A DNA stretch of 64,000 bases from Streptomyces sp. KMM 9044. GTDB taxonomy: Bacteria > Actinomycetota > Actinomycetes > Streptomycetales > Streptomycetaceae. The stretch's first letter is position 1; each line of letters opens with the position of its first letter. The notes beneath the pieces were generated by a model, which had not been told where the DNA came from, made no database searches, and worked only from the letters and a program-made list of their open reading frames with translations. A program made the position numbers and the translations under genes. This document shows, piece after piece, positions 1-64,000 of the stretch. Location of the stretch: the NCBI RefSeq assembly GCF_024701375.2, contig NZ_CP113910.1, positions 2,232,001 to 2,296,000 of the forward strand, written 5' to 3'.

Positions 1-40
1 TGTCAGGTAAGCCGCTGACCTGCGAAAACGCACGGGAATC

Positions 41-88
41 GGACGGCCTCCGGAGCCGTGTGCGCAGGTTCGAATCCTGCCGGGGGCA
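41..88 (+). tRNA. 3' half of tRNA-Arg(CCG), probable attachment-site remnant
   Basis: The sequence contains an anticodon arm (stem 43-47 / 55-59, seven-base loop, anticodon CCG at 50-52), a T arm (64-68 / 76-80 with loop TTCGAAT) and the 3' acceptor strand CGGGGGC plus discriminator A at 81-88. No D arm and no 5' acceptor strand (GCCCCCG) lies upstream, so this is only the 3' half. Duplicated 3' tRNA halves are the usual att products of tyrosine-integrase elements in Streptomyces. The stop codons just upstream (8-10, 16-18) would suit the end of an integrase gene, but that gene lies outside the window, so its presence is inference. Confidence 0.7.
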
Positions 89-97
89 CTCCGGATC

Positions 98-133
98 AAG
101 CTTGTGACCTTCAGGAATGCGGGTCACAAGCTT
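98..133. terminator. Hairpin downstream of the tRNA remnant
   Basis: AAGCTTGTGACC (98-109) and GGTCACAAGCTT (122-133) are perfectly complementary over 12 bp with a 12-nt loop. It starts ten bases after the tRNA acceptor end, as expected for the terminator of the parental tRNA gene carried along with the att half. There is no U-tract, which is normal for high-GC actinobacteria. Confidence 0.6.
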
Positions 134-165
134 ATGCCCATGCCAAAGACGCAAAACGCAAGCGG

Positions 166-205
166 TGGGGTGGGGTGGGGTGGGGTGGGGTGGGGTGGGG
201 TGGGG
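166..205 (+). repeat. Pentanucleotide tandem repeat (TGGGG)8
   Basis: Eight uninterrupted copies of TGGGG lie between the tRNA remnant and the acetyltransferase gene. Four-G runs separated by single T residues are a strong G-quadruplex pattern on the plus strand. No plausible gene covers it. The rest of 134-337 shows nothing recognisable. Confidence 0.9.
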
Positions 206-337
206 TGCTGCCGTTTCGGCCTGGATTGTTTGCAGCAGCCTCACGGGGCACACCAGCCCCCATGCGGCCGGGCGACTTGCAGGAGCGACTGGAGACGGCT
301 CTCGCCGCCCGGGGTCCTCTCGGGTTGCGGTCAGTCG

Positions 338-883
338 TCACATCGGAATCTCGAAGTGCACCGCGGCGATGCCCGGTCCGTGTTCGCCGGTGGTACGGGC
401 GTCGAACACCTCCTTGGCCACGCTCCGCCAGAAGGGTTCCGTCCCCTTGATGTTCACGTTGGTGTGGAGGTAGATGCACTCGTAGCCCGGCGTGTCCGCG
501 ATGAAGTCGCATGCCGCGCCGACCAGGGTACGGGCGGGCCCTCGGCGTCGGTGGTCGGGCCGCGCGTAGACGCGGACCAGTGGGGCGGTGGTTCCGGACG
601 GGTAGCGTTCGGCCAGCCAACGCGGGTGGGGCGGGTGGTTGGGACCCTGTGACCGCACGCCGGTCGTGGCAACCACCTCGCCGTCGTGAACGGCCACGAT
701 CAGCAGGTGCCGGGGATCGTCGAGATACGTGCCCTTGATGTCCACCACGTCGTGATGCCACTGGGGCACGTACCCGTAGCCGAACTCGTTGCAGAAGGTG
801 TCGAACATGACGCGGCGCGCGCCGTCGACGTCGGCCGGTGTCGCGGGGCGCACGGTGTACTCGTGGTGCGCGGCCTGGGTCAC
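338..883 (-). CDS. GNAT-family N-acetyltransferase
   Basis: A 181-residue protein of GNAT size. The acetyl-CoA-binding motif is visible as RRRGPARTLV near residues 115-125, preceded by a beta-strand reading PLVRVYARPDHR, which is the usual strand 4 / helix 3 layout. The GTG start at 883 is chosen because GGAGGAG lies six bases upstream; a longer frame reaching 1081 lacks a ribosome site. The substrate cannot be read from the sequence. A TGAAAA/TTTTCA palindrome sits about 95 bp upstream, so metal-dependent control is possible but unproven. The gene is monocistronic and stands next to a degraded region. Confidence 0.75.
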   Translation of the reverse strand: MTQAAHHEYTVRPATPADVDGARRVMFDTFCNEFGYGYVPQWHHDVVDIKGTYLDDPRHLLIVAVHDGEVVATTGVRSQGPNHPPHPRWLAERYPSGTTAPLVRVYARPDHRRRGPARTLVGAACDFIADTPGYECIYLHTNVNIKGTEPFWRSVAKEVFDARTTGEHGPGIAAVHFEIPM

Positions 884-977
884 GGGGGCTCCTCCGTCTG
901 GCGTGTGCCGAGCGCACGGCAGCGTCGGCAGCGGGACCCGGGAGCCGCGCCGCCCGGGTCCCGCCACGCTAGCCAGC

Positions 978-992
978 TGAAAACACTTTTCA
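978..992. promoter_or_regulatory. Zur/Fur-like palindrome
   Basis: TGAAAA-CAC-TTTTCA is a 6-3-6 inverted repeat, an unusual AT-rich island in this sequence. It resembles the actinobacterial Zur box core (TGAAAATGATTTTCA), differing in the centre. It lies between the divergent acetyltransferase gene (start 883) and the remnant of an operon reading rightward from about 1100. Zur or Fur binding is inference from the pattern. Confidence 0.45.
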
Positions 993-1263
993 AGAAGGCT
1001 CGGGGCGCGTCCCGGCACCGGGCAATGCGGGCCCACACGGCGCGCGTCCGCCGCCGGCACCGTCCCGTCGACGAGGCACACGGCCGCGGTGTCGTCCGCT
1101 CAGGTGTCGCCCCGGCTTTCGCCCAGACCGGCAGCGCCGTGCTGCCCCGCTTCCCGGGCCACGGAGTGAGCGCGGTGTGTGCGGAGCCGTACCCCTTCTT
1201 CTGGCTGGACGGCGGCCCCGGCACCGTCCACCGCTACCGCGCCGACACTCCGGGAGGCGCCCG

Positions 1264-1466
1264 GTGACAGCGACCGCCCCCACCGATATACGGTCCGCCG
1301 CCCGCCCGGAGCTGCTCACCCTGCGCGGTCGTACCCCCGTCGTGCGCATCACGGCCGGCCTGCCGGAACCGCACCCCGGCTTCTGGGCCAGGCCCGAAGG
1401 GCTCGCCGCGGGCGGCATGAAGGCCCGGGCCGCCGTTTCCATGCTGGTGGGCGCACGCGAGCGCGG
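1264..1466 (+). pseudogene. 5' fragment of a PLP-dependent cysteine-synthase-family enzyme
   Basis: A GTG start overlaps the TGA of an upstream remnant (GTGA at 1264-1267), a typical operon coupling. The translation reads TPVVRITAGLPEPHPGFW and then PEGLAAGGMKARAAVSML. This matches the N-terminal region of beta-substituting PLP enzymes, with the Schiff-base lysine in GGMKAR. After about 67 residues the similarity stops and the frame runs into a different gene, so only the 5' fifth is left. The upstream frame ends in EPYPFFWLDGGPGTVHRYR, probably the tail of another lost gene. Such PLP enzymes sit in siderophore/diaminopropionate operons with MFS exporters, which is an inference here. Confidence 0.6.
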
Positions 1467-1615
1467 CCGGGATCTTCGCCGTCCTCACCGTCGCGCAGGC
1501 CCTGGTCCTGCCCGCCCGGGAGGTCGAACCGAGCAGGGGCACCGTGCTCGTGGACTGGCGCGAGGTCCTCGGCAACCGGACCTTCCTCGCCTTCGCGCTC
1601 GCCATGGCCGGCGAC
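1467..1615 (+). pseudogene. Internal fragment of an MFS transporter
   Basis: In a frame shifted from the preceding PLP fragment the sequence reads GIFAVLTVAQALVLPARE, then VLVDWREVLGNRTFLAF and ALAMAG. This looks like a transmembrane helix, a cytoplasmic loop and the start of another helix in MFS siderophore or drug exporters. About 50 residues remain; no start or end of a transporter gene is present. It is joined in frame to a methyltransferase fragment, so a gene finder may call the two as one protein, which would be an artefact. Confidence 0.5.
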
Positions 1616-2155
1616 AACCCCGAGCTGTACGAGGCCCGCTTCCCCGACCCCGACCGGCTCGCCGGACGCTGGACCGAGGACTGCCCGCGGCGGCACGGGG
1701 CGGGCCCGCGCGTGCTGGACATCGGCCGCGGCAGCGGCCGCGACGCCACCCACCTGCGCGGCGCCGGCCGCAGGGTGACCGGCGCTGACCTCTCCGAGGC
1801 GATGCTCGCCCACGCCCGCACCCACCCTCCCGGACCCGAGTACGTCCACACCGACCTGCACAACTTCGACCTGGGCCGGGCGGCCTTCGACGCGATCGTC
1901 TGCCTGGACAGCGCCCTGCTGTACTGCCACACCAACAACCAGCTCGACGGCTTTCTCGCCTCCTGCCGCCGCTCGCTGGTCCCCGGCGGACTGCTGGTCG
2001 GCGAGATGCGCAACGGCGCGTACTTCCTCGGCCGTACCGACCTGCTGGACGCACCCGCCGTCAGTTCCTTCGTCTGGCAGGGCACCGCCGACCGGTCCAC
2101 CACCACGCTCACAGTGGACCGTACGGCCCCATTCCTGTGCCGTACACGGGTCACG
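1616..2155 (+). pseudogene. Class I SAM-dependent methyltransferase, truncated at both ends
   Basis: The translation contains the SAM-binding motif I VLDIGRGSGRDATHL (the consensus GCGTG is altered to GRGSG), motif II VTGADLSEAMLAHAR and the post-motif FDAIVCLDSALLY, followed by SLVPGGLLVGEM. About 180 residues of a family that normally has about 240 are left. The C-terminal part diverges after TLTVDRTAPFLCRTR, and the N-terminus is fused in frame to an MFS fragment. Loss of the glycine-rich loop cysteine and the missing tail argue that it is inactive. Bases 2156-2318 hold no recognisable gene. Confidence 0.65.
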
Positions 2156-2318
2156 TGTGGACCCGGCCCGACTATCCGCCGGAACCGGGCCCGCCGCCGC
2201 GATAGGTGCCCCCCTGTCAGATCCCTTCGGATGCGTCCTTGTCGATCGCTTCAGGCGGTGCTCGGGCGCGCTCGGGCCGTGTCCGGTGAGCGCGCCCGGG
2301 GCGCGGGGTGCTCCGGTG

Positions 2319-2912
2319 TCACACGGGCGCCCCCTTTCTCCGCCCCGTCGGCCCCGCCCCGCGCAGCCCGCGCACGGCGAGGACGCCCGCGCCCACGACC
2401 GCGACGACGCACCCCGCGAGGACGACCAGCGCCGTGGTACGGCTGAGCCCCGGCAGCGTGTCCTCCCCGCCCGCGTCCGGCGCCGACAAGGTCAGGCCCT
2501 GGCAGGCGGACGGCGTGGCGACAGGCTCGGTGCCGTCCACGACCTGGAACTGGAACGCGTTGGTCTGGGTGTCGCCGTCGGTGGCCGTGACGGTGTAGGT
2601 GAGGGTGGTGACTCCCGCGCGCAGCGGGGTGACGGCGGCACAGGCGACGGAGCCGTCGGCCAGAACCGGCTGCCCCACGGGCACTGTGGTGCCGTCGGGT
2701 CCGGTCAGGCCGATCTCCGGCGTGGTGCCGGGCATCAGACGGTCGAAGGTCAGCGCGACGACGCTGGTTCCGGAGCCGGCCTTGGCGCCGGGTGCCGGCG
2801 TGGCGTCCTTCAGTGCGGTGTGGGCGTACGCGGGCGCGCTGCCGAGGAGCAGCAGCGCGCACAGGCAGCCCAGCAGGACGGCCGGCGCCCTCAGAAGTCG
2901 AAGTCCGCGCAT
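2319..2912 (-). CDS. copC: CopC-domain copper resistance protein, membrane-anchored
   Basis: A 197-residue exported protein. Residues 1-30 form a signal peptide ending APAYAHTAL, so the mature protein begins with the histidine that is the first Cu(II) ligand in CopC proteins. An Ig-like CopC/YcnJ-type domain follows (LTFDRLMPGTTPEI, GQPVLADGSVACAAV). A transmembrane helix (about residues 155-178) ends in a basic tail, giving the topology of a surface-anchored periplasmic-type copper carrier. The start overlaps the end of the upstream lipoprotein gene by 22 bp, so the two are one transcription unit. Some conserved CopC residues differ, so copper affinity should be tested. Confidence 0.8.
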   Translation of the reverse strand: MRGLRLLRAPAVLLGCLCALLLLGSAPAYAHTALKDATPAPGAKAGSGTSVVALTFDRLMPGTTPEIGLTGPDGTTVPVGQPVLADGSVACAAVTPLRAGVTTLTYTVTATDGDTQTNAFQFQVVDGTEPVATPSACQGLTLSAPDAGGEDTLPGLSRTTALVVLAGCVVAVVGAGVLAVRGLRGAGPTGRRKGAPV

Positions 2913-3622
2913 GCTGTCCGGTTGTCCATCGCCTCACGGGGGTGGACCACGAGGGCGACCGCGTCCTCGCCGGTCTTCTGGGCGTTGTTCACCGTCGTCA
3001 TGGCCTTGCCCGACTTGTCGGCGACGAACATCAGGTGCACCTCGTTCGGCGGTGTGGTCGCGCCGCCCTTCTCGAACTGGAAGTGCTCCCCGCCGTTGTC
3101 GTCCGCGCAGTGCTGGGCGTGCAGGTGGGCCATGTAGGCGTCGCCCGGCTTCAGGCCGGTCAGGGACACCGTCACCGTGGTGCCCTTCGGGCCCTGCGCC
3201 AGCCAGGCCGTGCCCTTGACGTCGTCCATGCCCGGCGGCCGGGTGTCCAGCACCTGAAGCGTGCCCTTCACCACCTCCGCGTCGGGGATCTTGTTCGCGG
3301 GGGTGGCCGAGGGGTCCCCCATCGCCATGTCGTCCATACCGTCCATGCCGTCCATGCCGTCCATGCCGTCCATGCCGTCCATGCTCTTGGAGGGGGATGA
3401 GGACGCGGCCGTGTCGGCGGACGTGTTCGAGGTGTTCTCGGAGGAGTCGCCGCCGCAGCCGGACAGCAGGGCGGCCGTCGCCGCCAGCGTGGCGCCGGCG
3501 ACGGCGAGACGGGTGCGCGGGCGACGCGGCACGGCCGCGGGCCCGTCCCGTTCGGGCATCACCGAAGGCACCACTGACGTGGTGTCACGCAGGGGCGGGC
3601 GGGCGGACGTGTGGTGGTTCAT
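2891..3622 (-). CDS. Cu/Zn-SOD-like or CHRD-like lipoprotein with Met-Asp-Gly repeats
   Basis: A 243-residue lipoprotein with lipobox LLSGC (Cys at about residue 56), after which the chain is low-complexity Ser/Thr. A run of five MDG triplets ending MDDMAMGD (about residues 80-102) offers many methionine thioether ligands typical of copper proteins. The C-terminal domain reads TVTVSLTGLKPGDAYMAHLH then AQHC, with a later TACADF pair, similar to extracellular Cu/Zn superoxide dismutase or CHRD folds. Several SOD histidines are not obvious, so enzyme activity is uncertain. The start at 3622 has GGGAG eight bases upstream. It is the first gene of an operon with copC and probably binds copper outside the membrane. 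Confidence 0.65.
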   Translation of the reverse strand: MNHHTSARPPLRDTTSVVPSVMPERDGPAAVPRRPRTRLAVAGATLAATAALLSGCGGDSSENTSNTSADTAASSSPSKSMDGMDGMDGMDGMDGMDDMAMGDPSATPANKIPDAEVVKGTLQVLDTRPPGMDDVKGTAWLAQGPKGTTVTVSLTGLKPGDAYMAHLHAQHCADDNGGEHFQFEKGGATTPPNEVHLMFVADKSGKAMTTVNNAQKTGEDAVALVVHPREAMDNRTACADFDF

Positions 3623-3809
3623 GGGTCAAACTCCCGATCGATGACTGAGGCCGGGGCCCGGACGACGAGACTGCGGCGGCGCACAGCAGGCCGTCGCGTG
3701 GCCATGGGCGGACACGGCCCGGGCCGAAGAGGACAGGCCGACGCGCCTGCGGGCAGGTCGGCCGTCGCCTGTCTCCCGGCCACGGCAACAACCGGACATC
3801 GGGCCGGAT

Positions 3810-4574
3810 TCAGGGCCGTACGGCGAGCAGCGGATCGGGAGACGGGCGGCTGACTGCGGACCGGCTCCGCGGTGGCCCTCTTCGGACGAGGACATGCCTC
3901 AGGGAGACGGGTGTCGGTTGCGGCCGCTCCCAGTCACCGGCGGCGGCCCGGTACGGCCGCGCCTCGCGCCCGTCGCCCGGGTGGAAGAGGACGCCGCAGA
4001 CCCGGCGCAGTGGTGCGAAGAGGAGGGCTGCCAGGGCCCGGCCGATCCGGTGGACGGCCGCCTCGCCCCGCCAGAGCCACAGCCCGCACACGACGGCGGC
4101 CAGCAGGTGCGTCAGGAGCATCCCGGCAGTACTCCCGTGCATCACAGCGGACAACAGCGGTGTGCCGGAAGCTGTCTCCACCACCCCGGAACGGGCCCCG
4201 TGATGGTGCACGGCCACGCCGGAGTGGGTGAAGACCGCCCCGTGGTGCATGCCGGAGGCCTGTTCCGTCCCCGGCCCACCGGCCGGGGCGTCCGGCGGGC
4301 GGATCAGCAGGTGGGCGAGGCTGAACAGCAGATGCAACAGCCCCTGCGCGCCCACCGTGGCTCCGACGACGGTCGCGGCGCCGCGTTCCCGGCCGGTCAG
4401 CCACCAGGCGCCCGGGACCGTCACGGCGAACGCGAGGCCCACCGCCCACCAGGGCAGGAGGTCGCCCGACATCAGGGCATGGCCCAGCGCTGTCGTCACC
4501 ACGCAGACGGCCGCCAGGACCCCGGCCCGCGCGAGACGCAGGACATCGGCGGCGTCTTCGGTGACGCCTGCCAT
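3810..4574 (-). CDS. Histidine-rich multi-span membrane protein (paralogue A)
   Basis: A protein of 254 residues from the ATG at 4574, chosen because GGAGG lies six bases upstream. Four likely membrane segments are seen: VLAAVCVVTTALGHALM, a WWAVGLAFAVTVPGAWWL helix, TVVGATVGAQGLLHLLFSL and LLTHLLAAVVCGLWLW. The loop between the third and fourth carries the histidine pairs MHHG and VHHHG. The C-terminal 60 residues are basic and probably cytoplasmic. It is clearly homologous to the protein at 5898-6671 with the same order ALGH...GR-ERG...HLLAA..GLWL. I do not recognise a named family. Its position beside copC and an ECF sigma factor suggests a metal-linked envelope role. Confidence 0.7.
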   Translation of the reverse strand: MAGVTEDAADVLRLARAGVLAAVCVVTTALGHALMSGDLLPWWAVGLAFAVTVPGAWWLTGRERGAATVVGATVGAQGLLHLLFSLAHLLIRPPDAPAGGPGTEQASGMHHGAVFTHSGVAVHHHGARSGVVETASGTPLLSAVMHGSTAGMLLTHLLAAVVCGLWLWRGEAAVHRIGRALAALLFAPLRRVCGVLFHPGDGREARPYRAAAGDWERPQPTPVSLRHVLVRRGPPRSRSAVSRPSPDPLLAVRP

Positions 4575-5094
4575 GCGGCACCTCCGGGACATCGGGGAGA
4601 CTTCTCAGGACCGACCGTTCCCGTTACTTACGGGTGGCCGGGCAGCCGCGTTCACGCATGCCATCGGTCGATGGAGGCGCGTGTGTCAGCACCGCTCGGT
4701 CACGTCCCGCTGTTCGGTGTAGCCGATCTTGTGTCTCCCGCCCCGCGGACACCGGCGCACCGGCCATCGGGGGCAGCGCCTCCCAGCGGAGCGTGATCCG
4801 CTGCACCGCTCCACGGGACACCATCCACCGTTCGAAGTGGCCCGGTCTGCCGTTCCGGCGGACCGGGCGGCGGAGCCGCTCGGCCCTCGCCCGGGGCACG
4901 AGGGCCCACCTGCCGTCGGACTCCCGCGGGGCCGCCGAGTGCCAGGGAGTCGTCCAGGCGTCGGGCGCGTCATCAGGAGTCCCGCTCCCATGCCGCACAG
5001 GCCCGGTGCTGTTCGCCGGGCAGTGCATCCACTCCGCCCGGCAGAGACGCCGACGTGACGGCGTTCCCCGGCCCCCGGAGCGACGTACGGCCTG
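4575..5094. other. Intergenic region with direct-repeat copy A
   Basis: This 520-bp gap lies between the start of membrane protein paralogue A and the end of the sigma-factor gene. It holds a 125-bp repeat copy at 4698-4822. Several frames are open on both strands, but none has a ribosome site, and differences between the two repeat copies do not favour third codon positions, so I do not call a gene. Upstream promoter elements for the leftward gene presumably lie at 4590-4690. Confidence 0.5.
4698..4822 (+). repeat. 125-bp direct repeat, copy A
   Basis: This segment, starting GGTCACGTCCCGCTGT and ending CCACGGGACACC, recurs in the same orientation at 9206-9330 with eight mismatches (about 94% identity). 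The mismatches fall in all three codon phases, which argues against a conserved protein. The nature of the repeat (small RNA, relic of a mobile element or regulatory block) is unknown. Confidence 0.85.
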
Positions 5095-5712
5095 TCAGGC
5101 CGCAGCGGCCACCGGCGTGCAGTGCTCGGCGTCGTCGAGCCACTCGATCAGCGAGGTGCGGGCTCGGGCGACGCGTGAGCGCACCGTGCCGATGGGGCAG
5201 TCGCTCACACCGGCCGCCTCCGCGTAGGGAAGTCCCACCAGCTGGGTGAGGACGAACGCTTCGCGGCGGTCGTCCGGGAGTGTGTCGAGCAGCTGGGCGA
5301 GGGCGATGCCGTCGTCGAAGCCGGGCAGACCGCGCGGCTGGGCACGTTCGGCGGCCGACTGCCAGTCATCGGTGTCCGACAGGCGCGGGCGGGAGGAGCT
5401 GTAGCGGATGCTGTCGATCACCGTGCGGCGGGCGATGGACAGCAGCCAGGTACGCGCCGAGGAACGGCCTTCGAACCGGTGCAGGCTGCCCAGGGCACGC
5501 AGGAACGTGTCCTGGGTCAGGTCGTCGGCACTCTGAGGGTCGGCGCCGAGAAAGGTCACGTAGCGGCGGACGTCTCGGTGCAGGGCGCGGACGAACTTCT
5601 CGACAGCGTCGGGGTCGCCGCTGCGGGCGGCGAGTGCCCACGCCGTGATCGACTCGTCTCCCGACACATCTTTCGATTCTTCGCGTGCTGAGGACAGGGC
5701 GGGAATGATCAC
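5095..5712 (-). CDS. ECF-family RNA polymerase sigma factor
   Basis: A 205-residue group IV sigma factor. Region 2 is seen as RYVTFLGADPQSADDLTQDT then FLRALGSLHRFEGRSSARTW (about residues 45-95). Region 4 reads LPDDRREAFVLTQLVGLPYA then EAAGVSDCPIGTVRSRVARA with the helix-turn-helix near the C-terminus (about 145-195). The GTG start at 5712 is chosen because GAAGGAG precedes it by about nine bases; the frame stays open upstream to 6114 only because of GC bias. No anti-sigma gene with a zinc-finger motif is adjacent. It lies between two paralogous Met/His-rich membrane proteins, which could act as its sensors or targets; this link is inference. Confidence 0.9.
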   Translation of the reverse strand: MIIPALSSAREESKDVSGDESITAWALAARSGDPDAVEKFVRALHRDVRRYVTFLGADPQSADDLTQDTFLRALGSLHRFEGRSSARTWLLSIARRTVIDSIRYSSSRPRLSDTDDWQSAAERAQPRGLPGFDDGIALAQLLDTLPDDRREAFVLTQLVGLPYAEAAGVSDCPIGTVRSRVARARTSLIEWLDDAEHCTPVAAAA

Positions 5713-5897
5713 CTGGTGTCTCTCCTTCTCGGGAATCCAGGGAACCGATGTCCGGGGCGGCGCGCGCAGAACAGCGGGCGGCACGGCGGAACCGGTGAAG
5801 GGTGAACGGCCGGGCACAGCTGTGTGCGGCCGATGCCCGAGGCAGGGAGCCGACGGCTCGACGTCTGTGTGGACGGGCCTCGGGAAACCGGCTGTCG

Positions 5898-6671
5898 TCA
5901 GGCGACAGCGGTCCCGGCGGGCGGTCCCCGAGTAGCGATCGCGTGGGTGAGAAGGAGTTGCCGCAGCCCGCGACCCGTACGGGCCCGGCGGGACCGGACG
6001 CGTGGGCGGTCCGGCGGCGAGGGCAGCCGGAAGACCAGGCGCAGTGGTGCGACGAGCCAGCCGGCGAGCGCCCGCAGGATGCGGAAGGCGGCGCGTTCGC
6101 CGTGGGCGAGCCACAGGCCGGACAGCAACGCGGCCAGCAGGTGGGCGGCGAGCATGCCCGCCGAGGACATGCCGCCCATGCCGTGATCCAGGGAATGCGC
6201 GACCCCCATGGGACCCATCGATCCCATGGAGTGCGCCGCCCCCGTCATGTGGTCCATCGACCCCATGGAGTGCATGGCGCCCGTCCCGTGGTCCATGGAG
6301 CCCACGGACGTCGACATGGCGTCATACCCCGCGCCCGGCCCGGAGGGCGAACCGCACAGCAGGTGGCCCAGCCACTGCTGGACGAGCGACCTGCCGCTGG
6401 ACGGTTCCGGGTGCACGAGGGCCTGGGCGAACGAGAACGACGAGTGGAGGACGGCCTGAGCGGCCACCGCGACGGAGCCGACCAGGACCGGCCCGCGCTC
6501 GCGTCCTGCCAGCCGCCAGGCCGTGCAGCCGGTCACAGCCGCCCCTGCGGCCAGGGCCCACCAAGGCACCGGGACCCCCGACATCATGACGTGACCCAGG
6601 GCAGTGAGCAGCACGCAGACGGCCGCGAACACCGCGGCCCGTAGCGTGCGAGAACACCACCCGACAGTCAT
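5898..6671 (-). CDS. Met/His-rich multi-span membrane protein (paralogue B)
   Basis: A 257-residue paralogue of the protein at 3810-4574. Shared segments are the first helix ending LLTALGHVMMSG, the WWALAAGAAVTGCTAWRLAGR helix with RERG, the AVLHSSFSFAQALVHPE segment and the AAHLLAALLSGLWLAHGE helix. The central loop is strongly enriched in methionine and histidine (repeated MHSMGSMDHMTG-like units, about residues 118-165), a pattern seen in copper-handling proteins. The basic C-terminus is poorly conserved. The gene lies just upstream of the sigma-factor gene on the same strand, 185 bp away. No enzyme motif is visible; copper sensing or storage at the membrane is inference. Confidence 0.7.
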   Translation of the reverse strand: MTVGWCSRTLRAAVFAAVCVLLTALGHVMMSGVPVPWWALAAGAAVTGCTAWRLAGRERGPVLVGSVAVAAQAVLHSSFSFAQALVHPEPSSGRSLVQQWLGHLLCGSPSGPGAGYDAMSTSVGSMDHGTGAMHSMGSMDHMTGAAHSMGSMGPMGVAHSLDHGMGGMSSAGMLAAHLLAALLSGLWLAHGERAAFRILRALAGWLVAPLRLVFRLPSPPDRPRVRSRRARTGRGLRQLLLTHAIATRGPPAGTAVA

Positions 6672-6863
6672 GGCGCCTCATCTTCGCAGTCCGGGTCACC
6701 TGGGTCACGGAAGGGTACGGAAACGACCCAGGTATCCGACTCAGGCCCGCCGTTGTGATCCACACCACAGCAGCGGGCGGGAACTCGCCGGTCGTTCCTG
6801 CCGACTCCTACCGAGGCCCCGGGAAGTACCGCCGGGCGGAGTCGGGGTGGAGGAGGGGCGCCG

Positions 6864-8072
6864 GTGGCGGCGGAGCAGAGCGAGACCCGGACCGCGGTCG
6901 GCAGCGGCCCGGCGCGGGCGACCGCGGCTGTGACCGCGCTGCTGACGTGTGCCATGGCCTTCTCGATGATGCAGCTGTTCCTGCTCGGCGCCCTGGGACC
7001 GCGGCTCGTGGACGACCTGGACGTGTCGCCGACCGTGCTGGGCCTGACCACGACCGTCGGCTTCGGGGCGGCGGCTGTGCTCTCACCGGCCGGTGGGCGT
7101 GTGGTGGACCGTCTGGGGCCACGCCGTTGTCTGGTCGCGCTGCTGCTGGTGTCGGCGGTGGCGCTGGCACTGATCGGGGCGGCTCCGGGGGCGGGGTTCC
7201 TGCTGGCGGCGGTCGCGCTGGGCGGGCTGCCGCAGGCACTGGCGAACCCCGCCACGAACAAGACGATCCTGGCCGCCGTTCCCGCCGAACGGCGCGGTTC
7301 GGTGACCGGGATGAAACAGTCGGGCGTGCAGTTGGGCGCGTTCGCCGCCGGACTGCCGCTGGCCGCGCTGGCCGGGGCCGTCGGCTGGCGGGGCGCGGTG
7401 TGGACGGCGGCCGGGACGGCCGTGGTGGCCGCGGTCTGGGCGGCGCGGGCCCTGCCCGCCGATCCGCCCCCGAAGTACGCGCCCGTCTCGTGGATCCCCC
7501 GGGGAACGATCGCCTGGCTGGCGGCCTACTCGCTACTGCTGGGCTGCGGCATCGCCTCCGTGAACACCTACCTCGCCCTCTACGGCGTACGGCGGCTCGA
7601 TCTCGGCCCGACGACGGCCGCCGCCCTGGTGGCGGTGCTGGGCGTGGCCGGGATCGCCGGGCGACTGGGCTGGTCCAAGGTCGCGGGACAACCGGGCCGA
7701 GCCGTGTGGCTGCCGGGCGCACTGGCGGCCGGTGCGGTGGGGGCGGCGCTGCTGCTCGCGGCCTCCGCGTACGCGCATCCGCTGGCCTGGGTCGCGGCGG
7801 TGGCCGTGGGCGTCTTCGCGGTCGCCGCGAACGCGGTCTCGATGGTGCTGGTGATGCAGCGCGCGGCAGCCGGCCGGGCCGGCCAGGACTCGGCGCTGGT
7901 CTCAGCCGGCTTCTTCGCCGGGTTCGCGCTCGGTCCGCCGCTGTTCGGGCTGCTCGCCGCGGCCGGTCACTACGGGGCGGGATGGCTGCTGGTCGCGGGA
8001 GAGTTCCTGGGCGCGGGCGTGGTGGCCCTGGTCTGGGCGGTGCGCGAACGGCGACCGGTCGTACGGCGATGA
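6864..8072 (+). CDS. MFS transporter
   Basis: A 402-residue transporter with about 12 predicted membrane helices. The MFS loop 2-3 signature is seen as GGRVVDRLGPRRCLVALLLV near residue 73, and NPATNKTILAAVPAERRG with TGMKQSGVQLGAFAAG marks helices 4-5. The GTG start at 6864 follows AGGAGGGG. The stop overlaps the ATG of the next gene by ATGA (8069-8072), so this is an operon with a GH88-type glycoside hydrolase. That pairing points to uptake of an unsaturated uronic-acid disaccharide or similar sugar acid, but the substrate is not shown by the sequence. It is divergent from the copper-linked membrane protein. Confidence 0.85.
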   Translation: MAAEQSETRTAVGSGPARATAAVTALLTCAMAFSMMQLFLLGALGPRLVDDLDVSPTVLGLTTTVGFGAAAVLSPAGGRVVDRLGPRRCLVALLLVSAVALALIGAAPGAGFLLAAVALGGLPQALANPATNKTILAAVPAERRGSVTGMKQSGVQLGAFAAGLPLAALAGAVGWRGAVWTAAGTAVVAAVWAARALPADPPPKYAPVSWIPRGTIAWLAAYSLLLGCGIASVNTYLALYGVRRLDLGPTTAAALVAVLGVAGIAGRLGWSKVAGQPGRAVWLPGALAAGAVGAALLLAASAYAHPLAWVAAVAVGVFAVAANAVSMVLVMQRAAAGRAGQDSALVSAGFFAGFALGPPLFGLLAAAGHYGAGWLLVAGEFLGAGVVALVWAVRERRPVVRR

Positions 8073-9088
8073 GTACGCCGCGTGCGGTCACGGGCCCCCC
8101 GCCTGCCGTACCCGACTGGGCCGGGCGGGCGCTGAAGTCCGTCCTCGACCGGGTGGCTGTCGCCCGGACCGATGTCGGCGACCGCTTCCCGCTGTTCGCG
8201 GACCCCGGCGGCGGCCGGTGGACGACGACCGGGCGGGGCTCGTGGACGGGCGGCTTCTGGGCAGGACTGCTGTGGCTCCGCGCCCGGTATTCCGGGCAGG
8301 GGATCGACCGCGAGGCCGCCAAACGGTTCACCGCCCGGCTCACCGGCTGGGTGGACGCCGACACCGCCACGCGCGGACTGATCCTCTGGTACGGCACGGC
8401 GCTCGCCGACACACCCGAGGCCGCCGTTCTGCGTCTGCGGGCGGCTGACGCCTGCCGGGACGCCTACGACTGCGAACTCGGCCTGGTTCCCTGGGGCTCG
8501 GCGTTCGGCGGACCCCGTCTCCTGGCGCGCGTGGACGGCGTGCCCGGCATGGTTCCGCTGCTTGCCTCGGTGGACCCACGGGCGGCCGGGTCCCATCTGC
8601 GCCGTCATCTGGAACTCTGCGCGGGTGATGGCTGCTTCCGCTGGTCCTGGCGGTACGAGCGGCCTGGCGGCTGGGCGTCCTGCGACGACCCGCCGCCCGG
8701 CTGGAGCCGAGGCCGCGCCTGGCTGCTGCTGGCCGTCGCCGATGCCGCGCACCATCTGGACACCGACGATCCGGCAGAATCCGTAAGTCACTTGCTCCGG
8801 GAACCGGCTGTGCCTCCGGCCGACGAGGCACACCCCGAAGGCCCTCTCGACACCTCCGCCGCCGCCATTACCACCGTGGCCCTGCTCAAGCTCGGCCACC
8901 GCGAGCAGGCGGTCACACTTCTCGACGAACTGGTCCGCACCCATGTCACGGCGGACGGCCGTCTCCTGAACGGCTGCTACGACCTCGCCGCCGGGACGGC
9001 GACGCAACACGAGCTGATCTGGGGCGACTTCTTCCTCGCGTACGCGCTCGCCACACTCACGGGCCTCGTCGGCCCGCACGACGCCTGA
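8069..9088 (+). CDS. Glycoside hydrolase family 88-like unsaturated glucuronyl hydrolase
   Basis: A 339-residue protein without signal peptide, so cytoplasmic. The N-terminal GSWTGGFWAGLLWLRARYSG is a hallmark of the (alpha/alpha)6 barrel of GH88 and related enzymes, which hydrate the vinyl ether of unsaturated uronic acids released by polysaccharide lyases. Further matches are the segment WSRGRAWLLLAVADAA and the C-terminal DTSAAAITTVALLKL and LIWGDFFLAYALA. It is translationally coupled to the upstream MFS gene. GH88 and GH105 are hard to separate by eye. An open frame extends upstream through the MFS gene but is an antisense-type artefact of GC bias. Confidence 0.75.
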   Translation: MSTPRAVTGPPPAVPDWAGRALKSVLDRVAVARTDVGDRFPLFADPGGGRWTTTGRGSWTGGFWAGLLWLRARYSGQGIDREAAKRFTARLTGWVDADTATRGLILWYGTALADTPEAAVLRLRAADACRDAYDCELGLVPWGSAFGGPRLLARVDGVPGMVPLLASVDPRAAGSHLRRHLELCAGDGCFRWSWRYERPGGWASCDDPPPGWSRGRAWLLLAVADAAHHLDTDDPAESVSHLLREPAVPPADEAHPEGPLDTSAAAITTVALLKLGHREQAVTLLDELVRTHVTADGRLLNGCYDLAAGTATQHELIWGDFFLAYALATLTGLVGPHDA

Positions 9089-9205
9089 GCGCTCCGCCGG
9101 ACGTGCCGTGTCATGCCGTCGTTCGTCTGCGGCACCGTCTCGGCCGGTCGCTCTCCTCGCTCTCGGCTTCGCTCGAAACCGGGGGACCCGTCGTCGTCGG
9201 TCGCG

Positions 9206-9330
9206 GGTCACGTCCCGCTGTCCGGTGTGGCCGATCTTGTATCTTCCGCCCCTCGGACACCGACGCACCGGCCATCGGGGGCAGCGCCTCCCAGCGGAAC
9301 GTGATCCGCTGCACCACTCCACGGGACACC
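9206..9330 (+). repeat. 125-bp direct repeat, copy B
   Basis: Second copy of the element at 4698-4822, same orientation, eight mismatches. It lies 117 bp after the GH88 stop codon in a 630-bp gap (9089-9718) between convergent genes. The two copies bracket the sigma-factor, paralogue B, MFS and GH88 genes. No gene in this gap is convincing. Confidence 0.85.
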
Positions 9331-9559
9331 GTCCCGTCGCGGCGGGGCCGCATGGCGATACGGCCCCGCATCCCTTCAGGGCGCTGTCGGACAGCGTGGA
9401 AACCGGCGGTCGTGCGAGGCGCGCGGAACCGCCCGGACAGCTTGCTTCCTCGTCGGAGCAGCCGTACGCGCGGGCGAGGGCCGGGGGCCGGCCGCCTCGA
9501 GGGGCGGGCCGGACGGTGACAGAGCCGCCCAACCTCACGCGCCGAGATCCAACCCAGTG

Positions 9560-9718
9560 CCGCGGCAGGCAATGTGTGCCCGTCAAGGGGCGGCGTCCGG
9601 TGCGTGCTCTCGGCGTGCCGGGCGCACGCCCCCGTACTGGACGTACTTGGGCTTGTGCCCGGTGCGGCGAGAGTGCGCACCGGACGCCGCGACGGGGCGA
9701 ACGTTGCCTGTTGCGGCC
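9560..9718. repeat. Large imperfect palindrome, 160 bp
   Basis: Arms of roughly 70-75 bases fold on each other: left blocks GGCGTCCGGTGCGTGCTCTC and GTGCCGGGCGCACGCCC pair with right blocks GAGAGTGCGCACCGGACGCC and GGGCTTGTGCCCGGTGC. The outer flanks GCAGGCAA/TTGCCTG also pair. The apex is around the GTAC pair at 9633-9646. It ends exactly at the stop codon of the leftward acyl-CoA dehydrogenase gene and faces the rightward GH88 gene, so it can act as a two-way terminator. Its size and internal structure are more like a dispersed palindromic (REP or MITE-like) element. Confidence 0.75.
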
Positions 9719-10891
9719 CTAGGTGGTGCGCAGGACCCGGCGCGCGACCGACGTGACGTGCAGTTCGTCCGGGCCATCGAGGAGCCGGGCCGCTCTGCCC
9801 GTGCGAAACAGGGCGGGCAGAGCGGTGTCCGGGCCGAGGCCGGCTGCTCCGTGGACCTGGATCGCCGCGTCGGCCACCTGCTGAAGGGTGCGGGCGGCGG
9901 CCACCTTGGCCAGGCCCACCTCCACGTGCGCGTCAGCCCCCGCGTCGAGGCGGGCCACCGCTTCGTACACCAGCGGGCGGGTGGTCCGCAGGGCGAGCAG
10001 CGACTCGAAGACGTGCTGCTGGACGAGTTGCAGGTCGCCGAGCGGGCCTCGGGAGCGGGTGCGGTTCACGGCGCGCTCGCGCATCAGGTCGAAGGCCCGG
10101 CGTGCCTGGCCCAGCCAGCGCAGGCAGCGCAGGGTACGGCCGAGTTGGAGTCGTTCGCCCGCGACGGCGAGGGCCTTGCCGCGCTCGCCGATCACATGGT
10201 CCCCGTCGACCATCACCTCGTCCAGGGCGATCTCCCACTGCCCGCCCGCACCGAACACCGGCAGTTCGCGCACCACACGGAAGCCGGGTGAGGAGGTGGG
10301 CACGAGGAGCAGCGACAGCTCTTCGCGGTCCGGCGGTTCGCCGTCGGTGCGGGCGAGGACCGTGACGAGGTCGGCGTCGGCGGCCCCACTGGTGAACCAC
10401 TTCCGCCCGTTCACCCGCCAGCTTCCGTCCTCCTCCGGCACGGCACGCGTGGCGGTGAGGAAGGGGTCGGTGCCCGGTGTCTCGGGCTCGGTCATCGCGT
10501 AGCAGGCCCGTATCTCCCCGGCGACCAGGCGCTCGGCGTAGCGGTCGCGGACGCCGGGGCTGCCGTGCCGCCACAGCATCAGCGTGTCGAGCAGAGGTGC
10601 CGATCCGAGGGCGGCCGGTCCGTGGTCGCTGGCTCCCTCCGCTTCGGCGACATGCGCGTACGACCCCAGCGGCAGCCCTTGCCCGCCGAGTTCGGCGGGA
10701 AGCGGCAACGCCCACAGCCCCTCGGCCGTCGCTGCCTCCCGCAGTCCGTGCAGGGCGGCTGCGGCTTCCGGTCCGCCGGCGTCCAGCAGCGGTTCACGGG
10801 GCACCACCCGGTCGCGTACGAACGCCCCGACGCGGTCTCTCAACTCTGTTGTTTCCGCCGGGCATTGGGGCGCTCCGGTGAAGTCCTCCAT
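9719..10891 (-). CDS. Acyl-CoA dehydrogenase family protein
   Basis: A 390-residue flavoprotein of normal family length. The FAD/acyl-CoA signature appears as RACYAMTEPETPGTD (about residue 130) and GRKWFTSGAADADLVTVLAR, and the C-terminal half has the helical bundle with RGPLGDLQLVQQHVFE and IQVHGAAGLGPDT, which places FAD-contacting residues as expected. It probably introduces a double bond into an acyl-CoA thioester. The ATG at 10891 has GAGGAG upstream. It is divergent from a CoA-transferase and an acyl-CoA ligase with a 126-bp shared promoter region, so the three genes likely make one pathway. The substrate is unknown. Confidence 0.9.
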   Translation of the reverse strand: MEDFTGAPQCPAETTELRDRVGAFVRDRVVPREPLLDAGGPEAAAALHGLREAATAEGLWALPLPAELGGQGLPLGSYAHVAEAEGASDHGPAALGSAPLLDTLMLWRHGSPGVRDRYAERLVAGEIRACYAMTEPETPGTDPFLTATRAVPEEDGSWRVNGRKWFTSGAADADLVTVLARTDGEPPDREELSLLLVPTSSPGFRVVRELPVFGAGGQWEIALDEVMVDGDHVIGERGKALAVAGERLQLGRTLRCLRWLGQARRAFDLMRERAVNRTRSRGPLGDLQLVQQHVFESLLALRTTRPLVYEAVARLDAGADAHVEVGLAKVAAARTLQQVADAAIQVHGAAGLGPDTALPALFRTGRAARLLDGPDELHVTSVARRVLRTT

Positions 10892-11017
10892 GCGGATTTC
10901 TCCTCACTTTCCTCAGAGGTCACGGGAACCCCGGCCGTCGGCCGTCCGACTTCCTCTTCCGTGGAACAGGTCGGGGGCGACCGCCCCCGGGTTCCCGCGC
11001 GTCAGGAAAGGAGTGGC

Positions 11018-12757
11018 ATGGCGACTCCAGCCACACCGGCCGTCGCTCGGACGGTCGGCCCCCTCGACGGACTCCGACTGGAGAGCTCAGGTCCACCGGG
11101 TCCGGCGGACGGCCTCGTCGCGGAGCATCTGCGGCTGCTCGGCGCCCGGGGAGACGGAAGCTCCGGCAGCCGGCTCACCGTCACCGGAGAAGACCTCGGC
11201 GAGGTCACCGCCCGCACCACATGGGGCATGACCGCGACGGACGAGGCCACCGCTCAGGCGGCGACGGGCATCATGGCGGTGCACGGTCGGCGCGACGGCT
11301 CCCCGCGCGGGCTCGCCGTCGACTACGCCGCCACCGCCACCGGCGTGCTCGCCGTGCAGGGCCTGCTGGCCGGGCTCCTGGCCTCGGCGCGCGGAGGCGG
11401 GCGCACCGCGCAGGTGGAGGTGAGCGCGGAGCGGGCCGGTCTGCTCGCGGCCTCGCAGTACCTGGCCGCCGCCGGGGCGGAGGAGGGCGAGGCCGCCGAA
11501 CTCGCGCCCGGCGGGCCCCCCTTCACCTCCGCCGACGGGACCGTCTTCGAACTGGAGACGCTCGACCCTGGGGTGTGGGCGGCGTTCTGGCGCGCCCTCG
11601 ACGCACCGGAGGAGGCGATACGTCAGGGGTGGCGGCCCTTCCAGTTCCGTTACGCCACCGCCTGCGCTCCCTTCCCGCGGACCCTGCACGAGGCGGTGCG
11701 GGCGAGCTCCTGGGAGCGGGTCCGGCACACCGCCGAGACGTCCGGCGCCGATGTGTGCCCGCTGCGGTCACTCGCCGAACGGGCGGCGGAGTACGACGGG
11801 GCCCCGCCCTGGGAACTGAGCCCGCGCGACGCCACGTACGCCCCGGGGAGAGCGAGCGGCGATCCGCCGCTGTCCGGGTTCACCGTCCTGGAGGCCGGCC
11901 GCCGCGTCCAGGCCCCGCTTGCCGCCCATCTCCTCGGTCTGCTGGGCGCGGAGGTGATCCGGATCGAGCCGCCGGGCGGCGACCCGTTGCGTGGTATGCC
12001 GCCCACCTGCTCGGGTGTCTCGGCACGGTGGCTCGCGCTGAACCGGGGCAAGAAGGCCGTCGAGGTGGACATCAAGTCCCCGGCCGACCGGGAGCGGCTG
12101 CGCGAGATGGCCGCCGACGCCGATGTGTTCCTGCACAACTGGGCGCCGGGCAAGGCCGCGCAACTCGGCCTCGACCACGAGCACCTGGCCGCCGCCAACC
12201 CCGCGCTCGTCTACGCGTACACCAGCGGCTGGGCCGGCCGGCTGCCAGGCGCTCCTATGGGCACCGACTTCATGGTCCAGGCCCGTACCGGGGTGGGTGA
12301 GGCCGTACGGCCCGCCGACGAGACACCCGCGCCGTCGCTGATGACACTGCTCGACGTCCTCGGCGGGCTGCTCGGCACCGAGGGGGTCCTGGCGGGGCTG
12401 CTGCTGCGTGAGCGCACTGGTCACGGGGTGCGCGTCGACTCGTCTCTCCTCGGCGCCGCCGACGTGCTCACGGCACCCGCCCGGGCCCGGGCCGCACAAG
12501 GGCTCGACCCGCGTCAGCCGGCTGGGTTCCGCCGCCCGCTGCCGACGACGGACGGCTGGATCGCCCTTCCCGATCACGGCGCGATCCCGTACGACGTACG
12601 CGGACTGTCCACCGGTCAGGCGCTTTTGCGGTTGCGCGAGCGTGGTCTGGCCGCCGTCCCGGTCGTCACCGACCTCGCCCTTCTCCTCTCCTCCGGCTCG
12701 ATCAGCCGCGACGCCCACGGCGCACCCGCCGTGCCGACCCCCTGGAGCTTCGTATGA
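11018..12757 (+). CDS. CaiB/BaiF family III CoA-transferase, tandem-domain
   Basis: A 579-residue protein, longer than single-domain family III CoA-transferases (about 400). The second half carries the family signature: FTVLEAGRRVQAPLAAHLLG, LLGAEVIRIEPPGGDPLRGM, ALNRGKKAVEVDIKSPADRE and the ADVFLHNWAPGKAAQLGLD strand. The first half is a weaker, partly degenerate copy (TGIMAVHGRRDGSPRGLAVD). Family III enzymes move CoA between carboxylic acids. The ATG at 11018 follows AAAGGAG. The stop overlaps the start of the downstream acyl-CoA ligase gene by ATGA (12754-12757), which shows translational coupling. Confidence 0.85.
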   Translation: MATPATPAVARTVGPLDGLRLESSGPPGPADGLVAEHLRLLGARGDGSSGSRLTVTGEDLGEVTARTTWGMTATDEATAQAATGIMAVHGRRDGSPRGLAVDYAATATGVLAVQGLLAGLLASARGGGRTAQVEVSAERAGLLAASQYLAAAGAEEGEAAELAPGGPPFTSADGTVFELETLDPGVWAAFWRALDAPEEAIRQGWRPFQFRYATACAPFPRTLHEAVRASSWERVRHTAETSGADVCPLRSLAERAAEYDGAPPWELSPRDATYAPGRASGDPPLSGFTVLEAGRRVQAPLAAHLLGLLGAEVIRIEPPGGDPLRGMPPTCSGVSARWLALNRGKKAVEVDIKSPADRERLREMAADADVFLHNWAPGKAAQLGLDHEHLAAANPALVYAYTSGWAGRLPGAPMGTDFMVQARTGVGEAVRPADETPAPSLMTLLDVLGGLLGTEGVLAGLLLRERTGHGVRVDSSLLGAADVLTAPARARAAQGLDPRQPAGFRRPLPTTDGWIALPDHGAIPYDVRGLSTGQALLRLRERGLAAVPVVTDLALLLSSGSISRDAHGAPAVPTPWSFV

Positions 12758-14421
12758 CCGTGGCCCTGCACGACCTGCTTCCCGCCGGACTGCGCCGCGG
12801 CTGGGCGGTCGACGGCAGCTGCCCCGACCTCGACCTCTACAGCCTCTACCGGTCCCGGCAGATCGCCGACCCGCACCGCACCGCGGTCCTCGATGCCAGG
12901 GGGAAGCTCTGTTACACCGCCATGGACCGTAAGGTGCGATGTCTGGCCGCCGGGCTGTCCGGGCTCGGCATACGCGCCGGCGACGTCGTCGGCATACAGC
13001 TCCCCAACGGCCGGGGCGCCGTCATCGCCGACCTCGCGCTGGCCGCCCTGGGCGCGATCGCGCTGCCCTTCCCGGTCGGCCGCGGCCACCGCGAGGCGGC
13101 CTCGCTGCTGCGCAGGGCGGAGGCGGTCGCCGTCATCGCCGCCACCGAACACCGCGGCAACCACCACGCCGCCGGCCTGCTCGCTCTGACCGGTGAACTG
13201 CCCGACCTGCGCACCGTGATCAGCGCCGGGCCGGGAACCGCCCCCGAAGGCACTGTCGCGCTCTCCTCACTGCTGCGCACCGACCCCACTTCCTTCAGTC
13301 CGGCCCGCCCCGACCCCGACTCCGCCGCCCGCATCCTCGTCTCGTCCGGCTCCGAGGCCGAGCCGAAGATGGTGGCTTACTCCCACAACGCGCTGGCCGG
13401 CGGCCGCGGCAACTTCCTGGCCTCCCTCATCCCCGACGGTCAGCCGCCGCGCTGTCTCTTCCTCGTACCGCTGGCCTCCGCGTTCGGCAGCAACGGCACC
13501 GCCGTCACGCTCGCCCGGCACGGCGGAACGCTCGTCCTGCTGGACCACTTCACCCCCGAGGCGGCCCTGGACGCGCTCGCCGAGCACGAGCCCACGCATG
13601 TCCTGGGCGTGCCGACCATGATCCGGATGATGCTGGACCGGACCGCCGAGGGGCGGCACCCGGCGCCGACTCCCCCGACGGCCGTCGTCGTCGGCGGCTC
13701 GCCGCTCGACGAGGCCACGGCCGAGGAGGCCCGCCGGGTCTTCGGCTGCCCGGTCGTGAACCTCTACGGCTCGGCCGACGGCGTCAACTGCCACACCGGG
13801 CTGAGTGATGAACCCCTGCGCGGGGAAGGGCCCGGCATCCTCGCGGGACACCCCGACCCGCGCGTCGCCGACATCCGTATAGCCGTCCCCGGCACACCCG
13901 AACTGCAGGAAGCGCCGAAGGGGTCGGTCGGTGAGATCGTCGCCCGCGGTCCCATGACGCCACTGTGCTATGTGGCCGCCCCGGACCTTGATGCCCGCTA
14001 CCGCACCGCCGACGGTTGGGTACGCACCGGCGACCTCGGCCTGGTCGAGGACGACGGCAACCTGCGGATCGTCGGCCGCCTGAAGGACGTCGTCATAAGG
14101 GGCGGGGCCAATATCAGCCCGGCCGAGGTGGAGATCGAGCTCGCCGGCCATCCGCTGGTCCGGGACGTGGTGTGCGTCGGGGTGCCGGATGCGCTGATGG
14201 GCGAGCGGCTGGCGGCCTGCGTGGTGTCGCGGGGTAATGCGCCCACGCTGGAGGAGCTGTCCGCGCACCTGGACAGGCGCGGACTTGAGCGGCGCAAGCA
14301 CCCCGAACACCTGGTGTTCGTCACGGAGTTGCCGTTGACTCCGGCGGGCAAGCCGGACCGGGCGCTGCTGCGGGAGCGGTGCGCGGCGCAGGCACCGGAG
14401 CCCGCGGCGCAGGCCGTGTGA
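12754..14421 (+). CDS. Class I adenylate-forming enzyme, acyl-CoA ligase-like
   Basis: A 555-residue ANL-superfamily enzyme. Core motifs are present but altered: the phosphate loop reads LVSSGSEAEPKMVAYSHNAL (usual TSGTTGxPK), motif A5 is NLYGSADG rather than YGxTE, and later motifs are regular (VRTGDLGLVEDDGNLRIVGR, KDVVIRGGANISPAEVEIEL). The catalytic lysine sits in TPAGKPDRALL near the C-terminus. It should activate a carboxylate as acyl-AMP and pass it to CoA. The gene is coupled to the CoA-transferase and ends before a strong hairpin. The substrate is unknown; the unusual phosphate loop may make it slow or specialised. Confidence 0.85.
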   Translation: MTVALHDLLPAGLRRGWAVDGSCPDLDLYSLYRSRQIADPHRTAVLDARGKLCYTAMDRKVRCLAAGLSGLGIRAGDVVGIQLPNGRGAVIADLALAALGAIALPFPVGRGHREAASLLRRAEAVAVIAATEHRGNHHAAGLLALTGELPDLRTVISAGPGTAPEGTVALSSLLRTDPTSFSPARPDPDSAARILVSSGSEAEPKMVAYSHNALAGGRGNFLASLIPDGQPPRCLFLVPLASAFGSNGTAVTLARHGGTLVLLDHFTPEAALDALAEHEPTHVLGVPTMIRMMLDRTAEGRHPAPTPPTAVVVGGSPLDEATAEEARRVFGCPVVNLYGSADGVNCHTGLSDEPLRGEGPGILAGHPDPRVADIRIAVPGTPELQEAPKGSVGEIVARGPMTPLCYVAAPDLDARYRTADGWVRTGDLGLVEDDGNLRIVGRLKDVVIRGGANISPAEVEIELAGHPLVRDVVCVGVPDALMGERLAACVVSRGNAPTLEELSAHLDRRGLERRKHPEHLVFVTELPLTPAGKPDRALLRERCAAQAPEPAAQAV

Positions 14422-14434
14422 CCCGTACGTGAGA

Positions 14435-14461
14435 GGGCCGCCGTGTGTCTCCCGGCGGCCC
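14435..14461. terminator. Terminator hairpin between convergent genes
   Basis: GGGCCGCCG (14435-14443) pairs perfectly with CGGCGGCCC (14453-14461) across a nine-base loop. It lies 13 bp after the acyl-CoA ligase stop codon and 45 bp beyond the end of the leftward metal-binding protein gene, so it can stop transcription from both sides. Confidence 0.75.
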
Positions 14462-14506
14462 CGCACTCCTGTCAGGAGGACTCCCCCTCCTCCCTCGCGT
14501 GCCCCG

Positions 14507-15331
14507 CTACGGGGCCAGCGCCTTCTCGATCGTCTCCGCCGCGTTCTTGTAGACGGTCATCAGATCCAGGTCCTTGCCCGGGTAGTTGACGATCTCCACC
14601 TGCTTCGCCCCCGAGTCCGGCAGCACCTCGCCCGTCGTCATGTGGACGTTGTCGAAGACGTACGCGGGTTTCTTCCCCGACAGCTCGGACAGCTGCTTGG
14701 CCGTCACGGCCTCGGGGCCGTACGTGCCGCTCACCTCGGCGCCCGCCAGTTTCGCCGACCAGAGGGAGAACACCTGGGCGACGACGGTCGGGGCATTGCC
14801 GCCCGGCCATGCCTCCTTCAACTGCTTCTGCAGCGTGCCGTACTCGCTCTCGAAGGAGGCGTTCCACTGAGTGGCGGCGTCCCCGGTGCCGAACAGCTCG
14901 CCCAGGCGTGCCACTTCGGTGCTCACCTTGTCGGCGTCGTTGTCCAGGTTGACCTCGACCAGCTTCGCGTCGGACCCGGCGGCTTCCTTGATCTTCTCCG
15001 CGTACGGCTCGAAGGGTGCGTAGAGCACGAAGTCGGCGCCGGCGACGGCCGTGAGGTCGGACGGTTTGGGGTCGTAGTCGGGGGCGTGCTGCGCGGACGA
15101 CGGGACGATGACCTTCACGTCCTCGGCACCCGCGGCTTTCGCGAAGGCGCCCTCCCAGGTGGTGGTGGCAACGACGACGGGCGTGTCGGCGTCGGTCTTC
15201 CCGCTCGTGCTCGCGTCCGAGCTGTCGGCCTTGTCGGAGCCGCAGCCGGTGGCGGTCAGGACGAGCGCGGTGCTCAGACTCAGTGCGAGAAGGGAAGGGA
15301 CACGGATGATGCGGACGCGGATGCGCGCCAT
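14507..15331 (-). CDS. Metal ABC transporter substrate-binding lipoprotein (ZnuA/TroA family)
   Basis: A 274-residue lipoprotein (lipobox region TATGCGSD, Cys at about 30). The cluster A-I fold is indicated by VVVATTTWEGAFAKAAG, SAQHAPDYDPKPSDLTAVAG (first metal-ligand loop) and DADKVSTEVARLGELFG. The usual long His/Asp-rich loop of ZnuA is missing, and the second canonical histidine loop (HxWLDP) is replaced by VNLDNDAD, so the metal specificity may be atypical. It overlaps the permease gene by 52 bp and is the last gene of the three-gene operon. Zinc or manganese import is the family role. Confidence 0.8.
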   Translation of the reverse strand: MARIRVRIIRVPSLLALSLSTALVLTATGCGSDKADSSDASTSGKTDADTPVVVATTTWEGAFAKAAGAEDVKVIVPSSAQHAPDYDPKPSDLTAVAGADFVLYAPFEPYAEKIKEAAGSDAKLVEVNLDNDADKVSTEVARLGELFGTGDAATQWNASFESEYGTLQKQLKEAWPGGNAPTVVAQVFSLWSAKLAGAEVSGTYGPEAVTAKQLSELSGKKPAYVFDNVHMTTGEVLPDSGAKQVEIVNYPGKDLDLMTVYKNAAETIEKALAP

Positions 15332-16158
15332 GAGCTGATTCTCCGTTCGGGGATGAGATGGACGGCCAGGACGACGATCCCGGCCGTCAGGACGAGCACG
15401 GGCCCGGGCGGCCAGTCGAGCTTCAACGCGACAAGGAACCCGGTGAGGTTCACGACGACACCGATGCCCACCGCCCAGGCGGTGATGGACTTCAGGGAGG
15501 TGCCCAGCCGCCTCGCGGCCAGCGCGGGCAGCAGGGTCAGCGCGTCGACGAGCAGCGCGCCGGTCAGTTTGATGGCTCCGGCCACGGACACCGCGACCAG
15601 GACGAGCAGCAGGAGGGTGAGCAGGTCGACGCGTACGCCCGAGGAAAGGGCGAGTTCACGGTCGTGGAGCAGCAGGGCGAGATCGCGGCGACGCCACCAG
15701 AACAGCGCCGGTACGACGACCGCGAGCACGCCCAGCAGCCACAGGTCGGCCGTGCCCACGGACAGGATCGAGCCCCACAGCAGCGCGAACGCGCCCTGCG
15801 CGTTCACCCCGGACACGGCAAGAAGCAGCAGCGCGGCGGCGATCGCCAGACTCATCAGCAAACCCATCGCGCCCGACAGGCCGTCCGGCGTGCGCGCGAG
15901 CGGCGCGACCCCGGCACCCGCCAGGGCGCAGGCGACGAGGGCGCACAGCATGGGGTCGAGCCCGGTCAGCAGTCCGACCGCGATGCCCAGCAGCGCGACG
16001 TGCATCATCGCGAACCGCACCGGCATGATGTCGAGCCCGACGATCACGACACCGATCACGGGGAGACCGATCGCAGCCAACAGCAGTGCCGTTCCGGCGC
16101 GTTGGACGGGTAAGAGCTGGAGGAGCGGCCCGAGGTCGGTGGCGGCGAGGGTGTTCAC
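15280..16158 (-). CDS. Metal ABC transporter permease (ZnuB/TroC family)
   Basis: A 292-residue membrane protein with eight to nine predicted helices, the normal size for this family. Recognisable segments are IGLPVIGVVIVGLDIMPVRF, MMHVALLGIAVGLLTGLDP, GALLVDALTLLPALAARRLG and a C-terminal helix GPVLVLTAGIVVLAVHLI. The GTG start at 16158 overlaps the TGA of the ATPase gene (GTGA), and GGGAGGT stands just upstream. It forms the transmembrane channel with the neighbouring ATPase and binding protein. Confidence 0.85.
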   Translation of the reverse strand: MNTLAATDLGPLLQLLPVQRAGTALLLAAIGLPVIGVVIVGLDIMPVRFAMMHVALLGIAVGLLTGLDPMLCALVACALAGAGVAPLARTPDGLSGAMGLLMSLAIAAALLLLAVSGVNAQGAFALLWGSILSVGTADLWLLGVLAVVVPALFWWRRRDLALLLHDRELALSSGVRVDLLTLLLLVLVAVSVAGAIKLTGALLVDALTLLPALAARRLGTSLKSITAWAVGIGVVVNLTGFLVALKLDWPPGPVLVLTAGIVVLAVHLIPERRISSWRASASASSVSLPFSH

Positions 16159-16790
16159 CGGACCTCCCTCAGCCGGCCGGCGGCCATCTCCAGCACCCGG
16201 TCGCAGCGATCGGCGAGCGCCCGGTCGTGCGTGACGACCACGACGGTGACGGGCAGGGACAGCAGGACGTCGGCGGCCTCCTCCTGTCCCGCGAAGTCGA
16301 GCGCGGCGGTGGGCTCGTCGGCCAGCAGCACCCCCGCGCCGGCCGCGACACAGCCGACCGCGCGGGCCAGATACATGCGTTGCAGCTGGCCTCCGGAGAG
16401 CGTGTGCAGCGGCCGGCCGGTCAACGACCCGACGCCCAGCTTCTCCGCCGCCTCCACCGCCTCGACGCGCGCGCCGCTGCTTGCCAGCAACTCCCCTGCC
16501 AGCAGCGGGAACCGGCCGACCGCGGGTTTCTGCGGAATCCACGCGCACGCCCGGCGCCGCCATGCCCACTCGGCCGCGCTCTCCGTGCCCCGACCGCCGA
16601 CGAGGATCCGGCCGGCGTACTGACGGTGCAGGCCAAGGACAGCTCGTAGCAAGGTGGTCTTGCCCGAACCGTTGGTGCCGGTCAACGCCACCCGCTGGCC
16701 CGCCCCGACGTCCAGGCCGACGTCCCGCACGGCGTCCACCCGGCCGTGACGGCAGACGACTTCACACATCCGGACGTCCAGACCGTCCAT
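16155..16790 (-). CDS. Metal ABC transporter ATP-binding protein (ZnuC family)
   Basis: A 211-residue ABC ATPase with Walker A GTNGSGKTT (about residue 35), Q-loop region ACAWIPQKPAVGR, signature LSGGQLQRMYLAR and Walker B GVLLADEPTAALD, followed by the H-loop VVTHD. The ATG at 16790 is preceded by GGAGG at four bases; a longer open frame to 16943 has no ribosome site. It is the first gene of the CBA-ordered metal import operon. No Zur box (TGAAAA...TTTTCA) is seen in the 280 bp upstream, so zinc control of this operon is not supported by the sequence. Confidence 0.88.
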   Translation of the reverse strand: MDGLDVRMCEVVCRHGRVDAVRDVGLDVGAGQRVALTGTNGSGKTTLLRAVLGLHRQYAGRILVGGRGTESAAEWAWRRRACAWIPQKPAVGRFPLLAGELLASSGARVEAVEAAEKLGVGSLTGRPLHTLSGGQLQRMYLARAVGCVAAGAGVLLADEPTAALDFAGQEEAADVLLSLPVTVVVVTHDRALADRCDRVLEMAAGRLREVR

Positions 16791-16865
16791 GCCACCTCCT
16801 CGCTCCCCCACAACAGTCGGAAGGAAGGAGCGGCTGGTTCCCGCGGATCGCCACACGTTGCTCAC

Positions 16866-17030
16866 CGCGCAGTCGGGGCATGCCTCATCGTCTGCCGGCG
16901 CAGTCACGATCTGTGCAGCCGGCACGCACAGCGCCATGAGCACTGCCGCATCTGCGCCGAGACCACCGGCCGCGCCGACGACGCCGACGCCTGCCGGGAT
17001 GTACGCAACGCCATACGGGGCGGTTCAGCC
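16866..17030 (+). pseudogene. C-terminal remnant of a four-helix-bundle copper-storage (Csp/DUF326) protein
   Basis: One frame reads VGACLIVCRRSHDLCSRH then AQRHEHCRICAET and ADACRDVRNAIRG. This matches the C-terminal helices of DUF326 / Csp proteins, in which regularly spaced cysteines (C-x3-C..., HEHCRxCAEACRRCExACR) bind Cu(I). About 50 of the normal 110-130 residues remain. The start and first helices are missing, the CRRCE segment is decayed to TTGRADDAD, and no stop follows at the expected place. It lies between the metal ABC operon and the endonuclease gene and adds to the copper theme of the left region. Confidence 0.55.
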
Positions 17031-17076
17031 CGTGCCATGGCGCCGGAGTCCGCCTCGCCGTGCGCGGCACACCGCC

Positions 17077-18471
17077 TCAGAACAGTGCCAAGCCGTCACC
17101 ACTGGTGTCCACGACGACCGGGCGGGGCTGGGTCGGGAGGCCGTCCACCCGGTCGGGACCGGCCGCAGCGGCCACGGCGGGGGCCGTCTCGGCCAGCCAG
17201 TCGTGGAACAACCGGACGGCCTCGCGGTAGGGGACCCGGGCCAGGATCCGGTGCTCGCCGGAGGGACAGAAGTCGACCATGACGGTGAGCAGACAGGCTC
17301 GCGGCGTGTTCTGACTGCCCGTCCAGGACACACGCAGGGCTCCGCAGGGTTTGCGTCCGCCCGGAGTCCGGTGGGTCGGGCGCAGGGACCGGCAGGCGAT
17401 GAACGCCGTCCACGCGGCGAGGTGCGGCAGCGGCAGGACGGTGCGCGCGCGACAGCCGGTGCAGCGGTGCCAGTGGCGGAGCCATGTCTCGGCGTCGGTG
17501 CGGAAGAGGCGGAGGCAGCGGTCCGTGACGCGGGCGTCGGTGGCGTAGAGGTGGTCGGGACGTTCCCGCGTGTTGCAGGACTGGCAGACGGGGGCGCGGA
17601 CATAGCCGTGCTCGTGGCAGTGGTCGAGGACCGCGGCGGGCACACGGAGGCAGACGGCGCAGAGCCACCCGGCCACCCTCTCCGTGATGCCGGGCTCTCT
17701 GCTGAGCACGGAGTACCGACGGCCTTCGAGCTCTTTCCCGTACGGGCGGGGCGGAGCGGTGGCCTCCTCGGAGGGCTGTGACACGCCCTGCTCCACGGGA
17801 TCCGGTGGCGACACGGGACCCGCGAAGCGCGGCGCCGGCCCGCCATCGGCTCCCACGTCCTGCCGGGCGGCGGGGGAAGAAGCGGTCGCGGTCGGTCCCC
17901 CGGCCACGTCCCCTTCACCGATCGCCTCGGCTCGCAGCCACCGTGTCTCGGCGTGCTCGGCCGCGTCGAGCAGCCTCACCACCGTGCGCGGCAGCCACCA
18001 CGTCCGGGTCCCGGCACGGTCGCGCTCCACCAGCACCCGCCGCCAGTCGATCCCCGCCAGGTGAGTCGGTCGACCTGCCGTGCGCCCGGGACCGGCCGGC
18101 TCCGCCAGCTCGTCCGCGACGCGCCGCCGCCAACGCATCCGTGTCTCCTCGTCGTACGCGGGCCCCTGCGACGCGCGGAAGGGACCGACACGGACCAGGT
18201 CCCGCCGGTCCATCCGCACCGCGTTCAACTCCGCCGCCGCTTCGCGCACCTGGGCCTCCGGAACACGCCACCGGTCCCCGCCCACCTGAACCGCCGTGAC
18301 GACACGGCACCCGACGAGGACATACCCCGCCCGGGCGGGGGAAGGCCGGTGGGTGAACGGCCCGGCGACCGCCGGCACGGTACCGTCGGCCGTCAGAACG
18401 GCCCACAGTGCGTCCGCCTCCTCCGGAGTGACCAGACCCTTCGCACCGTGGTGCACGACGTGCTCCGTCAT
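17077..18471 (-). CDS. Endonuclease VII (HNH/beta-beta-alpha-metal) domain protein
   Basis: A 464-residue protein. Around residues 268-310 it has WLCAVCLRV, then LDHCHEHGYVRAPVCQSCN: two zinc-binding CxxC pairs flanking a DH-CH-H core, the layout of T4 endonuclease VII-type recombination endonucleases. A further Cys/His cluster (RHWHRCTGCRARTV) follows. The N-terminal 230 residues contain PEEADALWAVLTADG and alternate basic and proline-rich linkers and are not assignable. Unlike phage Endo VII (about 157 residues) it is large, with extra domains on both sides. It is a single gene on the minus strand ahead of the defence island, and could cut branched or foreign DNA. Confidence 0.7.
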   Translation of the reverse strand: MTEHVVHHGAKGLVTPEEADALWAVLTADGTVPAVAGPFTHRPSPARAGYVLVGCRVVTAVQVGGDRWRVPEAQVREAAAELNAVRMDRRDLVRVGPFRASQGPAYDEETRMRWRRRVADELAEPAGPGRTAGRPTHLAGIDWRRVLVERDRAGTRTWWLPRTVVRLLDAAEHAETRWLRAEAIGEGDVAGGPTATASSPAARQDVGADGGPAPRFAGPVSPPDPVEQGVSQPSEEATAPPRPYGKELEGRRYSVLSREPGITERVAGWLCAVCLRVPAAVLDHCHEHGYVRAPVCQSCNTRERPDHLYATDARVTDRCLRLFRTDAETWLRHWHRCTGCRARTVLPLPHLAAWTAFIACRSLRPTHRTPGGRKPCGALRVSWTGSQNTPRACLLTVMVDFCPSGEHRILARVPYREAVRLFHDWLAETAPAVAAAAGPDRVDGLPTQPRPVVVDTSGDGLALF

Positions 18472-18792
18472 ACCGACAGGCTAACGGGACACCAGTGGGC
18501 CGACCGGTCCGGACGGGACACGGCCTCCCGGTCAGCCGCAGCGGGGCCGCGTCGGAGCGCCCGTGTCGGCCTGCCCGCCGGGCGAGCGGACTCGAGGCGG
18601 CGATACGCCGGTGACGTGCCGGAAGCCGGTGGCGAGTGCCGGGTAGCGGTACGGCGGCTGGAACGCCGTCAACCGACCGCTACAACCGGCCCCCCGGCCC
18701 GCACACCCGCACTGCCCACTCGCCGTCCCGCGGCCGGCCGGTCCGCCTGCTCCCCGGCCCCGGCCCTTCGGCCCGCTGGTCCGTCCGGTCGG
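18472..18792. other. Intergenic region without recognisable content
   Basis: This 321-bp stretch separates the endonuclease VII-like gene start from the end of the frameshifted gene on the same strand. I see no convincing gene, repeat or RNA in it. It presumably holds the promoter of the endonuclease gene near 18480-18530. Confidence 0.5.
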
Positions 18793-19855
18793 TCACAGGG
18801 CCGGCCCGGCAAGCCGCGCGGTCTCGTCGCGGAGGTCCTCGATCGCCCTCAGCGCCGCCTCACGCTCGGCGTTGATCCTCGCACCCGGCTCCGTGAGGCC
18901 GCCGAGCGACTGCTCCACCAGGGCGATCCACGCGTTCACGTACCGCGTGCCGGCCTCGGTGAGGGCCTTCCGCTGTGCGCGTGCCTGCTCGGCGAAGTGG
19001 CCCCTGACCTCCTGCCGCCGCTTGTTGACCACCCTCCACTCGCCCTGCTCCTGCACGACGCCCGCCAGGTCCGTCAGCGGCCCCATGACCGCCAGCGCCC
19101 ACTGCACCCGGCCCGCCGCATCCGCCACCTTTCCGGCCGCCTTGGTCTTGCCCCACGGCTTGAACTTCCCTGCGCCGTCGGTGACTTTTCCACCGGCGTC
19201 GAGGATCTTCCGTCCCACCCCGTGCTTGTTGAGCTTGTCCACGACGGTGGCCGCCGCGCTTCCCGGCCCGTGGCCGCCGTCCTTGACCCTCCCGAGCCAC
19301 TCCCCCGCCTTCGCGGCACCCGTCTTCACGCCCTTCTTGGCCGCCCCCTTGACCCCCTGAGCCAGCGGGGACGCTTCCTTCGGCGCCGCGACGGGCGTCG
19401 TCCCGGGGGTTTCGAGGTCGTTCGCCTGCTTTGGGCAGCTCCCGTTCTGCGACCGCCAGCGCCGCGGCGTCCGCCCGGAGCGCCTCCACCGGCACGCCCT
19501 CCAGGGCCGGCAGACGGCTCCGCAGTCCGTCGAACCGTCGCAGCTCCCTGAGGTGTCCGCCCCCGTCCGGCGCCGGGACCCGCCCGCGGGCCGTCGTCAG
19601 GCGGATCAGTTCGTGTGCCTCGGCGCAGGTCACCACCGCGTCGGACACCGGTGGGAGAGTGCTCCCGGACGCCGGCAGGGCCGGGTACCCCCGCGCCCGG
19701 GCGACCGCGGCCACGTCCTCGGCGAAGCGCTGGAGTGCGGCCGGGCCCACCACGGCGTCCACCCTCAGCGGTTCGAGCAGGAGGGCCAGCGCCCCGGCCC
19801 TGAGGGTCGTCCCGCCGTGCACTGTCCTGCCCTTCGCCGCGCCGTCGTTCAGCAT
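18793..19855 (-). pseudogene. Frameshifted helical protein of unknown function
   Basis: Two frames overlap in a way that shows one gene. From about 19855 the first frame reads DAVVTCAEAHELIRLTTARG then FDGLRSRLPALEGVPVEALR and AERELPK. At about 19437 it must slip by one base into the frame QANDLETPGTTPVAAP..., which runs through AAKAGEWLGRVKDG to RYVNAWIALVEQSLGGL and the end. Reading CCCAAAGCAG as CCC-AAG-CAG (one A too many) restores a 353-residue chain. The C-terminal third is predicted helical or coiled-coil, with lysine/alanine-rich linkers. No family is recognised. It lies just downstream of the RecD-like gene on the same strand, so it may be that protein's partner. Confidence 0.6.
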
Positions 19856-19979
19856 GCCCCCGTTCACCGACCCGTCGTTCCTCTTCCGCGCTTCCCCGCG
19901 CTCACCCGGGCCTCGTACGGTCCCTCGTCCTTCGGGGGGACCGTACGCGCACGCCACCGGGCGGGTGCCGGCGGCGCGG

Positions 19980-22900
19980 TCACGGCCTCCTCCGCCGGGC
20001 GGCGGTCTTCTTGGCCCTTCTCACCGGACCGGCCCCGGCCCCGGTCACGTTCGCGGACCCGGAGTCCGCAGGCTCCGCGTCCAGGACCTGGGAGGCGAGC
20101 GCGAGCCAGGCCCGGGCGTCCGCGCCGTCGAGGTCGTCGGTCCACATCAGGGTGCCGTTGGGGCCGCCGCCCTTTTCCCACGGCTCGATGCCGTTCTTCG
20201 CGTACCACTCCTTCTTGCGCTCCCACGTGCGCGCGTAGTCGGGGAGGTCGAGCATGCCGGCGTGTTCCCAGAAGACCGTGCGGCCGTCCTCGGCGGCCAC
20301 GGTGAAGTCGGGGCGGACGACGCGGCCGTCGGCGCCCGTGAGCGGCTCCTCGTAGAGCCATCGCCCCGGCGCCAGGCGGTCGAGGAGGCCCGCGATGATG
20401 ACCTCGTTCTTGGAGGCCATCGGCGTCCCGTCGGCGGACACGTGCATCAGTTTGCGGTCGAAGCGGCGGGTCTGCCCCCGTACGTCGAGGGCGAACGGCT
20501 GCGGTGCCTCGAAGAGGTCGGTCAGCCGACGGGCGGTCTCGGAGTTGCTCGGGTGGGCGAAGGCACGCAGGTCCGCCAGGGTGCCCTCGTGGAGGATGAC
20601 GACTCTGTCCTTCTGCCGGGTCAGCGCCGTGTACAGAAGTTCCCTGGGCAGGTTGGCCCTGGCGGGCAGGACCAGGAACGTCGTGCCGAACTCGGAGCCC
20701 TGCGACTTGTGCACGGTGACGGCCCAGGCCAGCTCCAGTGGGGCGTCGTCCTTGTCCGACGGCTGGTAGCTGTACTCGTGGCCGGGCTGGGAGGAAAACT
20801 CCACACCGAGCTTCAGGGTGTGCTTCTTCCGTTTGGCGGGGGGCGTGGGCCGGGCGAGGGCGACGCCGATCTCCCCGTTGGCGACGTAGTCCATCGCGTT
20901 CTCGCGCGGCCACGCCTTCATGCGTTTGTTGGTCGTCTGCATGACCTTGTCACCGCGCACGATCTCCTCGGGCCCGATCGGGAAGGGGATGTTCGCACGC
21001 CGGTACCGTTTCGCCCACTCGGTGTCGCCGGCCCGGTACACGCGTTTGATGTGTCGGTTCAGCTCGACCGTCCCGAAGGCACGGGAACGGGTGGGCGAGA
21101 GGATCTGCCACGCCTCCGCGCGGATGCCCGCGCCGCGCTGCCAGTTGAGGTGGTCGCCGTTGACGCTGCCGCCGTAGGTGAGGGCGAACGCCCGCACGGG
21201 ATCCTCCGCATCACCGAGACCGAGGACCTGGCCGAGGGCGTCCGTGAGGGCCTGCACGGCGGTGCGCCCGCCCCAGGGGACGTACTGGAGCGTGGGAAGG
21301 TCGGGGTTGGTCGCGAGTTCGTCCCAGACGGCCTCGTCGCCGGCGCCGCGGGTGCCCCCGCCGAACCAGGCGGCGAGTTCGAGGTCGTGGCGGGTGCCGT
21401 GGCTGCCGTCCGGCAACTGGCGTCGGGGCACCTGCAACTCGACGTATCCGGCGGCGACCCGCACCGCGGTCGGGAAGTCGTCCGGGCACAGTCTGTCGAC
21501 CAGGTCAACGAACGGCCGTCCGGCTCCGATCGGGGGCAGTTGGCGGGGGTCGCCCACCAGGATCAGCCGTTTGACGCCGGTGAACGAGTCCAGCGTCGCG
21601 GCGAGCATCTCCTCCGTCAGCATGGACGCCTCGTCGATCACTACGAGGCCGTAGCCGCGCCGGGGGCGGTCGGCGCCCCGTACCAGGTACCGGCCGCTGT
21701 CGGCGTCGTAGCGGCCGGTGGCGCTCAGGTGGGAGGCGAGGGTCTTCGCCGGACGCCCGACCTTGGTCTCCAGCTGCACCTTCGCCTTGCCCGTGGGGGC
21801 GAGGAGCAGGACGTCCCCTGCGGCCACGCCGGGGTAGTCGACGAGGGCCCGCAGCAGCGTCGTCTTGCCGGTGCCCGCCGGTCCGACCAGGACGGACAGG
21901 CGTGCGTCGTGCAGGGCGGCGAGCCCCGCGGCCTTCTCCGTGCGGGCCCGCTCCTCCAGCTCGGCGGCGTGCGCGGCGTCGCCGGAGCCGTCCCGGTCCC
22001 GGTCACTGTCCCGGTCGAGTACGGCGTCGAGTACGGCGCGGGCGTCACCGATCCCGCCCAGCGCGGGGCGTGCCTGCTGCGCCGCCACCCAGTCCCGGAC
22101 GACGTTCGCCGTCTCCTCCAGCCGGTCCAGCTTGTAGGCGGGCGCGCCGTCGTCGAGCCGGACGGCGGTCAGCGGTGACCAGTCCGGGCAGTCGACGACC
22201 CCGTCGTGGTCCAGGCCGAGTCCGGTGAGGATGTCGCGGTTCAGAGCCGGGAGCCCCGTGGGTGCCATGAGCCGGATGTGCTCCAGGGCCTCGCCGACGG
22301 GGATCAGGGTGTCCCCCTGGTCGCACTGCCGCTCCAGCACCTCGGTGAGGAGTGCTTCGACGCGTCGGCGGTCCAGGGGGTCGCCGAGGCCCACCTCGTC
22401 CGGGACGGGCGGTCGCCAGGTGACGTGCGCCGGAGGGAACACCGCGCGGTCGACGGTGGTGAACGGGACGTGGAGGGGTTGGCCGTACGTGCAGGTCGCG
22501 GCGTAGTACGGGTTCTCCAGGAGTTCCTCGGCGGTCGTCTCGACCTCGGTGTCGCCGTCGAGCAGCATGCGCACCTGGTCCGGGCCGATGTCGAACCCGG
22601 ACAGCAGACGCAGAACCGCCCGGCGCTCGGCCGGGATCCTGTTCCAGACCCGTGCCTGGAGGGGGCCGACATGAGCCCGCAGTGCCCGCGGAGCGCGCGC
22701 GGGATCGGCGAAGACGCCGTGCAGCAGGTCCCACGGATCGGTGGCCTCGCCGGCTTCCGTGAGCACCGCTCGTGCGGCCACGTGTGGCCGCTGGACCCCG
22801 ATGAGGGCGAGGACGCCGGGCAGGCCAGGGACCGGACCGCGCAGCTGCCAGAGCCGTTCGGTCTGCTCGGTCAGCCAGGTCGTGGCGGACTCGGGGACGG

Positions 22901-23804
22901 CGAGGCCCAGTTCGCGCATGCCCTCGGCGGCCGACATCAGTGAGGCCAGGGCCTCGATGGCGGCGTCGTCGGAGAGGTGTTCCGTGACGTAGGAGAACTC
23001 GACGTCACGGCCCTCGGGCGCCCAGGCCAGTGCCCTGTCGATGTCGGCGCCCCCGTCCAGGAGCGGCACGAGCTGCTGATAGGGCAGTAGGACTCCCTCC
23101 GTCATGCCGGGGCGCAGGGAGTGCTGCACGATCGTCTCCCACATGGAGGAGTCGAACGGCGGTTTCCCGGCCTGGTTCCACATCGGCGGCCGGGTCAGGC
23201 CCGTGACGTGTGCGGCGCCCACCAGCAGGCGGTCGGTGCGCTGCTCCTGGAGCGGGGAGTGCTTGAGGTAGACGAACACCAGGCTGTCGCGTGGTGCGAC
23301 CGGCTCGAAGAAGGACTCGATGACCGCCTGTTGGTTGTCACCGTCCATCACCCAGGCGGCACGGGAGTTCAGGACGCGGTCGGTGTGGTCCTCGGCGAAC
23401 TGGTCGAAGGCGGGCACCCTGGCGTGGCCGATCTCGTCGTTCAGGGAGGCGCGGTTCAGCCAGCGGAAGGGGATGGCCTCGAACGCGTACCCGGGGACGC
23501 TGAGGGACGTGGGGAGCAGACTGCCGCGCAGCGCCTGGTTGTGGCTGTAGGGGTGCTCCTTGACGACGGTGTACCCGACGGGCGACATGAAGGTGGCCCG
23601 CTCACTCAGGCAGGGCAGCCGGTCGGGGTCCAGGCTGCCGACGGGGGCGCCCGCGTGTTCCGCTTCGAACGCGTCGTCGCGGCCCTTGCCGATCGCCGCG
23701 AGCAGGGTGCACGAGGAGTTGCCCTTCGGGTCGTCGCAGAGGAACTGGTCCCAGGGGCGGTCCCGCCACGGGATCCTCATCGACAGATGCTTCACGCCGC
23801 TCAT
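19980..23804 (-). CDS. RecD-like superfamily 1 helicase with C-terminal nuclease-like domain
   Basis: A 1274-residue protein. The centre is an SF1B helicase: Walker A GPAGTGKTTLL at about residue 640, motif II LVVIDEASMLTEE at about 720, motif III LILVGDPRQLPPI, and the UvrD_C_2 motif AWAVTVHKSQGSEF with TALTR near 1060. The last 180 residues read ASKNEVIIAGLLDRLAP, then VVRPDFTVAAEDGR and FWEHAGMLD, a PD-(D/E)xK-like arrangement in which the usual ExK is changed to EHAG. The first 400 residues (CLSERATFMSPVGY) are unassigned. The start lacks a strong ribosome site; Met at 23780 is an alternative. It is probably a DNA end-processing or restriction helicase. Confidence 0.8.
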   Translation of the reverse strand: MSGVKHLSMRIPWRDRPWDQFLCDDPKGNSSCTLLAAIGKGRDDAFEAEHAGAPVGSLDPDRLPCLSERATFMSPVGYTVVKEHPYSHNQALRGSLLPTSLSVPGYAFEAIPFRWLNRASLNDEIGHARVPAFDQFAEDHTDRVLNSRAAWVMDGDNQQAVIESFFEPVAPRDSLVFVYLKHSPLQEQRTDRLLVGAAHVTGLTRPPMWNQAGKPPFDSSMWETIVQHSLRPGMTEGVLLPYQQLVPLLDGGADIDRALAWAPEGRDVEFSYVTEHLSDDAAIEALASLMSAAEGMRELGLAVPESATTWLTEQTERLWQLRGPVPGLPGVLALIGVQRPHVAARAVLTEAGEATDPWDLLHGVFADPARAPRALRAHVGPLQARVWNRIPAERRAVLRLLSGFDIGPDQVRMLLDGDTEVETTAEELLENPYYAATCTYGQPLHVPFTTVDRAVFPPAHVTWRPPVPDEVGLGDPLDRRRVEALLTEVLERQCDQGDTLIPVGEALEHIRLMAPTGLPALNRDILTGLGLDHDGVVDCPDWSPLTAVRLDDGAPAYKLDRLEETANVVRDWVAAQQARPALGGIGDARAVLDAVLDRDSDRDRDGSGDAAHAAELEERARTEKAAGLAALHDARLSVLVGPAGTGKTTLLRALVDYPGVAAGDVLLLAPTGKAKVQLETKVGRPAKTLASHLSATGRYDADSGRYLVRGADRPRRGYGLVVIDEASMLTEEMLAATLDSFTGVKRLILVGDPRQLPPIGAGRPFVDLVDRLCPDDFPTAVRVAAGYVELQVPRRQLPDGSHGTRHDLELAAWFGGGTRGAGDEAVWDELATNPDLPTLQYVPWGGRTAVQALTDALGQVLGLGDAEDPVRAFALTYGGSVNGDHLNWQRGAGIRAEAWQILSPTRSRAFGTVELNRHIKRVYRAGDTEWAKRYRRANIPFPIGPEEIVRGDKVMQTTNKRMKAWPRENAMDYVANGEIGVALARPTPPAKRKKHTLKLGVEFSSQPGHEYSYQPSDKDDAPLELAWAVTVHKSQGSEFGTTFLVLPARANLPRELLYTALTRQKDRVVILHEGTLADLRAFAHPSNSETARRLTDLFEAPQPFALDVRGQTRRFDRKLMHVSADGTPMASKNEVIIAGLLDRLAPGRWLYEEPLTGADGRVVRPDFTVAAEDGRTVFWEHAGMLDLPDYARTWERKKEWYAKNGIEPWEKGGGPNGTLMWTDDLDGADARAWLALASQVLDAEPADSGSANVTGAGAGPVRRAKKTAARRRRP

Positions 23805-23898
23805 GCTGGTGTCCTGTCGGCCGGGTTCGTACGGTTTCGGGTCGCGGAGCTCTCCGCGTGCGGCCGTGCCGGATGGCCGCCGCCGGTCCGGGGCGCCG

Positions 23899-24546
23899 TC
23901 ACGTGTCGCCCGTCCAGCCGGTCTGCCTCAGCGTCGGCATGAGGCGGGTGAGCACGTAGGCGACGACGGGTGTCTCCCGGTCCTCGTCCTCGAACACGAT
24001 CGCGTGCTGGAACCGCTCGGTGTCCTGCGGGTCCGCCGGATCGAAGGACGGGCTGAGCGACACGCCGGGGCGGGCCACCAGCCGGCACAGGAGCTGAGCC
24101 CCGCAGCCCTGCGCCAGCTGCGCCGTGGTCAGGGCGCGCTTCTGCTTCGGCCGCCCGTTCGGCTGGGGCAGGGACAGGAAGGCAGTGATCCGCCGACGCT
24201 CCGCGGACACCTCGGTGATCCCGGCCCGGTGCCGGCCGTGCAGGTTGGCCAGTCCGGCCGGCATCTCCGGTAACAGCGCGCCCTGTTGCAGGACCACGTC
24301 CCGTTCGCCTCCGTCCCACCGCGTGTCGTGGATCGTCAGCCGTGGACGGCCGGCGGCCTGAAGGTGCCATTCGGTGGCGAACCCCGCGTCCTGGGCGCCG
24401 GAGGTCGTGGTGCCCTGCCTGGGGACGTAGTCGCGAGCGTGTTTCAAGGTGAGGGTGGAGCCGAGTACGGTCAAAGTGCCTTCTCCTGTGCGGAACCGAG
24501 GATCGGGGGACATCGCGGGCCTGAGGACGTTCAAGGGCTGTGACAT
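23899..24546 (-). CDS. Hypothetical protein of the defence locus
   Basis: A protein of 215 residues if translation starts at ATG 24546 (MSQPLNVLRPAMSPDP); the frame is open to 24693, but a TATATC-type AT-rich patch near 24630 looks more like promoter. Visible features are TLTVLGSTLTLKHARDY, a KQKRALTTAQLAQGCGAQLL helix and the acidic FEDEDRETPVVAYVLTRLMP near the end. No known domain is recognised. It precedes the RecD-like helicase on the same strand by 95 bp and is divergent from the EVE/kinase/SNF2 side, so it is likely a small accessory protein of the same system. Confidence 0.55.
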   Translation of the reverse strand: MSQPLNVLRPAMSPDPRFRTGEGTLTVLGSTLTLKHARDYVPRQGTTTSGAQDAGFATEWHLQAAGRPRLTIHDTRWDGGERDVVLQQGALLPEMPAGLANLHGRHRAGITEVSAERRRITAFLSLPQPNGRPKQKRALTTAQLAQGCGAQLLCRLVARPGVSLSPSFDPADPQDTERFQHAIVFEDEDRETPVVAYVLTRLMPTLRQTGWTGDT

Positions 24547-24821
24547 TCGGAGTCCGTAATGTCGCAGTGCCCCGGGCCCCCGCCTTCGGGGCGGCGCGGC
24601 CGGTGACCACATCCGTTCGTCCTGCATCGGATATAGCACCTGATGCACGGAGTTGGCGGGGGAAATGATGATCCCGTCGACGAAGCGTGACACGGTCAGG
24701 GTGGTGTGCCGTCGGCGTGTGCGGCTCGACGAGGTGCGGCACGGGGCCAGCCGTACGGTGCGGGGACGAGGGTATGGCGACTCAACTGGTGATCATCAGT
24801 GACCGTGAACCGCCGGCATAG

Positions 24822-25277
24822 GTCCTGGGGGCCCAGCGGTTGGCCTTTCCGGCCAGCCGGGCCGCGAGCGGGCTGCCCGCCGAGGGCGACCAGGCCCTTC
24901 TCTGCACGACGCGGGGCTGCTACCGGAATCCGACACGTGACCGCGGCCGGGCCATGGGACTGGCCGTCGTCACGTCGCCCGTCGAGACGCTCCCGGAACC
25001 GGTCGTCTTCGGCGAGCGACGCTTCACCTCGGGGTGTGCCCTGCGGATCGAAGGGCTGGCGCCGGTGCGTGACGGTGTCGTGCTCGCCGACCTGGTCCCG
25101 CGGCTGGAGGTCTTCCCGGACGAGCGCTCCTGGAGCGTACGCATGCGGCGGGCGTCGCTCACCCTTCCGCCGGCGGACGCGCATCTGCTCACCCGTGAGC
25201 TGCGGCCGCTGCTCGGACCACGATCGGAACGGCTCGCCGGCTACACGCGGGGGACCGAGTGGCATGACGGAACCTGA
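24822..25277 (+). pseudogene. EVE-domain protein lacking its N-terminus
   Basis: The frame, which opens right after a TAG at 24819-24821, reads VLGAQRLAFPASRAASG then ALLCTTRGCYRNPTRDRGRA and GLAVVTSPVETLPEPVVFGE, ending RSWSVRMRRASLTLPPAD. This is the middle and end of an EVE (PUA-like) domain, a reader of modified DNA bases often found in restriction systems. About 15-20 N-terminal residues forming the first strand are missing, and no ATG or GTG is in place; TTG at 24840 is the only candidate start. Either it is 5'-truncated and dead or it uses a rare start. It opens the rightward arm of the defence locus. Confidence 0.6.
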
Positions 25278-25440
25278 CCGGAACCGGCCGATCATGGCTA
25301 CTACGTCCGTACACTGATCGACACGCTGTGTGCGTAGTCGGCGCGACGCGGCCGTCCGGGAACCGCACGGGCTCCCGAGCCGCTCCTCTGCCGCCGGCCG
25401 GATCTGATCCAAGGACGAGGGACGGGGGACGCGGAGCGGC

Positions 25441-26853
25441 ATGCAGGCGTTGGACATGGAGAGGGACCCGGCTGTGCTGGGCCCGTTCGAGCTGCTCGCC
25501 GTGCTCGGTCAGGGAGGCATGGGCAGGACCTATCTGGCGCGGAGGCTACGGCTGGAGGACCTCCCGCCGGAACTGGAGGCGGCCTGTCACCTGACGGACG
25601 TCGACCAGCGGCAGGACGGTGGTCCTGTGCTCGCCGCGGTCAAAGTGGTCAAGCCGGACAGGCTGACGGACGGCAGCGAGCACTCCGAGCAGCAGGCGCG
25701 TGCCCGCTTCGGGCAGGAGATAGAGACGATGCGGACCGTCGTCAGCGCCCGGGTGCCGTCCCTCCTGGCGTCGGACGCCGACGCGGCACGGCCCTGGCTG
25801 GCCATGGACTACGTGCACGGCCCGACGCTCCACCACCTCGTGCACGCCCGCGGCCCGCTGGAGGTCGGCCCGTACGCGGCGGTCGGTCTGGCCCTCGTCG
25901 AGGCCCTGCGCGCCATCCACGAGGTGAAACTGCTGCACCGGGACCTCAAACCGGGCAACATCGCGATCGGCCCGGACGGCCCGGCGGTACTCGACTTCGG
26001 TCTGGCGGTGCTGACCGAACGCGACAGCGCCGAGGCGCTGACGAAGACCGGTACGGGTTTCGGGACCCCGGCCTACATGTCCCTGGAGCAGGCGACCGAC
26101 GCCAAGCACGTCGAGGAGCCGGCCGACGTCTACTCTCTCGGCGCGGTGCTCTACTACACCGCGACGGGCCGGGTGGCCTTCCCTCACGGCCCCATTCCGG
26201 TGGAGCCCGGCTGGGAGCGGGTGCCGTCGCCCTTCGTACCGCTGCTCTCCCGGATGCTGGTGCACGTCGCGGTCCAGCGGCCGCTGCTCGGTGAGATCGA
26301 GCAGACTCTGGTGCAGCTGCTCGCCCAGCACGGCCTCACCCCGCAGGATGCGGCCGGACAGCTCCGGGCCCTGGTCGACTCGTCCGGGCTCGTACCGGTC
26401 CTTCCCCCCGGCGCGTTCGCCGACGGGCCCGACCCCGAGGTACGGTCGGCCGCCCAGCGGGCCGTGGACGAGGGCGACCGTCCGGACGCGCCGTGGGCGC
26501 CGGCCGACGACCTGTTCGCCGAGTTCCTGGCCGGGGAGGACGCTGAGCAGCTTCCGGCGGCCGACGTCGCCGACGCCCCTGCGCCTGCGCCTGCGCCTGC
26601 GCCTGCGCCTGCGCCCGACGACGCTCCTCCCGCCGGGTACGTACCGACCGTCGTGGACGAGGGGGCGGTGCGGACGCCGGGAACCGGGGCACCCGCGGGG
26701 AACCCCGCCAAGGTCACCAGCTACCGTCTGGCTCCGCCGAAGCCCGCGCCGGCCCCGGTGCCGGCGGAGCCGACGACGTCCGGTCCGCCGCCGGCCGCGC
26801 TCAAGGCGGCGGAGTCCCTGCGTCGCGCGTACGCGCACAGCGGACGTCTGTGA
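25441..26853 (+). CDS. Ser/Thr protein kinase (Hanks type) with Pro-Ala tail
   Basis: A 470-residue protein kinase. The glycine loop is VLGQGGMGRTYLAR, the ATP lysine lies in VLAAVKVVKPDR, the catalytic loop is HRDLKPGN at about residue 165 and DFG at about 185; GTPAYMSLEQ is the activation-segment end. An insertion of some 25 residues sits between the glycine loop and the lysine. The C-terminal 160 residues are acidic and Pro/Ala rich with six PA units encoded by a (CCTGCG)6 repeat at 26578-26613. No transmembrane segment or PASTA repeat is present, so it is cytosolic. It is followed by the SNF2-like helicase and may regulate it, as PglW does in Pgl; this is inference. Confidence 0.85.
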   Translation: MQALDMERDPAVLGPFELLAVLGQGGMGRTYLARRLRLEDLPPELEAACHLTDVDQRQDGGPVLAAVKVVKPDRLTDGSEHSEQQARARFGQEIETMRTVVSARVPSLLASDADAARPWLAMDYVHGPTLHHLVHARGPLEVGPYAAVGLALVEALRAIHEVKLLHRDLKPGNIAIGPDGPAVLDFGLAVLTERDSAEALTKTGTGFGTPAYMSLEQATDAKHVEEPADVYSLGAVLYYTATGRVAFPHGPIPVEPGWERVPSPFVPLLSRMLVHVAVQRPLLGEIEQTLVQLLAQHGLTPQDAAGQLRALVDSSGLVPVLPPGAFADGPDPEVRSAAQRAVDEGDRPDAPWAPADDLFAEFLAGEDAEQLPAADVADAPAPAPAPAPAPAPDDAPPAGYVPTVVDEGAVRTPGTGAPAGNPAKVTSYRLAPPKPAPAPVPAEPTTSGPPPAALKAAESLRRAYAHSGRL

Positions 26854-26867
26854 GCGGGGTACCGGCC

Positions 26868-26892
26868 GGGAACACCGATGGCCGGTGTCCCC
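26868..26892 (+). terminator. Possible weak hairpin after the kinase gene
   Basis: GGGAACACCG (26868-26877) can pair with CGGTGTCCCC (26883-26892) with one mismatch and a short loop, 15 bp past the kinase stop codon. It could attenuate read-through before the SNF2-like gene, whose own start is 244 bp downstream of the kinase gene. The rest of this gap holds no visible gene. Confidence 0.35.
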
Positions 26893-27097
26893 GCCGTCGA
26901 CGGCTCGGTCACGCCGGTCCCGCCGTGCGGGGCACGTGACGACGCCGCCCCCCTGCACGGCGTCCCCGCCGCCGTGACCGATTCCGGGGTGCCCGCCCGG
27001 CCGACGGGCGGCGAACGGTACAAAGGAAAACCCACACCGAGACCGTGCCCGCGACCCGGGTGTCGCCCCGCGGCCTCCGTCGAAAGGAACGTCCGTC

Positions 27098-30000
27098 ATG
27101 TCCGAGACCGCCTCCGGTCTTCCCTCCGGCGCGCCCCCGGCCGGGACGCTGATCGAGGTCCGGGACGAGGAATGGCTGGTACGCAGCAGCGACGAGCTGC
27201 GGGCGGGCGAGTACGCGATCGACGCGATCGGCGCCTCGGAGCTGGTCCGCGGGCACAGCGCCCGGTTCCTGACGGCACTCGACGGCATGCCGCGGGTTCT
27301 GCGGCCGGAGGACACCAGGCTGGAGGTCGACGGGTCCGACGGGTACCGGGTCGGCCGGCTGTTCCTCGAAGCGGTGCGACGCAGGCTGCCGCTCCCGCAG
27401 GGGGAGCAGGGTCTCGCGCTGACCGAGGGGTTTCTGCTGGACCGGCTGGACTACCAGCTGAGGCCCGCGGTGAAGGCCCTCGCCAACCGGTTCCAGCCGC
27501 GGCTGCTGATCGGCGATGTCGTCGGCCTCGGCAAGACCCTGGAGATCGGGATCCTGCTGGGCGAGCTGATCCGGCGCGGCCGTGGTGAGCGCATCCTGGT
27601 GGTGACGCCGGCTCCCGTGCTGGAGCAGTTCCAGCACGAGATGTGGACGCGGTTCTCCCTGCCCCTGGTCCGGCTGGACAGCGCCGGCATCTCGCGGATC
27701 GAGCGGAAGATCCCGGTGGGGCGCAACCCGTTCACCTACTACAAGCGCGTCATCGTGTCGATGGACACCCTGAAGAACCAGAAGCGCTACGGGCCCTGGC
27801 TGCGGGACGTCGAGTGGGACGCCGTGGTGATGGACGAGTCGCACAATCTGCTCAACCGGGGCAGCGACCGCCGGGAGCTCGCCGAGGTGCTGGCCCGCCA
27901 GACCGACGCGCTGGTGCTGGCGAGCGCCACCCCGCACAACGGCGAGATGCGCGCCTTCACCGGCCTGGTCCGGCTGCTGGACCCGATGGCGGTGCGGGAC
28001 GCCGCCCGCCCCCGGGCCGAGGAACTGCACCATCTGATGGTGCGGCGGACCAAGGTGAGCGACGAGGTCGCACGGGTGCTGGAGGACAAGTGGGCGCCCC
28101 GCGGCGATTCCCGCCCCCTGCGGGTGAGGGCGAGCGAGCTGGAGGAGGAGGTGTTCGCCGAGCTGGCGGCGGTGTGGCTGTCCGACCCCGGGGCCGGCCG
28201 GTCCGGCGCCCGGGGCGACGAGCGCCTCTTCCCGTACGTGCTGCTGAAGTCGTTCCTCTCCTCGCACCGGGCGCTGTTCGCGACGGCCCGCGAGAAGCTG
28301 GCCACGCTGGGGCACGCGCTTCCCGAGGGCCACAAGCAGGTAGCGGACCCCTCCCCGGCGGGGCCAGCGGAGTCCCCGGCGGCGCGCGAGGTGGTGTCCC
28401 TGCTGCGGCTCACCGAGCTGGCCCGGCGCATCGAGCTGACGGCGGCGGACGGTACGGGCGTCTCGGCCAAGCTCGCCGGACTCGTCGCCGAGCTGCGGGA
28501 CGAGGTGAAGGTGGGGCCGGGCCGCGCGGCCCGCGCCGTCGTGTTCTCCGAGCGCCGCGAGACCCTCAACTGGCTCGGCACGGTGCTGCCGCCGCTGCTG
28601 GGCTGGTCGGACCCGAAGGACGGCGAGGCCGCCGTCAAGGTGATGCACAGCGGGGTCTCCGACACGGTCCAGATGGGCCACGTCGACGAGTTCGCCCGCG
28701 CGGGCGGGGACATCCGGGTGCTGCTCACCGGTGACGGCGCTTCAGAGGGTGTCAACCTGCACCGCCAGTGCCACCACCTGATCCACTGGGACCTGCCGTG
28801 GAGCCTGATCCGGGTCGAGCAGCGCAACGGCCGTATCGACCGCTACGGCCAGACCCGCCGCCCCGAGTTCCGCGCCCTGCTGCTCACCAGCGGGGTCGAG
28901 GGGGCGCTCGACGACCGGACCGTCGCGGAGAAGGTGCTGGCCCGCGAGGCCAGGGTGCACGAGGTGCTGGGCGCGGTGGAGGCCGTCACCCGGGAGAACG
29001 ACGGGGACCGCGAGGAGCGCAGGGTCATGGAGGCGCTGCTGGGCCGGGCCACGTCCGAGGAGGCAGTGGCGGACCTGGAGGCGGTCCCGGTGGAGGCGTT
29101 CGCGTCGGGTGAGGGTGACGGGACACCGGGAACGGACGCCGCCGCGCTACCGGTCGAGCGGCTGACGATGAGCGAGTTCGGCACCGGCCCCGCACCCGTC
29201 GGCTCTCCGGCCCACGTCGCCTCGACGGTGACCGAGGCCGGTACGCCGGACGGGAGCGCCTTCGGCGCCGCTTCCGGACTGGACCTGGACATCGACCTGG
29301 ACGACTTCGGGGACTTCGCCCCTCCGGCGGACGGCGAGGGGACGGAGGAGGACGGCAGCGGTAGGGGGGCGGCCTCGGGCACGGGCTCGTCGGAGGCCCC
29401 CGCCTCGGACATCCCCACGGTCGAGGAGCTGCGCTTCTTCTCCGGGGTCCCCGAGCGCAACCGGCAGGAGTTCGTCCTGGCCGGTCTCGCCGAGTTGCCG
29501 GACCTCGGCGGGCTGCGGGCCGGGCTCACCGTCGCGGGCACCGACCTGAGCTTCGAGCCGCCGCGGGACCTGGCCGACCGTTTCGACGTCCTGCCGCCCG
29601 GATACGTCCGTGACCAGGGCATCACGCGGCGGATCAACCTCACGTTCAGCCGGGAGGACGCCGCCGACTCGTTGCGGCGGGCCCGGGAGGACGCCGGTTC
29701 GACGTCGCTGTGGCCGGACGCGCACTACGTGGGCGAGTTGCACCCGGTAGTGGAGTGGATCACCGACAGGGTGCTGGTGGAGTACGGACGTCAGCAGGCC
29801 CTGGTGCTCCAGGTGGGGCCCGAGAAGGCGCCGGACCCGGTGTTCCTGACACAGGGGGTGTGGTCCAACGCGGAGGGCCGTCCCACCGCCGTGGTCTGGC
29901 TGGCGATCGACCAACTCGGCTCCGGCACGCCCCGCACCCGCGAGCTGACCCCCGGCCTGCTCGCGGCACTCGGAGTGGGTCCGGGGATGCCGGACCACTG

Positions 30001-30292
30001 GACCCCCTCCGACGCCGCGACGACACTCCAGCCGCTGGTGCGTCCCGCCGTGGAGGAGACCCGGCGGGCGATGCAACGGGTCAGGGACGTGGCGGAGGAG
30101 CGGGTGGACGGCCCGCTGCGCGACCTCGAACGCGGGATCGCCGCGTGGCGGCAGCAGACGCTGCCGGGTTTCGAGGGCGGCAAGCCCAAACAGCGGGAGG
30201 CGGCGGACCGGCTGGCCCGGCTCGCCGCCCGGCTGCGGACGGCCGGCGAGCCCATGGTCCGGGTGCTGGCCGTGCTGGAGGCCGGTTCATGA
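27098..30292 (+). CDS. SNF2-like helicase, DISARM DrmD-like
   Basis: A 1064-residue SF2 translocase. Motifs: Walker A GDVVGLGKTLE at about residue 138, LVVTPAPVLEQFQHEMW (Ia), motif II VVMDESHNLLNRG at about 245, LASATPHNGE (III) and, in the second RecA lobe, VVFSERRETLNWL and motif VI QRNGRIDRYGQ at about 574. Size and motif wording fit the SNF2-like helicase of class 1 DISARM (DrmD) and relatives that remodel or translocate on foreign DNA. A long acidic linker (about residues 690-780) separates the motor from an unassigned C-terminal region. AAAGGA lies nine bases before the ATG. The methyltransferase gene follows 160 bp later on the same strand. Confidence 0.85.
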   Translation: MSETASGLPSGAPPAGTLIEVRDEEWLVRSSDELRAGEYAIDAIGASELVRGHSARFLTALDGMPRVLRPEDTRLEVDGSDGYRVGRLFLEAVRRRLPLPQGEQGLALTEGFLLDRLDYQLRPAVKALANRFQPRLLIGDVVGLGKTLEIGILLGELIRRGRGERILVVTPAPVLEQFQHEMWTRFSLPLVRLDSAGISRIERKIPVGRNPFTYYKRVIVSMDTLKNQKRYGPWLRDVEWDAVVMDESHNLLNRGSDRRELAEVLARQTDALVLASATPHNGEMRAFTGLVRLLDPMAVRDAARPRAEELHHLMVRRTKVSDEVARVLEDKWAPRGDSRPLRVRASELEEEVFAELAAVWLSDPGAGRSGARGDERLFPYVLLKSFLSSHRALFATAREKLATLGHALPEGHKQVADPSPAGPAESPAAREVVSLLRLTELARRIELTAADGTGVSAKLAGLVAELRDEVKVGPGRAARAVVFSERRETLNWLGTVLPPLLGWSDPKDGEAAVKVMHSGVSDTVQMGHVDEFARAGGDIRVLLTGDGASEGVNLHRQCHHLIHWDLPWSLIRVEQRNGRIDRYGQTRRPEFRALLLTSGVEGALDDRTVAEKVLAREARVHEVLGAVEAVTRENDGDREERRVMEALLGRATSEEAVADLEAVPVEAFASGEGDGTPGTDAAALPVERLTMSEFGTGPAPVGSPAHVASTVTEAGTPDGSAFGAASGLDLDIDLDDFGDFAPPADGEGTEEDGSGRGAASGTGSSEAPASDIPTVEELRFFSGVPERNRQEFVLAGLAELPDLGGLRAGLTVAGTDLSFEPPRDLADRFDVLPPGYVRDQGITRRINLTFSREDAADSLRRAREDAGSTSLWPDAHYVGELHPVVEWITDRVLVEYGRQQALVLQVGPEKAPDPVFLTQGVWSNAEGRPTAVVWLAIDQLGSGTPRTRELTPGLLAALGVGPGMPDHWTPSDAATTLQPLVRPAVEETRRAMQRVRDVAEERVDGPLRDLERGIAAWRQQTLPGFEGGKPKQREAADRLARLAARLRTAGEPMVRVLAVLEAGS

Positions 30293-33200
30293 CCGGCTCC
30301 GCTCCCCGTCGCGCCGCCGGCCGCCCGAGGGGTGGCCGCGCGCGCCGGGCCGCCTCCCGGCGCGCCGGTCCCTTCACGTCCGACGCGTCCCCGGTGGTGT
30401 CGGCGCCACCCCCGCCCCTCCCCTTTCCGAGCAGTCGGCAGGAGCCGCAGGCATGACGTTCGACTCCCTGATCAACGAGAACGAGTACTTTCCCTCGTTC
30501 TACCTGGACGACATCCTGCCCAAGGAGCTGGCGAGCGGCCCGCTGAAGGAGTGGGCGGCGCTGGAGCGGCAGGGTGTGCCCACGCCGCGGCAGGCGCTGC
30601 GCGACCTGACCGGCCCGTACATGGACGTACGGGCCGTGCTCGGTCCGGAGGCGGACAAGTACAACCGGCTGCCGTACGCGCCCGCCATGGCCTCGCAGCT
30701 CGCGGCGGCCGAGGTGCTGCGAGCGGTCGGCCCCGACGCCGGGCCGCCGGTCTTCCAGCCCTCGGTGCCCACCACGGACGACCCCGACGACCCGTACGTA
30801 CCGGATGTGGAGGACGAGTGGCGCGAGGCACTGGACGGCTGGCACCGCCGACTGCTGTCCGCCCTGGGGTTCACCCCCTCCCCCGGTCACTTCGCCGTCC
30901 GTACCCCCACCGGGCCCGTCGCCGCCCCCGTCGCCCATCACGAGCCCGGGATCGTCGTCCTGACGGGCGGGTTCGCGGAGGATCTGGACGCCACCCGGGG
31001 CGACGGCACCGCGAACCTCCTGCCGGTGCCGGTGCGGGTGTCCGCGTCGAAGACCCTCACCACCGTCCGTGAGCTGGCATCCTGGCTGCTCAACTCGGAG
31101 AACGCGCCCCGCTACGCGCTGCTGCTCTTCGGGGGCGTGGTGATCCTCGCCGACCGGCACGCCTTCTCCCGGGGCCGCTGTCTGGCGGTACGGCTGGACA
31201 CCGCGCTGCCCCGCAAGGCCGCCAAGGGTGCGCGTGCGAACGAGATCGACCTGATCGCAGCCCTCTTCGCGGCGGATTCGCTGCGGCCCGGCGAGAGCGG
31301 CGCGGACGACGGCATCGCCCGTCTGGTCGCCGCCTCCCGGGACCACTCGGTGGGAGTCACCGCCGAACTCCGCGTCGGCCTCCAGAAGTCGGTGCAGCTC
31401 ATCGCCAACGAGGTCCTGGAGCGGGCCCGGACCGAGCGCGGCGTGCACCCCGAGGACCTGCCCGAGTGGCTGCCCGACGAGCTGCGTGAGCCGGGCGACC
31501 TGCCGCGCCTGCTCACCGAGGAGTCGCTGCGCTACCTGTACCGCATCCTGTTCCTGCTGTACGCGGAGGCCCGGCCGGAGCTGAACATCCTGCCGGTGAA
31601 GTCGGAGGCGTACGCCACCGGTTACAGCGTGGCCCGGCTGCGCGAGCTGGCCGTGCCGGACAGGCTGGGCAGCGCCTCACGCCGGGGCCACCACTTCCAC
31701 GAGTCCCTCGCCCTGCTCTTCGACCGGGTCTACCACGGGCATCCGCTGGCAGGGACCGTCACCGACCGCGCCTCGGCCTCCGTCCTCGCCGAGGAGGCGC
31801 CGGCGCTCGCCGCCGACGACGGCCACGACGACGTCCGCGTGGAGGCCCTGCGCTCCCGCCTGTTCGACCCCGAGTCGACAAGGCTGGTCGGCCGCCGCGT
31901 CCCCTACCCGGACCGGGTGCGCCCCGACGGCTCTCCCGCCCCGGCACAGCCGCTGGACCTGCGCCTGCGCAACGAGGTGCTCCACCAGGTGCTGCGCCAT
32001 TTGACCCTGGTGGAGGGCAGGGGCAGCAAGGGACGCGGAGGCTTCATCAGCTACGCGAACCTGAGCATCGACCAACTCGGCGCGGTGTACGAGGGCCTGA
32101 TGGCGTACTCGGGTTTAGTCGCCACCGAGCCGCTGTACGAGGTCGCCAGGGGCGGCGACCCGGAGGGCGGGAGCTGGCTGATCAGCAAGGCGCAGGTGCG
32201 TTCCGGGCTGTACCCGGACACGCCGGGTGACAGCGTCTTCGTCAAGGCGGACGACATCAATCCGGAGACCGGCGTGCCGGACTCGGTGGTGCATCCGGTG
32301 GGTTCGTACGTCTACCGGCTGGCCGGCCGCGAGCGGCAGACGAGCGCCTCCTACTACACCCCGAAGTCCCTCACCGAGACCACGGTGGAGCAGACCCTGC
32401 GCTTCCGGCTCGACGACCAGGGCCGGACCGACCCCCGTGCACCGGAGAAGTCCCGGGTCACGGCCGCCGAGGTGCTGCGCTGGCGGGTGTGCGAACCGGC
32501 CCTGGGCTCGGGCGCGTTCCTCAACGAGGCCGTGAACCAGCTGGCCGAGCTGTACCTGAGGCTGGCCCAGCACGAGCGGGGCGAGCAGATCGACCCCGAG
32601 GAGTATCCGCGCGAACTGCAGAAGGCGAAGGCGTACATCGCCCTGCACAACGCCTACGGCGTCGACCTGAACCGTACGGCGGTGGAGCTGGCGGAGATCT
32701 CGCTGTGGCTGAACACCATGTACCCCGGGATGCGGGCCCCTTGGTACGGGCTGCACCTGCACCGGGGCAACTCGCTCGTCGGCGCGTCCCGGAAGGTGTA
32801 CCCGGGCAAGGGGCTGAGCGAGGGCGGCTGGCTGAAGTCCGGGGGCCAGCAGAAGCCGCGTGTGCTGCCGTTCCCCGAGAAGCTGCCGGGGCGGTCGGTG
32901 CACCAGTTCCTGCTGCCGGCGCTGGGCTGGGGCTCGGTCGCCGAGTCCGTGTCGGTGCGCAGGCCGAAGAAGAACGCGGCCGACCGGACGCCGGTGAGCG
33001 TGGTGGCCGGGGCGGTCGCGGAGTGGCTGGAGCCTGAGCGGATCGAGGCGCTGAAGCGGTGGCGGTCGCGTATCCGGCGTGCGCCGGAGGGCTCGAAGAC
33101 GTCGAAGCGGGCGGGCGCGGGCGCGTCGGCTGCCGCGCAGGTGGTCCGGTCCACGCCGCAGGAACGGGCCGCGAAGTCGGAGGCGCGGTCCGGGCAGGGG

Positions 33201-34602
33201 GCGTTCGACCTGGGGCTGGAGATCTGGGAGCAGGCGGGGCTGGACTTCGGCGGGTCCGGGGAGGCGGAGGGTTCCGGGGGCGCGGAGGGTTCCGGGGGCC
33301 CCGGTGCCCGGGCCGTCCCGGCCGCTTCCGTGCCGGCGGCGCGGGCCGCCCAGGTGTCCGCCCGGACGGCCACCGGCGGCGGTGAGGACGACGAAAGGCC
33401 CGGCGGGCGGTCCCAGACGGGCCGGCTGATGGCACTGGCCGAGCGGGTGGAGTACCTGTGGGGCCTGGTACGGCTCCGTCTGGAACTGTCCGAGCGGGAG
33501 ATCGCGCGGCAGGTTCCCGTGTGGGGCGCGGACGCGCCGTCCGGTGGGACGGGCGGACCTATCATGGACCGTGCGGCGGTCGTCGCCGCCCTGCACGCGC
33601 CGGGCAGCCCGTACTGGCGGCTGCGGCAGCTCATGGACGCCTGGTGCGCCCTGTGGTTCTGGCCGCTGGAGCAGGTCGCCCTGCTGGACGGCACGGCACC
33701 GGACTACTTCCGTGAGGGCCGGGACCTGAAGAAGGCCCCCCGGGGCGGCGGGGACCGCCGGGTTGCCCTGCGGTCCCTGGACGACTGGATCGAGTTCGCC
33801 GAGGCCCTCGTCGGCCGCGTCGACGCCGACTCGGAGGCGGAGGCCAGAGCCAGGGGGACGACCTCGCTGTTCGAGATGCCGAAGGTGACCGGCCTGCGGG
33901 ACCTGGACACCTTCGAGCAGGAACTCGACGGGCGGATGACCCGGCTGTCGGCCTGGGTGTCCTTCCTCGACCTGGGCGACCTGTTCCCGTGGCACGGGAC
34001 GGCCGTACAGATCGCCAGGGACCGGGGGTTCTTCCACTGGGAGCTGGACTTCGCCCACGTGTTCGCGGAGGGCGGGTTCGACGTGATGGTGGGAAATCCG
34101 CCGTGGGTCAAGCAGGAGTGGAAGGAGAGCGAGGTCCTCGCCGAGTTCGAGCCGTGGTTCGAACTGGCGGAGAAGCCGGGCAACGAGGCGTGGGCCGAGC
34201 GGAAGTCGGCGGTGCTGGAGCGGGGGGACGCGCGGTCGGCGTTTCTGGGGGAGCTGGCGGGGGCGGCGGGGCTTTCCGGTTTCCTGGCCTCGGCTGACAC
34301 CTGTCCGGAGCTCGTCGGAACGCAGCCGGATGTGTACCGCGGGTTCATGCTGCTCTCGTGGAGGTCGACGGGAGAAAGAGGAGCCGTGGGGCTCATCCAT
34401 CCGTCCACTCATCTGACGGGGGCCAAGGAAGGCCCCTTGCGGCGTGCCTCCTATCAGCACCTGCGCCTGCACGCCGACTTCGTGAACGAGCTCTACCTCT
34501 TCGCCAAGCCGGTCGACCACAGCACGCATTTCAGCGTGAACATCTACGGCAGGAAGCGGGCCATCGGGTTCCAGCATCTGTCTTGGCTGGTCCATCCATT
34601 GG

Positions 34603-36360
34603 CCTCGTGTATTCAGCTACGAGGGCCGTCCGTCAGTGATGTGACGCCCTGATAGCGGAAGGGTGCCCCTGACCTGCGATGATCTGAACTTCCTAGATCA
34701 AGAACGTCGCAGAGTGGGGGCACCCAACAGGTGCAGGCTACCGAATGGGATCGTCGGCTCGTTGTGCGGGCCGACGGCAAGAACCTGGTCGGGCATGCGG
34801 GCGTGGTGCTGCTGCACCGGATCGCGGACCGGGTCGGGCTGACCCGCGCCCTGGCCGCCGCGCTGCCCCGCGGCGTCGGGCCGGGGTGGCGGGATCGCGG
34901 GATGGCCCTGGTCCAGCTGGCCTGCGCGATCGTCCTCGGCGCGAGGAATGTCCTGCAGGCCGAGCAACTGCAGCAGCACTGGAGGCCGTTCTTCCCCCGT
35001 CCGGTCTCGGACAGCACCCTGTGGCGCACGCTGGAAGCCATCGACGGCCCTGTCGGAGCCCGGGTGGAGCGCGTGCGCGCCGTGATACGGCGTGGGGTGT
35101 GGACGCTGCTCGCCCTGCGGCCCGGTGGGTTCCCGTGGATCTCGGTATGCGGGCGCACGCTCACCAACTGGTACGTCCTGGATCTCGATGCCACCTTGGT
35201 GACCTGCACCAGCAAGAAGGACGGCGCGGCCGGCACGTTCAAGGGCGGCTACGGACATCACCCGCTGGGCGCCTGGCTGGCCAATACCCGCGAGTGCGTG
35301 ACCATGCTGCTACGGCCGGGCAACGCGGCGTCCAACGACGTCGCCGACCACAAGACGGTGCTGGCCGCCGCGCTGCGGCAACTCCGCTGCCGCTGTGGTC
35401 GAAGCTGCTGGTGAGGATCGACGGCGCGGCCTTCAGCCACGGCCTCCTTGAGCATCTGCAGGCGCTGACCACCAGCCGCCGCCGAGTGCGCTGGGTGACC
35501 GGCTGGGCCATCAATACCGCCGACGAGGCCGCGATCGCACTGCTGCCCGCGGACGTGTGGAACGACGCGCTGCGGCAGGACGGCGAGGTCCACGAGATCA
35601 AGGGCCCGGACGGACAGAAGGTCACCTACCAGGTCGCCGAGCTGACCGGGGTGCGCGACCTGAGCGGCTGGCCCGAGGGGATGCGGCTGATCGTGCGCCG
35701 GGTCAAGCCCTCGCGCCGCGATCTGAAGAAGCTGACCGCGTTCGAGCAGCGCACCGGCTGGCGTTACCAGATCGTCGCCACGAACATCCCCGCCCACCAG
35801 GGGCTTTCCGGGGTGTCCGGCTCCGGGCAGGTGTGGTTCGTCGATGCTCTCTACCGTGATCATGCCGAGGTCGAGGATCGTGTCAAGGCGATCAAGCGGA
35901 TCGGCCTCGGGCTGCTGCCCTCGAAGTCCTGGCAGCTGAACGCCGCCTGGGTGCTGGCTGCCACTATCGCCGCGGACCTCGACGCATGGACCAGGCTCCT
36001 TCTCCTGCATGACGAGCCCGAACTCGCCGCCGCCGAACCGGAGACGATCCGCAGGAGGCTCTACCACCTGCCCGCCCGGCTCACCGCCCACGCACGCAGA
36101 CGCACCCTCCACCTCGACCGCACCTGGCCCTGGGCGCCGGCGTTCGCCACCGCCTGGCAGCGGGCCACCCAGCTTCCGGCCCACACCTGACGGTCGGCCC
36201 CGCCCCGACGACAGCGGAGAGGAGAGGACCCGCAGCACCCTCGGGCCCGTGGAACCCGACGCCCCGCAGCGTCACGCGACGGCCCGTCCTCGAACGGCAG
36301 GGGACATTACGGGCAAACCGCCGAACCGACCGACGTCACACCGCAAGTGAAGAATCGAGG
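34603..36360. mobile_element. IS1380-family insertion sequence, 1758 bp
   Basis: The element begins CCTCGTGTATTCAG and ends in the inverted form (reverse complement CCTCGATTCTTCAC), giving imperfect terminal inverted repeats. It is flanked by the 4-bp target duplication TTGG (34599-34602 and 36361-36364), the usual length for IS1380. It carries one transposase gene broken by a frameshift. Excision with one duplication exactly restores the methyltransferase frame, which proves the boundaries independently. Confidence 0.9.
34731..36190 (+). pseudogene. IS1380-type DDE transposase with internal frameshift
   Basis: The first frame starts at GTG 34731 and reads VVRADGKNLVGHAGVVLLHR, ALVQLACAIVLGARNVLQAE and DLDATLVTCTSKKDGAAG (DDE acid region). 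At about 35385 one base is missing: the sequence CAACTCCGCTG must be read as CAACTGCCGCTG-like to continue into PLWSKLLVRIDGAAFSHGLL, then RRLYHLPARLTAHARRRTLH at the end. Uncorrected, the product stops after 227 residues. The intact protein would have about 485 residues. IS1380 elements are not known to use frameshifting, so this copy is probably immobile. Confidence 0.8.
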
Positions 36361-37905
36361 TTGGTTCTGTCTGAGTCTTTGCGTCACGACGGCAAGGGCG
36401 ATACCCCCGGCATCAAGCACGCGGGCAACTGGGACCAACGGCCGCATGCGAAACGCGTCGTCACCGTGAGCACATCGACGCTCACCGAATGGCAGAAGCT
36501 GACGGGTGACAAGGAGGGGCCCGCCGAAGAGGCCAAGCTGCTGTTCCCCGTGACCGCGTCCGAGGAGTCGGCCATCTCGGCCCTGGCCAGGTGGCCACAC
36601 CGGCTCGGGGCGCTCAGGCCGCGCATCAGCCCCGGTTTTCACGAGAAGAACGACCACACGGCGGGCTACTTCACCTGGGACTCCGGCCCGGCAGGGGCGT
36701 GGGAGGACGTAATCCTCCAGGGGCCGTTCTTCGGTATCGCGACGCCGTTCGCGAAGCGGCCGGTGGAGGGCGCGCGGACTTCGCTTCAGATGGAGCCCTG
36801 GGATAATACGGGGCTTGCCGAGGACGCGGTGCCGCGTACCAATTACCGGCGGGCCACGCCAAGGGCGCGGTTCCTGAAGGCGCAGGATCGTTGGGTAGAC
36901 CACGGGCGGCTGGCGCAGCTTCTCACTTCTCCGGCCGCTGTGGACGCGGCCGAGACCGAGGTGCTGGCCGGTCGGCCCGACCTGGCGGAGGACGAGGCAG
37001 CATGCGCCCAGGCCGTCAAGTCACTTCTGGAAACGGTGGCGGAGCGACCGTACTCGGAGTTCTACCGAGTGGCGTGGCGGCGGCAGATTCCCTCCAACAC
37101 TGAGCGCAGCCTCTTCGCCTCACTCATTCCGAGCGGTCCGGTGCACGTCGACCTGGTAAATAGCGCCTCACTGCACGATGACTTCAAGACGGTGTTGCTG
37201 AGCGGATTCATGGCCGGTCTCCCACTCGATTACTACCTGCGAGCTACAGGCCGTAACGACCTGCGTATCGGAGAAGCGAAGACACTTCCCTCACCCACAC
37301 TCGGCCATCCCCTCACCCATGCCCTGCTCCTCCGCACCCTGCGCCTCAACGCCCAGACGAACGCCTACGCACGCCTCTGGTCCATGCTGTACGAGCCGTC
37401 CTGGGCGAAGGACGACTGGGCGGCGAAGAGCGAGTGGCCGTCAGCCCGTCCGAGCCTCTCGGCGGGCGTCGGTCCCGACTGGACGCGTGACGCCCCCCTC
37501 CGCTCGGAGTTCGCCCGGCGTGCCGCCCTGGTCGAGATTGACGCGCTCGTGGCCGTGTGGCTGGGCATCAGCGCGGAGGAGTTGGTCGCGATGTACCGGG
37601 CCCGGTTCCCTGTACTTCAGCAGTACGAGGAGAGCATGTGGTTCGACGCCACGGGGCGGAGGATCGCCAAGGCGCATCAGCAGCACGGCCACGACCAACC
37701 CAAGGACGCGTGGAAGCAGCTCAGTTCACATGACGACTTCCCGCTCAAGGGCAACATTCCCGAAGGCTACGAAGGGCCGCTGTACCGGGCGAACCGAGTG
37801 GAGGAGATGCAGGCCGCGCACGCGGAGTTCACGCGACGGATGCGGGCCGTCGGCTGGGAGCCCGGCGACACCGAGCCGCCCGGAGGGAAGTAGAACTTCG
37901 GCGCC

Positions 37906-37951
37906 GCATGACGTGGCCCCTGACCCCAAGGGGGCAGGGGCCACGTCATGC
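37906..37951. terminator. Strong 17-bp hairpin after the methyltransferase gene
   Basis: GCATGACGTGGCCCCTG (37906-37922) and CAGGGGCCACGTCATGC (37935-37951) are perfectly complementary with a 12-base loop that can pair further (CCCC/GGGG). It sits 13 bp past the methyltransferase stop and ends six bases before the end of the leftward DUF397 gene, so it is a two-way terminator. Confidence 0.85.
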
Positions 37952-37957
37952 CAGGAC

Positions 37958-38170
37958 TCACACGCGCAGGTCCGTGACGGCCAGGGCGACCAGCCCGGCC
38001 CACGCCTGCGGGGAGACGGTCACGATCGCGTCAGTCGGTCGCTTCGAGTCCCGCACGTGGACGGTGCCGGGGGCGGTGGCGACCTCCAGGCACTCGCCGC
38101 CACCCCCACCGCTGTAGCTGCTCTTGAACCAGGCTGTCTCCGAGATCATCGGTGCGCCCCCATCAGTCAT
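37958..38170 (-). CDS. DUF397 protein
   Basis: A 70-residue protein with the DUF397 hallmark WFKSSYSGGGGGECLEVATA, then VHVRDSKRPTD and the C-terminal VSPQAWAGLVALA. DUF397 proteins are abundant in Streptomyces next to XRE regulators (BldB-like pairs) and are thought to modulate them or act as small antitoxin-like partners. The ATG overlaps the stop of the upstream XRE gene (ATGA at 38167-38170), so they are co-translated. Confidence 0.9.
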   Translation of the reverse strand: MTDGGAPMISETAWFKSSYSGGGGGECLEVATAPGTVHVRDSKRPTDAIVTVSPQAWAGLVALAVTDLRV

Positions 38171-39036
38171 CTCTCTCCCAGCAACTTCTCGATGAACGCT
38201 GACGACTCACGCGGGGTGAGCGCCTGTGATCGGATGATGCCATAGCGGGATTCGAGTTCATGAACCCTGGCTCGATCTGTATGCATACGGCTGTCATCCT
38301 GCACTTCCGTGTAGGCGATGCGTTGCCCCTCAGCCGTGTCAATGAGGTTGAAGGGCCCGTCCATTCCCGCGTGGTCCTCGCGATCCACCGGCATGACCTG
38401 GATCTCCACGTTCCGCTTCTGGCTGACCAGCAGGATGTGCTCCAACTGCTCGTTCAGTACCGACCGTCCACCGAGCGGCCTGCGCAGGACGAACTCCTCG
38501 ATCACGAAGCTCAGCAAGGGCGCGGGGCGCCGGTCGAAGATGTCCTGCCGGGCCAGGCGCGCCGACAGCCGTTGTTCGATGACGTCGTCGTCCAGCAGCG
38601 GACGCTGCACGGTGAACACCGCGCGCGCGTACTCTTCCGTTTGCAACAGGCCAGGTACAGCGATGGCTGCGTACACGTGCACTCCCAGAGCCCTGGCCTC
38701 CGCACGCGCCGCGTCCCGGAAGTGTGCCGGATACTGCGCCCGAGCCACCTCCTCCTTCAGCGCCGCCAGCACCCCGCCCGCCCTCAGCGCCTCGTCCGCC
38801 CGCTCGATGAACCGGGGCGGCGGAATGCGGCGCCCCTGCTCGTAGGAGGCGATGCTGGAGGCCGAGTAGCCCAGCCTGCACCCCAGTTCCGTACGCTCCA
38901 TGCCCGCCGCCGTTCTCAGCAGCTTCAGCTGGCGGCCGAACGCGGCCACCACCCCCGTACCCGGATCGTCCTCCGGCCGGGAGCCCGTCTCCCCCGCCGT
39001 GTGCTCCACGTCCGTGCCCAGTTCCGTCGGCTCCAT
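38167..39036 (-). CDS. XRE-family helix-turn-helix regulator (DUF5753)
   Basis: A 289-residue regulator. The helix-turn-helix lies at about residues 30-85 (FGRQLKLLRTAAGMERTELG, CRLGYSASSIASYEQGRRIP). A DUF5753 effector domain follows: YAAIAVPGLLQTEEYARAVF, RLARQDIFDRRPAPLLSFVI and IEIQVMP-like GVEIQVMPVDREDHAG segments. It is the usual partner of the DUF397 protein downstream. The divergent 122-bp spacer upstream is duplicated near 43000 and carries the first codons of an ATP-binding protein gene, so an XRE / DUF397 / HATPase triad was present here before rearrangement. Confidence 0.9.
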   Translation of the reverse strand: MEPTELGTDVEHTAGETGSRPEDDPGTGVVAAFGRQLKLLRTAAGMERTELGCRLGYSASSIASYEQGRRIPPPRFIERADEALRAGGVLAALKEEVARAQYPAHFRDAARAEARALGVHVYAAIAVPGLLQTEEYARAVFTVQRPLLDDDVIEQRLSARLARQDIFDRRPAPLLSFVIEEFVLRRPLGGRSVLNEQLEHILLVSQKRNVEIQVMPVDREDHAGMDGPFNLIDTAEGQRIAYTEVQDDSRMHTDRARVHELESRYGIIRSQALTPRESSAFIEKLLGER

Positions 39037-39077
39037 CGGCCCTCACCGCCCGTTCTCCGTACGCCCACGCGCCCCGC

Positions 39078-39199
39078 GTCACCCACGGCGCGCCCAGCCC
39101 CGCCGACAACCTCGCCGACGGCCGCGCACAGCCGGCCCGCGTCAGCGCGTCACCACTGGTCACGCTACGCGACCGACCCGGACGCTGTCCGCATGACGA
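39078..39199 (+). repeat. 122-bp direct repeat, copy 1
   Basis: This segment, from GTCACCCACGGC to GTCCGCATGACGA, recurs at 42977-43098 in the same orientation with nine mismatches. It is the spacer and start codon region of an ATP-binding protein gene. Here it leads into a truncated copy of that gene. Confidence 0.9.
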
Positions 39200-39275
39200 C
39201 GGATACCACCACCCGCACCGGTGACCCCGCCGCGCTCGAACCCCTCACCCCCGTACGGCGGATCCGCTCGGTCAG
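39193..39275 (+). pseudogene. 5' remnant of an HATPase-type ATP-binding protein
   Basis: The ATG at 39193 starts MTTDTTTRTGDPAALEPLTP then VRRIRSVSR. This parallels the start of the intact gene at 43092 (MTKEDTSGTTLTGAPEPLTP then VRHFGMRF). After about 28 codons the sequence runs into the end of the convergent phosphotransferase gene. The remnant marks the junction where the phosphotransferase / STAND cassette entered a duplicated locus. Confidence 0.65.
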
Positions 39276-40213
39276 TCGACCAGCCCTCGCGCCCGGCCCT
39301 CCACGGACTCGGCGAACCTCACCATCTCCCGGTGATAGGCGGCTCTGTCGGGGTTCGGGAAGCGCACGTTGTGGCGGTGGTAGCGGTGGTAGCCGATGAT
39401 GAGGGCCGCGTGCTCGATCTCCAGGGGGAGAACGGCACGGTCTTCCATCGTGAGAGGCCGTCTCTTCTCGTAGCCGCGCAGAAGCGCTTCGAACCGCTCG
39501 ATGGAGAGGAGTCCCGCTCCGTCCTGTGCCAGGCCCACCGCGGCCATGCCGAGATCGAGCAGAGGGTCGTCCAGGGAGACCGTCTCCCAGTCGAGAACGG
39601 AAAGGTGCCCGTCGTCCCGGACGACGATGTTGTCGTCGAAGAGGTCACCGTGGACGAGACACGGTTCGCGCCGGGCGCGGAGCTCAGCGACGCGGATCCG
39701 GTCGAGGCGCCCCGTCAGCCACCCGGCGAACTCCCGGTCGGGGAAGCCGGGGATCGCGGCAAGCTGTTCGGAGGACAGTCGACGAGCGCCGCGGGGGACG
39801 TCCTCCAGGCCGTCGGCCTGAGACGGCAGGCCGTGCAGCTCGGCGAGGAACTGGCCGGCCTCGGGCAGCAGCGTCACCGGCAGGGGCTGTTCGACCCTTC
39901 CGGAGATCCATTCCTTCAGCACGAGTCTCCGGCCGCCGACCGGGGTGACCAGGTCTCCGTCCACCGTCGGGACGATCACGCTGGTGGACAGGCCGAGCAT
40001 GCGCAGGGCGCGAGTGTGGCGGGCCAGGGCCGACGCGCTGCGGTCGTCGTGGTTGTCCAACGCGGTGAGGACGTATCGCCCCTGGTCGGCGTCGAGTCGG
40101 AAGCTGGAGTTGGCGGCCCCTCCCGCGAGCGGGGCGATCGCCGGGTTCGTCAACGCGTACCGCTCGGCGACGGCGTTCAGGGCGATCTGATCGGCTGTGG
40201 TGTAGTGCGCCAC
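39272..40213 (-). CDS. Phosphotransferase (APH / homoserine kinase type II-like)
   Basis: A 313-residue small-molecule kinase of protein-kinase-like fold. The N-lobe reads LAGGAANSSFRLDADQGRYV; the Brenner catalytic motif is CLVHGDLFDDNIVV (about residue 190) followed by the Mg-binding LDWETVSLDDPLLDLG. This is closest to homoserine kinase type II or aminoglycoside phosphotransferase families. The GTG at 40213 has AAGGAGA at nine bases; that site lies over the stop of the upstream STAND gene (five-base gap), so both are one operon. Its substrate could be a nucleotide, an amino acid or a protein residue. Pairing with a STAND ATPase inside a defence island makes an immune role possible. Confidence 0.75.
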   Translation of the reverse strand: MAHYTTADQIALNAVAERYALTNPAIAPLAGGAANSSFRLDADQGRYVLTALDNHDDRSASALARHTRALRMLGLSTSVIVPTVDGDLVTPVGGRRLVLKEWISGRVEQPLPVTLLPEAGQFLAELHGLPSQADGLEDVPRGARRLSSEQLAAIPGFPDREFAGWLTGRLDRIRVAELRARREPCLVHGDLFDDNIVVRDDGHLSVLDWETVSLDDPLLDLGMAAVGLAQDGAGLLSIERFEALLRGYEKRRPLTMEDRAVLPLEIEHAALIIGYHRYHRHNVRFPNPDRAAYHREMVRFAESVEGRARGLVD

Positions 40214-40218
40214 CTGGC

Positions 40219-42876
40219 TCAGTCTCCTTGGCGTGCGGTAGGCGACTCGCGCCTGCGGTCCTCGACGAGGCCGGCCCAGCGTGCCCGCACCTGGTCGACG
40301 GTGTCCAGCCAGGTGGCCCGTGGAAGGCTGTCCGGGGGCTCCTCCCCCGCCATCAGGTGGGTAAGCTCCACGAGATAGGCGAACTCGGTGCCGTTGACGC
40401 ACTCCCGCGTCAACCGTTCCCGCGCGGTGGTGAGTGCGTCCCTGCCTTCGGTGAGGCGAACGTGGAGGCACTCCGCGAAGCGGACGTACGCCACGGACGA
40501 GGTCAGGCCCGCCTCCCGGGCCTCGGTCGCGACTGCTTCAGCTCGCTCGGGGAAGCCGCCCGCGATGCCCGCGTCGCGTACCAGCGCGGCGACGCGGAGG
40601 TGGACCTCGGCCCAGCGGATCGCGACGCCCGCGAGGAGCTCCCCGGCACGGTCGATCTGCTCGGCAGCCCGGGGACGGTCCTGGAAGGCCGCGGCGAAGG
40701 CGAGGCAGGTCTGCGAGAGCGCGGCCTCACCGGCCTGCCCGGCGGCGAGGGCCTGGTCGCGGGCCGACGCGTAGGAGGCGCAGGCCAGGGCGATGGACCC
40801 ATGAGCCCAGTGCAGGTCACCCATGACCCGGTCCTGTCGTCCTTCGACGCCGAGACGCGTGGCGGCCTGGAACGCCTGAGGGAAGTCACCAGTCCTGCGG
40901 GCGAGGTGCACCAGGCCCCGGCGCGCGGTCGCGGACAGGCGTCCACCGGCGTCGGCAACACGGTGCATGCCTTCCAGGGACGCCCGGAAGTTGCCGAGGT
41001 CCCGGTCGCATTCGGCGAGGAAGTAGCGGGGCAGTTCGCTCAGGCTCTCCGGCAGTGCACCGCTGTCGAGGACCACGCGGAGTCGCCGCGCCGTTTGGCC
41101 GCGATGGTGACGCTGACGCTGTGCGATGGAGGAGAGCACGGTCGCCAGCGCTTGCGCGGGGGTGAGAGGCCGGTCGTCGGACGGGGCCACCGAGGGCGGC
41201 TCGATCGGCTCCCACACGAAGTCGTCGACGTACTGGAAGGCCGCGTCCTCCAGCCATCCGAGCGGCAGGTCGAACTCGTGGGAGAGCGTCAGCCCCTGGC
41301 GCAGGGCAGAGACAAGGCGCGCACGGTCGGAGAGATCCTGCTGTCCGACGGCGTCGAACGCCCGCCGCGCGGCTCGTCGCCAGTCCGCTTCCGTCCACCG
41401 GTCGTCGCTGGTCGAGTCCATCTCCCGCACCGCTTCACGGACCAGCGAGTGCAGGCGGTACGGCCAGGGCGCGTCGGGGTCGTGGTCGACGAACGGCCGC
41501 TCGGTCAAATCCTGCGCGGGAGCGTCGTGGTCAAGGCCTGCGGCGGCGGACGCCAGCGGGACCGAGAAGGTCTCCAGGAGACTCACAGAGCGAAGGACCC
41601 GGCGTGTCTCCGGGGCCAGGTCCCGGAAGGTCCGGGCCACGAGAGCGGGGAAGCCGATGTTGAACTCATCAGCCGCGGGCGCGTGTCCCCGGCGTCGGTA
41701 GAGGTCGAGGAACCGCATCGCGGCGAGGTCGAGGTAGAGCGGCAGACCGTGGGAGTTGGTCGTGATCAGCCGGCGGGTGGCGTCGTCCATCATCGGCCGT
41801 CCGTCACGTGTCAGGCGCTGCGAGAGATACGCCTCGCAGTCCCCGGCTGAAAGATAGCCGACCGTGTGCTGGCGGGGCTCCTGCGTAGCACCGCCGACCA
41901 ACTGCGGCCAGAACTCGTCGCCAGCCCAGTCCAGCTGCCCTTCGAGGCGCGGGTCGTCCCATTGGAGGCGATTGCGTCCGGTGATGACGAACAGGGTTCC
42001 CGGCATCAGCCACACCACACGTTGGACGAGGCGTTCGAGGTCGCGGTGGATCCGGTCGCCGACATCCTCGAAGGTGTCCAGCAGGACGACGAGGGTCGCC
42101 CGCTGCCGCCTCGGTACATTGGCCAGGTCCCAGGCGAGAAGGTACGGGTAGAAACTGAGCGCGTCCTGGTCCGGGGTGGCCTCGAGGAGGTCGGCGAACC
42201 GGCGGCACCCGGCGAACGCCCTGACCCGGTGCTGCCTCTCCCGCAGGGCGTGCACCACCATGCGTAAGCCTTGGCCGACGACGTTGCCCACCGTGCCCGG
42301 AAGAGCCACGGCCTGCGCCACGTCCGCCAGGGCCGACTGCACCTGGCCCGGCAGGTTCCGCGCCCCGGGCAGCCCACTGAGCCGGGTACGGCGCAGAATG
42401 TACTCGTCGAGCGGCTCACCCGGATGGTTGTGCTCCCAGTAACGCTGGAGGGCTAGGTCGAACGTCGGCATCGGTCGTCCCAGTTCCGCCGCTGCCAGGC
42501 GGATGGCCAGTACCAGGGACTCGAAGTCCGTGCCCGAGTCCCGCGCCAGATCGATCCGCACCGGCACGACGGGGCCGGTCGCCAGATCGACCGCCGGCCA
42601 GTGTCCCCGACGGCCGGTCCCCTGCCTCAGGTGCCCGGTCACCTGACGTGAGAGGGTCGACTTCCCGATACCGCCGACACCGTAGAAGGTGAGCACGTTC
42701 CGCCGGGGTGCCTCAAGGTCCTGGACGTCGAAGCCCCTCTCCCGCGTCGCGTCCACGAGAACGGATAGCCCCCGGGCGACGGACTGCCACTCGTCGACGC
42801 GGTCCGCGAAGTAGTCGACCGCCTTGACCTCCCGGTCGTTGGAACGGAACAGCGCCCTCAGATCCGACCGACCCAC
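40219..42876 (-). CDS. STAND-type NTPase with TPR-like C-terminal repeats
   Basis: An 885-residue protein. The NACHT/NB-ARC-like core has a P-loop FYGVGGIGKSTLSRQ (about residue 60), Walker B VVLLDTFEDVGDRIHRD and sensor FVITGRNRLQWDDPR, with winged-helix residues PLYLDLAAMRFLDLYRRR after it. From about residue 560 the chain is helical with repeated alanine/leucine hairpins (TARRGLVHLARRTGDFPQAF, SIALACASYASARDQALAAG) like TPR superhelices used for ligand recognition. No obvious effector domain precedes the P-loop, so the partner phosphotransferase may be the effector. The GTG at 42876 follows AAGGGGG. Such proteins act as regulated switches and include Avs-like antiphage sensors. Confidence 0.75.
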   Translation of the reverse strand: MGRSDLRALFRSNDREVKAVDYFADRVDEWQSVARGLSVLVDATRERGFDVQDLEAPRRNVLTFYGVGGIGKSTLSRQVTGHLRQGTGRRGHWPAVDLATGPVVPVRIDLARDSGTDFESLVLAIRLAAAELGRPMPTFDLALQRYWEHNHPGEPLDEYILRRTRLSGLPGARNLPGQVQSALADVAQAVALPGTVGNVVGQGLRMVVHALRERQHRVRAFAGCRRFADLLEATPDQDALSFYPYLLAWDLANVPRRQRATLVVLLDTFEDVGDRIHRDLERLVQRVVWLMPGTLFVITGRNRLQWDDPRLEGQLDWAGDEFWPQLVGGATQEPRQHTVGYLSAGDCEAYLSQRLTRDGRPMMDDATRRLITTNSHGLPLYLDLAAMRFLDLYRRRGHAPAADEFNIGFPALVARTFRDLAPETRRVLRSVSLLETFSVPLASAAAGLDHDAPAQDLTERPFVDHDPDAPWPYRLHSLVREAVREMDSTSDDRWTEADWRRAARRAFDAVGQQDLSDRARLVSALRQGLTLSHEFDLPLGWLEDAAFQYVDDFVWEPIEPPSVAPSDDRPLTPAQALATVLSSIAQRQRHHRGQTARRLRVVLDSGALPESLSELPRYFLAECDRDLGNFRASLEGMHRVADAGGRLSATARRGLVHLARRTGDFPQAFQAATRLGVEGRQDRVMGDLHWAHGSIALACASYASARDQALAAGQAGEAALSQTCLAFAAAFQDRPRAAEQIDRAGELLAGVAIRWAEVHLRVAALVRDAGIAGGFPERAEAVATEAREAGLTSSVAYVRFAECLHVRLTEGRDALTTARERLTRECVNGTEFAYLVELTHLMAGEEPPDSLPRATWLDTVDQVRARWAGLVEDRRRESPTARQGD

Positions 42877-42976
42877 TGTGCATCCCCCTTGTCTCGGCAA
42901 CGGTGCCAGAACAACAGCACGTCTGATGGCCGTCAAGGACGTGTGGAAGAACTTCACGCCGCCCCGGGACCCGGCC

Positions 42977-43098
42977 GTCACCCACGGCACGCCCGGTCCC
43001 GCCGACAACGCCGCCGACAGCCGCGTACAGCCGGCCCGCGTCAGCGCGTCACCACTGGTCACGCTACGCGACCGGCCCGGATGCTGTCCGCATGACGA
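42977..43098 (+). repeat. 122-bp direct repeat, copy 2
   Basis: Second copy of the segment at 39078-39199 (nine mismatches). It lies upstream of, and includes the start of, the intact ATP-binding protein gene at 43092. The two copies flank the STAND / phosphotransferase cassette. Confidence 0.9.
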
Positions 43099-43622
43099 AG
43101 GAAGACACCTCCGGCACCACCCTCACCGGTGCCCCCGAACCCCTCACCCCCGTCCGGCACTTCGGGATGCGGTTCAGTTGCACCCCGCGCGGTGCCCGGC
43201 TCGCCCGGCGGCTGGCCGGGGTGCGGCTGGACGCGTGGGGGTGGGCGTACGGCACCGACGCGCACGACGACGTGACGCTGATCGTCGCCGAGCTGTGCTC
43301 CAACGCCGTACGGCACGCACGGGTGTCCGGCCGGGACTTCCGGCTGGACCTCGGCGCGCGCCCCGCCCCCGGCGCCTCCCCCCACACCGCCTCAGCCCTC
43401 GGCGCCTCCCCCGACGGGAGGGCCGTCGTCCTCCGCGTCGCTGTCACCGACACCGTCGGCGAGCGGTTCCCCGTCACCCGTCCGGTCCGGCCGCTGGACG
43501 ACACGGGGCGCGGACTCGCGATCGTGGCGGCGCTCGCCGCCCGCTCGGGATGGCGGCCCCGGGAGAGCGGGACGCCGGGGAAGACCGTGTGGGCGGAGTA
43601 CGCGGCACCGGTCCCCTCCTGA
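43092..43622 (+). CDS. HATPase-type ATP-binding protein (RsbW-like)
   Basis: A 176-residue GHKL-type protein. The N-box region reads LIVAELCSNAVRHARVSG, with the later G1-like motif RPLDDTGRGLAIVAALAA and an end KTVWAEYAAP. It is the family of anti-sigma or serine-kinase-like regulators common in Streptomyces next to XRE/DUF397 pairs. The ATG is part of direct-repeat copy 2. The gene reads rightward, in line with the helicase gene 175 bp further on, but it is probably a regulator that belongs to the XRE/DUF397 pair now separated by 4 kb. Confidence 0.85.
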   Translation: MTKEDTSGTTLTGAPEPLTPVRHFGMRFSCTPRGARLARRLAGVRLDAWGWAYGTDAHDDVTLIVAELCSNAVRHARVSGRDFRLDLGARPAPGASPHTASALGASPDGRAVVLRVAVTDTVGERFPVTRPVRPLDDTGRGLAIVAALAARSGWRPRESGTPGKTVWAEYAAPVPS

Positions 43623-46600
43623 CGGGCGGGACGCCGGCCAGGTCCCGCAGGCCCCTCACCAGTCCGTTCCGGCTGATTCGTTCCTCACCCTCAGTGCCCG
43701 CGCGTAAGGTGGTGGTGATCGTGTGCGGGGCGGCGGGGCCGGGGGAACCGTCGGCGGGCGTCCCGTGTCTGGCCGTACGGGAGGGGCGCGACCGCCATGA
43801 GACCCACACTCGCCGCGCAGGCACTGCGCGACACGGCGGTCGAGTACCTGACCACCACGTTCGCGCTGGCCGAACCGGCCACGCAGGAGGCGCTCACCGA
43901 CTTCCTCACCGATCCGGCCGACGGCCTCTTCCGGGGGCCGTATCTGCGCGTCCGGCGGCCGTTCCGGTCCGCGCCCGGCGGCTGGGAGCGGCACCTGGAC
44001 TGGTGGCAGGACGGTTTCCGGCCGTACGCGCACCAGGCGGAGGCCTTCGCTCGGCTCACCACCAAGGACGGGCATACTCCTCAGCCCACGCTCGTGACGA
44101 CCGGTACGGGGTCCGGGAAGACCGAGTCGTTCCTGGTGCCCGTGATCGACCACTGCCGTCGGGAGCGGGCGGCGGGACAGGCCGGCGTCAAGGCGGTGCT
44201 GCTGTATCCGATGAACGCGCTCGCCGGGGACCAGGCGGGGCGGCTCGGCAAGCTGCTGGACGAGGACCCGCGGCTCGCCGAGGTGACCGCCGGGCTGTAC
44301 ATCGGCGAGGCGAGCGCCCGGGGGGCGGCCTCCCCTTACGGGCGGGTGATGGTGGACCGGTCGGAGATGCGCCGTAATCCGCCGGACGTCCTGCTCACCA
44401 ACTACAAGATGCTGGACCTGCTGCTCCAGCGGCAGCTCGACGCCCCGCTGTGGGCGGACGCGGACCTCGCGTACGTGGTGATCGACGAGTTCCACACCTA
44501 CGACGGCGCACAGGGCACGGACGTGGCGATGCTGCTGCGGCGCCTCGGCGCGGTCGCCGGGGCGGCCGAGGAGGGGCGGCCACTCGGGTCGGTGTGCCCG
44601 GTGGCGACGTCGGCGACCCTCGGCGGGTCCGGGCCGCGGGCCGATCCGCAGACCGCGGGGGCCGGCGGGGCACGGGCCATACTGGACGTGGCCTCGCGGG
44701 TGTTCGGCACGTACTTCCCCGACGACGCGGTGATCGGGGAGGACCGGCGGGAGCCGGGTGCCTTCCTGAAGCCGCTGGACGTCTCGCTGCCCGTGCCGCC
44801 GCCCGGCGAGGTGGCCGCGCTGCCCGACCCGGCGGCCACGGCCGGCGGGATGGACCGGCTGGCGCGCGCCGTGCTCGGCTGCGACGCGTCCGACGCCCGG
44901 GAGCTGGGACGCCGGCTGCTCGCGCACCCGGTGACCCACGAGCTGCTGGCCACGGGGGTGGATCAGCCGCTCACCTTCGAGGAGGTGCTGCGGGGCTTCC
45001 CGGCGAGTTCGCCCTGGTGTCCGGTGGTGGAGCAGGACCCGGCGACCGCCGTGGAGGCGCTGGCCCGGTTCGTGGCGCTGGTCTCCGAGGCCCGTGACCC
45101 GGACGCCCCAAACGGGGAGCGGCGGCCCCTGCTGCTGGTCGAGAGCCACCTGTGGGTGCGGTCGCTGTCGCGGGTGCTGCGGTTCGTGGCGCCCCGGCCG
45201 GTGTTCTCCTGGTCGGACGCCGACCAGGCCGCCGCCTGTGCCGTGGCGTCGGCCGCGCAGGAGGAGCGGCGGCGTTCGGTGCGGCGCTCGGGGCGGCTGC
45301 CGTCGGCGTACTGCCGGCACTGCGGGCGGTCCGGCTGGAGCGCCGTGTGCCCCGAGCGCAACCCGTCCGAGTTGGTGACCGCCCCCGATGACGTCTACCG
45401 GCTGAGCGCGGGCGGCGGCGCAGGGAAGGCCCGGGTGCGGGCGATGATCGCGGCGACGCCCGCCGAGGCGGCCGAGGAGGCCCGCCGGGCCCTCGCTCGG
45501 GCCCGGCGCAGGCGTACGGCGACCTCGCGGGACGCGAGCGTGCTCGTCCTGGAGGACAACGGGGAGCGGCTGCGGCCCGTCGACCCGGATGAAGTCCTGC
45601 TGCCCGGCGACCGGATCGCCGACGCCCCGGACAACGGGGTGTTCGTCAAGATGTGGTACCTCCAGTCGGACGCCGACGAGTTCGCCCGGCAGGACCGCTG
45701 CCCGGCCTGCGGCCAGGCCCAGGGCATCCGCTTCCTCGGCGCGGGCGTCGCGCCGCTCGCGTCGGTGGCGGTCACCCAGTTGTTCACCGGTGGCGAGCTG
45801 CCCGCGAGGGACACCGACGGAAACGACCGGCGACGCACCCTGGTCTTCAACGACTCGGTGCAGGACGCCGCGCACCTGGCCGGGTTCGTGGCCAGCCGGG
45901 CGTGGAAGTTCTCCCTGCGTTCGCTGGTCCACGAGCAGCTGGCCGAACAGGCGTCGGAGGACCCGGAGTTCGCGAAGGACGGCGTGCCGCTGAACGAGCT
46001 GATCGCCGCGCTGGTGCGGCGGGCGTCGGTGGACAAGGAGAAGCTCCTGGCCTCCGTCGTACCGCCGGACCTGCACGACGTGGACGGGGTACGGCGGCTG
46101 CTGGCCGGGCGGAAGCGGTTACCGAAGGGCACGTGGAATCTGGTCGGGGAGCGCCTGGCGTTCAACACGCTGCTGGAGTTCGGGCTGCACGCCCGGCTCG
46201 GCCGCACCCTGGAACTGACCCGAACCGTGGCCGCCGAGGTCCACCTGCCCGACCCGGGGACGGCGGCCAGGACCGCCGAGGCCCTCTACGAGGAGGTCCT
46301 GCGGCAGCAACTGCCGTTCGACGAGGCGCCGGCCGAGGGGTCCCCCGCCCACCCGGAAGCCGGGGACGGCGGCTTCGACGACCCCCCGGACGACACTCCG
46401 GACGGCGGCCCGGACGCGGGCGTGCCGGTCAGGGTGCCCGCGGTGGGGCCCGAACGGCTGCGCCGCTTCGAGGGGTTCGTGCGCGGGCTGCTGGAACACG
46501 TCAGGGTCAGCGGCGGGATACGGCACGCCTGGCTGGACACCTTCATCGGCGAGGAGGGCCGCAACCGCTACAGCGTGTGGGGCGGGCGCCCGGAGGGGAT

Positions 46601-47953
46601 GCAGGCGTTCGGGCGGGGCTCCGAGGCCCCGGCGTTCGTCCTCGTCGGCGCACGGGCCGGCCGGAGCGACTTCGAACGGGTCGACACCCGGGAGAGCTGG
46701 TACACCGACTTCACGGCCCGCTGCCTGGACATGGACCGCTCCCTGGCCGGCGACTACCTGGCCAGGCTGCTTCCCCGGCTCGCCGAGCCGGGCATCGGCG
46801 CGCTGGCGTACCGGCGTACCGGCGAGCAGCGCGCCGGACGCGGCCGGGACCGGGCCGGGGTGTACGGGCTGACCCCCGGACACGTCCGGGTGCGTCCGCT
46901 CGCCGACGACGAGACGGCCGCCGCCGCGCTGGTGTGCCGCGAGTGCGGCTGGACGCAGACCGTGCCGCCGGAGCGGGTCCAGGTGTGGGCGGGGCTGCCC
47001 TGTCCGCTCAAAGGCTGCGCCGGCGCCCTGCGACGGCCCCCGGCGGCGGACGCCGGGCGGGCCGGACGTGACTTCCGCGGCGACTACTACCGCCGTCTGT
47101 ACCGGGAGGCCGACCCCTACAGCGTGGTCGCGGCCGAGCACACCGGTGTGCTGACCCGCAGGGAACGCGAGCAGGTCGAGAAGGGCTTCCGCGAAGGGGT
47201 CCGGCACACCGACCCCAACGTGCTGTCCTGCACGCCCACCCTGGAGCTCGGCATCGACATCGGCCAGTTGGAGGCGGTGCTGCTGGCCTCGCTGCCGCCG
47301 ACGACCGCGGCGTACGTCCAGCGGTCCGGCCGGGCGGGGCGCTCCACCGGCAACGCGCTGCTGGTGTCCCTCGCCGACACCAGCCCACGCTCCCTTTACC
47401 ACCTGGCAGAGCCCCGGCATCTGATCGCCGGGCGCATCCTTCCACCGGGCTGCTTCCTGTCCGCCACCGAGCTGCTGCGCCGCCAGTTCACCGCCCGTCT
47501 GCTCGACCTCGCGGGCCGGGGCGGGCTGGAGGGCGTGCTGCCGCTGCCCGACCGGGCTACGGCACTGTTCGGGCGGGCCGGATGGCTGCGCCGGTTCGCC
47601 GAGGCCGTCGTCGGCCGGACCGACCTGGTGGACGACTTCCTGCGACTGTTCCCCGAGGTCGAGGGGGTCCCCGACTCGGGGGCGTCCCGTGACGCCCACA
47701 AGGAGCTGCGCCGGTACGTGGAGCCGCTGCCCGACGCCGGTGACGCGGCGGCGGCGCGATCGCCCGAGCGGTGGCTGGCCTGGCGGCTGCGGGACGCCGA
47801 GACCGCCTGGGAGGCGGAGCGGGCGGAGCTGGTGGACCGGCTCGCCGCGATCGACGAGGCCGCCGAGGCGTTGCACGACACCGTCGAGGACGAGGCCCGC
47901 GAGAAGCGGACCCTCGGCCGGGACTCCGTTGCCCAATTCCGAGCGGTCGCCGG

Positions 47954-49831
47954 TCAGGCTGTGAGCATGTAGGCAAGGCGTTCGAGTCTGCTGGTCCGGG
48001 GTCTGCCGAGCGGGGTGGTGCTCCAGTAGGCGTCGAGGCGGATGACGTTCAAGGCGGTGGCGGAGAAGACGTGCTGGAGGCGGACCTTGGCCAGTCCTCG
48101 GTAGCGGGCCCGGCGGATTCCGGTCATGTCCAGGGCCTGGTTGATCGTGCCCTCGACCCCCGCGCGCAGCTTGTACTTGTCCCGCCAGGTCTGGGTCTTC
48201 TGCACGGCGCGGGCGGTGGCCTGGATCTCGTGCAGCTCTTTCGGCCGCAGGGTGAGCATCCGACTGACCCGCCGGGAGGAAGTGCACTGCGTCCTTGACG
48301 GGCAGGCCCGGCAGTCGGTGGAGGCGAACTGGGCGACGATGGCGGGCCTGCCGTGCTGGGTGACCGGATACCACCCGGCGCTGGTGCGACCGGCCGGGCA
48401 GGTGACCTGACGGGCCTTCCAGTCGACGCGGAAAGCACTCTTGTCGAACCCCGCAGCGGCCTTGGACTGCGGCGAGTGGTCGGCCAGCAGCGGGGTGACC
48501 ATCGCGGTCCCGTCCTTGCCGGCGGCGGCCACCAGGTCCACGCTCGGATAGCCGGAGTCCAGATAGTGCTCGCCCGGGCGCAGACCGCGCTCATTCAGGC
48601 GCTGCTGGATGCCGGCGGTGGCCTTCACGTCCGGCACCGTCGCCTTCGTGGTGTGCACATCGGTGATCAGGTTCGGCGGCGCCGCGACGCGCTTCCCGCT
48701 CCCGGCTTCGGCTTCGGCTTCGGCTTCGGCTTCGGCTTCGGCTTCGGCTTCGGCTTCGGCTTCGGCTTCGGCTTCGGCTTCGGCTTCGGCTTCGGCTTCG
48801 GCTTCGGCTTCGGCTTCGGCTTCGGCTTCGGCGGGAGTATGGCAGGTCTCGGTCAAATGAATCTTGTAGCCCAGCCAGAACAGCTCCTCGCCCTTGGCCG
48901 CCCACCGCGCATCCGCATCGTAGGGAGAGGCCAGGCGGATATGACCGGGCGGGACGCCGTCCACCTCGGCCTCCCGCTTCCTGATCACCTCCCGTCCCCG
49001 CGCGCCGGTCTCGATGTAGTAGGTCTGCACCAGCACCTGCCGCAAAAGCTCAACCGCGGGAAGCTCCGCCAGCCACGGCGGGGCGCCGGGCGCGCGCACC
49101 GCCCGGCACAGCATCAGCGCGTCCTGCCCGAACACCACCGCGAGCCGGTCCCGCTTGGTCTTCGAGGCCGGCAGCTTCCACCCGTCCACGCGCGGACCGT
49201 AGCGGTGCGCCAGTTCGGTGACATCCACCGCGCCTGCCAGCCACTCGGGCGCGGCTGCGGCCAGCACCTCCAGCGCGGCGCGCACGCTCTCGCCCGCCAA
49301 CTCCAGCCGGTTCAAGTCCCTCACCGCGCTGATGACATGGGTGGAGTCGCTGCGCTGCTTGCCGCCGGCCGCAACGAGTCCCTCGGTGCGGCAGCACTCC
49401 AGGAGCCGGTCGAAGACCAGGCGTTCCATGCCGTGCTCGATCAGGCGTGCGCGGAACTTGGCCAGCACGCTGAAGTCGAAGCCGGGATCGGTCAGCTCGG
49501 CGCCGATCGCGTACTTCCAGTCGATCGCGCGTACCGCCATCGCGGTGGCCTGCCGGTCGGTCAGGTCCTCGGTGAACTGCAGGACAGTGACCAGCGAGAG
49601 CACCGCCGGGGACAGCCCCGGGGCACCGCGCACCCCGAACGCGTCGGTGTACGGCTCATCGGCGAAGACCGCTTCCATCCGGTCTCGCAGGCGTATCGGC
49701 AGGCTCCCGGCCGGGAAAGCGGCCCGGGCCACCCTCGCTGTCTCCTCCGGAACCGCAGGCAGCCCCTCCGGCCGCATCGACATCCGCACCATCCCAGGGC
49801 TCGCACCACTCATGACGACACGGCAGATCAT
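47954..49831 (-). CDS. IS1182 transposase with an (Ala-Glu)n insertion
   Basis: A protein of up to 625 residues. N-terminal motifs fit IS1182: EETARVARAAFPAGSLPIRL, DLTDRQATAMAVRAIDWKYA and the DDE segment GGKQRSDSTHVISAVRDLNR. The later part has YLDSGYPSVDLVAAAGKDGT and TDCRACPSRTQCTSS, then a C-terminal KYKLRAGVEGTINQALDMTG. Between about residues 345 and 388 there is a run of alternating Ala and Glu encoded by a hexanucleotide repeat, absent from usual transposases. The start is uncertain; Met codons at 49783 or 49777 (MSMRPEGLP) suit the family better. Apart from the repeat all expected blocks are present, so it could be active. Confidence 0.85.
   Translation of the reverse strand: MICRVVMSGASPGMVRMSMRPEGLPAVPEETARVARAAFPAGSLPIRLRDRMEAVFADEPYTDAFGVRGAPGLSPAVLSLVTVLQFTEDLTDRQATAMAVRAIDWKYAIGAELTDPGFDFSVLAKFRARLIEHGMERLVFDRLLECCRTEGLVAAGGKQRSDSTHVISAVRDLNRLELAGESVRAALEVLAAAAPEWLAGAVDVTELAHRYGPRVDGWKLPASKTKRDRLAVVFGQDALMLCRAVRAPGAPPWLAELPAVELLRQVLVQTYYIETGARGREVIRKREAEVDGVPPGHIRLASPYDADARWAAKGEELFWLGYKIHLTETCHTPAEAEAEAEAEAEAEAEAEAEAEAEAEAEAEAEAEAEAEAEAEAGSGKRVAAPPNLITDVHTTKATVPDVKATAGIQQRLNERGLRPGEHYLDSGYPSVDLVAAAGKDGTAMVTPLLADHSPQSKAAAGFDKSAFRVDWKARQVTCPAGRTSAGWYPVTQHGRPAIVAQFASTDCRACPSRTQCTSSRRVSRMLTLRPKELHEIQATARAVQKTQTWRDKYKLRAGVEGTINQALDMTGIRRARYRGLAKVRLQHVFSATALNVIRLDAYWSTTPLGRPRTSRLERLAYMLTA
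48704..48831 (+). repeat. Hexanucleotide microsatellite (GGCTTC)21
   Basis: Twenty-one perfect copies of GGCTTC lie inside the transposase gene (Ala-Glu units on the minus strand). No interruption is seen, so the array is recent and probably variable in length. Changes by whole units keep the frame. Confidence 0.97.
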
Positions 49832-52800
49832 CTCCCACTGCGCATCGCCGCCGCGGCGAATTGGGCAACAGAGTCGGCCGGGAGGCCAAAGCCGTGCGCG
49901 GACAGTTGCAGACCCTCGCCCAGTCCGGCGCGCAGGCGTTCCTCGTCGAGCGGGGACTGCTGCCCAACTACACCCTGGTGGAGAACGGCGTCCGGCTGGA
50001 GGCGGTCCTCACCCGCAAGGAACCGGCCCGGCGGGCCCGGGGGGCGGACGCGGAGCGCGCGCCGAAGAGCCGGTGGCGTACCGAGACACGCCTGTACCAG
50101 CGGCCCGCCGAGGCCGCGCTGACCGAGCTGGCACCGGGCAGCTCCTACTACGTTCTCGGCTACCGGCACGAGGTCGACGGGTTCGACCTCGGCGCCCGGC
50201 CCCGCGGCGGCGAGCAGACCGCGGACGGCACCGGGGAGGAGAGCCGGCCGGCGATTGCGGTGTGGCGGGTGTGCCCGGAGTGCGGTCACGTCCGCACCGG
50301 ACGGGACGCCGAGGCGGACACCTCGCCGTGCCCGCGCTGCGCCGGGCCCGGCATCGGCGGCCGGTCGGCACGGTTCTCGGTCATCGTGCCGCGCAAGGTC
50401 ACCTCCCGTGACCGGCGGGACGACGCCCGCATCATCGACGACCAGGAGTCCCGCAGCCGCCGCTACCACTCGACGGTGACGGCGGTCGACGTCGACCCGG
50501 CGGCGGTCAAGGAGAGCTGGCGGCACCAGAGCGCCGTCTTCGGGTTCGACCACGTACGCGAGGCGGTCGTACGCCGTTTCAACCTGGGTCCGTCCAGGCC
50601 GGGGCGGCGTCCGGACACGTTCTTCGCCGGGCGTGAGGTGACTGTCAGCCCGTTCACCGTGTGCCCGCTGTGCGGCGGGGCCACCGACCGGGATGCGGGC
50701 CATCCGCCCGTGCAGGAGCAGGTGAGCGAGTCGATCGCGGCCCGGCCCGAGCTGGCGCATCACCGGCCCTGGTGTCCCACCCGGCGCCGGGCCCGGCCCG
50801 TTCAGACGGCGAACGCGCGGGTGATCACGTGCGCCGAGCACCGCACCGAGGCCCTGCGCGTCCTGCTGCCGGCCGCGACCCTGCAAGTCCCCGAGCGACT
50901 CGCTTCGTTCTCCGCCGCGCTCCATCTCGGCCTGGCCCTGCGCTACGGCGGCGACCCCGCGCACATCCGCTCCGCCCCGACCAGCGAACCGGACCGGGCG
51001 ACCGGTCTGACCCGCAACCACCTGGTGCTGTACGACTCCCTGCCCGGGGGCACCGGCTATCTCCAGCGTCTCGTCGAACGCGACGGCGAGGAGTTCCGGG
51101 CCGTACTGGCCCGCGCCCAGTCGTATCTGCGCGGCTGCCCCTGCGGGAAGGAGCCCCGGCGCCGCGCCTGCCATCTGTGTCTGCTCGGCTACGCGCCCGA
51201 CCGGGACCACGCTCTGCTCGACCGGCGCGAGGCCCTGTGGATGCTGGACGACGTCCTCGGCGTGGACGGGCACAGCCGCTGGGACGTCCGCCGAGCCCGC
51301 AAGGAACCGGACGGACGGACCGGAGCCGGTGAGGACGTCGGGGACGTGGACCGCCGACGTTTCGCGAAGCAGGCACAGAGCGACCTGGAGCGGCGCTTCA
51401 TCGACTGCCTGGACCGGTGGCTGGAGAGCGCCTCCGACGGCGCCGGGGTCGAGCACGAGGAGACGCCGACCGGTCGCCAGGGCAAGCTGTTCACCCTGCG
51501 CGGACGGGACGGCTCCCCCGTCCACTGGGAGGTCGTCGCGCAGAAGCCGCTCGATGCCCACGGCACGGTCCCGGACCTGCTGCTGCGCCCCGCGGGCGAC
51601 ACGGCCACCGGTGACGGGCCGCGCCCGGTACCCGTGGCCGTGTATCTCGACGGCTACCGCTGGCACGCCTCCGAAGCCGTCAACCGGATCGCCGGGGACG
51701 CGGCGAAACGTGCCCGCCTGCGGGCCGACGGCACGTTGGTGTGGCAGATCACCTGGGACGACGTCATCGCCTGGGAGAAGGAACTGCGCGAGCGGTCCGG
51801 GCGCGCCGGCGGCGCCGACGCGGACGAGGCTGCGGGTGCGCTCGCCCCCGCGCTGGCCGGACCGCAGGCGCGAGGCGCCTGGCCTCCGTACCCGGTGGAC
51901 GGCGACAACACGCCGGGCGGCAAGGCGCGTGCCCGGTGGGTACAGCAGCGGCAGGACCCGGCGTACATGGACCGGCTGTTCGCCGGTGCGATCCCCGCGC
52001 TACTGGGGTTCCTGGCCGATCCGGACCCGCGCCGGTGGCAGGTGCTGGCACGGCTCGCCGTGGCGGGCCTGATGAGCATGGCGCGGCGCGAGGACGTCGT
52101 CGACGCCGGGCCCGAGGCCGCGGTGCCGTGGGTGGAGGCCGTGCTGCGTGGCGGGGAACGCCCGGCGGTCGGCGGGGACCCGGGGGGGCTGCGGCTGTAT
52201 CCGGTACGCGACGGTTCGGGGCTGCCCCTGCTGCTGATCGGGGACTCCCGCGTCAGACCGCAGGGGCTGAGCGCACTGGCGGTCCTGGACGACCGTCCGG
52301 AGGCCGTCGCCGGTGACGGTGCCGAGCACCGGCGGCGCTGGAAGGCGTGGCTGTGCTGGGGCAACGTCCTGCAGTTCCTCGACCCGTCGGGCGAAGGCCG
52401 GGCGGACGGACTGCAGCTGGCCCGCACGGCGCTGGACGCCTTCGACGCCGGCCTGCTGGCCGCGACCGCCGGGCCGGCCGGCGGGCTTCTGGCCGCCCTG
52501 CGCGAGGACCAGCAGGGTACCGGGCTGACCGACAGCGGCGCGGTCCCGGCCGGGGCCGTCGCGGAGCCCGAGCGGGGCGCCGACGTCCGCATCACGGGCA
52601 CCGGCACCGGTGCCGCAGTCGCAGTCGCGCACGCCGACGCCGTCACGCCCACTGCTCTGGAGCGGACGACCGCCTGGCAACTCGTGCTGCGGGAGCTGTC
52701 GTACATGGGCGACCCTGCCATCGAGAAGCTGGCGCTCGCGCTCGCGGAGCGGGGGGACGTACCGCCGCCCGAGGCCGGGTGGGACACGCATGGGGTCTCC

Positions 52801-52997
52801 CGCCCGCTGGAACTGGCCTGGCCCACGGCGAGGATCGCCGTCGTCCTGGCCGAGGACGCGCAGGACGCCGGGTATCTGTCCGAGTGCCACGCCGCGGGCT
52901 GGCGGGTCGGGGACGCGGGAGCCTGGAACGAGACCGAGCTGGCCGCCCTGGTCCGCCAGGCACGGTCCGGCGCGACGGACGAGGGAGGCGACGGAGC

Positions 52998-55415
52998 GTG
53001 AACACCCCGGTCAGGACACAGGTCATCCCGACCCCGCAGGCCAACGAGGACATCAAGGGCCTGGCTCCCGGCGACAAGAACGCCGTCGGCGACTTCGTCC
53101 GCAGGTTGCGCGCCGACCGCTCCAACCGCGCTCTGCGACTCACCTCGCTGCGGGATGCGGGCCGCAACGGCCGGCTCTTCCTCGCGAGGGTCGACAGCCG
53201 CGGGACGGCTCTGCTACTGGAGACCGACGAGAACCGCTTCAGCCTCCTCGCCGTGCGGGTCGGCGACACGGCCCGCGACGAACTCGCCCGGATCACCGTG
53301 GAGATCAACGAGATCTCCGGGGGTGTCGAACTCGTGGACCAGAGCGTGGTCAGCCGTGAGGTCGTCGCGCTCCCGCCCCGAGAGGGCGCGGGCAACACCG
53401 GGGACGCGGTGCCGTCGCCGGCCGACGGCACCGCTCATCCGGCCCCCCGGTCGCTGCCGGTACCCCTGTTCGCCCGGCACGACGACACGGAACTGCTCCG
53501 CCTCGGCGTGTCCGCCTCGCTGCTTCCGGCGCTTCGGCGGATCACGGACCGGGCGCAGTTGGAGACGCTGCTGGGCCACAACCTCCCCGCTCTCACCCGC
53601 GACGTCCTGCTCGCCCTGAGCGACGGAATGGAGCCCGCCGACGTCCGGGTCCACATCACCGAGGCGTGGCGCGCCGACGACAAGGTGGATCCGCACGACT
53701 GGGCGAAGGCTGCACGCCGGCCGGTGTCCCGGGTCAGCACCGAGGACGCCGCCGTGCTCGGCGCGCTCGGCGACGGGTTCGAAGCCTGGCGGCTGTTCCT
53801 CCACCCCGAGCAGCACCGCCTGGCCACTACCTCGTTCAAGGGGTCGGCCAAGGTGACCGGCGGCCCCGGGACCGGCAAGACGGTGGTGGCACTGCACCGG
53901 GTGCGCCATCTGGTGGAGCGGCTTCCGCCGGGGCACACCAAGCCGGTGCTGCTCACCACGTACAACACCAACCTGGCCAAGGACCTTCAGGACAGGCTGT
54001 ACCGCCTCGGCGGTGACAAGCTGGTGCGCCGGGTCGAAGTGAAGTCGATCGACCGGCTCGCCCGTGAAGTCGTCCAGGAGACGCACCCCGGGTCCCCGCT
54101 GCCCCCTCCGCTGAGCGACGAGCAGGCGCTGAGCCTCTGGCACACCGTCTGCGCCGAGGCCAAGGTGTACGCGTTCGACGCGGAGTTCCTGGACTGGGAG
54201 TTCCGACATGTGATCCTCGCCCAGGGCTGCGGCACCGACCACATGTACCTCCGGGCCGGGCGCAAGGGCAGGGGCGTCCTCCAGCGTCCGCAGCGCCGCC
54301 AGGTGTGGGAGCTGGTCCAGCGTTACCGGGCGCATCTGGACCAGCAATACCGCACCACACACGCGCTCATCGCCGACGAGGCCGCCCGTGCGGAGGGCCA
54401 TCGAATGGCCAGGGTGAACGAGCAGACCCGCTACAAAGCCGAACACGGTGGCCTCGACCTGATCCACCGCGAGGCCGGGAGCGGTATGTGGCTCAAGCCC
54501 CGTTACCGGCACGTGGTCGTGGACGAGGCGCAGGACCTGTCCGCGTCCCACTGGCGCATGCTGCGCGCGATGGTGACGCCCGACCGGGACGACATCTTCC
54601 TGGTCGGTGACGCCCACCAGCGGATCTATGCCCACCAGGTGGTACTGGGGCGGCTGGGCATCAGCACGCCCGGCCGGGCCTCACGCCGGCTGACGCTCAA
54701 CTACCGGACCACGCGCGAGATCCTGGGCAGCGCGCAGGGGCTGATGAGCGGCGAGCGGTTCGACGACCTCGACGACGGCCGGGACACTCTCGACGGTTAC
54801 CGATCCGTGCTCACCGGACTGTCACCGCAGTACTGGCGCGCCCCTGACTGGCAGACCGAGATGCGGGCGATCGCCGTGCTTCTCAGGGAACGCCACGACC
54901 GCTACGGAACGCCCTACGCGGCGATGGCGATCGGTGTGCCGTCGCGGGACTCGGCCAGGCAACTGGCCGTCACCCTGGCCGATGAGCGGTACGGCATCCA
55001 CGCCTGCGAGATCGGCCGGGACATCCCGGCCAGGGTTGACGCCGTACGCATCGGCACGCTGCACGGCTTCAAGGGTCTGGAGTTCCAACGGGTTTTCCTC
55101 GCCGGGGTGAGCGAGGGTCTGATTCCGCATCAGCGGCTCGAAACCTACCGGCACGAACAAGTGGAACGCTACCGGCAGGAAGAACAGCAGTCCCGTTCGC
55201 TGCTCTTCGTGGCGGCCACACGGGCCCGCGACGAACTGGTGATCACGTGGAACGGGAAGGCCAGTCGTTTCCTCCCGGAGCACGCCATGAGGAGCGCCGG
55301 GCACGCCACGGAACTTCTGGTGGACGACGGCCCGCCATCCGGATCGGCAGCGGCATGGTCGGACAGGCAAAGCGGCTCGCACGGCCCGGCCGAGTGCTCT
55401 TCGGAAGCCTCCTGA
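52998..55415 (+). CDS. UvrD-like helicase with RelE-like N-terminal domain
   Basis: An 805-residue protein. Residues 1-95 (NEDIKGLAPGDKNAVGDFVR, then RALRLTSLRDAGRNGRLFLA and LLLETDENRFSLLAV) have the strand/helix order of RelE/YoeB-type ribonuclease toxins. The rest is an SF1A helicase: Walker A GGPGTGKTVVALHR (about 291), motif II HVVVDEAQDLSASHWRML (about 508), motif III LVGDAHQRIYAH, then GTLHGFKGLEFQRVFLAG and SLLFVAATRARDELVIT. The GTG at 52998 overlaps the stop of the giant helicase gene (GTGA), so it depends on that transcript, now interrupted by the IS1182 element. It is the last gene of the rightward defence operon. Confidence 0.8.
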   Translation: MNTPVRTQVIPTPQANEDIKGLAPGDKNAVGDFVRRLRADRSNRALRLTSLRDAGRNGRLFLARVDSRGTALLLETDENRFSLLAVRVGDTARDELARITVEINEISGGVELVDQSVVSREVVALPPREGAGNTGDAVPSPADGTAHPAPRSLPVPLFARHDDTELLRLGVSASLLPALRRITDRAQLETLLGHNLPALTRDVLLALSDGMEPADVRVHITEAWRADDKVDPHDWAKAARRPVSRVSTEDAAVLGALGDGFEAWRLFLHPEQHRLATTSFKGSAKVTGGPGTGKTVVALHRVRHLVERLPPGHTKPVLLTTYNTNLAKDLQDRLYRLGGDKLVRRVEVKSIDRLAREVVQETHPGSPLPPPLSDEQALSLWHTVCAEAKVYAFDAEFLDWEFRHVILAQGCGTDHMYLRAGRKGRGVLQRPQRRQVWELVQRYRAHLDQQYRTTHALIADEAARAEGHRMARVNEQTRYKAEHGGLDLIHREAGSGMWLKPRYRHVVVDEAQDLSASHWRMLRAMVTPDRDDIFLVGDAHQRIYAHQVVLGRLGISTPGRASRRLTLNYRTTREILGSAQGLMSGERFDDLDDGRDTLDGYRSVLTGLSPQYWRAPDWQTEMRAIAVLLRERHDRYGTPYAAMAIGVPSRDSARQLAVTLADERYGIHACEIGRDIPARVDAVRIGTLHGFKGLEFQRVFLAGVSEGLIPHQRLETYRHEQVERYRQEEQQSRSLLFVAATRARDELVITWNGKASRFLPEHAMRSAGHATELLVDDGPPSGSAAAWSDRQSGSHGPAECSSEAS

Positions 55416-55559
55416 CTGCTTGGCTGCGCTCTGGGCCGACCGGGATACTCACCTCCAGACCAAAGTCACCCAGCAGGGCCTTCCGGCCCATTCCTCCACC
55501 CGGGACAGGCCCGAGGGGACCCTCGATCTCGTGCACACCATTGCACGGAGTTCTTAGGG

Positions 55560-55863
<304 letters not shown>

Positions 55864-55883
<20 letters not shown>

Positions 55884-56030
55884 GTTGATCGAGGAGATCG
55901 AGTCCGGTGGTATGAGCACGGTCCGGCGCGGCTACGACGCCGTCCTGGACCGGGAGATCGCGGTCGAGATCATCCGGGCCGACGTCGTCGCGTCGCCCGC
56001 GCAGGCGAAGGATTCCACCCGTCGCTTCAC
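55864..56030 (+). pseudogene. N-terminal fragment of a Ser/Thr kinase, catalytic Lys lost
   Basis: The frame reads CELIEEIESGGMSTVRRGYD then AVLDREIAVEIIRADVVASP, which matches the N-lobe of Streptomyces Hanks kinases (YELIEEIGSGGMGTVWRGYD, AVKVIR). The glycine loop has lost a glycine, the ATP-binding lysine of AVK is glutamate, and after AQAKD the frame diverges and stops at 56103. Only about 45 residues survive. It is clearly non-functional. Confidence 0.6.
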
Positions 56031-56137
56031 AGCCCCGCCTGGTCCTGCCCGGACCGCCGGGTCCCCAGCCGTCCCCCTGGGGCCGGAACGCATGCCGTCG
56101 TGACCGTCGTACCGGGTCGATGCCACAATGGCGTGCC

Positions 56138-57022
56138 ATGTCTGCCACACCTGCCCTCAGGGACCAACGGCTCCGGCGCTGGGAGCAGCGCACCGGCGGC
56201 TGGCTCATCGGCCTCGCGCTGGTCTACCTCACGGCCTACGCGGTGCCGATCCTCGACCCGGGGCTGCCCCGCGCCTGGCGTGACGCCGCCGAAACCGTGA
56301 CCTTCGCCATCTGGGCGCTGCTGGCCGCCGAGTTCGTTCTGCGCTTCGCCGTGGCCGGCAGCCGATGGCAGTTCCTCAAGGTACGGCTGTTCGACCTGGC
56401 GACCCTGGTCCTGCCGCCGCTGCGCCCCCTGCGACTGGTGACCCTCGTGTTCATGGTGGTACGCCGCAACGCCTCCACCCTGGGCCGGGTCCGGCTGCGT
56501 CTGGGCACCTACGTGGCGGCCTGCACGGCTCTGCTGCTGTTCCTCTCCAGCCTGACCATCCTCGATGTCGAGCGGCGCAACCCGGACGCCTCGATCACGG
56601 CGTTCGGTGACGCCCTGTGGTGGTCGCTGACCACGGTCACCACCGTCGGTTACGGCGACCTCTACCCCACGACGACCGAGGGGCGTCTGATCGCCGTCGC
56701 GCTGATGGTCGGCGGCATCGCGCTCGCGGGTCTCGTCACCGCGACCCTCGCGTCCTGGTTCATGGACCGGTTCTCCGAACTCCGCGCCAACGAGGCCCAG
56801 ACGACCAGCGAGATCTCCGCCCTCACGGAAGAGGTCCGCCGCCTCCGCGAGGAACTGCACACCCAACGCCCCACCGCCCCGTCCGCTTCTGCGGAAGGGC
56901 CGCACACCGCTGGAGCGAACGGCCCCGGGACCACGTCCGGCGGCGCCCCCGGCCTGGACACCGGCACCGCGGACGGCACCCCCGGCGCGTCCGGGACCCG
57001 CGCCCCCTCCCGCCTCGCGTAG
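56138..57022 (+). CDS. Voltage-gated-like potassium channel
   Basis: A 294-residue ion channel. Four helices come first (AETVTFAIWALLAAEFVLRF, FDLATLVLPPLRPLRLVTLV) with an arginine-containing S4-like segment VVRRNASTLGRVRLRLG, then S5, a pore helix and the selectivity filter TTVTTVGYGDLYP (about residues 166-178), and S6 GGIALAGLVTATLASWFMDR. A short coiled-coil (LTEEVRRLREELHTQ) and a disordered Thr/Gly-rich tail follow. The ATG at 56138 is preferred, though 56120 is possible. It is monocistronic and not linked in function to its neighbours as far as can be seen. Confidence 0.88.
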   Translation: MSATPALRDQRLRRWEQRTGGWLIGLALVYLTAYAVPILDPGLPRAWRDAAETVTFAIWALLAAEFVLRFAVAGSRWQFLKVRLFDLATLVLPPLRPLRLVTLVFMVVRRNASTLGRVRLRLGTYVAACTALLLFLSSLTILDVERRNPDASITAFGDALWWSLTTVTTVGYGDLYPTTTEGRLIAVALMVGGIALAGLVTATLASWFMDRFSELRANEAQTTSEISALTEEVRRLREELHTQRPTAPSASAEGPHTAGANGPGTTSGGAPGLDTGTADGTPGASGTRAPSRLA

Positions 57023-57147
57023 CCCGGCCGCGGAGGGCGAGGCACCCGGCCGCCACGCTCAGGCCGCCTGACAGGCCGCCCGCACAAGAGGAACGTCATG
57101 ATCTTGATGGTCTTTCCGGCAGGCCAGGACTCGTTCCGGGGCCGCGC

Positions 57148-57195
57148 GGGCGTCCGGGCGTCCGGGCGTCCGGGCGTCCGGGCGTCCGGGCGTCC
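57148..57195 (+). repeat. Octanucleotide tandem repeat (GGGCGTCC)6
   Basis: Six perfect copies of GGGCGTCC lie in the spacer between the potassium channel gene and a membrane-protein fragment. No gene covers the array on either strand convincingly. Confidence 0.95.
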
Positions 57196-57230
57196 GGGCA
57201 CGCAGGAGATCTTGTGACGTCCTGCTCCCC

Positions 57231-57420
57231 GTGGCCGGTGTTCTCCCAGCCCTGATCGCAGCTCTGGGGACTCTCCTCGGTGTCGCCGTGACGCACCTGT
57301 TCCAGCGCCGAGCGGCTGCACGCGACCAGATGGCCGCGTCCCGGCGGCAGCTCCGCAGTGAACGCATGACCGCGTACAGCGACTTCGCCGGAACAGTGGC
57401 CGTGTTCAGACAGGGCCGGG
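57231..57420 (+). pseudogene. N-terminal fragment of a membrane-anchored hypothetical protein
   Basis: The GTG at 57231 begins a membrane segment PALIAALGTLLGVAVTHLFQ, followed by RRAAARDQMAASRRQLRSER and MTAYSDFAGTVAVFRQ. This looks like the start of a common Streptomyces protein with a single helix and a coiled region. After about 63 residues the frame turns into low-complexity sequence and later, in frame, into the small gene at 57633. I treat only the first part as a genuine remnant. Confidence 0.45.
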
Positions 57421-57632
57421 CCGCGGGGAAGCCCTGGACGCCTCCGGGCAGATCAAAGCCTCCGTCCCCGCCGGAGCGGTTCACGATCCGGCGGGGAACA
57501 TTCCGGTGCCGCTCCGCGCTGACCGTATTGACCCGCCGGAGGTCCCGGACAGGACACCTGCCGGGCCCAGCGGACAGGACGACCGCCGGAGTTGCCGGGC
57601 CGGCCCGGCCGGCGCAAAGGAGTGTGAGACGG

Positions 57633-57923
57633 ATGACGACGACAGGGCGCGACCTGGCCACCGCGGCCGGGACCCCCTCGCTCGTGACGGCCTGCGGGCG
57701 CAGGATCGCGGTGCGGTGCCTGCGGCTCGCGCCCGCGGACCGGCCCATCAGCAGGGTCACCCTGGACGTGGGCCAGGACCAGGGGGGCGGGCCGGGGACA
57801 TGGGCGGCGCTCACCGCCGACGAGGCGCGTGACCTGGCCCGCCTGCTTCTCCTGCACGCCGGGCTCGCCGAGCGGGGCAACGGGCCCGTCGGGCCGCCGC
57901 AGCCGGGGGTTTCCTCCCTCTGA
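57633..57923 (+). CDS. Small hypothetical protein
   Basis: A 96-residue protein from ATG 57633 with AAAGGAG about 12 bases upstream. Readable parts are RRIAVRCLRLAPADRPISRV, TLDVGQDQGGGPGTWAALTA and DEARDLARLLLLHAGLAER, a short beta region followed by a helix. Streptomyces encodes many such orphan proteins; I do not recognise a family. No partner gene is adjacent. Confidence 0.5.
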   Translation: MTTTGRDLATAAGTPSLVTACGRRIAVRCLRLAPADRPISRVTLDVGQDQGGGPGTWAALTADEARDLARLLLLHAGLAERGNGPVGPPQPGVSSL

Positions 57924-58020
57924 CCTCGTCCGGGCGTTGCCTTCGAGGCTCGCGCCGCGGTGAGCACCGCTCTGCCGCGGGCGTGGCCCCGCGCCACGTG
58001 GCGCACCGACCCGGACGCCT

Positions 58021-58065
58021 CGGCTCCCTCGGCCCCCTCGGCCCCCTCGGCCCCCTCGGCCCCCT
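58021..58065 (+). repeat. Nine-base tandem repeat (CGGCCCCCT), five copies
   Basis: One variant copy (CGGCTCCCT, 58021-58029) and four perfect copies (58030-58065) follow each other, then a partial copy. It lies in a non-coding stretch (57924-58297) where I see no other structure. Confidence 0.9.
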
Positions 58066-58297
58066 CGGCCAGGGGGTTGCCGCGACCGTGTGATCGTGCA
58101 CCGGTCCGCTGCCGGCCACCCGACGCACGCCGCCAGATCCTGATCACTGCGGTGTGCCCGCCGCACAGCGCCGTGATGCCCTCGGGGCCGAAGGTCCCGA
58201 GGGCGGCGGCGAGGCCGGTAGATGTTCGGGTGCCGTGGGTGTCACGCTGATGTGCGCTGCCGCGTGTCGCGGATTCCGGGTGGGAACGGGGTGGATC

Positions 58298-58704
58298 GTG
58301 GTCGAGCCTGACAGGGGCTGGGTGACGTTGGGGGAGTGGGCCGCCCAGGTGGGGTACCGCCACGGCCACGTGGTGCGCGCGATGCCTCGCCACTACCCCG
58401 GCTTCCCGGCCCCGGGGCGCGCTCGACGCGGGATGGGCACCAAGGGAGGGGCGGGGCAGCGCGTGGTACGACCCGGTCGAGCGGGAACCGTTTCGTCCAC
58501 GGCCAGCCGACCCGGTGGAGCCGAGGGAGGAGGACCTGGACCGTGAGGTGACGCTCGGAGGGCTCGCCAAGCCGATCGGGGTGGACGGCCGCAGGGTGAC
58601 GCAGATCAAGGACGACCGCCCCGACACCCTTGCGAACACGGTGGACGGACGGCGGTGGTACCCGAGGGCACGGTTCCACGTACCTGACCTGCTGCTGATG
58701 TGGA
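58298..58704 (+). pseudogene. Frameshifted small DNA-binding protein
   Basis: From the GTG at 58298 the frame reads TLGEWAAQVGYRHGHVVRAM then PRHYPGFPAPGRARRGMG, a winged-helix or excisionase-like DNA-binding N-terminus common in Streptomyces. Near 58450, in a G-rich run, the reading must shift one base to continue as SAWYDPVEREPFRPRPADPV and GGLAKPIGVDGRRVTQIKDD, ending in VPDLLLMWNRRPG. The combined chain of about 135 residues looks natural, so this is one gene with a single-base indel. The true 3' end is uncertain because the second frame stays open over the MarR gene. Confidence 0.5.
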
Positions 58705-58793
58705 ACAGACGCCCGGGCCGTGGGGTTGCCCTCCCCGGTCGGGCATGGCCTTTCGTGCGGGCGGCAACCGGAGCCGGGGTGCCCTTCCCGTCG

Positions 58794-59291
58794 TCACGAG
58801 CCGTGACGGCCCAGGAGGACGAGTTCCCGGTTGAGTTCGGTGAGGAACCGGGTCACCGTCATCAGTTCGTCCTGGGTGAAGCGGACCCGGGCCGCTTCCG
58901 TACTCCGTGCCAGAGGGCGGAAGAAGGCGCCTGCGACGGCCCTGGCCGCCTGCTCGTAGTGCAGATGGACCACGCGGCGGTCCCCCGGGGCCCGTACACG
59001 GCGGATGTGGCCCGCCTTCTCCAGGCGGTCGACGCATGCCGTCACCGCGCCGGACGTGAGGTCGAGCTGGTCGCGCAGCCTGCCGGGCGTCATGGGGCCG
59101 TCGGCCGGGTCGGCGTCCAGGACGGCGACCAGCGCCTGCACGTCGGTGAGGTGCAGGCCCTGCGCCTGGGCGAACTCGTGGGCGATGCGGTTGAACTCGG
59201 AGTTCATCCGGCGCAGCAGGACCGCGAAGCTCTGCAGCCCCGTCGGGTCGTCCCCGGGAGGGGAGGGCGAGGTGCTATCGGTGCCGGACAT
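58794..59291 (-). CDS. MarR-family transcriptional regulator
   Basis: A 165-residue winged-helix regulator. The sequence FAVLLRRMNSEFNRIAHEFA, LTDVQALVAVLDADPADGPM, RLRDQLDLTSGAVTACVDRL and EKAGHIRRVRAPGDRRVVHL covers the dimer helix, recognition helix and wing typical of MarR. The ATG at 59291 has no ribosome site but stands about seven bases after a TATACT -10-like hexamer, which suggests a leaderless mRNA. A palindrome in the divergent promoter is the likely self-operator. It probably represses itself and the divergent MMPL exporter until an inducer binds. Confidence 0.9.
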   Translation of the reverse strand: MSGTDSTSPSPPGDDPTGLQSFAVLLRRMNSEFNRIAHEFAQAQGLHLTDVQALVAVLDADPADGPMTPGRLRDQLDLTSGAVTACVDRLEKAGHIRRVRAPGDRRVVHLHYEQAARAVAGAFFRPLARSTEAARVRFTQDELMTVTRFLTELNRELVLLGRHGS

Positions 59292-59310
59292 GCGTTCAGT
59301 ATATATTTGT

Positions 59311-59337
59311 TCAACCATTGAGATACTTGATGGTTGA
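59311..59337. promoter_or_regulatory. MarR operator palindrome in the divergent promoter
   Basis: TCAACCAT (59311-59318) and ATGGTTGA (59330-59337) form a perfect 8-bp inverted repeat with an 11-base spacer inside an AT-rich island. It lies 20 bp upstream of the MarR start and 67 bp upstream of the MMPL start, the classic place for an autoregulatory MarR site. Confidence 0.75.
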
Positions 59338-59403
59338 CTTACTTCTGCTCGTCCCGCTTCCGTTCCTTCCGTTCCTTCCGTTCCTATGCCACTTGGGGAT
59401 TCA

Positions 59404-61560
59404 ATGAGGACCACACCGATCTGGGGCCGGTGGCTGGTGCCGCTCGTTCTGCTGATCGTCTGGCTGGGTGTGGGCGGCACGCTCGGCCCCTACGCGGGCA
59501 AGCTGGGCGAGGTCGCCACCAACGACCAGGCCGCGTTCCTGCCGCAGAGCGCAGAGTCGACCAAGGTACTCGAAGAGGGCGACGCGTTCGAGCAGGCCGG
59601 GGCGTCGCGCGATGTACCCGCCGTCATCGTGTGGACGGCCGACGGGGGCGGCCGGGTGACGGGGGCCCAGCAGGAGGAGGCCACGCGGGCCGCCGGCGCT
59701 CTGGCCGGGCAGCCCGGGGTCGCCGGTTCGCCGTCGCCCGCTCTCGTCTCCGACGACGGGCAGGCCCTGCAGGCAGTCGTCCAACTGGAGCCGGGTCTCG
59801 ACGAGGAACTGCCCGCCGTCCTGGACGAGATCCGGCAGGCGGCCGGGAACGTGCCGGGGACCACGGCGCAGATCGCGGGGCCGGCGGCAAGCCAGGCCGA
59901 TCTGTCGGACGCGTTCGCGGGGGTCGACGGGCTGCTGCTGGGCGTGGCGCTCGCCGCCGTGCTGGTGATCCTGCTGCTCGTCTACCGGAGCGTCCTGCTG
60001 CCGTTCCTGATCATTCTCGGGTCCGTCTTCGCCCTCGGGCTCGCCTGCGCGGTCGTGTACGCGCTGGCCGACCGGGACGTCGTCCGGGTCGACGGCCAGG
60101 TGCAGGGCATTCTCTCCATCCTCGTCATCGGCGCCGCCACGGACTACGCGCTGCTGCTGACCGCCCGCTTCCGCGAGGAGATCACCCTGCGCGGGGACCG
60201 GGTCGAGGCCGCGGTCGCCGCGGTGCGCCGCTCGTTCGGGGCGATCACGGCCAGTGCCGCCACCGTGGCGCTCGGACTGCTGGCCCTGCTCGCCAGTGAC
60301 CTCACCAACAACCGCGCTCTCGGGCCGGTCGGCGCGATCGGCATCGTGTGCGCCGTGCTCTCCACGCTCACCTTCCTGCCGGCCGTGCTGGCCCTGCTGG
60401 GGCGCAGCGCGTTCTGGCCCTCCCGCCCGAAGAAGGCCGGGAGCACGCCCTCCGCGGACGCCCCCGCGGAGGGGCACGGAGTGTGGCACCGGGTCGCCGC
60501 GGCCGTGGACCGGCGGCCGCGCGCCACCTGGGTGGTGACCGCCCTGGTGCTCGCCGTCTTCGCGGCCTTCTCCCCCACCCTGTCCTCCAAGGGCGTACCG
60601 TTCGAGGAGATCTTCGTCGGTGACGCCCCCTCGGTGACCGCCCAGGAGACACTCGGCGAGCACTTCCCCGGCGGCTCCGGCAACCCCGCCGTCATCATCG
60701 CCGACGCCGCCCGCGTCACCGAGGTGACGGCCGCGGCCGAGGAGACCGAGGGCGTCGCCTCGGCGGCCCCGGTCTCCGCCTCGGGGAGGCCCGGCGGCGA
60801 GCCGCTCGTCGCCGACGGCCGGGTCGAGATCGCCGCCACCCTCGAGGACGGCGCGGACAGCGACGCCGCCAAGGAGACCGTCGAGCGGCTCCGCGACAGC
60901 GTGCACGCCGTCTCCGGGGCCGACGCGCTGGTCGGCGGCTACACGGCGCAGCAGTACGACACCCAGGAGACCGCAGCCCGGGACCGTACGGTGATCGTGC
61001 CGATCGTGCTCGCCATCATCCTGCTGATCCTCGTCCTGCTGCTGCGCTCGCTGCTCGTACCGGTGCTGCTGGTGGCGACGGTCGGGCTCAACTTCCTGGC
61101 GACGCTCGGGGTGTCGGCGCTCGTCTTCGAGCATCTCCTCGGCTTCTCGGGCACGGACGCGTCGGTACCCCTGTACGGGTTCGTGTTCCTGGTCGCGCTG
61201 GGCGTCGACTACAACATCTTCCTGATGTCCCGGGTCCGGGAGGAGGCGCTCGCGCACGGCAGCCGGCAGGGCGTGCTGCGCGGGCTCACCACGACCGGCG
61301 GGGTCATCACCTCGGCGGGGGTCGTCCTCGCGGCGACGTTCGCGGCCCTGATGGTGATTCCCCTGGCCTTCCTGGTCCAGATCGCGTTCATCGTGGCCTT
61401 CGGCGTCCTGCTCGACACCCTCGTCGTCCGCTCGCTCCTGGTGCCCGCGCTCGTGATCGACATCGGCCCCCGGGCATGGTGGCCCAGCGCCCTGGCCCGC
61501 GGGAGCGACGCGGATGCCGGTGCCGGCTCCGGCTCCCCTTCCGGTTCCCGGTCCGTCTGA
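59404..61560 (+). CDS. MMPL-family RND exporter
   Basis: A 718-residue transporter from ATG 59404 (an in-frame ATG at 59386 has no ribosome site). It has two repeats of one helix, an extracytoplasmic domain and five helices: VDGLLLGVALAAVLVILLLV, GAATDYALLLTARFREE (the GxxxDY motif) in the first and ALGVDYNIFLMSRVREEALA in the second. The Asp-Tyr pairs are the proton-relay residues of MMPL proteins. Typical substrates are lipids, hydrophobic drugs or siderophores; the MarR partner suggests drug efflux. Three copies of TTCCTTCCG-like units (59358-59385) lie just before the gene. Confidence 0.9.
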   Translation: MRTTPIWGRWLVPLVLLIVWLGVGGTLGPYAGKLGEVATNDQAAFLPQSAESTKVLEEGDAFEQAGASRDVPAVIVWTADGGGRVTGAQQEEATRAAGALAGQPGVAGSPSPALVSDDGQALQAVVQLEPGLDEELPAVLDEIRQAAGNVPGTTAQIAGPAASQADLSDAFAGVDGLLLGVALAAVLVILLLVYRSVLLPFLIILGSVFALGLACAVVYALADRDVVRVDGQVQGILSILVIGAATDYALLLTARFREEITLRGDRVEAAVAAVRRSFGAITASAATVALGLLALLASDLTNNRALGPVGAIGIVCAVLSTLTFLPAVLALLGRSAFWPSRPKKAGSTPSADAPAEGHGVWHRVAAAVDRRPRATWVVTALVLAVFAAFSPTLSSKGVPFEEIFVGDAPSVTAQETLGEHFPGGSGNPAVIIADAARVTEVTAAAEETEGVASAAPVSASGRPGGEPLVADGRVEIAATLEDGADSDAAKETVERLRDSVHAVSGADALVGGYTAQQYDTQETAARDRTVIVPIVLAIILLILVLLLRSLLVPVLLVATVGLNFLATLGVSALVFEHLLGFSGTDASVPLYGFVFLVALGVDYNIFLMSRVREEALAHGSRQGVLRGLTTTGGVITSAGVVLAATFAALMVIPLAFLVQIAFIVAFGVLLDTLVVRSLLVPALVIDIGPRAWWPSALARGSDADAGAGSGSPSGSRSV

Positions 61561-61656
61561 ACGGGCACGTCCACCGCGCTGCCGCCATGATCGGAGGAGA
61601 GGAAGCAACCCCGGAGCGAGTGGGCACGTGGGCGGACGAGCGCGGAGGAGACGGAC

Positions 61657-63273
61657 GTGGGTACCGAGACGGACGCGGGCGAGGGCTCGGGCGGGCAGTG
61701 GGACGAGGGCGGCACCGAGCGGCTGCACTGCCTGGTCACCGGCGCCTCCGGATACATCGGCGGGCGCCTGGTACCGGAGCTGCTGCGGGCCGGCCACCGG
61801 GTCCGGTGCCTCGCCCGCTCCCCCGGCAAACTCCGCGACCATCCCTGGGCGGGTGACGTCGAGGCGGTCCGGGGCGACGTCACCGACCCCGGTTCGGTCG
61901 CCGCGGCCATGCGCGGGATCGACGTCGCCTACTACCTGGTGCACGCCCTCGGGGCCGGTCCCGGCTTCGAGGAGACCGACCGGCGGTCCGCCCGGACCTT
62001 CGCCGAGCAGGCCCGTGCCGCCGGCGTACGGCGCATCGTCTACCTGGGCGGGCTGACCCCGCGCGACGTCCCGGAAGAGTCCCTGTCCCCGCATCTGCGC
62101 TCCCGCGCCGAGGTGGGACGGATCTTCCTCGACGGGCCGGTGCCCGCCACCGTGCTGCGGGCCGCGGTGGTCATCGGTTCGGGGTCGGCGTCGTTCGAGA
62201 TGCTGCGCTACCTGACCGAACGGCTGCCGGTCATGGTCACCCCCAGCTGGGTGCACACCCGGATCCAGCCGATCGGGGTACGCGACGTGCTGCGGTACCT
62301 GGTGGGCTCGGCCCGCATGCCCGCCGACGTCGACCGGGCGTTCGACATCGGCGGGCCGGACGTCCTCACCTACCGCGAGATGATGCGGCGGTACGCCGTC
62401 ATCGCCGGACTGCGGCGGCGGCTCGTCGTGTCGGTGCCGGTGCTCACCCCGAGCCTGTCCAGCCACTGGATCGGGCTCATCACCCCCGTACCCGCCTCCC
62501 TGGCACGGCCGCTGACGGAGTCGCTGCGCCACGAGGTCGTCTGCCACGAGCACGACATCGCCCCCTACGTGCCCGACACACCGGACAGCCCGCTGTCGTT
62601 CGACGAGTCACTGGCGCTCGCGCTGCGGAGGGTGCGGGAGGCGCAGGTCGCCACGCGCTGGTCGTCCGCGAGCCTGCCGGGGGCGCCCAGCGATCCGCTG
62701 CCCACCGACCCCGACTGGGCCGGCGGAAGTCTCTACCGCGACGAGCGCGAGGTGCGCGTCGAGGCGTCCGTGGAGTCGCTCTGGAAGGTGATCGAGGGCA
62801 TCGGCGGGGACAACGGCTGGTACTCCTTCCCGCTGGCCTGGGCGGTGCGGGGCTGGCTGGACCGGTTCGTCGGCGGGGTGGGCCTGCGGCGCGGGCGGCG
62901 TGACGCCGAACGGCTGCGGGTCGGTGACTCGCTGGACTTCTGGCGGGTCGAGGAGATCGAGCCCGGCCGGCTGCTGCGGCTGCGGGCGGAGATGCGGCTG
63001 CCGGGTCTCGCCTGGCTGGAGATGTACGCCGGCACGGACGACGAGGGCCGCACTCTCTACCGGCAACGCGCCCTGTTCCACCCGCGCGGGCTGCCGGGCC
63101 ACGCCTACTGGTGGTCCGTCGCCCCGCTCCACTCCGTCGTGTTCGAGGGCATGGCCCGCAACATCACCCAGGCCGCCACGAAGGGCATGAGCGCACACGA
63201 GGCCGATGCGCGCGGGGGCCGCGGCGAAAGCCACGGGCCCGCACGGCGTGCCCGCCGCCCGCGCCGCGGGTGA
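61657..63273 (+). CDS. SDR-family NAD(P)-binding protein with C-terminal DUF2867
   Basis: A 538-residue two-domain protein. Residues 20-310 are an atypical extended SDR: LVTGASGYIGGRLVPELLRA (Rossmann glycine motif), RGDVTDPGSVAAAMRGIDVA and DVAYYLVHALG. Residues about 340-510 form the DUF2867 domain (SLWKVIEGIGGDNGWYSFPL, RLRAEMRLPGLAWLEMY, FHPRGLPGHAYWWSVAPLH). The GTG at 61657 follows GGAGGAG. It is 96 bp after the MMPL gene and is followed by a photolyase. The enzymatic reaction is unknown; binding of NADPH is likely from the glycine motif. Confidence 0.8.
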   Translation: MGTETDAGEGSGGQWDEGGTERLHCLVTGASGYIGGRLVPELLRAGHRVRCLARSPGKLRDHPWAGDVEAVRGDVTDPGSVAAAMRGIDVAYYLVHALGAGPGFEETDRRSARTFAEQARAAGVRRIVYLGGLTPRDVPEESLSPHLRSRAEVGRIFLDGPVPATVLRAAVVIGSGSASFEMLRYLTERLPVMVTPSWVHTRIQPIGVRDVLRYLVGSARMPADVDRAFDIGGPDVLTYREMMRRYAVIAGLRRRLVVSVPVLTPSLSSHWIGLITPVPASLARPLTESLRHEVVCHEHDIAPYVPDTPDSPLSFDESLALALRRVREAQVATRWSSASLPGAPSDPLPTDPDWAGGSLYRDEREVRVEASVESLWKVIEGIGGDNGWYSFPLAWAVRGWLDRFVGGVGLRRGRRDAERLRVGDSLDFWRVEEIEPGRLLRLRAEMRLPGLAWLEMYAGTDDEGRTLYRQRALFHPRGLPGHAYWWSVAPLHSVVFEGMARNITQAATKGMSAHEADARGGRGESHGPARRARRPRRG

Positions 63274-63283
63274 CGAGTCCGGC

Positions 63284-63358
63284 GTGACGTGCCCGGCGGT
63301 GACGTGCCCGGCGGTGACGTGCCCGGCGGTGACGTGCCCGGCGGTGACGTGCCCGGCT
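63284..63358 (+). repeat. 15-base tandem repeat, five copies
   Basis: The unit GTGACGTGCCCGGCG is repeated five times without spacer (the last base of copy five differs), between the SDR-DUF2867 stop codon and the photolyase start. There is no spacer diversity, so it is not a CRISPR array. Each unit contains GTGACGT, so the array could titrate a DNA-binding factor or form structure in the mRNA leader. Confidence 0.95.
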
Positions 63359-63437
63359 CCGCATCCGCGGGCCGGGAACAGCCCGAAGAGACGGCGGGAA
63401 AGCAAGCAAGGCCTCATGCACGGCGAGGAGTGGCCCC

Positions 63438-64000
63438 ATGACCGTCGCGGTCGTCCTGTTCACCTCGGATCTGCGTCTGCACGACCATCCGCCGCTGCGC
63501 GCCGCGCTCGCCGCGGCCGACGAGGTGGTGCCGCTCTTCGTACGCGATACCGGCATCCACGCGGCCGGCTTCGACGCGCCGAACCGTGCCGCCTTCCTCG
63601 GCGACTGCCTGCGGGATCTCGACGCCTCGCTGCGCCGGCGCGGCGGCCGGCTCGTCGTGCGTACGGGGCCGGGTGTCCGGGAGGCCTGCGCGGTCGCCGC
63701 GGAGTGCGGGGCCACGGAGGTCCACATGGCGGCGGGCGTCAGCGGCTACGCCCAGCGGCGTGAGGAGCGGCTGCGGGAGGAACTCGAGCGGCGTGGGGTG
63801 GCGCTGCAGGTGCACGACGCCGTGATCACCGCCCTCGCCGCCGGGGCGGTGACGCCCGCCGGGTCCGACCACTACGCCGTGTTCACCCCCTACTTCCGCC
63901 GCTGGTCGCAGGAGCAGCTGCGGGAGACCTGCCCGGCGCCGCGCACCGTGCGGGTCCCCGACGCGGTGCGCGGCGAGCCGCTGCCCTCCCGTGACGGCCT
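63438..64000 (+). CDS. phr: Deoxyribodipyrimidine photolyase, 5' part
   Basis: The ATG at 63438 (GGAG eight bases upstream) opens MTVAVVLFTSDLRLHDHPPL then RAALAAADEVVPLFVRDTGI, the N-terminal alpha/beta domain of the photolyase/cryptochrome family. NRAAFLGDCLRDLDASLRRR, VVRTGPGVREACAVAAECGA and the HDAVITALAAG plus YAVFTPYFRRW segments, where the antenna domain joins the FAD domain, are also typical. The frame is open to the window end, so 187 residues are seen. It would repair UV-induced pyrimidine dimers with blue light and FAD. Co-location with SDR-DUF2867 and MarR genes suggests a light- or stress-response cluster, which is inference. Confidence 0.9.
   Translation, partial: MTVAVVLFTSDLRLHDHPPLRAALAAADEVVPLFVRDTGIHAAGFDAPNRAAFLGDCLRDLDASLRRRGGRLVVRTGPGVREACAVAAECGATEVHMAAGVSGYAQRREERLREELERRGVALQVHDAVITALAAGAVTPAGSDHYAVFTPYFRRWSQEQLRETCPAPRTVRVPDAVRGEPLPSRDG

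Follow-up and report, generated by a model that had tools for sequence, protein, structure and literature searches.

ARMADA type II, the closest described system to the locus studied here, comes from the preprint of Bell et al. (2025; PMC12458937), whose main text is the basis of our comparison. There it consists of a RapA-like SNF2 helicase (ArmA), a PglX-like methylase (ArmB), a YprA-DUF1998 protein (ArmC) and a RelE-UvrD protein (ArmD), encoded in the order A-B-C-D on one strand. ArmC carries a BrxA-like insertion, zinc modules and an active Vsr-type nuclease at its C-terminus, and the type II ArmC proteins form a clade in the published YprA tree. The system was tested in E. coli strains, where four genes protect the host and protection was measured as non-abortive. 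ARMADA is also named once in PMC12904381.

The window, a stretch of 64,000 nucleotides from Streptomyces sp. KMM 9044, very probably contains a degenerate locus of ARMADA type II in its actinobacterial version, arranged as kinase-ArmA-ArmB-(cargo site)-ArmC-ArmD. This assignment is based on domains and gene order, which agree with the definition in the main text of Bell et al. (PMC12458937). The locus shares with that definition ArmA, ArmB, an ArmC with a putatively nuclease-type C-terminus, ArmD, and their order and strand. It differs by the kinase that precedes ArmA, by the cargo site that separates ArmB from ArmC, and by two insertion sequences that break the KMM 9044 copy. The features of the locus are the following:

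19980..23804, minus strand: RecD-like helicase of 1274 aa, PADLOC candidate PDC-S68 (1432 bits)
24774..25277, plus strand: gene initially read as EVE, with an in-frame stop at 24819
25441..26853, plus strand: head gene, Ser/Thr protein kinase of 470 aa (Pfam Pkinase, 87 bits)
27098..30292, plus strand: ArmA, an intact RapA/BrxHII-like SNF2 helicase of 1064 aa (SNF2-rel_dom; PADLOC DrmD, 251 bits; best PDB match RapA)
30453..34594, plus strand: ArmB, first part, PglX/type IIG-like adenine methylase (Pfam Eco57I and MmeI_Mtase; PADLOC REase_MTase_IIG 578 bits, DrmMI 188 bits)
34595..36359, plus strand: insertion in ArmB, which we take to be of the IS1380 type (DDE_Tnp_1_4 transposase in two frames, 34764-35414 and 35411-36190)
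36360..37893, plus strand: ArmB, last part, C-terminal region (PADLOC REase_MTase_IIG, 184 bits)
37958..38149, minus strand: small cargo-site gene, presumably DUF397 by its position
38167..39036, minus strand: cargo-site HTH_31/DUF5753 regulator (domain match)
39211..42988, minus strand: cargo-site APH-family gene (39272-40213) and weak NB-ARC-like ATPase (40219-42876), by domain matches
43092..43622, plus strand: cargo-site HATPase_c_2 gene (domain match)
43797..47923, plus strand: ArmC, first part, YprA-type DEAD helicase (DEAD, Helicase_C; PADLOC DruE 240 bits; PDB YprA 6znp, E 2.9e-20)
47924..49875, minus strand: IS1182-family element in ArmC (transposase 47954-49831; NCBIfam NF033551, 281 bits with a cut-off of 270)
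49876..53001, plus strand: ArmC, last part, MZB/DUF1998 (MZB match) followed by a putative PD-(D/E)XK/Vsr-like motif (motif columns)
52998..55415, plus strand: ArmD, intact, RelE-like fold plus UvrD helicase, 805 aa (UvrD match; fold comparison; 43 of 43 spans)

A sequence-only reading of this DNA had placed the locus in the YprA-helicase defence branch, which is borne out, and had concluded that it fits no single named system. Its parts are mostly real, but the SNF2-methylase-YprA-UvrD core can largely be assigned to one described system, ARMADA type II, in the same order and with the same domains. ARMADA was among the systems that the sequence-only reading named, but it was not recognised in this locus.

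The KMM 9044 system is predicted to be inactive because both ArmB and ArmC are interrupted. The giant adenine methylase described earlier does begin at 30453 as an Eco57I/type IIG-like methylase; however, it is not one gene but is parted by the IS1380-type insertion. We set the border of its first part (about 34594) by comparison with S. parvulus, to which ArmB is 92% identical before the insertion and 72% in the last part. Similarly, the giant YprA-DUF1998 helicase is a genuine YprA-type helicase with MZB (DUF1998), but it is split by the minus-strand IS1182-family transposase. Its first border (47923) comes from a DNA comparison with S. parvulus, the nearest relative, and the element has terminal inverted repeats at 47922-47946 and 49851-49875.

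Related loci were found with an ArmA alignment drawn from Streptomyces, Kitasatospora and Embleya, plus one row whose source is unnamed; of the 136 loci obtained, we kept the best 80. Genes were called with a codon model trained on the genes of the window. ArmB directly follows ArmA in all 80 of these loci, and 60 of them, plus L038, have a linked ArmC downstream. Because many loci lack a YprA gene within the 10-kb flank, we considered kinase-ArmA-ArmB as a system apart from YprA; genome-wide searches put ArmC further downstream and ruled this out. We read 43 same-strand ArmC spans. L067 was left out, its ArmC matches lying on other contigs; L021, L043 and L079 run to the contig end and likewise have ArmC matches on other contigs.

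In all 43 spans a full-length ArmC (2200-2425 aa) is followed by ArmD on the same strand, and the order A-B-C-D on one strand holds for the window and every span, whether or not cargo lies between B and C. ArmA stands first in the set, as published, save for the kinase before it; the SNF2 helicase of the sequence-only reading is confirmed by its domain match. Intact homologues do co-occur in order in related actinobacterial loci. The earlier claim of a single-chain DUF1998-nuclease fusion holds for the chain, which is one in 43 of 43 spans, while the nuclease end is suggested by motif columns: PD, YLDG, H and D-x-x-K stand in columns with an identity of 95% or more across 44 rows. The Vsr-type region of ArmC has no Pfam match, and a PDB search with its weak structural model (pLDDT 71) gave nothing at E <= 0.001. 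ArmD was correctly read as a RelE-UvrD helicase, by its UvrD match and RelE fold, but its gene starts near 52998 and not at 52347. Its first 115-121 aa or so fold like RelE (1wmi_A, E 7.4e-5; 3g5o_B, TM 0.81 by target). By sequence, the ArmD proteins of the window and of S. parvulus give no RelE-type Pfam match, and three of three distant relatives give sub-threshold ParE/HigB-like matches.

Could the locus instead be a variant of DISARM class 1 or Druantia? Window proteins do match DrmD, DrmMI and DruE in PADLOC. Furthermore, DISARM class 1 also combines an SNF2 helicase, a PglX-like methylase and a YprA-family helicase, and DruE of Druantia III heads the PADLOC matches of ArmC. Yet the DrmD match reaches 268 bits where the equivalog cut-off is 610, and ArmC is a single chain in every span read, as opposed to separate DrmA and DrmB proteins. 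A RelE-UvrD protein is present here, and the window proteins scanned include no PLD nuclease, in contrast to DISARM class 1. Druantia III differs by the methylase and SNF2 helicase found here, and neither DrmC nor DruH is among the PADLOC matches listed (best 25 per protein, window proteins scanned). We regard a DISARM or Druantia variant as extremely improbable.

Pgl (BREX type 2) shares with the locus the use of a Ser/Thr kinase and a PglX-like methylase in defence; MADS, the methylation-associated defence system, and PD-T4-6 provide the best PADLOC matches of the kinase (mad6 129 bits, PD-T4-6 151 bits). We rejected membership of BREX and MADS. The kinase scores 49 of 990 bits against PglW, with no PglZ or BrxC among the matches listed, and 75 of 460 bits against NCBIfam MAD6, below the cut-off; the other genes of MADS also differ.

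The sequence-only reading went further and joined a RecD-like arm, the kinase, the SNF2-methylase pair and the YprA-UvrD pair into one composite or undescribed YprA system. These genes are indeed neighbours, both in the window and in the S. parvulus locus L005, whose DNA is 94% identical to the window over 10.7 kb. Against this, the RecD-like gene and the adjacent unknown gene are matched beside ArmA in just 1 of the 80 loci (best 80 of 136; 70 with at least 7 kb upstream), the PDC-S68 family occurs in 1 of 61 genomes searched, that of KMM 9044 itself, and the remaining core matches ARMADA II. As co-occurrence is lacking, the composite system is largely refuted and we now hold it to be very unlikely. 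Hence we judge the minus-strand arm, previously taken for a second helicase-nuclease arm of RecD-like, unknown and helical proteins, to lie outside the system.

The RecD-like protein is a helicase by profile match, while its nuclease end comes from reading the sequence, with no family match; we found no paper on PDC-S68. The helical protein is not a single intact frame: its frame changes near 19400, similarity to the nearest relative's DNA stops inside it at 19632, and in L005 its first part alone is matched. The frame of the supposed EVE reader is broken by the stop. Pfam gives no match for it in the window or in S. parvulus, and a PDB search was uninformative. Upstream of the kinase this gene is matched in L005, L006 and L022 among the 80 loci (best 80 of 136).

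The kinase, in contrast to that arm, is a conserved member of the actinobacterial loci examined, and its earlier identification stands. It lies directly upstream of ArmA on the same strand in all 73 loci with more than 1.5 kb of upstream DNA (among the best 80 of 136), a count that covers actinobacteria alone because of the ArmA alignment searched with and the best-80 sample. Gene calling recovered 71 of these kinases, and tblastn the two in L039 and L042. All 71 called kinases have HRDxKPxN followed by DFG or DLG; the KMM 9044 kinase reads HRDLKPGN and DFG. Its distances correlate with those of ArmA to ArmD (r 0.959 for ArmA and 0.972 for ArmC), about as ArmA correlates with ArmC (0.984) and ArmB (0.971), and 0 of 2000 permutations reach the kinase values, although all these distances share the species tree.

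Nevertheless, the kinase is not a general component of ARMADA. We fetched 14 of the 35 plasmid records with an ArmA match. In the 11 plasmid loci outside Streptomyces, a set not sorted into ARMADA I and II and with upstream DNA of only 430 bp in L091 and 1.9 kb in L140, tblastn gave no kinase match near ArmA (E <= 0.001). Even plasmids of Tsukamurella and Mycobacterium riyadhense, which are actinobacterial, lack such a match. In L090, L140 and L142 a WYL gene occupies the position of the kinase. The kinase might thus be a mere expression regulator or hitch-hiker, as the WYL genes upstream of ARMADA in alphaproteobacteria may be, with ArmA-ArmD alone forming the machine; four genes suffice in E. 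coli according to the main text of PMC12458937. By contrast, the strict position, the intact catalytic motifs and a correlation with ArmA close to that between ArmA and ArmB fit a functional partner, but are also compatible with a purely regulatory role. We consider a regulator or hitch-hiker possible, though somewhat doubtful.

The C-terminal third of ArmB differs between otherwise near-identical loci in 64 of 69 pairs, or in 19 of 20 when the pairs are kept disjoint; L007 and L023, and likewise L069 and L076, combine near-identical ArmA with different ArmB C-termini. ArmA, too, falls below 75% in some tenth of its length in 9 of 69 pairs, and ArmC does so in its last tenth in 11 of 45. Such variability is as would be expected if target specificity changes.

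The methylase and the YprA helicase of the window are also separated by 5.9 kb of other genes (37958-43622), which the sequence-only reading did not list. Its APH/NB-ARC-like pair is flanked by a 183-nt direct repeat (39077-39259 and 42976-43158) and is missing at the corresponding place in S. parvulus. As a named defence system the pair was rejected, being without a PADLOC match among the best 25 per protein. Genes of HEC-01, Menshen, EACC1-caspase or Beta-protein lie in the ArmB-ArmC gap in 34 of the 60 ArmC-linked loci, where gaps beyond about 15 kb are only partly read. Each cargo family took its name from a single scanned representative (HEC-01A 548 bits; NsnA, NsnB and NsnC 434, 397 and 319 bits), and the names were extended to other genes by single-linkage BLAST clusters. 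The cargo label changes at least 14 times on a 57-row ArmA tree. The gap between methylase and YprA helicase is a cargo site that has been exchanged repeatedly.

Defence systems cluster in general, and the cargo may reflect plain crowding in a defence island, with no working relation to ARMADA. Cargo is often gained and lost, and unrelated genes are among it. Then again, it occupies a single place within the gene set, and the blocks kinase-ArmA-ArmB and ArmC-ArmD are unbroken in the loci read. We give simple crowding an even chance. The words kinase, HEC-01 and Menshen have 0 occurrences each in the main text of PMC12458937. Two features of the intact actinobacterial relatives do not appear there: the kinase that leads the locus and the further anti-phage genes that it often encloses.

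From these findings we infer how the system would work. The kinase would act as a phosphorylation switch that assembles or licenses the machine, on the model of PglW in BREX type 2. ArmB would mark host DNA, with its exchangeable C-terminal region determining the sequence that is marked. On incoming DNA that lacks the mark, the SNF2 motor, the UvrD motor and the ArmC helicase-nuclease may then act jointly, which agrees with the non-abortive protection reported for E. coli in the main text of PMC12458937. Defence genes between ArmB and ArmC would gain from riding in a maintained gene set and may serve as a back-up.

In a more speculative and rather unlikely model, actinobacterial ARMADA II would be a five-gene, kinase-controlled chassis with a swappable ArmB recognition region and an internal bay that takes whole systems (HEC-01, Menshen, EACC1-caspase), the kinase linking infection sensing to the machine and to the embedded effectors. 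If this model is true, ARMADA II would defend in layers, a direct attack being followed by a lethal back-up.

The variable ArmB C-terminus predicts different methylation sites among loci. The kinase fixed at the head of the actinobacterial loci examined offers a handle on how a multi-motor system is switched on, and the ArmB-ArmC bay is a good place to search for new defence genes.

Within the window, 64 kb of a 7.43-Mb genome with a GC content of roughly 72%, we derived the gene order from codon-position composition and family searches:

19980-23804, minus strand: RecD-like helicase
23899 to about 24474, minus strand: unknown gene
24774-25277, plus strand: small gene, in-frame stop near its start
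25441-26853, plus strand: Ser/Thr kinase
27098-30292, plus strand: ArmA, SNF2 helicase
30453-37893, plus strand: ArmB, PglX/type IIG-like methylase, interrupted
37958-43622: short run of other genes (cargo site)
43797-53001, plus strand: ArmC, YprA-type helicase with MZB domain, interrupted
52998-55415, plus strand: ArmD, UvrD helicase

This arrangement agrees with the published definition of ARMADA type II, as given in the consulted parts of the preprint (Bell et al. 2025, PMC12458937). The best PDB match for ArmA is RapA, and the first part of ArmC matches the YprA/MrfA structure 6znp (E 2.9e-20). In the window, the RelE domain of ArmD has no Pfam match; its AlphaFold model (pLDDT 84) matches the RelE toxins 1wmi_A (E 7.4e-5) and 3g5o_B (E 1e-3, TM 0.81 by target). 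The end of ArmC is a predicted nuclease, based on a PD...YLDG...H...D..K pattern whose columns are at least 95% identical across 44 rows; its weak fold model (pLDDT 71) gives no PDB match at E <= 0.001. Because this core is already known, the claim of the sequence-only reading that the locus fits no single named system falls.

Scanning genome contigs with an alignment of 23 ArmA proteins yielded 136 relatives. The best 80 of these were kept; all are actinobacterial, judging by their record titles, and in all 80 ArmB follows ArmA. A DruE-family search for ArmC further downstream, done in 48 of the genomes, places it on ArmA's contig and strand in 43. Among the other five, L021, L043 and L079 reach the contig end, L067 has matches on other contigs and L044 gives no ArmC match in this search. 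Including the directly visible cases, ArmC is linked in 60 of the 80 loci, plus L038 by eye. All 43 spans read contain a full-length ArmC and then ArmD.

The RecD-like helicase, previously counted into the system, is a neighbour. It matches the PADLOC candidate PDC-S68 with 1432 bits. A matching gene lies beside ArmA in only one of the 80 loci (L005, from Streptomyces parvulus), 70 of which have at least 7 kb of upstream DNA, and of the 61 genomes searched for the PDC-S68 family, the window's genome alone has it. We therefore reject it as a member. Two genes away from it, the product of 17077-18471 (minus strand) has a recombination endonuclease VII domain. The "helical protein" frame (18793-19329) has a weak LeoA-type match and a sub-threshold match to a dynamin-like helical domain.

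DNA comparison with two S. parvulus loci (L005 and L095) locates the breaks in the window. Identity is about 94% over 19632-34594 and 81-88% from 36360 onward; between 34594 and 36360, ArmB is interrupted by a DDE_Tnp_1_4 transposase in two frames. The ArmC gene is 94-95% identical up to 47923, and the match resumes at 49876; the insert is an IS1182-family transposase, encoded on the opposite strand and bounded by 25-nt terminal inverted repeats. This transposase gene encodes a long repeated Glu-Ala run (48703-48838). Since ArmB and ArmC of S. parvulus are single open frames (1899 and 2425 aa) and the window copies are interrupted, the window strain almost certainly does not make either protein whole. 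The giant methylase and giant YprA helicase described earlier thus keep their families (methylase; YprA type with MZB), but not their status as uninterrupted genes. In E. coli, loss of any one of the four ARMADA genes ended protection, according to the consulted parts of PMC12458937. Because each gene is needed there, the window copy should be inactive.

At the head of the locus, the kinase is the gene immediately before ArmA, on the same strand, in 71 of the 73 loci whose upstream DNA exceeds 1.5 kb; the remaining two have a kinase match at the same place. In the 71 loci, 10-535 nt (median 127) separate the kinase gene from ArmA. All 71 called kinases keep HRDxKPxN followed by DFG or DLG, 70 of them as HRDLKPxN. 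Kinase distances correlate with those of ArmA (r 0.959, 69 loci), ArmB (r 0.930, 70 loci) and ArmC (r 0.972, 42 loci; near the ArmA-ArmC value of 0.984), and none of 2000 permutations is equally high. Because the species tree is common to both partners, these correlations are evidence of long joint inheritance, not of function. In five loci (L103, L105, L115, L119, L124) ArmD is followed closely, on the opposite strand, by a gene from the kinase BLAST cluster.

Plasmids were sampled as 14 of the 35 records with an ArmA match. The kinase precedes ArmA in all three annotated Streptomyces records. The 11 others, from E. coli, alphaproteobacteria, cyanobacteria, Tsukamurella and Mycobacterium riyadhense, give no kinase match (E <= 0.001), two of them having little upstream DNA. 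In the Nostoc record among them, a kinase annotated about 7 kb upstream does not match the head kinase. Bell et al. (PMC12458937; main text only) nowhere use the word "kinase", and the consulted parts of the literature on ARMADA, or on a kinase with SNF2, DISARM and Streptomyces, yielded no description of the head kinase. Hence some actinobacteria seem to have added the kinase to the system, apparently undescribed in the literature as far as consulted.

Other plasmids vary around the core. Three alphaproteobacterial ones (L090, L140, L142) carry a WYL-domain gene directly before ArmA, at the actinobacterial kinase position. A cyanobacterial plasmid (L139) has the order ArmC-ArmD-ArmA-ArmB. On a Tsukamurella plasmid (L087:5245-14799) UvrD, helicase-related and DUF1998 genes stand ahead of ArmA, which looks as though ARMADA had gained a second, split YprA module. 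An IncY-typed E. coli plasmid (L088) has Zorya II genes beside ARMADA-like genes and a pair that we take to be Druantia III-like.

Between ArmB and ArmC lies a gap of 0.4-22.6 kb (43 loci measured) that holds cargo. Among the 60 linked loci, it contains genes from the BLAST cluster of the HTH/DUF5753 regulator (and its small HATPase-type partner) in 50, HEC-01 genes in 21, a Beta-protein gene that weakly matches PD-Lambda-2_C in 18, NsnA, NsnB and NsnC in 14, 13 and 13, and a caspase-helicase or Mokosh-like gene in 13 (11 of these with EACC1), as well as rarer genes. In 34 of the 60 the gap carries one or more of these: HEC-01, NsnA+NsnB, EACC1+caspase, the Beta gene. NsnABC is presumably Menshen. 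Pfam matches of the Nsn cargo fit the make-up of Menshen, a DUF262 gene plus a predicted OLD nuclease, as given in the consulted part of PMC10952713.

On a 57-row ArmA tree, six cargo labels need at least 14 changes (the least possible is 5). Since none of 200 shuffles is as low, cargo stays in a lineage for some time before it is exchanged. The window itself is outside the tree; its nearest relative belongs to a clade of 17 rows that all lack the three labelled cassettes. The window's cargo site has APH and weak NB-ARC-like genes between 183-nt direct repeats that are 86% identical; S. parvulus has a single counterpart of the repeat.

For pairs of loci with ArmA more than 88% identical and full ArmB, we computed identity per tenth of the protein. 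ArmB drops under 75% in its eighth or ninth tenth in 64 of 69 pairs, and in 19 of 20 disjoint pairs. Some tenth of ArmA does so in 9 of 69; for ArmC it is 0 of 45 pairs in the first nine tenths and 11 of 45 in the last. The window and S. parvulus follow the same pattern, with ArmB 92% identical before the insertion and 72% after. Swapping of target recognition would produce such variability.

Gene content, linkage and sequence patterns are observed; from the protein families and the E. coli experiments we infer how the system probably works. ArmB would mark host DNA, ArmA and ArmD would travel on DNA or remodel it or the complexes on it, ArmC would unwind and cut unmarked DNA, and the kinase would set the on-off state. 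To the known core, the actinobacterial loci examined add a kinase fixed at its head, a cargo bay inside it and a methylase whose end varies.
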